From: a virus
Strand: one strand, 5' to 3'
DNA: 34,972 nt
Virus record (IMG/VR): IMGVR_UViG_3300036785_000387
Span: 1-34,972 of that record
Shown here: positions 1-34,972 of the stretch, piece after piece
Layout of the letters: every line of letters begins with the position of its first letter
How positions within the stretch are numbered: position 1 is the stretch's first letter
Notes under the pieces: generated by a model
The model's database searches: none
What the model saw: the letters and a program-made list of their open reading frames with translations, nothing else
What the model was told of the DNA's origin: nothing
Position numbers and translations under genes: made by a program

Positions 1-25
1 TCGTGCCGGCAAACCTGTATTCACT
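1..25. repeat. Direct repeat, left copy (other copy at 957-981)
   Basis: These 25 bases are identical to 957-981 and probably continue beyond the left window edge. At 957-981 the repeat sits just upstream, on the minus strand, of a leader hairpin unit. Here it covers the stop codon (21-23) of the minus-strand gene 21-224. The same sequence therefore lies at two cassette boundaries, and another leader and small gene may lie further left. Confidence 0.85.
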
Positions 26-224
26 TGATAAATCCGAGCGTGTGCAAGGTTGTGATCGTGCTCGCGATGACGCCAGCCAAGCCAAGTACGACCACGACAA
101 TGCCGGTAAACATCGCCATCAAAGAAGGCTTGGAATCGACCTTGGCTTCGAGCCGTACGATGTCGTGGCGCAGCCCTACAATGTCGTTGTGCAAACTTTC
201 GAGCGTGACGCTGCTGTTTGACAT
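21..224 (-). CDS. Small coiled-coil plus single-helix membrane protein (XhlA-like)
   Basis: The product has 67 residues. Residues 1-35 are polar and heptad-like (LESLHNDIVGLRHDIVRLEAKVD), consistent with a coiled coil. Residues 37-58 form one hydrophobic helix (FTGIVVVVLGLAGVIAS), followed by a short tail. This layout is that of hemolysin XhlA-type and other small phage membrane proteins, but no family-specific residue proves it. The ATG is preceded by GGAG about 11 nt upstream, inside leader copy D (228-287). It is the last gene seen in a minus-strand array of small membrane proteins, so an envelope role such as exclusion, immunity or lysis accessory is an inference. Confidence 0.65.
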   Translation of the reverse strand: MSNSSVTLESLHNDIVGLRHDIVRLEAKVDSKPSLMAMFTGIVVVVLGLAGVIASTITTLHTLGFIK

Positions 225-227
225 TTG

Positions 228-287
228 GTTGTGACTCCATTTTCAGATGACCCGCTGCAAGCGCGGGAGCGTTCGTCATGAACACTG
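228..287 (-). promoter_or_regulatory. Structured leader repeat, copy D
   Basis: Read on the minus strand this is a two-hairpin leader ending in a ribosome binding site. Hairpin 1 pairs 285-280 with 274-269 around a 5-nt loop, with one U-G wobble on the minus strand. Hairpin 2 is CCCGC/GCGGG (267-263 with 255-251) around a GCTTGCA loop. It is followed by TCATCTGAAAATGGAGTCAC and then the ATG of gene 21-224. The same layout recurs at copies A and B with different but compensated stem bases. Confidence 0.75.
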
Positions 288-342
288 CAAGGCCGGTCGC
301 GGTGGAGTTGCGGCCGACAATGCGCTGCTCATCTTGTCAGGT

Positions 343-705
343 TTAGGTTTCAGTTTGGCCGAAGCGTCCGAGAGGCGCGGGGCCGGCCGCGGGGTTAGCC
401 TCCTGACGTCTCTCTTTCGACCAGCGGGAGGTGTACTTTACCTCTGGCCTTGGTTCCACGTCAGAGGTGCACGCCCACACCATGGCGACGATCCATCCGA
501 GCACTGTCCATCCGAGCAGCAAGTTGAGGATGCCAATGGCGAGACGATTGCGGTGGTGCCGGCTCGATGCCACGATGGCGGGCAGGAAGTAGACTGCGGC
601 GAGGATCAGCAGGAAGCCGATGCCTCCCTCTGGGCTCCCCGACGTCGTGGCCAGCGCAGGGGAAATGGTCGCGACGGTGGTAGTAAGTGCGAGTAGTGTT
701 TTCAT
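343..705 (-). CDS. Superinfection immunity-like membrane protein
   Basis: The product has 120 residues from the ATG at 705. It begins with a signal peptide-like segment (MKTLLALTTTVATISPALA). A hydrophobic segment (GGIGFLLILAAVYFLPAIVA) follows, then a charged RHHRNR stretch, then a second hydrophobic segment containing LLLGWTVLGWIVAMVWA. The RHRN...NLLLGWT.LGW..A..WA pattern is typical of the Imm superinfection-immunity family, which in T4 blocks DNA entry of a second phage at the inner membrane. The polar C-terminal 35 residues are not informative. GGAG lies 9-12 nt before the ATG, in degenerate leader copy C. An in-frame ATG at 768, just after full leader copy B, would add 21 residues (MSYIDFLLGRKQ...) and cannot be excluded. 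Confidence 0.65.
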   Translation of the reverse strand: MKTLLALTTTVATISPALATTSGSPEGGIGFLLILAAVYFLPAIVASSRHHRNRLAIGILNLLLGWTVLGWIVAMVWACTSDVEPRPEVKYTSRWSKERRQEANPAAGPAPLGRFGQTET

Positions 706-740
706 TGTAGTAACTCCATTTTGGATGATCCGCTGTTTCC
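706..740 (-). promoter_or_regulatory. Structured leader repeat, degenerate copy C
   Basis: Only the 3' part of the leader repeat is preserved: GGATCATCCAAAATGGAGTTACTACA then ATG on the minus strand, split here as GGATCATCC, AAAATGGAG and TTACTACA. The GGAG ribosome binding site and its spacing are kept. The hairpins are lost or reduced. Confidence 0.55.
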
Positions 741-768
741 GTCCTAACAAGAAGTCGATGTAGCTCAT

Positions 769-828
769 TGTGTGGCTCCATTTTCAGATGACCGCGTTGC
801 AAGCGCGGCGTGTTCGGTATGAACACGG
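769..828 (-). promoter_or_regulatory. Structured leader repeat, copy B
   Basis: On the minus strand, hairpin 1 is GTGTTC (826-821), a 5-nt loop, and GAACAC (815-810). Hairpin 2 is CCGCG (808-804), loop CTTGCAA, and CGCGG (796-792). Then come TCATCTGAAAATGGAGCCAC and an ATG at 768. The hairpin bases also encode the C-terminus of micro-gene 784-882, whose TGA stop (784-786) lies inside the conserved CTGAAAATGGAG block, so translation of the upstream frame runs through the structure. Confidence 0.75.
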
Positions 829-882
829 AAAAGGCAGCATGGCGAGAATTCCCGCCAGCCAAAGAATAGCAAGTAGCTCCAT
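784..882 (-). CDS. 32-residue hydrophobic micro-protein
   Basis: The ATG at 882 follows leader copy A with GGAG about 9 nt upstream. It encodes a single hydrophobic helix (MELLAILWLAGILAMLPF) followed by a short Arg/Cys tail (CSYRTRRACNAVI). The last 14 residues are encoded by leader copy B, so the tail may be a by-product of the repeat rather than selected protein sequence. It is far below the size usually called, but it has the same start context as its neighbours. A small membrane peptide is plausible; no function is assigned. Confidence 0.45.
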   Translation of the reverse strand: MELLAILWLAGILAMLPFPCSYRTRRACNAVI

Positions 883-981
883 TGTAGTGACTCCATTTTC
901 AGAGACCCCGATGCAAGCGGGGCGTGTTCGATGAACACGGGAGAGCCGGCGCGTTGTCGTGCCGGCAAACCTGTATTCACT
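883..981 (-). promoter_or_regulatory. Structured leader repeat, copy A with extra upstream hairpin
   Basis: This is the most complete copy. From upstream on the minus strand it has the 25-nt direct repeat (981-957); a GCCGGC/GCCGGC hairpin with 10-nt loop (966-961 with 950-945); GTGTTC/GAACAC (938-933 with 929-924); CCCCG/CGGGG around CTTGCAT (922-918 with 910-906); then CTGAAAATGGAGTCACTACA before the ATG at 882. Hairpin 2 stems in copies A, B and D are CCCCG, CCGCG and CCCGC, each with the matching partner, while the CTTGCA loop is constant. Confidence 0.75.
957..981. repeat. Direct repeat, right copy (identical to 1-25)
   Basis: The 25-base identity to the left window edge ends at base 981 (next base A here, T at 26). 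It includes GCCGGC, which forms the distal arm of a hairpin with 945-950. No gene ends here in a convincing frame, unlike the copy at 1-25. Confidence 0.85.
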
Positions 982-1186
982 ATATTTTCTCTTCTTAACC
1001 ACTCGCCCCTAATATCAGGGCCTCGCCTTGGGCTTATTCCTAGTTCCTGTCTGGCTTCTCTTACAACACACATATAGGCCACCACGGCCTAGGGCGCAAG
1101 TGTAAATCGAATAAATCGGATATTGGGAAAACCATTGAAAATCAATGGTTTACGCGGAAACGAGCCGCCCCCAATGACACGAAACC
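982..1186. other. Intergenic turn between divergent blocks; contains a palindrome
   Basis: The minus-strand small-gene array and the plus-strand late operon diverge from here, so promoters for both are expected, but I could not find a convincing -35/-10 pair. The clear structure is an inverted repeat at 1129-1151: AAACCATTGA, a 3-nt spacer, and TCAATGGTTT. It is perfect over 10 bp and has no T-tract, so an operator or other protein site is more likely than a terminator. Short frames at 1085-980 on the minus strand look like chance. Confidence 0.5.
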
Positions 1187-2305
1187 GTGAATTTAGAAAA
1201 ACAGCGCGCCGGAAATGGAAGGCATAACCGAGCCATTAACCAGATCGCAAAACTGCCGGTAGAAATGCCGCTTGTGCGGCCCAATCTTGATCCCGCGAAG
1301 TCGATCGCGCGCGCCGCCGTCGCAACCGGATTGGCGCGAATCGACCGCTCGATGGGCGCAACCGAGCACGCGCATCGGCTCTGGCCATTCGATCACACGG
1401 CGGCGCTCCTCACGCGCGCGGCCACTACGCCGCTGACGATTGCCAACACGGGACTGATCGAGGTCGCAACCGCGGTATTGCCCGCGCTTGTTCCGATTTC
1501 TGCCGCCGCGCAAGTCTTTGCGGCCGGGCTCAGCCTGGCCTGGGACGGTGCGGGAGCGATAACCATTCCAAACGTTACGCCGCCTAATACTGGGGTAAGT
1601 GCTTTCGTCGGTGAGGGGTCACCGAAACCTGTGGTCATGGGCGCGACCACGGGCGCGCGCCTCGATCCTCACAAAATCGCGCCGATCGCCGTGATTAGCT
1701 CGGAGCTGTTCTCGCAAGCATCGATCGAAACCATCATGCAACGCATGCTCGCAGAAGTCGCCGCGGTCTCGCTCGATACTGCGCTGTTTTCCAACGCCCC
1801 CGCCGACGCCACGCGGCCGGCCGGATTGCTGAATGGCATCACGCCGATAACTGCAGACCCGGGGACCGGCAGCAAGACCGACGCAATGGTTGCCGATATT
1901 CTTGCGCTTGGCAAAGCGGTTGCGCCGGTCGCTGGCGGCACCAATGTCATCTTTGTCGCCAGCATAGGACAGGCCCTCGCGTTGCAGCTTCGTACGTATG
2001 GCAATTTCAGACCTTCGGTTATCACGAGTTCGGTGCTGGCCAACGGGACCGTTATCGCACTCGCGGTCAATGCCTTGGTTTCGATCTTCGGCGTACCGAC
2101 GTTCGAAACCTCGACGCAAGCGACGGTACATATGGAAGGCACAACGCCGCTGCAAATCGGCACGCCGGGGAGTCCGCCGACCGTGGCGGCGCCGACCCAA
2201 TCGTTGTTTCAGAGCGCCAATATTGGCATCAAATTGAACCAGCCCGTGACTTGGGCATTGCGCTCGCCAACGGCCGTCGCGGTTATCAACGGTACGGCGT
2301 GGTAG
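1187..2305 (+). CDS. HK97-fold major capsid protein paralogue (stand-alone)
   Basis: The product has 372 residues from GTG 1187, or 346 from ATG 1265; neither has a good ribosome binding site, so the start is uncertain. The protein aligns with the capsid part of the 2422-4743 fusion along its whole mature length. Shared blocks include RAAT.P, FVGEG.P.PV, AVIS, RP.GLLNG.TP.T, and a near-identical C-terminal block TPLQIGTPG.PPTVAAP.QSL. It lacks the protease and the coiled-coil scaffold (delta) region, so it resembles a mature subunit without a cleavable N-terminus. It could be a second capsid subunit, a vertex or minor form, or a decaying duplicate. RNA element E1 follows its stop directly. 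Confidence 0.8.
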   Translation: MNLEKQRAGNGRHNRAINQIAKLPVEMPLVRPNLDPAKSIARAAVATGLARIDRSMGATEHAHRLWPFDHTAALLTRAATTPLTIANTGLIEVATAVLPALVPISAAAQVFAAGLSLAWDGAGAITIPNVTPPNTGVSAFVGEGSPKPVVMGATTGARLDPHKIAPIAVISSELFSQASIETIMQRMLAEVAAVSLDTALFSNAPADATRPAGLLNGITPITADPGTGSKTDAMVADILALGKAVAPVAGGTNVIFVASIGQALALQLRTYGNFRPSVITSSVLANGTVIALAVNALVSIFGVPTFETSTQATVHMEGTTPLQIGTPGSPPTVAAPTQSLFQSANIGIKLNQPVTWALRSPTAVAVINGTAW

Positions 2306-2310
2306 GAGGC

Positions 2311-2381
2311 GGCCCCGGACATGGGATCAATGGGTGACAGATATTTGCTGGTCCGGGGCCTGATCGCGGCTCGCACCGCGA
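2311..2381 (+). ncRNA. Repeated structured element E1
   Basis: Stem GGCCCCGGAC (2311-2320) pairs perfectly with GTCCGGGGCC (2351-2360) and closes a 30-nt loop. TGGGTGACA occupies loop positions 11-19 (2331-2339), and a short inner ATC/GAT helix can flank it. A second hairpin follows at once: TCGCGG (2364-2369) with CCGCGA (2376-2381). No T-tract follows, so it is not an ordinary terminator. Three more copies lie at 8206, 17649 and 21393. Confidence 0.75.
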
Positions 2382-2421
2382 CGCCAACACATTAGAGCAA
2401 AATTCGCTCGGAGGCAAAGCC

Positions 2422-4743
2422 ATGCCGATGAAACCGCATAAGGGCGAGTCACAGTCCGATTTCATGAGCCGCTGCGTTCCGGACATGATAGGCACCGGCA
2501 AAGACAAACGGCCACAAGAGCAAGCGGTCGCGATCTGTCTCGATATCTTTCGGAACAAGGACAAGAAAACAATAAAGCAGATTGATCCGCCGGACGACGA
2601 CGAATCGCACGAAGACTTCCTCGATCGCTGCATGGACCAATTGAGCGACGATGATCCCGAAACGAGCGACGATGATGCGCAAGAGGCATGTCAGGTGATG
2701 TGGGAAGATCGCAGCGCGAAAAAGATCGTGCACAAGACGCATGCGGCGCCCGTAGAGGGCCGCGCATTTATCTTATCAGATGAGACTCCGGATCGCCTTG
2801 GCGACGTTATCAGCACGGAGGGGTGGCAGGTCGAGGCGTTCCGAAAAAACCCTATAGCTTTATTTGGGCATCGATCAGATTTTCCGATCGGCAGGTGGCA
2901 CGACGTTCGCGTCGAGAACAAAGCCTTGCGCGGTGAATTAGAGCTGGCAGCCGAAGGAGTTTCCGCGCGCATCGACGAGATCAGAAAGCTTGTTGACGCC
3001 GGCATTCTGAAAGCGGTCAGTGTCGGCTTTCGACCGAGCAAATCTGAACCACTCAACGCGGCAGATACATCGTCCTTTGCGCCGCAGCGCTATCTGCAAC
3101 AGGAGTTGGTCGAGTGCTCTCTCGTGTCAGTTCCCGCCAATCCAAATGCGCTGGCCGTGGCCAAGTCGCTTCACGTCTCTCCCGCAACGCTAGATATCGT
3201 CTTTGCCGAGCATGGCACTAAAGACGATCCGCGGCGTCGCGGTTTCACCGGCGAGCAGGCCGTTCATCGTCAGAAGCTACACAACAAGGAAAGGACTGGC
3301 GCCATGTCTACGCTCAGTCAACGTATTGCGGAAGTTCAGACCCGCGTTATTGATCTGAAAGACAAGCTCGAAGAACATCTCGGATCCTTGGACAATACCG
3401 ACGTCACCGATGCCGAGATGGAAACTACCAACGACCTGACCACGAAATTGGCGCAGGTCAACAAGCAGCTTGCGTCTTATCAGGAGGCCGAGCGTCAGAT
3501 TGTCGGCAGCGTCAATGGCGGAGGTGGCGGCGCACGGCAGCTTGCGGTTCGCACCGTCGAGCCACCGCGACAGGCGCCGGCGAGCAACGGCAACGGCGAC
3601 GGAGCGCAAGCACGGGCGCCCCTGTTTGCCACCGCGGCAAGCCCTGAGCCAAAGCCGCTTGATCTCATGGTGCGTGCCGGCGTCGTGATGCTGCGGGCGA
3701 AAGTCTTCCAGCGCACGCCAGAGGACGAATGCCGCCGCAGTTACGGCGACCATGAGCCCACGATGCGCACGGTCGAATGGATGATTCGGGCGGCGACCGC
3801 ACCGGCGATGACCAACGTCGTCGGATGGGCTGCCGAGCTGGTCACGCAGATGCAGGGTCCCTACATGGACCTGCTCTATCCGAAGTCGGTCTATCCGCGG
3901 CTCGCGGCTATGGGGATGTCGCTCGACTTCGGCCGGAATGGACGCATCGTCATTCCGACCAGAACGGCGGCGCCGACCATCGCCGGATCGTTTGTTGGAG
4001 AAGGCCAGCCGATCCCCGTGAGGCAAGGGCACTTCACGTCCGTCACGTTGACTCCAAAAAAGTTGGCCGTGATTTCAAGTTATACCAAAGAAATGGAGGA
4101 CTTCAGTACGCCTGCCATCGAGGCGCTGCTGCGTGACGCGATTCAGAACGATACGGCGATCTCTTTGGACAGCGTTCTGTTAGATGCCAATCCGGCGACC
4201 ACGGTACGGCCGCCCGGATTGCTCAATGGCGTGACCCCGCTCACTGCGACGGCTGCCGGCGGTTTCACCGCGATCATCGGTGATATCAAGCAAATGACGA
4301 ATGCCCTGCTCACGCCGACGCGAGGTAATGTTCGCAATCCGGTCTGGTTGTTGAATCCGATTCAGGTCAACTCGCTGAAGCTCACGGTTGCGCCGAACAC
4401 CGGTGATTTCATCTTCGCGGAACAAATGGCCGCGGGAGGACTCAACGGTTTCCCGGTGATCGATTCCGGCACCGTGCCGCCCGGAAGCATGACCTTGTTG
4501 GACGCTGCGGACTTCGTGGCAGTGGGAGCGGAAGCGCCAAGATTTGAACTTTCAGATCAGGCCACCCTACATTTCGAAGACACCACGCCTCTACAAATCG
4601 GCACTCCTGGAACGCCTCCAACCGTTGCCGCGCCCGCGCAATCGCTCTGGCAAACTGATAGTCTCGCACTACGGCTTGTGATGAGATTGAATTGGTATAT
4701 CAGAAGGCCGGTCGTTGCAAATATCGCAGCCGTGACGTGGTAA
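2422..4743 (+). CDS. Prohead protease - scaffold - major capsid protein fusion
   Basis: The product has 773 residues; GGAGG precedes the ATG. Residues about 1-95 hold two copies of an ES..DF..RC...(E)QA...C module common at the N-terminus of phage head proteins. Residues about 110-260 are a Peptidase_S78 prohead protease, with His150 in FGHR and Ser233 in VECSLVSVPAN. Residues 295-365 are heptad-rich and charged, as in an HK97 delta scaffold. Residues about 410-773 are the HK97-fold capsid. The protease would cut the scaffold during maturation. In most HK97-like phages protease and capsid are separate genes. A strong internal ribosome binding site before Met295 suggests that both a fusion and a free capsid are made. 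The capsid half is paralogous to 1187-2305. Confidence 0.9.
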   Translation: MPMKPHKGESQSDFMSRCVPDMIGTGKDKRPQEQAVAICLDIFRNKDKKTIKQIDPPDDDESHEDFLDRCMDQLSDDDPETSDDDAQEACQVMWEDRSAKKIVHKTHAAPVEGRAFILSDETPDRLGDVISTEGWQVEAFRKNPIALFGHRSDFPIGRWHDVRVENKALRGELELAAEGVSARIDEIRKLVDAGILKAVSVGFRPSKSEPLNAADTSSFAPQRYLQQELVECSLVSVPANPNALAVAKSLHVSPATLDIVFAEHGTKDDPRRRGFTGEQAVHRQKLHNKERTGAMSTLSQRIAEVQTRVIDLKDKLEEHLGSLDNTDVTDAEMETTNDLTTKLAQVNKQLASYQEAERQIVGSVNGGGGGARQLAVRTVEPPRQAPASNGNGDGAQARAPLFATAASPEPKPLDLMVRAGVVMLRAKVFQRTPEDECRRSYGDHEPTMRTVEWMIRAATAPAMTNVVGWAAELVTQMQGPYMDLLYPKSVYPRLAAMGMSLDFGRNGRIVIPTRTAAPTIAGSFVGEGQPIPVRQGHFTSVTLTPKKLAVISSYTKEMEDFSTPAIEALLRDAIQNDTAISLDSVLLDANPATTVRPPGLLNGVTPLTATAAGGFTAIIGDIKQMTNALLTPTRGNVRNPVWLLNPIQVNSLKLTVAPNTGDFIFAEQMAAGGLNGFPVIDSGTVPPGSMTLLDAADFVAVGAEAPRFELSDQATLHFEDTTPLQIGTPGTPPTVAAPAQSLWQTDSLALRLVMRLNWYIRRPVVANIAAVTW
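3286..3306 (+). promoter_or_regulatory. Internal ribosome binding site and start for free capsid protein
   Basis: AAGGAAAGGA (3286-3295) lies 8 nt before the in-frame ATG at 3304, exactly at the junction between protease and scaffold. Initiation here would give a 479-residue scaffold-capsid protein (3304-4743), the size of a normal HK97-type capsid precursor. It would let many capsid copies be made per protease, as virion assembly needs. Confidence 0.6.
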
Positions 4744-4778
4744 ATTAGATCGTCAACCACAAGGAAAGGAAACTAAAA

Positions 4779-5033
4779 ATGCCAGAAGAAAAAGCAGGGC
4801 CGCCGCAAGCGGCCTCGAAGCCGACGCCCACGCAGGATGAAAACGACTCTGCGGCGATGGGTGATCACGTCATGCAGAAGGAACCGGACGGAAGTCCGGA
4901 AGAAGAATCGCCGGTGGTGCAGCAACAAAAGGCTGCTGAGGCCCGGAAGAAGAAAAGCATGGAGGCGAAATCTGGCCAGCCGGGTTATCAGACTCGCACG
5001 GTCCAACCCAAGCCGGCGACACCGTCGGCGTAA
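4779..5033 (+). CDS. Small acidic protein sharing a 26-residue motif with the Ig-like protein
   Basis: The product has 84 residues and is hydrophilic, Pro/Glu/Gln/Lys-rich and without hydrophobic segments; probably disordered. A clear AAGGAAAGGA precedes the ATG. Residues 15-40 (PTPTQDEND, AAMG, K34, DGSP) match residues 5-30 of the 7770-8159 protein without gaps. It lies between the capsid and portal genes and is followed by a terminator, so a capsid-associated or assembly role is likely, but no family is recognised. Confidence 0.75.
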   Translation: MPEEKAGPPQAASKPTPTQDENDSAAMGDHVMQKEPDGSPEEESPVVQQQKAAEARKKKSMEAKSGQPGYQTRTVQPKPATPSA

Positions 5034-5048
5034 CAGACTCCCTGCCTT

Positions 5049-5087
5049 GGGGTCTTCAGTTGTGAAAGATCGAAGACCCCTCTTTTT
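5049..5087 (+). terminator. Rho-independent terminator after the capsid genes
   Basis: GGGGTCTTC (5049-5057) pairs perfectly with GAAGACCCC (5072-5080) around a 14-nt loop and is followed by TCTTTTT (5081-5087). It separates the capsid genes from the portal and downstream operon. Partial read-through or a separate promoter is needed for the portal, which starts 21 nt later. Confidence 0.85.
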
Positions 5088-5108
5088 CAAAAAGAGCAAC
5101 GCGAGCCG

Positions 5109-6527
5109 ATGAATCCGAACGGTCTTGTGGCACGCGTTCTCGCGCCGATCTTGCGCGCCGTCGAGGGCGCGTATCGACCCGGGCCTTATCCTATGCCGGT
5201 CAGCGGCGGCTGGCTGTCGGCCGAAGCCGGGGCGCTCAGAAACTGGTGGCAGTGCGGTTATGACCTGATTGGCGGTGAGCGCTCTGCCGTTGTTGAAGCC
5301 TGTATCAGCGCCTACGCACAGACAATAGCGCAATGTCCTGGCGACCATTGGCGATCAAACAACAAAGGCGGCAAGACACGCGTCACAAATTCGGCTGTCT
5401 CGCGCATCTTGCGCAAGCCGAACGCATATCAAACGATCAGCGATTTTCTGCTAGGTCTCACGGACTCATTGTTTCGCGAGGGCAACGCCTACGCAGTGGC
5501 CTTGCGCAATGATCGTTATGAAGTTTCAGAACTGCATCTGATGAACCCGCGCCAGAGCAGGCCGCAGCTCGCGGTGACCGGCGATATCTTCTATACATTG
5601 GGCGGCAACGACGTCATCGCGCAGACGCTCGGCAATCAGCAAATCATCGTGCCGCAGCGTGATGTACTACATGTTCGATTGAGAACAGATTACCGCGTAC
5701 CGCGACCGCTGATCGGGGAAACGCCGCTGATGGCGGCGATGGCCGACGTCATCGCCACGGATGCGATATTGCAGCAGCAGATCGCCTTCTATCAAAATCA
5801 AGCGCGGCCCAGCGCCGTGTTGATGACCGATCGACAGCTCGACAAGCCGGATGTTGATTATTTGCGCGACCGATGGAACGAGCAAACGCGTGGAATAAAT
5901 CAGGGTGGGACACCAATTCTTACTGCTGGACTGAAATTGCAGCCATGGGCAGCCGCGGCCGGGCAGGATAGCAAGGTTGCCGAAATTGCCAAGATCTCCG
6001 ATCAACGCATTGCGCTCGCCTTTCGTATCCCGTTGCAGATCCTTGGCATCGGCGGCGCGACATACTCGTCGGTCGAATTGTTGATGCAGAGTTGGATTTC
6101 GCTTGGCCTTGGATTTGCTCTCAACCACGTCGAGGAAGCGTTCGGGCTCTTATACGATCTGAAAGGACAACCGGAGGACTTCATAGAATTCGACACCGAC
6201 GCATTGCTGCGATCGGCTCTGAAGGATCGCATCGATGCGCTGGTGAAGGGAGTTCAAGGCGGAATTTACGCACCTAATGAGGCGAGAGCGATCGAGGGAT
6301 ATGACGCCGTGCCTTTCGGCGACAGTCCTCGCGTTCAGCAGCAGGTCGTTCCTTTAGAGTTTGCCGGGAAGGTCCCTCCCGCTCCCGCACCAGCAGCACC
6401 GCCGTCAGCACCGCCAACACCGGCGCCCGCGCCAGCCGCGACTGCGAAAGATCATCATGCAAACAAACGGCAAGTCACTCGACTCCTCGACTCCGCAGCC
6501 CGAGCCAGACGGCGATTTGTTGCTTGA
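5109..6527 (+). CDS. HK97-family portal protein
   Basis: The product has 472 residues, normal for the Phage_portal family. The portal forms the dodecameric ring at one capsid vertex through which DNA passes. Recognisable blocks are the N-terminal helical region, ISAYAQTIAQCP, the RILRKPNAYQT.SDFL segment, LFREGNAYAVALRN, a central TPLMAAMADVIATDAILQQQIAFYQNQARPSAVL stretch (clip/stem region), and RIALAFRIPLQILGI. The C-terminus is a Pro/Ala-rich tail. The start has only a weak AGAG upstream. It follows a terminator, and its last 71 nt overlap the start of the collagen-like gene in another frame. Here the portal comes after the capsid genes, the reverse of the usual portal-protease-capsid order. 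Confidence 0.92.
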   Translation: MNPNGLVARVLAPILRAVEGAYRPGPYPMPVSGGWLSAEAGALRNWWQCGYDLIGGERSAVVEACISAYAQTIAQCPGDHWRSNNKGGKTRVTNSAVSRILRKPNAYQTISDFLLGLTDSLFREGNAYAVALRNDRYEVSELHLMNPRQSRPQLAVTGDIFYTLGGNDVIAQTLGNQQIIVPQRDVLHVRLRTDYRVPRPLIGETPLMAAMADVIATDAILQQQIAFYQNQARPSAVLMTDRQLDKPDVDYLRDRWNEQTRGINQGGTPILTAGLKLQPWAAAAGQDSKVAEIAKISDQRIALAFRIPLQILGIGGATYSSVELLMQSWISLGLGFALNHVEEAFGLLYDLKGQPEDFIEFDTDALLRSALKDRIDALVKGVQGGIYAPNEARAIEGYDAVPFGDSPRVQQQVVPLEFAGKVPPAPAPAAPPSAPPTPAPAPAATAKDHHANKRQVTRLLDSAARARRRFVA

Positions 6528-7728
6528 TGTTTGGCGCGAGACGCTCGCCGAGGCGTTGGCGCATGAACAGGAGCATTGGGAGCGCGAACGCATCAGACAA
6601 CAGGAGCAATCGCAGCGCGAGCGTGCACTGATCGAGGCGCAAGCCGGCCGCACGATTGCCGAGCTGCGCGCCGAGATTGCAGACCGCAGCGCCAGACAGA
6701 ATGCAGCGTTTGCCGCCAAGCTCATTGAAATGGACAAGATGGTCATCGAGCGGCTCGCCATGGTGCGCGACGGCGCTCCCGGCCGCGATGGCAAGGATGG
6801 CGTTCCGGGCCTGATGGGATTGCAAGGTCCTGCAGGGGAAAGGGGCGAGCAAGGTCCGATCGGACCGGCCGGCAAGGATGGGGAATCGATCACCGGCCTT
6901 CCGGGCGAACGCGGGGAAAGAGGGGCGCCTGGCATTTCGATAGAAGGTCCACCGGGGCCGCGAGGCGATCAAGGTCCGCAAGGCGAGTCCATTATCGGGC
7001 CGCCCGGACCAGCCGGCGAGAGCATTACAGGGCCGCCCGGTCCGCGCGGCGAAAGTCTGCGGGGATTGCAAGGGCTTACCGGCGAAAGAGGCGAAAAAGG
7101 AGAAAGGGGCGAGTCCATTGTTGGCCCGCCGGGCCCACCCGGAGAGCACGGCGAGAGCATCACTGGCCCGCCCGGACCGATCGGCCCGGAAGGCCCAGTA
7201 GGGAAGTTGTCACATGTGAAACATTACGCGCCGGAGGCGGTGCATTATCGGGCCGACGTGGTGACCTGGGATGGTTCTACATTTCAGGCCATGCGCGACA
7301 CCAAGCATGCCCCGCCGCACGCCGATTGGATTTGCCTCGCGGCTGCAGCCCCGTCGGCGCGGGGCCTGACTATCAAGGGGACGTACAACGAGGCGCTGGT
7401 TTATGGCGAAATGGATATCGTGGCCCGCAACGGTGGGGCGTTCGTCGCCCGCAAAGACAAGCCTGGAATCTGCCCAGGGCCAGACTGGCAGCAGATCGCT
7501 CAGCCGGGGAAAGCCGGCCCGCGCGGAGATAGGGGCGAATCTGGTACCCTCGGAGCACCCGGCCCGGCCGGAAGGAGCGGCGAGCCCGGCAGATCGGCTC
7601 CTGCCCTGCGCGAGTGGAAGCTCGACCGGAAGACCTATACCGCGACCCCGATTCTGAGCGACGGGACCGAAGGCCCGCCGCTCGCGTTGCGCGGGCTGTT
7701 CGAGCAATTTATCGCCGAAGCGAAGTAG
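6457..7728 (+). CDS. Collagen-like repeat protein with coiled coil and carbohydrate-binding-like domains
   Basis: The product has 423 residues from the ATG at 6457, inside the portal 3' end; the frame is open further upstream but only as portal shadow. Residues 20-100 are charged and helical (coiled coil). Residues about 107-248 are Gly-X-Y collagen repeats (GAPGRDGKDG...), with interruptions such as GESIIGPPGP. Residues about 250-345 hold two short units of the type Y..GDVV.Y.G..F.A......P....W, resembling chitin-binding CBM5/12 modules. A second short Gly-X-Y run and a C-terminal unit follow. Trimerisation by the coiled coil and collagen helix is expected. It sits among head genes, so it may be a capsid fibre or surface protein rather than a tail fibre; this is inference. 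Confidence 0.85.
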   Translation: MQTNGKSLDSSTPQPEPDGDLLLDVWRETLAEALAHEQEHWERERIRQQEQSQRERALIEAQAGRTIAELRAEIADRSARQNAAFAAKLIEMDKMVIERLAMVRDGAPGRDGKDGVPGLMGLQGPAGERGEQGPIGPAGKDGESITGLPGERGERGAPGISIEGPPGPRGDQGPQGESIIGPPGPAGESITGPPGPRGESLRGLQGLTGERGEKGERGESIVGPPGPPGEHGESITGPPGPIGPEGPVGKLSHVKHYAPEAVHYRADVVTWDGSTFQAMRDTKHAPPHADWICLAAAAPSARGLTIKGTYNEALVYGEMDIVARNGGAFVARKDKPGICPGPDWQQIAQPGKAGPRGDRGESGTLGAPGPAGRSGEPGRSAPALREWKLDRKTYTATPILSDGTEGPPLALRGLFEQFIAEAK

Positions 7729-7769
7729 GCCACGCGTAACTTTTTGCGCTCCGAAATGAGGGGATTGTG

Positions 7770-8159
7770 ATGGCAGTGAATCCGACCGGGACGCAAGCGG
7801 AAAACGATGCAGCCGCCGTCGGGAATACGGTAGTCAGTAAGGTCGCGGATGGATCGCCGGCCGATCCAAATACCCCACCGTGGATGCAAGCGCTTCCTGC
7901 AAACGTGACGCTGCCGATCGTCACCGGGTCGGCGACCGTCGGCTCGACGCTTCAGTGCTCGACCGGCTCGTGGAATTACAGCGGTCTGGCATACGCCTTC
8001 CAGTGGTTACGCGCGGGCGCGAATATCGCCGGGGCGACTTCGAGCAGCTACGTGGTGGTGACCGCCGATAAGACAAACGTACTGAGCTGCAAGGTGACGG
8101 CCACGAACGCTAAGGGATCAACACCTGCAACGTCGGCAGCAACAGCCGTCGTTCCATAA
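7770..8159 (+). CDS. Ig-like domain protein, probable capsid decoration
   Basis: The product has 129 residues from ATG 7770 (GAGGGG upstream; a GTG at 7767 adds one residue). Residues 5-30 (PTGTQAEND, AAVG, K24, DGSP) repeat the motif of the 84-residue protein near the capsid genes. Residues about 45-129 form one bacterial Ig-like domain with the typical Y.FQWLR.G..I.GAT...Y.V...D....L.C.V.A.NA.GS pattern. Ig-like domains are common on phage capsid surfaces, where they may bind glycans or cells. The shared N-terminal motif could anchor both proteins to the same partner. RNA element E2 lies between it and the next gene. Confidence 0.8.
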   Translation: MAVNPTGTQAENDAAAVGNTVVSKVADGSPADPNTPPWMQALPANVTLPIVTGSATVGSTLQCSTGSWNYSGLAYAFQWLRAGANIAGATSSSYVVVTADKTNVLSCKVTATNAKGSTPATSAATAVVP

Positions 8160-8205
8160 AATGAGAGAGCGGCCCCCAGACTTGGCATCCGGTGACCGCC
8201 CCTTG

Positions 8206-8255
8206 TGATCACGGCACGCGCTGGTTGGGTGACAAAGCCGCTCTGGCCGCGATCA
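8206..8255 (+). ncRNA. Repeated structured element E2
   Basis: Stem TGATCACGGC (8206-8215) pairs with GCCGCGATCA (8246-8255) with one A-C mismatch. The loop is exactly 30 nt, with TGGGTGACA at loop positions 11-19 (8226-8234) and TG at its end, as in E1, E3 and E4. An inner GCT/AGC helix flanks the motif. The stem sequence is quite different from the other copies. No clear second hairpin follows, but ACGACATGA after it is shared with E3. Confidence 0.7.
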
Positions 8256-8289
8256 ATTCCTATTACGACACGACATGAGCTAAAAGACA

Positions 8290-8940
8290 ATGGCTGATGT
8301 GACCGTTCACGTCCTGACCCCGGCGACGACGACCGATCTGGTCACGCTGGACGAATGCAAGCTTTTGTCCGGCATCCTGCTGACGGATACCTCGCAGGAC
8401 GCCTATTTGACAATGCAAATAAGTATTCAATCGGAGATCGTCGCGAAAATGTGCAATCGCATTTTTGCACGCGAGCAGGTCGAAGAGAGCTGGCGCGAAA
8501 TGCAGGTCGATCCTGAAATTGGCGGCCCACGGTTGTTCCTGACGCATTGGCCGGTGGTTGCCACCGACATCGAGACCGTGATGATGAACGACACCGCGCT
8601 TACTTCAGACCAATGGGAACTGGAAGAAAATACCGGCAAGCTTTCAAATTATGCCGGATGGGGTGAGCCCGCCGTTGTGACGTACACCGGCGGATACATC
8701 TTGCCAGATGATGCTCCGCTGCCGTTGAAACATGCGACCGCGTTGCTGGTGAATGAAGCGCGCCGGCAACAGCAACGCGAAAGCATTGAGGGCATTCGTT
8801 CCCTATCTCACAAGCACGCGCGCGTGCAGTTCTTCGATCCGAATGCGCTGTTGCTCAAGACCATCAGCACCGGCGGTCAAACCGCAGTGCAGCTATCGGT
8901 CAGCCGCCTCCTGATCAAATACACGCAAATGAATGTCTGA
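8290..8940 (+). CDS. Head-tail connector protein (gp6-like)
   Basis: The product has 216 residues and fits phage head-tail connector proteins of the HK97 gp6 type, which add a ring beneath the portal. The N-terminal half has LVTLDECKLLSGI, then AYLTMQISIQSEIVAKMCNRIFAREQVEESW, the helical core typical of the family. VVTYTGGY and LPLKHATALLVNEARRQ follow. The ribosome binding site is poor. It opens a block of closely spaced neck genes. Confidence 0.8.
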   Translation: MADVTVHVLTPATTTDLVTLDECKLLSGILLTDTSQDAYLTMQISIQSEIVAKMCNRIFAREQVEESWREMQVDPEIGGPRLFLTHWPVVATDIETVMMNDTALTSDQWELEENTGKLSNYAGWGEPAVVTYTGGYILPDDAPLPLKHATALLVNEARRQQQRESIEGIRSLSHKHARVQFFDPNALLLKTISTGGQTAVQLSVSRLLIKYTQMNV

Positions 8941-8946
8941 GGCACG

Positions 8947-9288
8947 ATGCCTGTCACCGTCACCGTCGATGATACCGCGATCGAGAGGCTCTTGGGACGA
9001 TTCGATTCCATGGCCGAAGGAATCGCGCAACTCGAACAGACGATGCCCGAGGAGTTGACCGAGTGGCAGCGCGAAGATTTGCGCCGGGTGCGAACGTTTA
9101 CGGATCAACCGGAGCCATTCGTTAGCACCACAAAAGTTTGGCGACGTTGGAAGAAGCGTGTTTGGCGCGGGCGGCGACGCGGCCGGCGCGCACCGCTTGC
9201 GAGCCACGCGATCCTGAGTCCGAAATTGCGGGCCAGCCTGCATAAGCGGATGACGGATCTCGTTATGCGCAGCATAACGCGGAGCTGA
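8947..9288 (+). CDS. Small basic neck/tail-completion protein, unassigned
   Basis: The product has 113 residues. The N-terminus (MPVTVTVDDTAIERLLGRFDSM) and position match phage proteins of the HK97 gp10 or Mu gpG-type neck group. A strongly basic stretch near residues 65-80 (RRWKKRVWRGRRRGRR) is unusual and may contact DNA or the portal ring. GAGG lies just before the ATG. It is shorter than usual gp10 proteins, so the assignment rests mainly on position. Confidence 0.6.
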   Translation: MPVTVTVDDTAIERLLGRFDSMAEGIAQLEQTMPEELTEWQREDLRRVRTFTDQPEPFVSTTKVWRRWKKRVWRGRRRGRRAPLASHAILSPKLRASLHKRMTDLVMRSITRS

Positions 9289-9291
9289 AAA

Positions 9292-9666
9292 ATGGGACTG
9301 GACTATTCTGGTCTGATGTACGCGCCGGTCTACGACGTGTTGGCGCGGCAAATCTTGGTCACGCCTCTGGTGTCGGCGCCGACTGCTGGAAGCTATGATG
9401 TGCGCGGGATCTACGACACTGACGAAGTGGACATTGTCGGTTTAGACGGCAATTCGATCATATCCGATCAGAAGACCGAGCTTTATGTTCTTGAAGATGA
9501 TTTTATCAACGCGGGATTGGCGACGCCGTTGGCCGGAGATCGCATCGACATTCCCGCGGACGGCAGCGTGCGCGCACGCGGTGCGTTCGAAGTGGTCGAT
9601 GTCGTCAACAGCGGCGGCGGCGAGATGACGCTTACCATTCAAAAGTTGGTGAGTCCCGCGCCGTGA
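9292..9666 (+). CDS. Neck / head-tail joining protein
   Basis: The product has 124 residues, beta-rich, with a conserved-looking core TAGSYDVRGIYD, then LDGNSIISDQKTELYVLEDDF and PLAGDRIDIPADG. This resembles the stopper/ATP-binding head-tail joining proteins (lambda FII, HK97 gp7 group) found after the connector. Its stop overlaps the next start (GTGA at 9663-9666), implying coupled translation and comparable amounts. Confidence 0.6.
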   Translation: MGLDYSGLMYAPVYDVLARQILVTPLVSAPTAGSYDVRGIYDTDEVDIVGLDGNSIISDQKTELYVLEDDFINAGLATPLAGDRIDIPADGSVRARGAFEVVDVVNSGGGEMTLTIQKLVSPAP

Positions 9667-10046
9667 CGATCGCATATGTGCCGAGCTTGAAGTCCGCGAG
9701 GGCGCTAGCGGTCGTAGGCCAGATCGATGCCAGTACGACGCCGGGAAGCATCGAGATCGGGACCGCCGGCATGGGGACGGTGCTGGTGTCGATCACGCTG
9801 GAGAAACCCTCATTTTCCGAGAACGGTGATGGTGTGTTGACACTGCTCGGCACGACGTTGACGGCAAATGCAACCGCCGCAGGAGAAGCCGCCGCAGCGC
9901 AAATCCTGAACGGAGATGGCGCGCAGGTGGCAATCGGATTGACTGTTGGTCTTCCCGGGAGCGAGACTGATATCCAGATCAGCAACACGACTATTGCGAT
10001 AGGCGATGCGATTCCGATCACTTCATTGACGATTACAGGCTCTTAA
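9663..10046 (+). CDS. Beta-rich structural protein of the neck region, unassigned
   Basis: The product has 127 residues from GTG 9663, which overlaps the previous stop. It is Ala/Gly/Thr/Ile-rich, without membrane segments or Cys, and probably all-beta. The GDGAQVAIGLTVGLPG...DI.I....I.IG region recalls small proteins found beside neck genes in other phages, but I cannot name the family. Its stop overlaps the next ATG (TAATG, 10044-10048). Confidence 0.65.
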   Translation: MTIAYVPSLKSARALAVVGQIDASTTPGSIEIGTAGMGTVLVSITLEKPSFSENGDGVLTLLGTTLTANATAAGEAAAAQILNGDGAQVAIGLTVGLPGSETDIQISNTTIAIGDAIPITSLTITGS

Positions 10047-10846
10047 TGACCGTTAGCGGCAACATAGTCGAGAAACCCGATGTTGCGTTTGGCATCGTTC
10101 CGGGTATTGGAGTTGATGTTCCCTGGACCGAAGGCGGCGGCCTCGGGGAGCTGCAAAGCTATGCTTGGATTATCGTAGACAGCATCTATCAGCGTTTGGC
10201 CACCATGTCTTTGTTTCGCGGCTGGACGATACGACGGATAAATTCATTGCCAATCGAAGCCGGAATTCACATCCCGTTTATTGGCATCTTCAGAGGTGTG
10301 GAAGATATGGCTGGTGGAGACGGTTTCAGCCTGGGCAGTGTTAAGTTTGATCATACGCTTGAGATGGGATTTCAAATTGTCATTCAGGATAACGATTTGC
10401 CAGCCTGCGAAAAGACTCTCGATCGTTGCGAAGAATATTTGTTCAATCAAATATTCCGTAACAATGAATTGACGAACATGTTTCAAGACGGCCTGGAAAG
10501 ACTGGGCAGACGCGGATACCCGTCACCGGTGCAGATCACGGGTTTCCGGCGCGCAAAACGCGAAAATCATTATTACGGGACGAAGGGCGCTAAAAATGAA
10601 ACGCCAATCGCGCAAGGATTGATTCGATTGTCGATCTGCTTTCTATCGGACTGGTTTGCGACCGAATTTCCAGATCTTGAGCGCATCGCGTTGCAGACCG
10701 GCTGGCCGCTCGGCGGATCACCTGATGACATTCGTGGCGTTCAACAGACCGTTGTGACCTACGACTTCGACCATGACACCGGAAACTGGATACCAAATCC
10801 ATTGCCGGATGACGTGGTCTCACCGTTGCCGATTCCGGTTCCCTAA
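10046..10846 (+). CDS. Putative tail terminator/completion protein (Mu gp37 position)
   Basis: The product has 266 residues. It lies where Mu-like phages carry gp37, directly before the DUF2635 and sheath genes. Features are a helical segment SYAWIIVDSIYQRLATMSLF, GIHIPFIGIFRG, and a central region (SLGSVKFDHTLEMGFQIVIQDND) like tail terminator folds. ARRGYPSPVQITG-like and RLSICFLSDWFATEFPDLE blocks follow. A Pro-rich C-terminal tail ends the protein. It is longer than gpU or gp37 proteins, and the assignment rests on gene order. Confidence 0.55.
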   Translation: MTVSGNIVEKPDVAFGIVPGIGVDVPWTEGGGLGELQSYAWIIVDSIYQRLATMSLFRGWTIRRINSLPIEAGIHIPFIGIFRGVEDMAGGDGFSLGSVKFDHTLEMGFQIVIQDNDLPACEKTLDRCEEYLFNQIFRNNELTNMFQDGLERLGRRGYPSPVQITGFRRAKRENHYYGTKGAKNETPIAQGLIRLSICFLSDWFATEFPDLERIALQTGWPLGGSPDDIRGVQQTVVTYDFDHDTGNWIPNPLPDDVVSPLPIPVP

Positions 10847-10872
10847 ACCATCACAAAAGGAGAGCAAATAAT

Positions 10873-11316
10873 ATGTCTAACGAAGAGCAGAAGACCTCAT
10901 ATCGTTCCACATCCACATCGACGCGGAGCAAGGACACAGAGGAACGCATCCGTGGCCCGCAACCGCAGGCCATGCCTGTTGGACGAAAGCCAACTGTCGC
11001 GGCGCCGGTGCTTGAGCCGCATCAGTATCGTGACATCCGGGCCAAAAAATTGGCCACGGCGCAACCCCAAGCCGCCGTGGCGGCGGTGCCGACATTTGAT
11101 GCACGAGCGCAGGCGCGAAAAGATCGGCTGGCTCGCATTCGGTCCATGGTGCCTGATCAGACCGTGCGCGTGAACCCGCGTGACGAAGGCATACGCAAAT
11201 TGTTGCGCCATCCGTTGCGCGGCCGTGGCTTCCCGTCCACCGGCTCGGTCGAATGGCCGCTCGATACCTTCACGCGGCGGCGCATCCGTGACGGCGACGT
11301 TACGATTGCGCGTTGA
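10873..11316 (+). CDS. DUF2635-type protein upstream of the tail sheath (Mu gp38-like)
   Basis: The product has 147 residues with AGGAGAG before the ATG. Residues 1-95 are hydrophilic and probably disordered (Ser/Thr/Arg/Gln-rich). The C-terminal 50 residues (MVPDQTVRVNPRDEG...LP-like loop...FTRRRIRDGDVTI) carry the V.P..G...RRRL.DGDV pattern of DUF2635. Mu-like phages encode that domain just before the sheath, usually in proteins of about 60-70 residues. The long N-terminal extension is unusual. Confidence 0.7.
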   Translation: MSNEEQKTSYRSTSTSTRSKDTEERIRGPQPQAMPVGRKPTVAAPVLEPHQYRDIRAKKLATAQPQAAVAAVPTFDARAQARKDRLARIRSMVPDQTVRVNPRDEGIRKLLRHPLRGRGFPSTGSVEWPLDTFTRRRIRDGDVTIAR

Positions 11317-11357
11317 GGTTTAGAAAACCTTTCGGCCACACAGAGGAGACTACAACC

Positions 11358-13691
11358 ATGCCTATCAGTTTTGCACAGATTCCTTCTGATATTCGCGTAC
11401 CGCTTTACTGGGTCGAAGTCGACCCATCGATGGCCGGCCTGCCAATGATTCATTTGCGATCATTGTTGGTCGGCACGATGCTTCCGAGCGGCACGGCGGC
11501 ACCAGACATTCCGATGATCATCGGCACGCAAGCCCAGGTCGATGACAAGTTTGGAATCGGTTCCGAATTGGCTCGAATGTTTAAGGCGTTCTTCGCTAAT
11601 AATTTTGCCAACGAAGTGTGGGCAGGGCCGCTGTCAGAACCTCTGGGAAGTCCGGCGGCAGCGCAAGGCGCCATTGTCGTGACGGCTCCTCCGGAGCAGC
11701 CCGGTACGATTCATCTGTACATCGGTGGGCAGCATGTTGTCGTAAACCACGGCATCGATACGATTCAGCAGATTGCTCAAGAGATCCATGACGCGATCAT
11801 GGCGACGGGTGCCTATGCTGGTCAAATCGATGATCTGCCGGTGTCTGCTTCTGTCGTTGCGGCGGCGACCGGTGGCGGCAATGCGGTATCGCACGGCAGC
11901 AATTTGAAGGTGTCGTCTGTGATACCGGGAACAGATCCCGGCATTGATATGGGTGACACGATAAGTGGTAGTGGCATTCCGTCGGGCACGATTGTCACCT
12001 CGCAGTTGACTGGGGTGACGGGCCAAGCGGGCGACTACACGTGCAGCCAGGACATGACGTCGGCGGTGACCAACTTCGATCTCAACTTGGCGGCAACGGG
12101 TCAAATCACGGCTTTGACTGCCAGCACTACGATTTCGGTCACGGGCGTGACGGCTTCCGGCGGCACGATCCCGATTGGTGGCAGCATACTTGCGGCAACC
12201 GGGTCGGCACCGCCGGTCGGTATTCCAGCAGGGTCCACGATCGTCTCGCAGATCAGCGGCAACCCGCAGGGCGACGGCAGTTATACGATCAGCCATCCAA
12301 CGACTGCTGCAATAACCCCTGCTGTGACCGCGAAATTTGGTGTCACGGCGCAAGGCGTTGGAACCGCTTGGGGTCAATTCCTCGATGTGACCGGCGCCAC
12401 CGGTACGATCGAGATTGGCGCGCAAGTCACCGGGACCGGCATTCCGTCGTCGCCGACCTTCGTCATGACACAGAACTCTGGCACGTCTGGAGGTAATGGC
12501 ACTTACGTCATCAGCCAGGATGCTGATTGCGGGCCGCTGGCCAGCCCGGTTCCCGTGACCTTCTCCGCAACTGGTAATGCGGTGATTTTGAAGTGCAACT
12601 GGAAGGGTGTCAGCGGCAACGACATCCGGATTGATCTGAACTACTTCGGCAAGATCGGTGGCGAGACACTGGCGCCGGGCTTGCAGATCTCGTTGCCTCC
12701 GTCAAACTTCTTGACTCTGGGTTCTGGAACGCCAGATTTCAGTAAGCTGATCACCAATATGGGCGAGACGGAATTCGAGTACGTCGCGATGCCATATACC
12801 GACGCGACCAGCCTCAATGCCTGGGAAGTGGAATACGGATTTTCAGACAACGGGCGATGGGGATGGAAACGCCAGCACTTCGGGCACGTCTTTTCGGCTC
12901 GACGTGGTGCGTTCTCTGATTTGATCGCGTTCGGCAACTCGCGCAATAGCGGCGTAGTCTCCGTGATGGCATTCGAGGAGACCGTGCCTACGCCGGTCTT
13001 CGAGCTGGCGGCGGCTTATACTGCAAAGGCGCAGCGAGCACTGAGCAATGATCCAGCACGTCCGTTGCAGACGTTGCAACTGCTCAATTGTCTGCCGGCG
13101 CCGTTCCATGAGCAGTTCAACTGGCTCGAAATAAATGATTTGGCCTGGAATGGAATGGCGATTCAAAAGGTCTGGCCGGGCAGTGGTTACCCGCAGATCG
13201 CCCGAGAGCAGACGACTTATCAGCTAAATCTGTACGGGTACAGTGACGACGCCTATGAGCTGGTCACCACGCTGGCGACGTTGGCATTGCTGATTCGCAA
13301 TCAGCGTTACAACATCACCAGCAAATTCCCGCGCCATAAATTGGCCGACGACGGTACGCGTTTTGGGCCGGGACAGGCAATCGTAACTCCGGGCATTCTC
13401 AAAGCCGAGTTGGTGTCCGAGTATTACATCGACCAGTACAATGGTTTGGTCGAAAACGCCGCCGCTTTTGTACAGCACCTAATCGTGGAAAGGGACCCGA
13501 ATAACCCGAACCGCGTGAACGTGCTCTATCCTCCCGATCTGATCAACCAACTTCGCATTTTCGCCGTGCTCGCCCAATTTAGATTGCAGTACGATCGCGG
13601 CGTGGATGCAGAGATAATCGGGCCGAGTTCGCAGTTCTACAGCGGCAGTGCTCAGGCATCGACGTTGCCGCCCCTGACATTCGGCGCGTGA
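11358..13691 (+). CDS. L: Contractile tail sheath protein (Mu gpL-like) with a large insertion
   Basis: The product has 777 residues from ATG 11358 (GAGGAG upstream); the frame is open 15 codons further but without a site. The sheath surrounds the tube and contracts at infection. Mu gpL-like signatures are I..DIRVP..W.E.D, the RWGWKRQHFGHVFSARRG region, DPARPLQTLQLLNCLPAP, and a C-terminal block with FPRHKLADDGTRFGPGQAIV, VENAAAFVQHLIVERD and LYPPDLINQLR. Residues about 171-406 are an insertion of Gly/Thr/Ser-rich beta repeats, roughly three units of G..I.G.GIP.GT.I.SQ...G.G.Y..S. Mu gpL is about 495 residues; the insertion explains most of the difference. It probably sits on the outer sheath surface. 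Confidence 0.93.
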   Translation: MPISFAQIPSDIRVPLYWVEVDPSMAGLPMIHLRSLLVGTMLPSGTAAPDIPMIIGTQAQVDDKFGIGSELARMFKAFFANNFANEVWAGPLSEPLGSPAAAQGAIVVTAPPEQPGTIHLYIGGQHVVVNHGIDTIQQIAQEIHDAIMATGAYAGQIDDLPVSASVVAAATGGGNAVSHGSNLKVSSVIPGTDPGIDMGDTISGSGIPSGTIVTSQLTGVTGQAGDYTCSQDMTSAVTNFDLNLAATGQITALTASTTISVTGVTASGGTIPIGGSILAATGSAPPVGIPAGSTIVSQISGNPQGDGSYTISHPTTAAITPAVTAKFGVTAQGVGTAWGQFLDVTGATGTIEIGAQVTGTGIPSSPTFVMTQNSGTSGGNGTYVISQDADCGPLASPVPVTFSATGNAVILKCNWKGVSGNDIRIDLNYFGKIGGETLAPGLQISLPPSNFLTLGSGTPDFSKLITNMGETEFEYVAMPYTDATSLNAWEVEYGFSDNGRWGWKRQHFGHVFSARRGAFSDLIAFGNSRNSGVVSVMAFEETVPTPVFELAAAYTAKAQRALSNDPARPLQTLQLLNCLPAPFHEQFNWLEINDLAWNGMAIQKVWPGSGYPQIAREQTTYQLNLYGYSDDAYELVTTLATLALLIRNQRYNITSKFPRHKLADDGTRFGPGQAIVTPGILKAELVSEYYIDQYNGLVENAAAFVQHLIVERDPNNPNRVNVLYPPDLINQLRIFAVLAQFRLQYDRGVDAEIIGPSSQFYSGSAQASTLPPLTFGA

Positions 13692-13748
13692 TCTTCGTAA
13701 CGAGTGAGTATCTGACATAAACGCAGAAGCGTAGAAAGAGAGGTCAAA

Positions 13749-14114
13749 GTGGCGATCAGGTTTGCCGGAGTCGCGTTCGTCATGGTCGATGGCGCGCAGG
13801 AGCCGCTGCGCGGGGATCTCACGGTTTCCCCGAACAGCTTGGAAAGGACGATGATTGCGGGGCAAGATGGAATCCACGGCTATCAGGAGCTGCCGAGGGT
13901 ACCGTACATCGAGTGCAGCTTGAGCACCTTGCCGCAGGTCAGCGTGGACACGCTCGAACAGCAGGTGAATGTGACGGTGGTTGCGCAACTTGCCAACGGG
14001 AAGCAATATTCCTTGCAAGAGGCAACTTGCAAGGGCGGGATTGAGATCAACGCCCGTGATGGCCAGTTGCGTGTAAGATGGGAGGGAACTCGCTGCAACG
14101 AGATGGGATTCTAA
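13749..14114 (+). CDS. M: Tail tube protein (Mu gpM-like)
   Basis: The product has 121 residues from GTG 13749 (AGAGAGG upstream). The protein has the compact Tail_tube pattern of Mu gpM: G.A.V.VDG, then L..DLTVSPNSLERTMIAGQDGIHGYQELPRVPYIECSL, and a C-terminal LRVRWEGTRCNEMGF. Hexamers of this protein stack to form the inner tube. It follows the sheath gene and precedes the chaperone, as expected. Confidence 0.9.
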   Translation: MAIRFAGVAFVMVDGAQEPLRGDLTVSPNSLERTMIAGQDGIHGYQELPRVPYIECSLSTLPQVSVDTLEQQVNVTVVAQLANGKQYSLQEATCKGGIEINARDGQLRVRWEGTRCNEMGF

Positions 14115-14118
14115 ATAA

Positions 14119-14625
14119 ATGAACAAGCCAGTCCGCGAAGGCTTCATTGAACAGGATCCGGTCGAAGTAGAGGTACCGGCGGAAGCAACGCCGCCGGTAG
14201 TGGACGCGGAGATCGCGTCGGAAAAGCCGACCTATGAAGAACTGGAGGAAGAGGTCAAGCGGCTGCGCTTGCGTCTTGCGCCGCCGCCGGACGTATGGCC
14301 GATGGTGATCAAGCTTCGCCATCGGCCGATCAAAGCACCTACGAAAGACGGCAAGGAGGTGATGATCAACGAGCTGTCATTCCGCGAACCGCGAGCCAAT
14401 GACATGATAAAGGCCGGCGGCAATCCTGTGCGCGTGGCATTCATGGGCGTCGTCGATGGGCAGCCCAACTATGACTATCTGATCGACGATGGTCGAATGA
14501 CCAAGATCATGGCCAATCTGATGGGCGTTCAGGATGCTTATCTGATGGCTCTCGATCCGCGCGATTATGCTTCCGCGGCGTACAGGTTGCGCCGTTTTTT
14601 TATCTCGGATCAGGGGCTGTGGTAG
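14119..14625 (+). CDS. Tail assembly chaperone, zero-frame product (Mu gp41-like)
   Basis: The product has 168 residues. After an acidic, disordered N-terminus and a coiled-coil segment (YEELEEEVKRLRLRL), residues about 62-165 match the phage tail assembly chaperone family: V.KLRHRPIKAPTKDGKEVMINELSFREPRANDMI, then a helical D/L-rich region. It would bind the tape measure and recruit tube subunits. Near its end the message holds the slippery run at 14595-14601, so part of the ribosomes should shift and make the longer product. Confidence 0.85.
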   Translation: MNKPVREGFIEQDPVEVEVPAEATPPVVDAEIASEKPTYEELEEEVKRLRLRLAPPPDVWPMVIKLRHRPIKAPTKDGKEVMINELSFREPRANDMIKAGGNPVRVAFMGVVDGQPNYDYLIDDGRMTKIMANLMGVQDAYLMALDPRDYASAAYRLRRFFISDQGLW

Positions 14626-14792
14626 ACCCGGATGAATTCATTCTGAATTGCTACCGGCTTGCTGATCGTTACCATATCGACCCCGACTATTTGCTAGACA
14701 TGCCAATGTCGCGCGTCGCGATGCATCTCCACTACACCGTCAAGCTTATCGACGCGCAAATGCGTGCTCGCAGGAAGAGCGACGATGGCTGA
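14119..14792 (+). CDS. Tail assembly chaperone, -1 frameshift product
   Basis: If ribosomes slip -1 on T TTT TTT (14595-14601), reading goes on from 14601 through an open frame (YLGSGAVVDPDEFILNCYRL...) to the TGA at 14790-14792. This gives about 224 residues. The added part (DPDEFILNCYRLADRY, PDYLLDMPMSRVAMHL) looks like the second chaperone gene of Mu-like phages and has no start of its own nearby. The stop overlaps the tape-measure start by 8 nt. Frameshifted chaperones of this kind are a conserved trait of long-tailed phages; here the site is read directly from sequence. Confidence 0.8.
14595..14601 (+). promoter_or_regulatory. Programmed -1 ribosomal frameshift site (T7 heptamer)
   Basis: Seven consecutive T lie in the phase X XXY YYZ: zero-frame codons are TTT (14596-14598) and TTT (14599-14601), preceded by T14595. 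Both tRNAs can re-pair fully after a -1 slip. The zero-frame stop is 21 nt downstream (14623-14625) and the -1 frame stays open to the tape-measure start. Confidence 0.8.
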
Positions 14793-17622
14793 GCAAGACG
14801 AAGTCGTACAAATTCGCGTAAGCGTGGACGATCAGGCAAGTAAGCAGCTTGCCGCGATCAGCGAGCAGCTTGTTCAGTTACGTGAAGCTGGTACCAAGAC
14901 CGCGCAAGGTGTTGCAGCCGCGCCTGCACAGATGCGCGAGGGCGTGCAAGCGCTCACAGGGGCGATCCGGCAGGCGGGATTTATCGGGGGTATTGTAGGT
15001 GGAGTAACGGCAGAATTTGTCCATCAATTGACGGATCTTGGCGCCAATCTGGTCCATCGAGCCACCGACTTTCGTGGTCTCTCTGAATCGATGAAGGACC
15101 TTGAGACTCATGCTCGTGGTGTTGGGCAGAGCATGACGGGCTATCAAGGGCTACAGCGGCAATTGCAACTAGGAGGTATGAGCGCAAAGGAGGCACAAGG
15201 CACGATCAGCCAGTTATCAGATCTTAATCTTGAATTGCAACGATACGGCGCCCAGAACGCGCCGACCACGCATCGACTCTTGCAGGATGTCGCCGATCCA
15301 GCAACCTTCCAATATATCTCTAAATTCATGGAGCAGATGGAAGGCGCCCCGGTAGCGCGGCAGATCGATCTGATAAGCGAAGCGCTGGAGAACATGCGCC
15401 AGACGATGACGGCGCGTGGTGAGGCAGGTGGAGTCGAGGCGGCGCAAGAGCAGTTCTTGGCGAGGCTTGGCCTGACGCCAGCGGCGTTCGCCAAGATGGC
15501 GGAGGGCTATCGCGTCGCCCAGAAACTTAACCAGGAACTCGCCGCGGCAGATCCTGCACGCGAGCAAATGCTTCGGGATCGCACGAAGGAAACTGAAAGG
15601 TTCGCCCAGGAGAGCCTGACAGCGTCCTTCCTCTGGAAAGACATCGGGGAAAGCATTGCCGGAAGCCTGTTGCATGGTATCGGACTCAACGATGCCATGA
15701 ATCAATTGAACCAATGGCTGAAAAAGAATCTAACAGAGTTAGAAACGTTTGAGCGGGTGTTTCGAGAGACCGGCTCCTTCGAGCAGGCGATAGGAGCCCT
15801 CGCACCGGCTTGGGCTCCATTCGGCAAGCAGCTAGACCTTGCGAAGACAGATCTGATAAAGGCCGGGGAAGAGATCAAGAGCTGGAATCAGGCCTTCATA
15901 GATGCCGGCAAGGCAGGGCACGATCAATTCACCGTACCTTTGGAAAAAGCTCTCATGGACCTGTGGAATAACTTACCAGCAGGGCTACGAGACTTCCTGA
16001 CTGCGAAGAGCCCGCTGTTGAAACAGCCGGAACATCCGAAATCGGAAGACCTTCCCAAGACGCCAGAGGGCTTCCGCGAGCTTCAACGTCGCGGCCGAGA
16101 AATGAGGGAGCGGCAACGGCAAGAACAGCAACCGCAGCAACAAGACGGCCAGCCAAAACGGCCGGTAGAACAACTAGACCCCATGACGGGGCTTCCATAT
16201 GAGGATGAAGCGCGGACCGGTGGGACTCGGCCGCCGTCTCCTCCTCCACCGCCAGCACCACCGCCATCACCACCACCAGCAGCACCAGCACCACCGCGCT
16301 CTATACGCGATTATTTGCCACACGCATTCCGCATGCGCGAGGAGGAAGAAAAGCGCAAGCGCGAAGAGGAAGAGCGCATGCGGCAGCTAGGCGGCCCTCC
16401 AGGATGGAGAGGTCTTCCGACATCGAGGCACATAGAAAAACCAGGTCCGCCGCCCGCTGATGAGCCTGAGCAGATTAGAAAATTTTGGGAGAACGCAGAC
16501 GAGATGATCGAGGCTGCGCGGCAACACCGCGGGTCCGCTGGGAAGCAAACAGATCTCGATAAGCTTGCTGGTGCAGTAGACAAGATCATTCCGCCGGGCG
16601 GCGGTAAGCCGAGCATTTTGCCGCCAGTAAACGTGCCACCGCAGGGCGGCGGACAGCCGAGACCGCAGCGTCTTGCTGATGAGATTCCCGCGCCGAGACC
16701 GCAGGATCTTGCTGATGAGGGAGGCGCAGGCCAGCCGATCATTATGCCACCAATTCCCGCGCCGAGACCGCAGGGTCTTGCTGATGAGCGAGGCGCAGGC
16801 CAGCCGATCATCTTGCCGCCAAACCTGATGCAGGATTTGATCAAGAGCGCGCAGCCGGAAGCTGGTGGCGGCCCGAGCGGTCTGCCCGAGGGCATTCAGC
16901 TCGCAGGCTTCAAGAGTAGCTTGGCGGCAGGAGTTGCCGAGCACATAGCAGAGGAATTTCTGAGTCCTGGTCATATGCTAAAAACTGGCTCGGAACTTTA
17001 TGAGATGGCGAGGACGGGCCAGGATGTAGCGAAGATGCAAGGCAGCGGGCTGCAACCGCCGAAAGCGCCATCGGTAGCGGAAACTATCCTGTCCGCGTTG
17101 CCATTTGGCTTGGGTGCGATTCCGCCAATGCTGCAAAAGGATGTGGAAGAGGGCAATCGCCTGCGCACTCTTCTTCGGGAAAAGCTTGGTGTTGAAGATC
17201 CCCAGGAAGAAGCTCCCTGGACACCCGGCGGAGCATGGCATCAGGGCGGCGGCGAGAAAGACGAACAATCAACCTTCGATAAGCGATTTGGAATGTGGCC
17301 TGATCAGGCGCCGGCGCCCAGCGCCTTTGAAAATCGTTTTGGTGTCTGGCCCGGAATGGGCGCCGAGAAGATGGATGAGACCTCGGCGAAGCTCGATCAA
17401 GCCGCCAATACAAACGTCAACATCAGCGGAGCAGGTAAGATTTCCGTCGACGTGCGCGCACCGCCGGGAACGAGCGTTGACGCGCAAGGCGAGGGATTTT
17501 TCAAATCGACGGAGATCACCAGACTCACGCAGATGATGCCCGCCGATTTCGGGCCGGCGCCGGTGACAGGAGTAAGCGCCGGCCAAGGTGTGGCCGCAAA
17601 TGGGACGGTGGGGGCTGCGTAG
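14785..17622 (+). CDS. Tail tape measure protein
   Basis: The product has 945 residues from ATG 14785 (GGAAGAG upstream). The start is inside the end of the frameshifted chaperone frame, consistent with coupled synthesis. The N-terminal 330 residues are mostly helical with a Gly-rich hydrophobic stretch (GFIGGIVGGVTAEFVHQL). Residues about 440-560 are Gln/Arg- then Pro-rich low complexity (PPSPPPPPAPPPSPPPAAP). Residues about 620-680 carry three copies of PRPQ.LADE. The C-terminal third has two KRFGMWP/NRFGVWP-like units. The protein fixes tail length and is ejected at infection. The large Pro-rich middle is unusual, so simple length scaling may not hold. Confidence 0.88.
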   Translation: MAEQDEVVQIRVSVDDQASKQLAAISEQLVQLREAGTKTAQGVAAAPAQMREGVQALTGAIRQAGFIGGIVGGVTAEFVHQLTDLGANLVHRATDFRGLSESMKDLETHARGVGQSMTGYQGLQRQLQLGGMSAKEAQGTISQLSDLNLELQRYGAQNAPTTHRLLQDVADPATFQYISKFMEQMEGAPVARQIDLISEALENMRQTMTARGEAGGVEAAQEQFLARLGLTPAAFAKMAEGYRVAQKLNQELAAADPAREQMLRDRTKETERFAQESLTASFLWKDIGESIAGSLLHGIGLNDAMNQLNQWLKKNLTELETFERVFRETGSFEQAIGALAPAWAPFGKQLDLAKTDLIKAGEEIKSWNQAFIDAGKAGHDQFTVPLEKALMDLWNNLPAGLRDFLTAKSPLLKQPEHPKSEDLPKTPEGFRELQRRGREMRERQRQEQQPQQQDGQPKRPVEQLDPMTGLPYEDEARTGGTRPPSPPPPPAPPPSPPPAAPAPPRSIRDYLPHAFRMREEEEKRKREEEERMRQLGGPPGWRGLPTSRHIEKPGPPPADEPEQIRKFWENADEMIEAARQHRGSAGKQTDLDKLAGAVDKIIPPGGGKPSILPPVNVPPQGGGQPRPQRLADEIPAPRPQDLADEGGAGQPIIMPPIPAPRPQGLADERGAGQPIILPPNLMQDLIKSAQPEAGGGPSGLPEGIQLAGFKSSLAAGVAEHIAEEFLSPGHMLKTGSELYEMARTGQDVAKMQGSGLQPPKAPSVAETILSALPFGLGAIPPMLQKDVEEGNRLRTLLREKLGVEDPQEEAPWTPGGAWHQGGGEKDEQSTFDKRFGMWPDQAPAPSAFENRFGVWPGMGAEKMDETSAKLDQAANTNVNISGAGKISVDVRAPPGTSVDAQGEGFFKSTEITRLTQMMPADFGPAPVTGVSAGQGVAANGTVGAA
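16657..16818 (+). repeat. Tandem repeat inside the tape-measure gene
   Basis: Three copies of a unit encoding PRPQ(R/D/G)LADE occur. The last two are longer, with about 70 bases almost identical, including IPAPRPQ and GAGQPII. Recent slippage or unequal recombination is the likely origin. Confidence 0.75.
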
Positions 17623-17648
17623 GGCTGGCGTCTCGGCGTGAATAAAGT

Positions 17649-17717
17649 GGCCCCGGACACCGTGTAGCTGGGTGACAGAGCTGATGTGGTCCGGGGCCGG
17701 ATCGTGGTCTTACACGA
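17649..17717 (+). ncRNA. Repeated structured element E3
   Basis: Stem GGCCCCGGAC (17649-17658) pairs perfectly with GTCCGGGGCC (17689-17698), with a 30-nt loop and TGGGTGACA at loop positions 11-19 (17669-17677). An inner AGC/GCT helix flanks the motif. The second hairpin is TCGTG (17702-17706) with CACGA (17713-17717). Compared with E1 (TCGCGG/CCGCGA) both sides changed together. It fills the gap between the tape measure and the DNA-circularisation gene. Confidence 0.75.
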
Positions 17718-17764
17718 CGACATGACTGTTCACCCGCGAGCGCGGCATTGCAAGTGCAATTATC

Positions 17765-18262
17765 ATGAGTGAAATCAAAGATATCCACAATCCATGGCGG
17801 GACTCGTTGGTGCCGGCGGAGTTCGATGGCGCGCAGTTCTTCTGCGAGATCGGCGCATATGAGTGTGGCCAGCGGATCGTCATCCACGAGTTTCCGAAAA
17901 AGGATGAATGTTATACGGAGTTAATGGGGCGCAGATACTACGCCTTCACGGTTCGAGGCTACTGCATCCAGAGCAGCAAGGAGCCGGACTACCGCCAGAA
18001 GCGCGACGCGTTGCGCGATAAGTTGGATGAATGGCAGGCCGGGAATCTGACGCTGCCGACCATGAAGCCGAAGCACGTCATCTGCCGGCAATATCGCCTA
18101 ACGGAGGATGAGCACCTTGGCGGCTATTGCGTTTTCGACATGACGTTCGCGGAAGCCTCAACGCCGCCATTCAAGCCGACGCCGGCGCCAGATTTTCTTC
18201 TCCTGCAAGCGGCCGATACGCTACAGGCGCGGACGTTGCAAATCATGGCCGGGGCTGTCTGA
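17765..18262 (+). CDS. DNA circularisation N-terminal domain protein (Mu gpN, N-terminal part)
   Basis: The product has 165 residues. Residues about 8-120 match the DNA_circ_N domain: PWRDSLVPAEFDGAQFFCE, then G.R.V.HEFPKKDE.Y.E.MGRR...F.V.GY, RQKRDALRDKLDEWQAG.L.LPTM and Y..FDMTF. In Mu, gpN is a baseplate/tail protein of about 490 residues; here the domain is a gene of its own, with the next frame (18264-18932) continuing the rest. The stop TGA and the next ATG are one base apart. No good ribosome binding site is visible. Confidence 0.8.
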   Translation: MSEIKDIHNPWRDSLVPAEFDGAQFFCEIGAYECGQRIVIHEFPKKDECYTELMGRRYYAFTVRGYCIQSSKEPDYRQKRDALRDKLDEWQAGNLTLPTMKPKHVICRQYRLTEDEHLGGYCVFDMTFAEASTPPFKPTPAPDFLLLQAADTLQARTLQIMAGAV

Positions 18263-18263
18263 G

Positions 18264-18932
18264 ATGTTTAGAGAGGACTCGTTAGAAGCCCAGCCGATCG
18301 TCGATGCCGCGTTGGTGTCGTTGCTTTCATGGGCGCCGACACGGGGGCGCGATGGTGCCAATTTACGAGAGCAGGTCAATTCGGTTCGGGCGCAGGCTCT
18401 TGCGCTTTTGCAGGCCGATGCCATCGGGGATGATCTCGTAGCGTGCTTCGATCTCGCGGTGACGACTGGGATCAACCTTCAGCAGGTTGAGCGCGTGCGG
18501 CAGATCGCAGAGAGCGCCACCCCGACAACTCCCGGCGCGCAGATGATCAAAGATTCTCTCATTCAACTCGCGTTTTGTACTCAAGCGCGTCTCATTGTTG
18601 CCATGACATTCGTCAGCCGCACCGACGTTGAAAATGTGCGTGCAATGATAAACGCCAGCTTCGCTCCAGCGGAAGAAGCGATGGCCGATCAGATGGACGC
18701 GATGACATATCGCGCCGTGATTTCTTTGCATGCCGCGATCTCATTCTTTCTGGTCCAGACGGCGCGTCCACTGCCGCAGATGCTCACCTACCGATTTTCC
18801 TATCCGAGGTCCACTTTGGCGATCGCGCAACGTCTCTACGCTGATGCGACGCGTGGCGACGAGATCAGAAATGAGAATGGAATCATTCACCCGCTCTTTG
18901 CTCCGATGATGGGAAGGGCTTTATCGGCTTAA
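18264..18932 (+). CDS. Second part of the gpN-like baseplate protein
   Basis: The product has 222 residues, mainly helical and Ala-rich. The C-terminal block LAIAQRLYADATRGDEIRNENGIIHPLFAP matches the end of Mu gpN-like proteins (YRLYGDA.RADE...N...HP.F.P). Together with the preceding gene it gives about 390 residues, near the size of one gpN. The ATG follows the previous stop after a single base, so it is translationally coupled. The split could be natural subunit separation or a recent mutation. Confidence 0.7.
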   Translation: MFREDSLEAQPIVDAALVSLLSWAPTRGRDGANLREQVNSVRAQALALLQADAIGDDLVACFDLAVTTGINLQQVERVRQIAESATPTTPGAQMIKDSLIQLAFCTQARLIVAMTFVSRTDVENVRAMINASFAPAEEAMADQMDAMTYRAVISLHAAISFFLVQTARPLPQMLTYRFSYPRSTLAIAQRLYADATRGDEIRNENGIIHPLFAPMMGRALSA

Positions 18933-18937
18933 GCAAC

Positions 18938-20047
18938 ATGCCAGCAAAGAGTAGCGAAAAAGTCACGCTGAGCGTGGGTGGCGGCAACTTCGAAGACTTC
19001 GAGACGGTCTGGGTGCAATCGACCTGGGGTGACACCTTTGATCAGTTCAAGTTCACATGCGCGGAGCGCGTTGGTGGCCAGCAGTTCAAGCCCGGTGACA
19101 AGTGTTCGGTGAAGCTTGCCGGACAAGATGCTATTGTCGATGGCATAATCTTGAGTCGTCAAGTCGCCTACGATGCGTATCGTCACGGAGTCATGATTTG
19201 GGGAGTGAGCAAAACATGGGCCGCGGTGCGCTCGTCAATAAATCACGGGACATGCAGCTTTGACGACAAGGACATCAAGGGGATAGCGGATGAAATTCTC
19301 AAGCCGACTGGTGTCAAGTGTGAGACCAAGGGAAACATTGATCTCACCAAGTGGCCCTACATGCACTGCCAGCCGGGGGAGTCGATCCACTCGTTCTTAG
19401 AGCGCATCGCGCGAGATCGCAACGTCATCCTGACTTGCGACGTGAAAGAAGGCAAGTTGCTTCTCGTTGCGCGGGATTTTGACAACGGCAATCAGGGTCA
19501 GCTCATCGAGGGGCAAAACATCCTCAAGATGCAATGCGAGATGAGCAAGAAGAACTCATACAGCAAGTACATGTTAAACGGTCAGACCCCTGCCAATAAC
19601 AAGTTGAACATGAAGGCTGCATCTGAGCAGAGAAAATCGGTAGACGGCACGATGGATCAATACAGTTGTCGCATGATTTCCATGGAACAGCCGGTTTGTA
19701 CTCCCAAAGAGGTGGAGACGCGGGCCACGAACGAGCAGATGTTTGCGGCGACGCAGGAACTCCAGGCGACGGTCACGGTGCAAGGTTGGCAGCCGGGAGG
19801 AGCAAAAGGCGGCGGTGAGCTTTGGCAAAAGGGAAAGAAGGTAAAAGTGACATCGCCGATGGCCATGCTGGATGAGCAACTGGCCATCCAGCAGGTGACT
19901 TTCACGCAAGATGATCGAAGCGGTTCGCTTACAACGCTGGTATTGGTGCAGCCGTACAAGATCGGAGAAGCCAAAGGAAAATTGAGCGGATCACCTGGGC
20001 AATCCAGCAGCAGCGGCGGCACCGGCAATTTGCCTGCGGTGTCATGA
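18938..20047 (+). CDS. Baseplate hub protein (Mu gp44 / T4 gp27-like)
   Basis: The product has 369 residues. It has the hub pattern of gpP/gp44 and gpD-type proteins: an N-terminal beta domain (VTLSVGGGNFEDFETVWVQSTW...FKFTCAER), PGDKCSVKLAGQDAIVDGIILSRQVAYDA, SKTW..VRSSI, and the GESIHSFLERIARDRNVIL segment. A C-terminal KVTSPMAMLDEQLAIQQVTFTQDDRSGS.TTLVLVQP follows, then a Ser/Gly tail. The trimeric hub joins the tube to the spike. It sits between gpN and the gp45-like spike, as in Mu. Confidence 0.85.
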   Translation: MPAKSSEKVTLSVGGGNFEDFETVWVQSTWGDTFDQFKFTCAERVGGQQFKPGDKCSVKLAGQDAIVDGIILSRQVAYDAYRHGVMIWGVSKTWAAVRSSINHGTCSFDDKDIKGIADEILKPTGVKCETKGNIDLTKWPYMHCQPGESIHSFLERIARDRNVILTCDVKEGKLLLVARDFDNGNQGQLIEGQNILKMQCEMSKKNSYSKYMLNGQTPANNKLNMKAASEQRKSVDGTMDQYSCRMISMEQPVCTPKEVETRATNEQMFAATQELQATVTVQGWQPGGAKGGGELWQKGKKVKVTSPMAMLDEQLAIQQVTFTQDDRSGSLTTLVLVQPYKIGEAKGKLSGSPGQSSSSGGTGNLPAVS

Positions 20048-20076
20048 TGGCCACCTAAAAGGGGAAAAGAAACCAA

Positions 20077-21390
20077 ATGCAGCGCGCGACTCCTGTTGAC
20101 AGTTCAATTCGCGGTTATGGTGCCGGCGGCGCACGAGGACTCGTGCACGAGGCCGACGACTCGCAGTACATGCAGGAAGTCAAAGTCAACTACATGAAGT
20201 ATGAGACGCGGAAGAAGGTCGAGCATCCGCAAAACTATGGCTTCAGCTCCTACTGTCGCAAGGCCGAATACGGCAGCGATGATTCCGGCGATAAGCCGGA
20301 CAGCGGGACCCCGGAGAAGCCAATCAAGAGTTCTGCCGAGCACTTTGGTCAGTTCATGGGAGGCAATCGCGCGTTTCCAGTGATTGAAGTCTTGGACGAT
20401 CGACGTTATCGATTGTTCAACAATCAAGAGGGCGAGGTCTGGGTCTATGACGATCAGCAGCAAAAGGTCCAGATCAAGCGCAATCTGATACTGACACGGA
20501 GTCAGTTCAAGATCGTGCACCGCATAATTAAAGACGAGCAGCAGGCCGATAAGAAGAAGACCCGCGATCAATCCAAGCAGGACATCGACGATGCGAAGCA
20601 AGATGGTCAAGGCCAGCAGCAGCAATCCGGCGGCGGTGGCCAATCCAGCAGCGACAACGGCGTCGAGCAATCGGGAACGCAGGACAAGCCATGGAAGCCG
20701 TTGTCATCCTATGCCGCCGACAAGGATTCGATTGTTCTCGTCAGGCAGCAGGACAACGACGACGGCGACCTTCTCTCCAAGCTTTGGTTGACGGACGGCG
20801 AGGGCGACGCAACCCCGAAGGGGGAGAAGCAGAAGCCCAAGGGACCGCTGCTCGAAGGAAAGTTCGACGAGAAGAAGCAGACGATCAGCTTCACGGTCTA
20901 TTACCAACCCGACAGCGAGCAGCAAAAGCCTAGATTGGTATTCACCCAGGATGGGGAAGACGATTACTTGGAGATGCAGACGCTCGATCAGGAAGGAAAC
21001 CTGACCTTGTGGTTTCGAATGGATCAACAAGGAAAGATGATAACGCTGCAAACTCTGGATCAGGGCACGCCCAAGCAGACCATTCAGTTGGACAACAATA
21101 AGCAGCAAATTCATTCGTTCACCAAGAGCACCGATGTCATCCTCGACGAGAACAAGAAAAAGGTTCTGGTGGGCGATCAGAGCGCTAACACGCCAGCGGC
21201 CATGCGCGGATCGATCGACAGCAAGGGGCATCGGATTATTGCTCATGTCTGTCCGAAGGTGTTGCTGCCGGAAGGATCAGGTGGCGGCGGCAGCGGCGGC
21301 AACAGCGGCTCCCCACCAACTAGCGCCCCGCCTCCCAGCACGGGAACAGGCAGCGGAGGATCTGGCTCAGGCGGCGTGATCGAGGCATAG
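20077..21390 (+). CDS. Baseplate spike protein (Mu gp45 / gpV-like), enlarged
   Basis: The product has 437 residues with AGGGGAAAAG before the ATG. The N-terminus carries the gp45-like OB region: RG.V...DDSQYMQEVKVNYM..E.R..VEHPQNYGFSS, then AEHF..F.GGNRAFPVIEVLDDRRYR and NQEGEVWVYDDQQQKVQIKRN. Residues about 145-290 are a charged Lys/Asp/Gln/Ser-rich insertion. It is followed by repeated beta strands (MQTLDQEGNLTLWFRMDQQGKMITLQTLDQ) typical of a spike beta-helix. It ends in a Gly/Ser/Pro tail. It pierces the outer membrane in Mu-like phages. Mu gp45 is about 197 residues, so this one is more than twice as long. Confidence 0.85.
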   Translation: MQRATPVDSSIRGYGAGGARGLVHEADDSQYMQEVKVNYMKYETRKKVEHPQNYGFSSYCRKAEYGSDDSGDKPDSGTPEKPIKSSAEHFGQFMGGNRAFPVIEVLDDRRYRLFNNQEGEVWVYDDQQQKVQIKRNLILTRSQFKIVHRIIKDEQQADKKKTRDQSKQDIDDAKQDGQGQQQQSGGGGQSSSDNGVEQSGTQDKPWKPLSSYAADKDSIVLVRQQDNDDGDLLSKLWLTDGEGDATPKGEKQKPKGPLLEGKFDEKKQTISFTVYYQPDSEQQKPRLVFTQDGEDDYLEMQTLDQEGNLTLWFRMDQQGKMITLQTLDQGTPKQTIQLDNNKQQIHSFTKSTDVILDENKKKVLVGDQSANTPAAMRGSIDSKGHRIIAHVCPKVLLPEGSGGGGSGGNSGSPPTSAPPPSTGTGSGGSGSGGVIEA

Positions 21391-21392
21391 TT

Positions 21393-21465
21393 GGCGCGGC
21401 TGGACAATGCCCTTTTGGGTGACACCGCATCATTGGTCCGGCCGCGCCCCGCCGATGTGATCGGC
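21393..21465 (+). ncRNA. Repeated structured element E4
   Basis: Stem GGCGCGGCTGGAC (21393-21405) pairs with GTCCGGCCGCGCC (21436-21448) over 13 bp with one U-G wobble. The loop is again 30 nt, with TGGGTGACA at positions 11-19 (21416-21424). An inner ATGC/GCAT helix flanks the motif. The second hairpin is GCCGAT (21451-21456) with ATCGGC (21460-21465). It begins two bases after the spike stop codon. Confidence 0.75.
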
Positions 21466-21503
21466 AACACGCACAATAACCCACGTCGGGGAGGCCAAGC
21501 AAC

Positions 21504-22667
21504 GTGGATTTCGTCATCGCGACTTCCGAGGGTGTCGTCTCGATCGACAATCAACCTCTTGGCGTGGACACCACGACGCTGCCTGCCAACGTCGCCGTTG
21601 TAGCCTATGATTGCAGCAGTGGCGCCGGCAACATCGAATATAACGACCGGCTTCGCATCCTAGAGCCGCTGCTCGATCCCACGCCATATCAGGCGGTGTT
21701 GAACAATTGGCTGGTGGAGGCGGCAGCACAGACCGTGATGCCGGTAACCTTGGCACAGGCACAGCGCGTCAAGATTGGGATCGTCAATGGCATCTACAAT
21801 GGCAAGCGGCAATTGCCGATTACGGCAATCGGGTACACCTGGGACGCCAGCGACACGGCCTACGCAGACATGCAGGCTGCGATTACGTCATCCACTCCTG
21901 GCATGGTGGATACTCTCACTACCCAGACAAACCAGCAGGTGGGTACTCTCACTACTCAGACAAACCAGCAGGCGGCTTCTCTCGCCACCCAGACAAATCA
22001 GCAGGTGGCTACTCTCACCGCCCATACAAATCAGCAGGCGGCTTCTCTCGCCGCCCAAACAAATCAACAGGTGGCTACTCTCACCGCCCAGACAAATCAA
22101 TCGGCGGCTTCTCTCGCCGCCCAGACAAATCAGCAGTCGCAATCATTGTCTATTGTTCAATATGTACCGGCGGCAGCTCAAGGTGCTTATGCCTCTGCCG
22201 GCGGGTCTGCCACCTACGTCGTTGGTGGCAGCCAGCTTGCGGGCATTCCTTACACAGTAAGTTTTAACACTGCATCGTCTTCTTTTGTCACCGGCGTTGC
22301 TGGGGGTGGGATAACGCAGCAGCCGCAATATTACGCCAGCAATCCAGTTCAAATAGTATCGCCTATTCAGACGGAGCCTACTGCTCAGACGGCACCTACG
22401 CAGACGGCGCCCACTCAGACGGCGCCTACCCAGACGGCGCCTACGCAAACGTCGCCCACGCAGAGCACGACCGCAAAATTTATGCCGTTGAATGGGAGAA
22501 CTGCACTAACTCTGAACGTTAGTCAGATCGGCCAGATCGTTGCTGCAATTCAGTCTCGTCGTTCCTCGCTTCAAACTGTCAGATTGAACAAGACCGGCGA
22601 GATCAATGCTCTCAATACGATATCCGCAGTGATCGCCTACGACGCAACAACAGGTTGGCCATCATAA
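21504..22667 (+). CDS. Baseplate/fibre-associated protein with DUF4376-like domain and two repeat arrays
   Basis: The product has 387 residues from GTG 21504 (GGGGAGG upstream). Residues 1-35 resemble short phage proteins with VDNQPLGVDTTTLPANV. Residues 45-125 look DUF4376-like: VTLAQAQRVKIGIVNGIYNGKRQLPITAIGYTWDASD. Residues 137-213 are seven 11-residue repeats of the form (T/S)L(A/T).QTNQQ.., expected to be helical, probably a hendecad coiled coil. Residues about 289-320 are five-residue QTAPT repeats. The C-terminal 60 residues again look DUF4376-like (LNVSQIGQIVAAIQSRRSSLQT). It lies between the spike and gp46 genes; its role is not established. Confidence 0.7.
   Translation: MDFVIATSEGVVSIDNQPLGVDTTTLPANVAVVAYDCSSGAGNIEYNDRLRILEPLLDPTPYQAVLNNWLVEAAAQTVMPVTLAQAQRVKIGIVNGIYNGKRQLPITAIGYTWDASDTAYADMQAAITSSTPGMVDTLTTQTNQQVGTLTTQTNQQAASLATQTNQQVATLTAHTNQQAASLAAQTNQQVATLTAQTNQSAASLAAQTNQQSQSLSIVQYVPAAAQGAYASAGGSATYVVGGSQLAGIPYTVSFNTASSSFVTGVAGGGITQQPQYYASNPVQIVSPIQTEPTAQTAPTQTAPTQTAPTQTAPTQTSPTQSTTAKFMPLNGRTALTLNVSQIGQIVAAIQSRRSSLQTVRLNKTGEINALNTISAVIAYDATTGWPS
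21912..22142 (+). repeat. Seven tandem 33-bp repeats
   Basis: Seven in-frame 33-bp units encode 11-residue repeats. Units alternate between T-L-T-type and S-L-A-type, so the 66-bp pair may be the duplicated unit. Copies differ at few bases, pointing to recent expansion and probable length variation between relatives. Confidence 0.9.
22368..22465 (+). repeat. Tandem 15-bp repeats (QTAPT)
   Basis: About six 15-bp units, each encoding QTAPT or close variants (first QTEPTA, last QTSPT), lie in frame within the same gene. They probably form an extended Pro/Thr linker before the C-terminal domain. Confidence 0.85.
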
Positions 22668-22685
22668 AAACGAAGGGGAATCGCT

Positions 22686-23231
22686 ATTCCTGATATCAGG
22701 CTGGTCCAGAACACGCTGTTTCCAGGTCAGGGCGTTGTCCAGATAGACTGGAATTTGCTCTCCGACGGGACGCTCGACGATACGCAATCGTTGGCGACGG
22801 CGATAATCGTGGCGCTCGGGACGGATCGACTTGCAGATCCTGGCGACGTCCTACCAGATCCGGACGATACGAACCGACGCGGATGGTGGGGCGACGCCGA
22901 TGCTGAGGAAATATGGGATGGATGGCCGATCGGAACGCGGCTGTGGCTCATGCGCCGCGAGAAGATCGTCGGGTCTGGCGCGCAGCAGGGCGCGACCACC
23001 GTTCGCATAGAGAACTACATCCGCGAGGCGATCCAGCCGTTCTTGGATCTTCGCATCGGCTCTAGGATGGATGTTGTTGTCACCAGAGTTGACGTGCAGC
23101 GCATCGACGCCCTCGTTCGTATCTACAGAGGGCCGACATTGGAAATTGATTTGCGATATCAAATTTTGTGGGACGGAATAATCGCGCAAAGTGAGTTTGC
23201 CGATATAGGCTCTCCGCAACACCAGCTCTGA
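22686..23231 (+). CDS. Baseplate protein, Mu gp46-like, with apparent ATT start
   Basis: The product has about 181 residues. The family N-terminus is present only if reading begins at ATT 22686: PDIRLVQNTLFPGQGVVQIDWNLLSDGTLDD. Then come LATAIIVALGTDRLADPGDVLPDPDDTNRRGWWGD and W.IGTRLWLMRREK, as in Mu gp46. AGGGGA (22674-22679) stands 6 nt before this ATT. The frame is closed by the previous gene's TAA, with no ATG, GTG or TTG before TTG 22755, which lacks a ribosome binding site and would cut off the conserved start. Gp46 is a T4 gp25-like wedge component. A sequencing change from ATG is the alternative. Confidence 0.85.
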   Translation: MPDIRLVQNTLFPGQGVVQIDWNLLSDGTLDDTQSLATAIIVALGTDRLADPGDVLPDPDDTNRRGWWGDADAEEIWDGWPIGTRLWLMRREKIVGSGAQQGATTVRIENYIREAIQPFLDLRIGSRMDVVVTRVDVQRIDALVRIYRGPTLEIDLRYQILWDGIIAQSEFADIGSPQHQL

Positions 23232-23247
23232 AGAAAGCTTTGCCCAG

Positions 23248-24351
23248 ATGCCATGGAGTACGCCGGATCTCCGGACGGTTCGATCGCTTGTTCGCGATAG
23301 CATTCAAGCGTATCTGCCCGGCGCCGATGCCATGGTGCCTAACTCGGTCCTGCGTGTCCTATCGGATAATCAGGGCGCTCTGTGCCATCTCACTTTGCAG
23401 TATCTCGACTGGCTGGCACTGCAACTGATTCCAGATACCGCAGAGCAGGAATGGCTCGATCGCCACGGCGATATCTGGTTGGTCAACGCCGATGGTTCTA
23501 CAGGAAGGAAATCTTCCACGTTCTCAACTGGCATAGTGACATTGACCGGTGTGGCTGGAACGCTGGTTCCGGCCAACACTCAGCTCACCTATTCCAGCAC
23601 ACTCTTCGGCTACGAGACGACGGAGCAGATCTTTCTTGCGGAGTCCAACTCTGAGACTCCGGTGACGGTTCGCGCGCTCGATCCTGGATCGCTCGGCAAT
23701 CTTGAAGCTGGCACCACGCTAGATGTTCCTAGTACAGTGGACGGACTAGACGGCACCGCCACGGTCGTTTCCCTGGAAACTGGAACGGACGAAGAGACCG
23801 ACGATGATCTTCGCATCCGCGTGCTGGAGCGAATTCGTCAGCCGCCAATGGGCGGCGCAAGCTATGACTACGTCGCGTGGGCGAAGGCGGTCGGTGGCGT
23901 GACGCGTGCTTGGGCTAATGTCGAGATGGGAATTGGCACGATTACTGTACGGTTTATGTGCGACAATCTTCGCGCTTCTAACAACGGCTTTCCTATAGAT
24001 ATCGATGTTCAGAGCGTGAGAGACTACATCAACTTCAAGCGACCGGTCACAGTGAAAGACTTCTGGGTGTACTCTCCTATTCCACAGTTCATCGACGTCA
24101 AGATAGCCAATTTGACTCCAGACGATGAAGCGACGCGAGCTGCGATTCAGCAGAATTTGCTGGACATGCTTCTTCTACGAGCGGCTCCCGGGCAGACTAT
24201 CTTCGCGGCTTGGAAATATTACGCCATCATGCAGGTCGCCAACATCATCTCGTTCGATCTACAAGACGCGAGCGATGACTTTATGCCAAGCATCGGTCAC
24301 ATGGCCGTTCTAAGGAATGTGTTCTACGATGCAGGTACAACTTCAGCCTGA
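23248..24351 (+). CDS. Baseplate J-like wedge protein (Mu gp47-like)
   Basis: The product has 367 residues, a normal length for Baseplate_J/gp47. Signatures are WSTPDLRTVRSLVRDSIQAYLPGADA, the QYLDWLALQLIPDTAEQEWLDRHGDIWL segment, TG.AGT.VPA.TQL, and TDDDLRIRVLERIRQPPMGGASYDYVAWA...GVTRAW. This protein forms the baseplate wedge with gp46 and gp48. Its 3' end overlaps the gp48-like gene by 23 nt. Confidence 0.93.
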   Translation: MPWSTPDLRTVRSLVRDSIQAYLPGADAMVPNSVLRVLSDNQGALCHLTLQYLDWLALQLIPDTAEQEWLDRHGDIWLVNADGSTGRKSSTFSTGIVTLTGVAGTLVPANTQLTYSSTLFGYETTEQIFLAESNSETPVTVRALDPGSLGNLEAGTTLDVPSTVDGLDGTATVVSLETGTDEETDDDLRIRVLERIRQPPMGGASYDYVAWAKAVGGVTRAWANVEMGIGTITVRFMCDNLRASNNGFPIDIDVQSVRDYINFKRPVTVKDFWVYSPIPQFIDVKIANLTPDDEATRAAIQQNLLDMLLLRAAPGQTIFAAWKYYAIMQVANIISFDLQDASDDFMPSIGHMAVLRNVFYDAGTTSA

Positions 24352-25042
24352 CAAGCATCTGCGTCGCAGTGGCGACGATTATGCGCTGCAATATCTTGAA
24401 TTGCTGCCGACTGGGCAGGCATGGCCGCGTGAGCCCGGCTCAATTCTCGTCAACGCATGCACTGGGCTCAATCAATACTGGGGCTTCGTTGACGGCCGCG
24501 CCGGCGATCTCCTCGAAGTAGAAAGCGACCCGCGCACGACGACGGAGCTGCTGCCAGACTGGGAGCGCGCCTGGGGTCTTCCCGATCCGTGCTATCCCGA
24601 TACGACCACGCTCGACGAGCGTCGCAAGATGCTCGTTCTTCAGATGACGCTGCTTGGCGAGCAGTCGCGCGATTTTTTCATCAGGATGGCCGCATGGGTT
24701 GGTCATCACATCACGGTCACAGAGCACGCCCCGTTCATGGTTGGCGTGAGCCGCGTTGGAGACACGCGACAGCAAAATCTTCTCGACGGCGAAGATAATA
24801 TTCATTTCCGCTGGGAGATAGGGCCGCCAGAGATTCGATACTACTGGACGGCGCATTCGGGTCAAGCGCGGCTGATCTGGTTTCGATGCTCCGTCAGTCA
24901 ATGCGGCGTTGATCCGCATCTGCGCATTGGCGTCGAGTCCGATCTTGAATGTTTGTTGAATCGATGGAAGCCAGCCCACACACAGCTCATCTATGACTAT
25001 TCGAGCTTGTTCTTTGGCGGATCAATGGCAGGAACACCATGA
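24329..25042 (+). CDS. Baseplate protein, DUF2313 (Mu gp48-like)
   Basis: The product has 237 residues from ATG 24329; ATG 24317 is in frame but too close to AAGGA. Family blocks are YALQYLELLPTGQAWPRE, a WGFVDGRAGDLLEVESDPRTTTELLPDWERAWGLPD region, ERRKMLVLQMT, and a C-terminal CLLNRWKPAHTQLIYDYS. Its TGA overlaps the ATG of the next micro-ORF (ATGA at 25039-25042). It completes the gp46-gp47-gp48 set. Confidence 0.92.
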   Translation: MQVQLQPDKHLRRSGDDYALQYLELLPTGQAWPREPGSILVNACTGLNQYWGFVDGRAGDLLEVESDPRTTTELLPDWERAWGLPDPCYPDTTTLDERRKMLVLQMTLLGEQSRDFFIRMAAWVGHHITVTEHAPFMVGVSRVGDTRQQNLLDGEDNIHFRWEIGPPEIRYYWTAHSGQARLIWFRCSVSQCGVDPHLRIGVESDLECLLNRWKPAHTQLIYDYSSLFFGGSMAGTP

Positions 25043-25095
25043 AAGCCACGGCATACGTGTATGCGATCGTGGTGGATGGCGTGAAGCGCGGATAG
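25039..25095 (+). CDS. 18-residue micro-ORF (MKATAYVYAIVVDGVKRG)
   Basis: The ATG overlaps the gp48-like stop (ATGA), and its TAG overlaps the following GTG (TAGTG, 25093-25097), so it sits exactly in a chain of coupled starts. The sequence YVYAIVVDGV resembles the beginning of GIY-YIG-type proteins (continuing ..RYIGKG in relatives), so it may be a remnant cut short after the first strand. It may be only a translational bridge. Confidence 0.4.
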   Translation: MKATAYVYAIVVDGVKRG

Positions 25096-25202
25096 TGACG
25101 CTATCAGACTGGCAACGTAATCGTGAGCGTCGGCTTGGTTCATTCAATCGCGATCCGAAGACAGGTCGTCTCATTTCCAAGAAAGCACAGGTAATCCCAT
25201 GA
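25095..25202 (+). CDS. 35-residue micro-ORF in the coupled chain
   Basis: From GTG 25095 it reads VTLSDWQRNRERRLGSFNRDPKTGRLISKKAQVIP, a basic hydrophilic peptide. Its TGA overlaps the ATG of the tail-fibre gene (ATGA, 25199-25202). The same frame is open back to an ATG at 24993, inside the gp48-like gene (69 residues), but the upstream part looks like shadow. No family is recognised. Confidence 0.4.
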   Translation: MTLSDWQRNRERRLGSFNRDPKTGRLISKKAQVIP

Positions 25203-26944
25203 AATATCAGGCTCCTTGGGGAGTGAGTGATCCAAATGCGGGGTACGTGAACGGCAACCCGCAGACCGGGGTGCAAGGCTCGATTCCGCCGGCGGCGAGC
25301 ATAGAATATCCGCAGCGTGAAGTCGTTAATCTGATCAATTCCAGCAACATCACTCCGGCCGACAACGATCTCTTTCAACTGGCCAAGGGGACCAGAAGCC
25401 AAGCGATGAATTTTGCCGACGACACCGGGGCGGTCAACGCTCTTGTCGTTGCGCTTGTGCCTGCGATCACATCCTATACGCGCGGACTTCCTCTTCGCAT
25501 TCGCGTGCTTCATGACAATCTCGTAGATGTAACTCATACATCGATGACGCTTGATGCCGGCGGCGGTGCTGCGCCGATCCGCAAGATGGACGGATCAAGC
25601 CCTGGCAATGCAGAGATACGCGCCAGTTCGATCATTGAGGTGGTCTGGGACGGCACCGCGTGGCAACTGGTCAACTTTGGCGGCGCGGGAGGTGGCGGCA
25701 CGATCAACTACGTCAACGTCAACATCCCGTATGTGGTTGATACCGGAACCGTCAATAACATCGTCGCCCCGTTCAGCCCTGCGATAACCGTATTGAACGC
25801 TGGAGCAGTTCTCCTCGTTAAGGTGGCCTACAGCGTCACCGACGTGACCACGCTCAAGGTCAATGCGCTTGCTCCGCATCCGGTCAAAGCGCCGGACGGC
25901 AGCGATCTTCTTCCTGGCGATATCGTTGCCGGTGACGTGGTCGAGTTCAACTATGATGGCACGAACTTTTATGTTCGGCCCAATCCGTCAATTGGGGCCA
26001 GTTGCACGTTCAACGTTCCATCTACTCGCTGGCCGACAATTGCATCGGTGATGGCGGCGATCACGCGTAAGGCAATCTCGCCCACTGCGTATGTGACGAT
26101 TCAACTGGCGACGAACGCGTCTCCTTATCTGCCATTTTCGATCTATCATCGGGATGCCGATCAGATCATCATCAAAGGAACGATGAAAGCTGCGGCTCCG
26201 CTCTATAGTGATTTCTTTGCGACGGGAGCAGCTTCGGATTCGGCCAATAATCTTGCCATGTTGCGAACGCGCTATGGTACGGAGATAGGGGTGGTGCAGC
26301 CACGCGACGTTGGGAATGGCGTCATGGGCTATGCTGCCGGCATCATCAATCTTGGTCCTGGTGCTCCGCAGATTCAGGACATCTTGATAACATCCGATAA
26401 CGTATATCCCGGCAATAATCCTTGGCGCACCTCTGGCATTTTGGTCAAAGCCACGATGATCAGATGCAATAACGTCGCGGCGTGGGGATTGAGCGAAGGC
26501 TTCAGCGGCCTCGCCAATGGTTTTGTTCAATGCTCGACGTTGTGCTCGGCGTCGAGTTGCACGATCTGCGGCTTCGTAGCAAGTCAAGGTGGCAACATTC
26601 GCATCGAGCGGGGCTGCATATCAATCGGTTCCACCAATGGCGCTGGTATGTCAGCTTCTGGTGGTGCGGCCATCTACATTGTCCCGCCTACCGCCGGATC
26701 CGGAATTCCAGCCTCCAATATCAATTATAATTATCTCGGCGTTGGCGTCGGTCAGGGCTCCGCTGGAGGGATCTATGGTTCCAACATTCTCGGCAATAGC
26801 TTTCTAGACGTTCAGGCCGCAGCTAACGGATTGCTTTACGTCAACGGCTGCAACTTCAACTATAGCTCGCCAGTGCTGAACACGTCTGGGAATTTCAATT
26901 CGTATATCAACTATGCCCCAGGCTACTTCCCTGGCCCTGTCTAA
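25199..26944 (+). CDS. Tail fibre / receptor-binding protein with beta-helix-like C-terminus
   Basis: The product has 581 residues. The N-terminus (MKYQAPWGVSDPNAGYVNGNPQTGVQGSIPPAASIEYPQREVVNLI) is a baseplate-attachment type start seen in fibres next to gp48. Two similar beta domains follow at about 70-160 and 170-265 (VNALVVALVPAITSYTRGLPLRIRV and VNNIVAPFSPAITVLNAGAVLLVKV), an internal duplication. Residues about 270-581 are Gly/Asn/Ile-rich with many short strands, like a right-handed beta-helix, and include a small Cys cluster near 440. Receptor recognition is inferred from position and architecture. Confidence 0.8.
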   Translation: MKYQAPWGVSDPNAGYVNGNPQTGVQGSIPPAASIEYPQREVVNLINSSNITPADNDLFQLAKGTRSQAMNFADDTGAVNALVVALVPAITSYTRGLPLRIRVLHDNLVDVTHTSMTLDAGGGAAPIRKMDGSSPGNAEIRASSIIEVVWDGTAWQLVNFGGAGGGGTINYVNVNIPYVVDTGTVNNIVAPFSPAITVLNAGAVLLVKVAYSVTDVTTLKVNALAPHPVKAPDGSDLLPGDIVAGDVVEFNYDGTNFYVRPNPSIGASCTFNVPSTRWPTIASVMAAITRKAISPTAYVTIQLATNASPYLPFSIYHRDADQIIIKGTMKAAAPLYSDFFATGAASDSANNLAMLRTRYGTEIGVVQPRDVGNGVMGYAAGIINLGPGAPQIQDILITSDNVYPGNNPWRTSGILVKATMIRCNNVAAWGLSEGFSGLANGFVQCSTLCSASSCTICGFVASQGGNIRIERGCISIGSTNGAGMSASGGAAIYIVPPTAGSGIPASNINYNYLGVGVGQGSAGGIYGSNILGNSFLDVQAAANGLLYVNGCNFNYSSPVLNTSGNFNSYINYAPGYFPGPV

Positions 26945-26962
26945 GAGGGGAGCATCACGATC

Positions 26963-27442
26963 ATGCAAGTCTTCGTCACGATGTTGGTGCAAAATGGCGA
27001 CAGTCCGCTGCTGGCCGTTTACGATGAAGGCGTGTCGCTGCCGCCGAATGCGCATAGCACGTCCCCGGATGGCACGGTGCCGATCTACATGCGAGGGATC
27101 GATCAGCAATACATCGGCGGACCGCCGATGGTCTTGCTGCAAAATTGGCGAAATCAATTCAATGACGTGGTTGACAGCGAAGCGACGCGACGCATCAACG
27201 TGGCATTTCCTTCTACGATGCAAGCCTCTGCCTCCTTGCTGCGACAGAATAACATTATTTCCTACGGTTCCGACGTGGCGAATTGGCCCGCAGATCAACA
27301 GACCAAGAACACCGAAATCCAGCGCGGCACCGATTACATCACGGCTGTCAATGCGGCGGCGGATACAGTCAAAACGTCTGCACCGAACAATCCGTGCGAT
27401 GATCAATTTTGGCCAGCTCCGATTGCTCCGATTTCGCTTTGA
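26963..27442 (+). CDS. Hypothetical fibre-associated protein
   Basis: The product has 159 residues with GAGGGGAG before the ATG. It is soluble, with mixed composition: MQVFVTMLVQNGDSPLLAVYDEG at the N-terminus, a central helix region, and QRGTDYITAVNAAADTVKTSAPN. No signal peptide or membrane segment is seen. It stands between two fibre genes, so a chaperone or fibre-accessory role is possible; the family is not recognised. Confidence 0.7.
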   Translation: MQVFVTMLVQNGDSPLLAVYDEGVSLPPNAHSTSPDGTVPIYMRGIDQQYIGGPPMVLLQNWRNQFNDVVDSEATRRINVAFPSTMQASASLLRQNNIISYGSDVANWPADQQTKNTEIQRGTDYITAVNAAADTVKTSAPNNPCDDQFWPAPIAPISL

Positions 27443-27445
27443 GCC

Positions 27446-27844
27446 ATGACCAACATCCTCGCGTTGCCGTTGACGCAAATGTCGATCCTCACCGGCAACA
27501 ACGAGGACATGGTAGAGTCTGTTTTGTTTCAGGTTGGCGGCACAGGATCGCCAGCAATGGGCATTGCGCCAGAGCAGCTCGATCTGCGCGGGATCGATTT
27601 CAACATGTATGTCCGCAGGAGCGCCACCGATAACGAGGTGCTCCTGACGGCCTCGACCGACGATCACACACTATCGGTGGGAGCATTCCCGGATGTCGGT
27701 TTTCTCTTGTTGGCCGTTCCGGTCTCGACGATGCAAAAACGCCTGGCGGGGACATATGTCGCTGATGTTGTTGCAACCGCCGACGGATTAACGCGTCGTT
27801 GCCTTGTGATTGAATTGACCATCGTTGAAGGCGTGACCAGATGA
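27446..27844 (+). CDS. BppU-like N-terminal domain protein
   Basis: The product has 132 residues. LDLRGIDFNMYVRRSATDNEVLLTASTDD, then GFLLLAVPVSTMQKRLAGTYVADVVATADGL and LVIELTIVEGVT, follow the beta-sandwich pattern of baseplate upper protein (BppU) N-terminal domains. In lactococcal phages those domains hold receptor-binding proteins on the baseplate. It is coupled to the long fibre gene by ATGA (27841-27844), fitting a fibre-attachment role. Confidence 0.65.
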   Translation: MTNILALPLTQMSILTGNNEDMVESVLFQVGGTGSPAMGIAPEQLDLRGIDFNMYVRRSATDNEVLLTASTDDHTLSVGAFPDVGFLLLAVPVSTMQKRLAGTYVADVVATADGLTRRCLVIELTIVEGVTR

Positions 27845-30783
27845 TCACTTCGATTTCGCCATCCCTAGAACCGAGCGCGATAGTCGTTGCGGCTCCCTAT
27901 GCGCCGAGCGGTCAAATCATATCCGGCACGAGCGAGACCGCCCTTAGCATCCCGCCCGGACCACCGCCATTTCCGTCATATGTCTGGGAAATCGTCGAGG
28001 CTAACATCGGCTTTCGCATCGGCATGCGCGTGCGCGCTGCTGCCACCGACGCGACCGCCGGAACCACTACGTGGATCGAAGGTGTCATCACCGCGTGGGA
28101 TGAAAGCAATCTAACCGTTGCGATCGATCTGGTCAGCGGCGTCGGCCTGCACACTGCTTGGGCCATCAATGTCACCGGTCAACCGGGGCTGCAAGGTGCG
28201 AAAGGAGATCCAGGGCCGACGGGCGCTCAGGGACCGGCTTGGGGAACTGGAGTACCTATCGATTCTCCCGTCTTCACCGGCGTGCCGACCTCGCTATACA
28301 CGCCCGGTCAGGGCACGACGCACGCCGCCGACGCCACGCTCGCCACTACGCTGTTCGCCACGACCGCCGTCAACGCCGCAAAAATCGACACGGTATTAAG
28401 TGGCAATCCGACCGCGCCTACGCCTACGGTTGGCGACAATGACACCAGCATCGCCACGACCGCCTTCGTTCAAACCGCCGTCAACGGCGCCAAGATCGAC
28501 ACAGCGCTGACTGGCAATCCAACCGCGCCTACGCCGCCGATCGGCGACAACGATACGAGCATCGCGACCACCGCGTTCGTGACGTCGTCGTTCGCGCCGA
28601 TCGTGTCGCCAGTTTTCGCTGGTTCTCCGAAAGCGCCGACTGCGAGTGCTGCTGATAACAGCACGTCGCTTGCGACCACGGCCTTCGTTCACACGGCGAC
28701 AGTACCGCTGGCGCCGATCGCTTCGCCCAGCTTTAGCGGAACACCGAGCGCGCCTACGCCAGTGGCGGCCAGCAACGACGGCACGATTGCCACCACCGCG
28801 TACATCTTCAACGCGCTGCTGTCGAAGGCGCCGCTGATATCTCCGCAATTCACTGGCGCGCCACAGGCGCCTACGCCGGGTAGCGGCAGTTTTGACAGCT
28901 CGATCGCCACGACAGCGTTCGTGAAGACGGTGACGGCGCAGCTGGCTTCGCTGAATTCGCCGGCTTTTCTCGGTGCTCCGACTGCTCCTACACAGGCGCA
29001 GGCCACATATGACAGCACGCTTGCCACCACGGCCTTCGTGAAGACCAACGCAGCTGGCTATCAACCTCTCAGCGCTGATCTGACATCGCTATCCGCGGCC
29101 AGTGGCGCGGGCGTCATCTACTATCGCAGCGGCACTGGCACTTGGTCGCCGGTCGATATGGGCGCAGGCATGACGTTCGACAATGGAACGCTCTCGTCCA
29201 CTGTCACCGGCACTGGCACCGGTGGAATTCCTGAAGCGCCAAGCACCGGAACTTATTTTTCACGCCGCAATGCGACCTGGGCCGCAGACCCAATACAGGC
29301 CGATGCTCCATCGGACGGTGCGAACTACGTTCGTTTCAATGCAACGTGGTCAAATATCACAACAGCGCTTGGTGCCTATGCTCCGATCAACGCGCCGACA
29401 TTCACCGGCGATGCCAGAGCAGTCACGGCCGCGCCCGGCGACAACGACACCAGCATCGCAACGACTGCCTTCGTGCAGAATGCGCTAGGCTCTTACGCGC
29501 CGCTGGCATCTCCGGGATTGACCGGAGTGCCGACCGCGCCGACACCGGCAGCCGCGAGCAACGACGGGACAATCGCCACCACTGCCTTCGTCAAGACCAC
29601 GACTGCTCCGCTGGCGCCGATCGCTGCGCCGTCCTTCACGGGCAACGCACGCGCCGTCACGCCTACAGCCGGCGACAACAGCGTGTCGATCAGCACCACG
29701 GCCTTCGTCAGCACGGCGATCGCTGGCAAGGCCGACGCTACTGCAGTGGCAGCAACCTATGCTCCGATCAACGCGCCGACCTTCACTGGCGACGCTCGCG
29801 CCGTCACGCCCACAGCCGGTGACAACGATACGAGCATCGCAACAACGGCGTTCGTGGCCGCCGCCATCGTCCCGCTCGCCCCGCTCGCTTCGCCTACATT
29901 CACCGGCACCCCGAAGCTGACCACCACGCCAGCTTCGAGCGATAACAGCACCGCGCTAGCCAGCACCGCGTTCGACAAGACCGCGCTCACCACCGGCGGC
30001 GCGAGCATACCAAATTGCGGCTTCCTGTCCTTTTCTAGTGCCACCCTGCTGAAGTTCGCGCCGTTCAAAGGCGACCTGATCAAGATCAACGGCGCGATCT
30101 ACAGCATCCCTGCTGCTGGCATCACCGGCCTGGGCAACACTGGAGTCTTTGTTGAGGGCGTTGCTGCTCAAAATCTTGCTGCGAGTACAATCTATTTCGT
30201 TTATGCCTTCAACAACGCTGGCACGATCACGGCAGATTTTTGCTCGACCGCGACCCCTCACGCCACATCTACCACGGCCGGGAACGTCGGGGTCGAGATC
30301 AAGAGCGGAGACGACACGCGATCGCTCATCGGCATGTGCCGCACCAATGCAATCGCGCAGTTCACCGACAGCAACATATCGCGACTCGTCAGATCATGGT
30401 TCAATCGCAGTCAGCGGGATCTGTCCAGGTCCTTCACGGCTGTTCGGACTACCACATCAACTACGTTCGTTGAGCTGAATCCCGAAATTCGATGCGAGGC
30501 CGTCACGTGGGCTGACGACGTGGTGACAGCTTCGATCCTGGGTTATTCTTATAGCAGCTATGGTTTTACCACGACTGGCATTGGATGGGACGGCGTCCTG
30601 ACTGATGGAAATCATGCTTCAGTAAATTACGGCAGCAACGGTGGCCCTATTGGTGTTGTGGAAAACAAGGCTCTCACAGAAGGCTATCATTACTTTACGT
30701 TGATGGGGAGCACGACCGCTTCAGGGACTTCTCAATTCGGCAACACAAGTACTTTTATTAACTTGAACGCGAGGATCGGATGA
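27841..30783 (+). CDS. Long tail fibre with collagen-like linker and 12 fibre repeats
   Basis: The product has 980 residues. Residues about 1-115 form an attachment domain. GQPGLQGAKGDPGPTGAQGPA (about 118-137) is a short collagen-like linker. Residues about 145-720 carry twelve copies of a unit of the kind G.P.APTP..GDNDTSIATTAFV, a well-known phage fibre repeat. A spacer (residues about 395-515: YQPLSADLTSLSAASGAGVIYYR...) interrupts them between the seventh and eighth copies. The C-terminal 250 residues are the probable receptor-binding tip, with GFTTTGIGWDGVLTDGNHASVNYGS. The repeats give a long thin trimer. Start and stop both overlap neighbours by ATGA. Confidence 0.9.
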   Translation: MITSISPSLEPSAIVVAAPYAPSGQIISGTSETALSIPPGPPPFPSYVWEIVEANIGFRIGMRVRAAATDATAGTTTWIEGVITAWDESNLTVAIDLVSGVGLHTAWAINVTGQPGLQGAKGDPGPTGAQGPAWGTGVPIDSPVFTGVPTSLYTPGQGTTHAADATLATTLFATTAVNAAKIDTVLSGNPTAPTPTVGDNDTSIATTAFVQTAVNGAKIDTALTGNPTAPTPPIGDNDTSIATTAFVTSSFAPIVSPVFAGSPKAPTASAADNSTSLATTAFVHTATVPLAPIASPSFSGTPSAPTPVAASNDGTIATTAYIFNALLSKAPLISPQFTGAPQAPTPGSGSFDSSIATTAFVKTVTAQLASLNSPAFLGAPTAPTQAQATYDSTLATTAFVKTNAAGYQPLSADLTSLSAASGAGVIYYRSGTGTWSPVDMGAGMTFDNGTLSSTVTGTGTGGIPEAPSTGTYFSRRNATWAADPIQADAPSDGANYVRFNATWSNITTALGAYAPINAPTFTGDARAVTAAPGDNDTSIATTAFVQNALGSYAPLASPGLTGVPTAPTPAAASNDGTIATTAFVKTTTAPLAPIAAPSFTGNARAVTPTAGDNSVSISTTAFVSTAIAGKADATAVAATYAPINAPTFTGDARAVTPTAGDNDTSIATTAFVAAAIVPLAPLASPTFTGTPKLTTTPASSDNSTALASTAFDKTALTTGGASIPNCGFLSFSSATLLKFAPFKGDLIKINGAIYSIPAAGITGLGNTGVFVEGVAAQNLAASTIYFVYAFNNAGTITADFCSTATPHATSTTAGNVGVEIKSGDDTRSLIGMCRTNAIAQFTDSNISRLVRSWFNRSQRDLSRSFTAVRTTTSTTFVELNPEIRCEAVTWADDVVTASILGYSYSSYGFTTTGIGWDGVLTDGNHASVNYGSNGGPIGVVENKALTEGYHYFTLMGSTTASGTSQFGNTSTFINLNARIG
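28264..29985 (+). repeat. Degenerate fibre repeats (12 copies)
   Basis: The unit is roughly 35 residues long when spacers are counted; each copy ends in ATTAF(V) or a variant. Copies 8, 10 and 11 share the GDARAVT/GNARAVT variant, suggesting partial duplication. The last copy has TAFDK instead of TAFV. Confidence 0.8.
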
Positions 30784-31280
30784 CAGACGTCTTCGGACCC
30801 ACCTTCGGCGACGAGGTGATCGCGGCCGGTCTCGGAGGTCTGCCGTTTGCGTGGGGGACAGACGGCGACATCACCGGGCGCGAGAACCTCAGCGCCGAGC
30901 AGAACGCCACGCTCGACGATGTCGTCGCCGCGCACGATCCGAGTAAGACGGCCGTGCCGCCGCAAGTGAGCAAGCGACAGTATTATCAGGCGCTGGCCAC
31001 GCCTCCGCCCGCGTCACGCGCCCCGCCGGGAGGCGGCTCGCCGCCGACCACTATCACGCAGGCCGAGGCGTTGACGGCAGTCAAGACCGGCGAGCTGCCG
31101 CCGCAGATAGTCGCTGCGATCAAAGCGCTGCCGGCGGAGCAGCAGTTCGGCGCCGAGATGATGATGGCCGGCGCGGGCGGGTTCGAGCGCGGCCATCCGA
31201 ATGCGAATACCATGATGGCAGCACTTGGCTACACGCCGGAGCAGGCCGACGATCTCTGGCGACTTGCAGCCACGCTCTAA
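30780..31280 (+). CDS. Fibre-coupled hypothetical protein
   Basis: The product has 166 residues, starting at an ATGA overlap with the long fibre stop. The N-terminal half (TDVFGPTFGDEVIAAGLGGLPFAWGTDGDITGRENLS) and the following AEQNATLDDVVAAHDPSK look like tail-fibre assembly or accessory proteins encoded after fibre genes. A Pro-rich linker leads to a helical C-terminal part ending with ANTMMAALGYTPEQADDLWRLAATL. Tight coupling suggests it helps fold or attach the fibre; the family is not certain. Confidence 0.7.
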   Translation: MTDVFGPTFGDEVIAAGLGGLPFAWGTDGDITGRENLSAEQNATLDDVVAAHDPSKTAVPPQVSKRQYYQALATPPPASRAPPGGGSPPTTITQAEALTAVKTGELPPQIVAAIKALPAEQQFGAEMMMAGAGGFERGHPNANTMMAALGYTPEQADDLWRLAATL

Positions 31281-31287
31281 TTGATCA

Positions 31288-31602
31288 ATGAACTGCAAAC
31301 ATTGCGAGCAAGCGCGCGCCAGGATGCGTGATATCTTTCAACGCCTGCGCCACGGCCGCGCACTCGAAGCATTGAAACGTTTGCAACGAATCAGACAACG
31401 TCATACCGACAGATCACCAGACGCAGGTTTGAAAGATGAATCCAGGAGCCCTCGAAGAGGCTGGAAAAGCGACAGGCACCTTCTTCACGATCATGAAGGA
31501 GCAGCCGCTTTCGCTCGCCCTCTCGATTATGAATATAGCTCTGATCGCGCTGATCTGGTGGTTCACGACCAAGCAGATCGAGGTGCGCAACCACGATCTT
31601 GA
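31288..31602 (+). CDS. Small CxxC-start basic protein, doubtful
   Basis: The ATG at 31288 lies 7 nt after the previous stop. The first 35 residues (MNCKHCEQARARMRDIFQRLRHGRALEALKRLQR) are helical, basic and start with CxxC, which looks real. However, the frame continues to 31602 and overlaps the membrane-protein gene 31436-31675 by 167 nt, and the second half looks like shadow. No ribosome binding site is visible. It may be a real N-terminus with a decayed or run-on end. Confidence 0.4.
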   Translation: MNCKHCEQARARMRDIFQRLRHGRALEALKRLQRIRQRHTDRSPDAGLKDESRSPRRGWKSDRHLLHDHEGAAAFARPLDYEYSSDRADLVVHDQADRGAQPRS

Positions 31603-31675
31603 GCTATACTTTGCGCACCAGAAAGAGACCTCGCAGCTCCTGGCCCGTTGCATTGTGCCACCGAAACAGCCATGA
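31436..31675 (+). CDS. One-helix membrane protein, holin-type candidate 1
   Basis: The product has 79 residues with one hydrophobic helix at about 25-44 (PLSLALSIMNIALIALIWWF) and a polar C-terminal half with LYFAHQKETSQLLARCI. It stands directly before a similar gene and the endolysin, the normal place for holins or accessory lysis proteins. It is paralogous to the next gene (PL...LSI.N..LIAL.W; L..CI near the end). Coupled to it by ATGA. Confidence 0.65.
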   Translation: MNPGALEEAGKATGTFFTIMKEQPLSLALSIMNIALIALIWWFTTKQIEVRNHDLELYFAHQKETSQLLARCIVPPKQP

Positions 31676-31884
31676 CGATATTCTACGGCATCGCCATCGC
31701 CATAGGCCGGACAAGGCCGCTGGAGATGTCGCTCGTGATCTTGAACTTGTGCCTGATTGCGTTGGTGTGGAATCAGTTAGCCTTGACCACCAACGCGCGC
31801 TCACTCAACTTCGAAAGATACGTCGCCGCTGATCTGGTCATCGACGAGGTGTTGTCCAATTGCATCGCGGAGGGATATAGATGA
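31672..31884 (+). CDS. One-helix membrane protein, holin-type candidate 2
   Basis: The product has 70 residues from ATG 31672, overlapping the previous stop. It has a single hydrophobic helix (PLEMSLVILNLCLIALVW) and a polar tail ending VIDEVLSNCIAEGYR. Residue pattern, helix position and tail mirror the preceding protein, so this is a tandem duplication. The stop overlaps the endolysin start (ATGA, 31881-31884). A holin/antiholin pair is a reasonable guess, not shown by sequence. Confidence 0.65.
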   Translation: MTIFYGIAIAIGRTRPLEMSLVILNLCLIALVWNQLALTTNARSLNFERYVAADLVIDEVLSNCIAEGYR

Positions 31885-33476
31885 TGCGGGTAGCAATTTC
31901 CAGCGGGCACGGAAAATATATAAGAGGCGCGTCCGGCTACCTCGATGAGGTGGACGAAGCGCGCAAGGTTGTCGAGCAAACTGCTGACGTATTGCGCGAT
32001 ATGGGTGTTGGCGTCGAGACCTTTCACGACAACACGAGCCATGATCAGAACACGAACCTCAATACTATTGTGAATTGGCACAACAAGCAGACGCGCGATC
32101 TGGACATCTCATGCCATTTCAATGCCTATCAAACCACATCGAAGCCAATGGGCACAGAATGTTTGTTTGTAACGCAGCAGAGCCTTGCCGCGAAGGTTTC
32201 AGAAGCCATCGCCGATGCGGGTGATTTCATCGATCGCGGGCCGAAGAAGCGCACTGATCTTTTCTTTCTAAACAACACCGACAAGCCGGCGATCCTCATC
32301 GAAACCTGCTTTGTAGATTCCAAGGCCGATGCCGATTTGTACAACAAATATTTTGCTCATATCTGCGACGCTATTGCCGAGGCGATCTCTGGCATCAAGC
32401 CGCCGGTCGAAGAGACTCCGCCGCTTCCCGGACTCAAGCCGCCGGAACGGCCAGTACGCCCGGAGCGCCCCGAGCCTCCGGAGATCGAACCGCCGGGCGA
32501 GGAGCGCCCGCCATCACCGGAGCCGCCATCGCAGCCGACCCTCAAGCAGGGCGACGAAGGCGAGGCAGTCGCGAGCGTGCAGCGCTCGTTAGGGCTTCCC
32601 GATGACGGCGACTTCGGCCCGGCGACCGACGCCTGGGTGCGCTCGTTTCAGGGCGCATGCGGACAATCGCAGGATGGTATCGTCGGCCCGGCCACGTGGG
32701 CCGCGCTCGATGCGCTCGATGCCAAGATGCGCGCGGGCGATGACGGGATCAGCGATCAGCTCGCGGACGATATCGATGCATTGGTCGAGGGCTCTGACGT
32801 GGACGATATTTCCTGGCCCGACCGTGGGCAGGCGCCGGACGGCTACATCGCCGGCATGGCGAAGACGTTTGCGCTTGCGGTGACGCTCTACAAAGATGGC
32901 AATGCCGCGGTCAAGATCATGGCGCAAGCCGAGACTGGCAACGATGATAAGGACGCGCTCACGTGGTATCACGACGAGTTTGCCGAGCACGACATGGACA
33001 ACTCGCGCGATGGCCTCGCGACGCTGCGGCATTTGTTCGTGATGATGGTCGGGCTCGGCATGAGGGAGAGCAGCGGAAACCACTGGGAGGGGCGCGACCA
33101 GAGTGCAAGCAACGTCGAGTCCGACACCGCCGAAGCATCCTTGTTTCAAACGTCGTGGAACATCTCCAATTGCTCGGACACGATCGAAGATCTGCTCTTC
33201 GAGTATTGGGTCGACCCCAACGGCTTCCGGCCAACGTTCACGCGCGGGCTCTATCCGACGGCGAGCCAGCTTGATTGTTATGGCACGGGCGACGGCGCGC
33301 GCTATCAATGGCTGTCCCGGTTCTCGCCGGCATTTCATGCGCTCGTCACTGGCGTAGGCATGCGGCTGCTGCGGGCTCATTGGGGGCCGATCGGTCGAAA
33401 AGAGGTGGATATCGACTCCGACGTCGACGAGCTATTGGTCGAGGTGCAGCGCTTAGTGACACCGCCGGACGTTTGA
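31881..33476 (+). CDS. Three-domain endolysin: amidase, peptidoglycan-binding, lysozyme-like
   Basis: The product has 531 residues. Residues about 1-175 are an Amidase_3-type zinc amidase (N-acetylmuramoyl-L-alanine amidase), with His10 (SSGHGK), Glu23 or Glu26, His79 (DISCHFNA) and Glu141 (ILIETCFV). Residues about 180-215 are a Pro/Glu linker. Residues about 216-275 are a PG_binding_1 domain (LKQGDEGEAVASVQRSLGL...GDFGPATDAWVRSFQ...DGIVGPATWAAL). The C-terminal part holds GLGMRESSGNHWEGRD, with likely catalytic Glu396, and EASLFQTSWN, resembling lysozyme/transglycosylase folds. No signal peptide is present, so export would need a holin; the two preceding membrane proteins are candidates. 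Confidence 0.88.
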   Translation: MMRVAISSGHGKYIRGASGYLDEVDEARKVVEQTADVLRDMGVGVETFHDNTSHDQNTNLNTIVNWHNKQTRDLDISCHFNAYQTTSKPMGTECLFVTQQSLAAKVSEAIADAGDFIDRGPKKRTDLFFLNNTDKPAILIETCFVDSKADADLYNKYFAHICDAIAEAISGIKPPVEETPPLPGLKPPERPVRPERPEPPEIEPPGEERPPSPEPPSQPTLKQGDEGEAVASVQRSLGLPDDGDFGPATDAWVRSFQGACGQSQDGIVGPATWAALDALDAKMRAGDDGISDQLADDIDALVEGSDVDDISWPDRGQAPDGYIAGMAKTFALAVTLYKDGNAAVKIMAQAETGNDDKDALTWYHDEFAEHDMDNSRDGLATLRHLFVMMVGLGMRESSGNHWEGRDQSASNVESDTAEASLFQTSWNISNCSDTIEDLLFEYWVDPNGFRPTFTRGLYPTASQLDCYGTGDGARYQWLSRFSPAFHALVTGVGMRLLRAHWGPIGRKEVDIDSDVDELLVEVQRLVTPPDV

Positions 33477-33677
33477 TCAAGTGACGTCGGTCTGTCCGCC
33501 GTGCGGCGGTCAATGCATTGCCCTCTTGATTTAAAAACCCTTTTGGGCGAAGGAGCTTGGCACGAGCTAGCGTTCCACATAAGTCAATCGTTTTGTAACA
33601 ACATGCTGGTAGAGCCTGTCACCAGCGCGTTGATCTGATTTTTTCCTTTGGACGGGCTCATAAAGGAGAACTGAATA
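33477..33677 (+). other. 200-bp intergenic region before the Pro/Gly-rich gene
   Basis: No gene. It holds an inverted repeat ATCAAG/CTTGAT (33476-33481 and 33525-33530) enclosing a CCGCC-GTGC-GGCGG hairpin (33496-33509), plus a small CCC-TTTT-GGG hairpin near 33540. None is followed by a proper T-tract. The 3' end has a strong AAAGGAGA ribosome binding site before the ATG at 33678. A promoter is likely here because the next gene is isolated from the lysis operon, but I could not identify one. Confidence 0.4.
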
Positions 33678-34367
33678 ATGGCTGGTTTTCTCGCCTACAT
33701 CATGCCCGTTAGTGGTGGTCCGGTTGATCCTGGATTCGGCGTTCCCGGATGGCCATCTCATCCCATCGCGCCCGGCGGTCCGCCTCCCGTTGTGTCGCCG
33801 CCAATCTACTATCCACCCGGCATTTGGCCATCACCGGGACATCCCGCGCACCCGATCGCGCCCGGCGGTCCGCCGCCGTGGGTCTCGCATCCCATTCCGC
33901 CCAGCGTGTGGCCGCAGCCGCCCGGAGGTCAGCCTCCCGGCATTTGGGGCGGTCCCGGCTCGTTGCCGCCATGGGTCATGCCGCCGATCGCACCGGGTGG
34001 TCCGGGCGGTCCGCCGCTTGGTACCTGGGGAGGTGATTCACCCTGGCCTGGATACGCGAGACCTCCGATTGCTCCGGGTGGGCAACCTCCGGGCATCTGG
34101 GGGCCGACCGATCCTCGACCGACGCATCCGATCGTGATCCCGATCCCGCCCGGTGAGCAGCCGCCCGAGCCCGGTAACGGTCTCACCCCAAGCCATCCGA
34201 TTTATATTCCTGGCGAGTCTGGTCCCGGTGGAGTGAAGCAGCTCGTATTTGTCTACATACCCGGTATTGGGGGTGTCTGGTTCATGATCGATGTCCCGCC
34301 AGCAGCACCTCCGCATCCTGCACATCCGATCGTAGAGCCGCCCCCTTCGGGCGGACCGAAGGCGTAA
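33678..34367 (+). CDS. Pro/Gly-rich repeat protein, unknown function
   Basis: The product has 229 residues. After MAGFLAYIMPVSGG, nearly the whole protein consists of irregular repeats of HPIAPGG(P/Q)PP, GIWG(G/P) and (A/T)HPI, rich in Pro, Gly, Trp and His. Near the C-terminus one ordered-looking strand pair (VKQLVFVYIPGIGGVWFMIDVPP) interrupts them. There is no signal peptide. It has the strongest ribosome binding site in the window (AAAGGAGA) and its own terminator, suggesting high, separate expression. Similar proteins seem common in rhizobial phages, but I know no function. Confidence 0.75.
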   Translation: MAGFLAYIMPVSGGPVDPGFGVPGWPSHPIAPGGPPPVVSPPIYYPPGIWPSPGHPAHPIAPGGPPPWVSHPIPPSVWPQPPGGQPPGIWGGPGSLPPWVMPPIAPGGPGGPPLGTWGGDSPWPGYARPPIAPGGQPPGIWGPTDPRPTHPIVIPIPPGEQPPEPGNGLTPSHPIYIPGESGPGGVKQLVFVYIPGIGGVWFMIDVPPAAPPHPAHPIVEPPPSGGPKA

Positions 34368-34467
34368 CTCTGGACCGAAAGCCAGCGTGATTTTACTCCA
34401 GACCGTCATAATCGTGCTCGGATTCAGATATTGATTTGAACACGTTAGACGAACCCTGTAACTCAAG

Positions 34468-34493
34468 CCCCGGCCACCAGCCGGGGTTTTTTT
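34468..34493 (+). terminator. Rho-independent terminator of the Pro/Gly-rich gene
   Basis: CCCCGGC (34468-34474), a CACCA loop, GCCGGGG (34480-34486) and seven T (34487-34493). The T-tract reaches the stop codon (34492-34494) of the convergent minus-strand gene. The preceding 100 bases (34368-34467) hold no gene. Confidence 0.92.
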
Positions 34494-34770
34494 ATGTGCC
34501 GCGCAGTCGATCTTTCCAATCCGGGCGCAGCACCTTGCCTACCGCTTCGGGCGGAAAGGTGATGCCCTTGCCCCTGATCCATTCCATGTTGGTAAAATCT
34601 CCGCCGTCCGTGATGATGACGCGCTCAATGACGCCGAGACTTGTGGCGACGTTGTTGGTGTAATGAACGAATGCCTCGAAAGCTTCCTCCGATGTGACAA
34701 AGCGGCGGACATACTCATAAGTCCCATCGGGCTTGGCAAAGAACTGCACAACTGAAAATTCGCCGCTCAT
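34492..34770 (-). CDS. Hypothetical protein, rhizobial phage type
   Basis: The product has 92 residues from ATG 34770; this start is supported by an ATGA overlap with the upstream gene's TGA (34769-34767). The sequence is soluble alpha/beta: FSVVQFFAKPDGTYEYVRRFVTSEEA, HYTNNVATSLGVIERVIITDGGD, then IRGKGITFPPEAVG. It resembles small conserved proteins of phages in Rhizobiales with no known role. An upstream in-frame ATG at 34779 is possible but breaks the overlap pattern. Confidence 0.7.
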   Translation of the reverse strand: MSGEFSVVQFFAKPDGTYEYVRRFVTSEEAFEAFVHYTNNVATSLGVIERVIITDGGDFTNMEWIRGKGITFPPEAVGKVLRPDWKDRLRGT

Positions 34771-34961
34771 GTTCGGCATTCTGGGCAGACAAACGCTCGA
34801 TACGAGTAACTTGGCCACTCTTTGCGGCCGTACACAACCCACTGTAGCCTGCCGCTGCCGCCGTAGAACCAGATCATTTGAAGAGCGCTTCCTGCCTCCC
34901 AGCAAAGAAAAGGGCCGCATTCCTGGGGGTGCAGGAGGTGGCGGCCCGATGGACGGCCCAC
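34767..34961 (-). CDS. Small CxxC-tailed protein, possibly partial at the window edge
   Basis: The product has 64 residues if it starts at GTG 34961; the frame stays open to the window end, so the real start may lie outside. It contains HPQECGPFLCW near the N-terminus and ends in FVCPECRT, so four Cys could bind zinc (C.....C and CxxC). Its stop overlaps the start of the next minus-strand gene (ATGA). Not recognised; a non-structural early or middle gene on the strand opposite to the late operon. Confidence 0.6.
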   Translation of the reverse strand: MGRPSGRHLLHPQECGPFLCWEAGSALQMIWFYGGSGRLQWVVYGRKEWPSYSYRAFVCPECRT

Positions 34962-34972
34962 GAGACGGGGGG

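What the first reader, a model, noticed from the sequence alone, without database searches (positions are those of the whole stretch)
2311..21465. Four-copy structured RNA-like element with a fixed 30-nt loop in every large gap of the late operon
Seen directly: E1 (2311-2360), E2 (8206-8255), E3 (17649-17698) and E4 (21393-21448) each have a 9-13 bp stem closing exactly 30 nt. All loops begin with A, carry TGGGTGACA at positions 11-19, and end in TG. Stems are GGCCCCGGAC in E1 and E3, TGATCACGGC in E2 (one A-C mismatch) and GGCGCGGCTGGAC in E4 (one wobble), each with its own partner. In every copy a short inner helix of different sequence can flank the motif (ATC/GAT, GCT/AGC, AGC/GCT, ATGC/GCAT). 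Conserved loop with covarying stems is the mark of a structured RNA. The gaps holding them (116, 130, 142, 113 nt) are the only ones over 100 nt between 1187 and 33476. None has a T-tract. Possible roles: RNA processing or stability site, phage-protein binding site, antitermination, or a packaged RNA motif. I recognise no known family.
Basis: partly seen in the sequence, partly recalled or inferred. Interest (0 to 1): 0.88.

Follow-up and report, generated by a model that had tools for sequence, protein, structure and literature searches.

The report
Scattered RNA guides against sibling phages
The four hairpins look like single-copy guide RNAs of the recently described TIGR-Tas type, scattered between a phage's virion genes, and their paired 9-letter guides match the corresponding genes of sibling phages better than the phage's own, which points to RNA-guided competition or homing between related viruses.

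Summary
In detail: four hairpins, each closing exactly 30 nt, in the only four gaps over 100 nt. Stem mismatches are 22 A·C against 2 G·T on the stated strand (p=4e-5), so the RNA is the minus strand, antisense to the late genes. It reads stem-CCA-N9-UG-NNNN-CCA-N9-UG-stem, the stem-loop tigRNA architecture of TIGR-Tas (Faure et al. 2025, PMC12045711). The same hairpins form arrays beside TasA genes in nine other viral records, 35/35 units co-directional with TasA; a TasA profile matches solved TasR (9e-18) and TasH (1e-6). New here: the units are single, dispersed, and without a tas gene in the window or closest relatives. Stems and flanks are conserved between siblings while spacers are mostly unrelated. 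Read by the published rule (spacer A on one strand, spacer B on the other), 9 of 22 group guides match at least 17/18 positions of a sibling phage in the homologous neighbourhood of the unit, against 3% for other units' guides and 0/22 in reverse order. The phage's own copy is never the best match; at E3 it differs only by synonymous changes. I infer RNA-guided exclusion or intronless homing. Effector and cutting are unshown.

The parts
2311..2360 (-). E1 tigRNA-like stem-loop unit. RNA strand: spacer A GCAAATATC (2340-2348), cap UGUCACCCA (2331-2339), spacer B TTGATCCCA (2322-2330)
8206..8255 (-). E2 unit. RNA: spacer A GAGCGGCTT (8235-8243), cap (8226-8234), spacer B ACCAGCGCG (8217-8225)
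17649..17698 (-). E3 unit. RNA: spacer A CATCAGCTC (17678-17686), cap (17669-17677), spacer B GCTACACGG (17660-17668)
21393..21448 (-). E4 unit. RNA: spacer A ATGATGCGG (21425-21433), cap (21416-21424), spacer B AAAGGGCAT (21407-21415)
6748..6764 (+). Window's own allele of the E2 guide's target (15/18; sibling G024 17/18; G006, G025, G026 16/18), 1.5 kb from E2, inside ORF 6361-7728
17910..17926 (-). Window's own allele of the E3 guide's target (14/18; siblings L275, L277, L278 17/18), 252 bp from E3 in the baseplate-hub gene 17765-18262; differs from siblings by synonymous changes only (CYTELM)
2216..2232 (+). Candidate own allele of an E1 target (15/18), 104 bp from E1, in the 1187-2305 head gene; no better sibling allele held
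21223..21239 (-). Candidate own allele of an E4 target (14/18; sibling L278 15/18), 182 bp from E4, in gene 20077-21390

Best explanation
Each hairpin is one stem-loop guide RNA of the TIGR-Tas type, made from the minus strand: stem, box C (CCA), 9-nt spacer A, box D (UG), a 4-nt cap closed by the G-C of UG and CCA, box C, 9-nt spacer B, box D, stem. A Tas (Nop-domain) protein, encoded outside the sequence held or supplied in trans, would load it; spacer A pairs with one DNA strand and spacer B with the other. The guide is aimed at the allele of a virion gene carried by sibling phages at or near the place where the unit itself sits (0.14-1.5 kb away), while the unit's own genome carries a variant allele that matches less well. 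In a mixed infection this would exclude or convert the sibling's allele and favour inheritance of the unit with its linked escape allele, as free-standing T4 homing endonucleases do. Shown from sequence: unit anatomy, strand bias, kinship with TasA-linked arrays, hypervariable spacers in conserved stems and flanks, significant sibling targets and weaker self match. Inferred: transcription, loading by a Tas protein, binding or cutting, and exclusion or homing as the outcome.
For: Boxes, 9-nt dual spacers and palindromic stems match the published stem-loop TIGR arrays. Tandem arrays of the same unit lie beside TasA-like genes in nine unrelated records, 35/35 units co-directional with TasA; the TasA profile finds TasR 9mty at 9e-18 and TasH at 1e-6. 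Strand: A·C 22 vs G·T 2. Orthologous E1 and E2 sites have 90-100% identical stems and boxes, but spacers 11-56% identical. Targets: with spacers sharing the central base pair, 9/34 units reach at least 17/18 against 2/260 permuted pairs and 0/34 in reverse order; within homologous neighbourhoods 9/22 against 3.1% for other units' guides and 0/22 reversed. Alignable strong targets map 0.14-1.5 kb from the unit, with one exception (G006:456, about 4 kb). The owner is never the best-matching genome where a better sibling allele is held; non-wobble mismatches 1-4 in self against 0-1 in the best sibling. E3 self allele is recoded only synonymously. Unit G006:20682 is absent at that site from relatives that carry its intact 18/18 target.
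Against: No Tas gene in the window, in the 45-kb relative G006 or other close relatives, although these may be fragments; two more distant portal relatives have one. TasA-type proteins known from the paper lack a nuclease, so conversion by a double-strand break is not assured. No transcript evidence, and no clear promoter for the minus strand. About half of the group's units have no target above background in the sequences held, E1 and E4 among them. The published TasR target was 18 bp; most matches here are 17 bp with a shared central pair. Target sites were found through the relatives' matches, so 'self is not best' is partly built in (about p=0.04 by hand for never best). An RNA read from the plus strand is not formally excluded.
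Confidence: 0.7

Rival explanations
1. The units are TIGR guides that regulate the phage's own neighbouring genes (for example by TasA binding), and the mismatches are drift or tuned affinity.
For: Targets lie next to the unit in the same genome; own matches of 14-16/18 remain; solo TasA has no nuclease.
Against: The owner is not the single best match in any set of orthologues (E1 is a tie), and self has at least as many, usually more, non-wobble mismatches than the best sibling; guides at one site are unrelated between siblings although the target genes are conserved.
Confidence: 0.12
2. The units are TIGR guides used to block or destroy competing phages without any homing: interference by binding or cutting, the unit staying put.
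For: Same sequence evidence as the best explanation; sibling contigs come from the same or neighbouring samples, e.g. G006 and its targets G007 and G025 share sample prefix 3300036828.
Against: Targets sit beside the unit's own site rather than anywhere in the sibling genome, which is what linkage-dependent homing predicts; units are present or absent at otherwise collinear sites.
Confidence: 0.12
3. The hairpins are late-operon RNA features of the plus strand: processing or stability hairpins or a protein-binding site.
For: All 17 dispersed units in five records of the group have the same orientation to the late genes; plus-strand hairpins fold well.
Against: A·C over G·T bias, identical units in TasA-linked arrays, hypervariable 9-nt segments with sibling targets in one order only; no function of that kind explains the spacers.
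Confidence: 0.04

Closest known systems
TIGR-Tas, stem-loop array type (TasA; Faure et al. 2025, PMC12045711)
   Same: Palindromic stem, box C/D-like CCA and UG motifs, two 9-nt spacers, a cap of conserved length, Nop-domain partner in relatives; split targeting on both strands fits the sibling matches
   Different: Single units dispersed between virion genes on the antisense strand instead of a tandem array next to tas; no tas gene found in the window or closest relatives; natural targets proposed here, while the paper reports that genuine targets are hard to identify
Free-standing homing endonucleases of T4 (SegF, SegG; PMC2988022)
   Same: Sit between essential phage genes, act on a related phage hundreds to thousands of bp from their own site, cause marker exclusion and co-conversion
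   Different: Here the specificity lies in a 50-nt RNA with two spacers, not in a protein; cutting not shown
IS110 bridge RNA and IS1111 seekRNA
   Same: Guide RNA of a Nop-type (IS110 C-terminal) protein with two guide segments for opposite DNA strands
   Different: No DEDD transposase found with these units, single loop, no insertion sequence ends
Box C/D snoRNA
   Same: Box C/D-like motifs flanking two guide segments; solitary units as in snoRNAs
   Different: Guides fit DNA alleles of sibling phages; no L7 k-turn; bacterial virus

Membership tests
TIGR-Tas stem-loop tigRNA | Palindromic, variable stem in place of edge repeats | tested here: met
TIGR-Tas stem-loop tigRNA | Two spacers of 8-12 nt flanked by box C (CCA) and box D (UG) | tested here: met
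   CCA and UG invariant on the RNA strand, both spacers 9 nt; E1-E4 conform
TIGR-Tas stem-loop tigRNA | Spacers vary while the rest is conserved | tested here: met
TIGR-Tas stem-loop tigRNA | Tandem array next to a tas gene | tested here: not met
   Single units; no tas gene in window or closest relatives. Met for the same unit type in nine other records. The unit is therefore described as a dispersed variant of the unit type, not as a standard TIGR-Tas locus
TIGR-Tas | Partner protein is a Nop-domain Tas protein | tested here: inconclusive
   For array-bearing records yes; for the window no partner found, record possibly a fragment
TIGR-Tas | Target recognised by spacer A on one strand and spacer B on the other | tested here: inconclusive
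   Sequence matches follow this order and not the reverse; binding itself cannot be tested here
TIGR-Tas | RNA expressed, processed and bound by Tas | not testable with these tools
   needs RNA-seq and pull-down
IS110 / IS1111 element | DEDD transposase with bridge or seek RNA within IS ends | tested here: not met
   PF02371 absent from the window; proteins next to arrays match only the C-terminal Nop-like part
Any Rfam family | Score above gathering threshold | tested here: not met
   no match at E up to 1 to the four sites

The most novel reading that the evidence does not exclude
RNA-guided intronless homing: single tigRNA genes act as selfish, allele-exchanging elements in phage virion operons, each aimed at the sibling allele beside its own site, with escape by synonymous recoding of the linked target. 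This would give TIGR-TasA guides natural targets and a biological role.
Probability: 0.45. Interest if true: 0.97.

Novelty: new variant of a known kind. Interest (0 to 1): 0.9.

Why it matters
The TIGR-Tas paper states that genuine targets of the spacers and the role of nuclease-lacking TasA are open (PMC12045711). Here guides of the stem-loop type have statistically supported natural targets: conserved sites of sibling phages next to the guide's own position, with the guide-bearing genome carrying a worse-matching, in one case purely synonymous, variant. If right it is an RNA counterpart of homing endonucleases and marker exclusion, and the TasA-bearing mycobacteriophages of M. smegmatis found on the way could make it testable in the laboratory.

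Tried and rejected
Rfam: nothing at the sites. Inner helices in the loop: not conserved. IS110-type mobile element: only the Nop-like C-terminal relation holds. Self-targets over whole genomes: none above shuffled guides for most units. First stem count that favoured G·T was biased because the finder allowed G·T; redone symmetrically it reversed. Cross-search of all held sequence without regard to kinship: no general excess, only the group-specific hits. An exact scan of IMG/VR for the E3/G006 degenerate target at 18 bp found nothing, because the sibling targets found later share the central base pair (17 bp); E1 gave three exact 18-bp hits in other contigs L272-L274, about what chance allows, not pursued. 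85 hits of the motif in bacterial genomes are mostly chance; the Rhodoplanes elegans copies are clearly real, and L056 has a 10-bp stem but was not followed up. Promoter and terminator scans of the four gaps: no consistent signal.

Full report
Observation. They occupy the only gaps over 100 nt in the late operon. Chance of such a stem at a random position is 0.29%. Rfam 15 has no match. The window is a 34,972-base virus record with myovirus head, sheath, baseplate, fibre and lysis genes.

Relatives of the element. An exact pattern scan of IMG/VR found the unit in ten stretches and wider patterns in many more; in each true copy the stem is different but paired, the loop is 30 nt, and the motif sits at 11-19. 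A general rule (CA N9 TGG...CA N9 TGG plus stem) finds 86 units in 27 records, nearly all with 9 + 9 + 9 nt loops. Some viruses have tandem arrays (eight units in L012, eleven in G023). Next to arrays lies a gene of phrog_4285 'transposase' or a weak Pfam Transposase_20 match.

Identification. A literature search led to TIGR-Tas (PMC12045711). Its stem-loop arrays have palindromic stems, box C and box D, two 8-12 nt spacers and a Nop-domain TasA protein related to the IS110 C-terminal domain. A profile of eight proteins from our arrays finds the TasR structure 9mty at 9e-18 and TasH entries at 1e-6, so these are Tas-family proteins.

Strand. Counting stem mismatches with a symmetric rule gives 22 A·C and 2 G·T on the TGGGTGACA strand; on the opposite strand these are G·U wobbles. 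That strand reads CCA-N9-UG-NNNN-CCA-N9-UG, which is the published box C and box D, and in nine TasA-bearing records 35 of 35 units are then co-directional with TasA. So in the window the RNA is antisense to the late operon; all 17 units in the window, G001, G006, G007 and L277 share this orientation. On 44 units the stem covaries strongly, with the caveat that pairing was a selection criterion.

Dispersed guides. The window, G006 (45 kb), G001, G007 and others carry single units between virion genes and no Tas gene was found in them; two more distant portal relatives have one. At the orthologous E1 and E2 sites stems and boxes are 90-100% identical and flanks similar while the spacers are 11-56% identical; at E3 the spacers of window and G006 are similar. 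Units can be absent from relatives at the same site. The same design (conserved stems and boxes, changing 9-nt spacers) is seen upstream of the 'transposase' gene in the mycobacteriophages examined, with CG as box D.

Targets. The paper's 8-nt 3' overhang implies a target of spacer A followed by the reverse complement of spacer B. G006:20682 matches 18/18 in G007 and G024 and 17/18 in G001 and G026. Across 34 units and 1.1 Mb, with the two spacers sharing the central base pair, 9 units reach at least 17/18 against 2 of 260 permuted pairs and 0 of 34 in the opposite order. Restricted to sequence homologous to the 4 kb around each unit, 9 of 22 reach 17/18 against 3.1% for other units' guides and none in reverse order. 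The strong targets that can be aligned map to a single site 137-1467 bp from the unit, except G006:456, whose match maps about 4 kb away. The owner's allele is never the single best match (at E1 it ties with G024) and has 1-4 non-wobble mismatches against 0-1 in the best sibling allele. At E3 the site encodes CYTELM in every close relative; the window differs only by synonymous changes. L277 has its unit at the E3 position with other spacers and targets G006. E1 and E4 have only local own-genome matches (15 and 14 of 18) and are unproven.

Mechanism. The pattern is that of T4 free-standing homing endonucleases, whose cleavage sites lie hundreds to thousands of base pairs from their gene and which exclude markers of related phages (PMC2988022). 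I propose RNA-guided exclusion or homing; the sequence evidence reaches the guide and the target, while effector, cutting and conversion are inferred. Own-gene regulation is less likely because the owner is not matched best.

Limits. The records are mostly fragments of metagenomic viruses; relatives are few; sites were found through relatives, so the self comparison is partly conditioned; the spacing with a shared central base pair was chosen after looking at several spacings (gaps -2 to +1 are all given); E-values and counts depend on the relatives held. No expression data exist.

Noticed in passing
phage records NC_028810 (L259), MN119379 (L266), MW862983 (L267), NC_023726 (L269) and others: 84 isolated phages, 76 of them mycobacteriophages (the cluster-A-like ones examined have a Cas4-type exonuclease gene nearby), carry a phrog_4285-like protein annotated hypothetical or transposase; the seven aligned have about five stem-loop units (CCA-N9-CG boxes, changing spacers) in the roughly 340 nt upstream, so these look like TIGR-TasA loci in M. 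smegmatis phages.
   Followed up: partly
L257 (Rhizobium phage RHph_X2_25), 3100-3600 upstream of 3566-4621: TasA-like gene with several stem-loop units of TGGGTT type in a phage of Sinorhizobium americanum.
   Followed up: partly
window 1187-2305 and 2422-4743: A second, shorter copy of the C-terminal major head domain precedes the protease-capsid fusion gene.
   Followed up: no
window 11313-13691: Tail sheath of 792 aa: known sheaths match it in two pieces covering 60-64% of the query, which suggests a large internal insertion.
   Followed up: no
window 2361-2385, 17699-17720, 21449-21467: Short GC hairpins directly beside E1, E3 and E4; at E1 and E3 the arm resembles the TGATCGCGG stem of E2-type units, possibly a collapsed second unit (L007 and L014 have real tandem pairs there).
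   Followed up: no
L228 (G023) 366-992: Array of at least eleven units with two alternating stem types (GCGGTCGC and GTGCGCCCGGC) and no Tas gene detected in the 15-kb contig.
   Followed up: no
L272, L273, L274: Exact 18-bp matches to the E1 guide in three viral contigs of other samples; could be chance.
   Followed up: no
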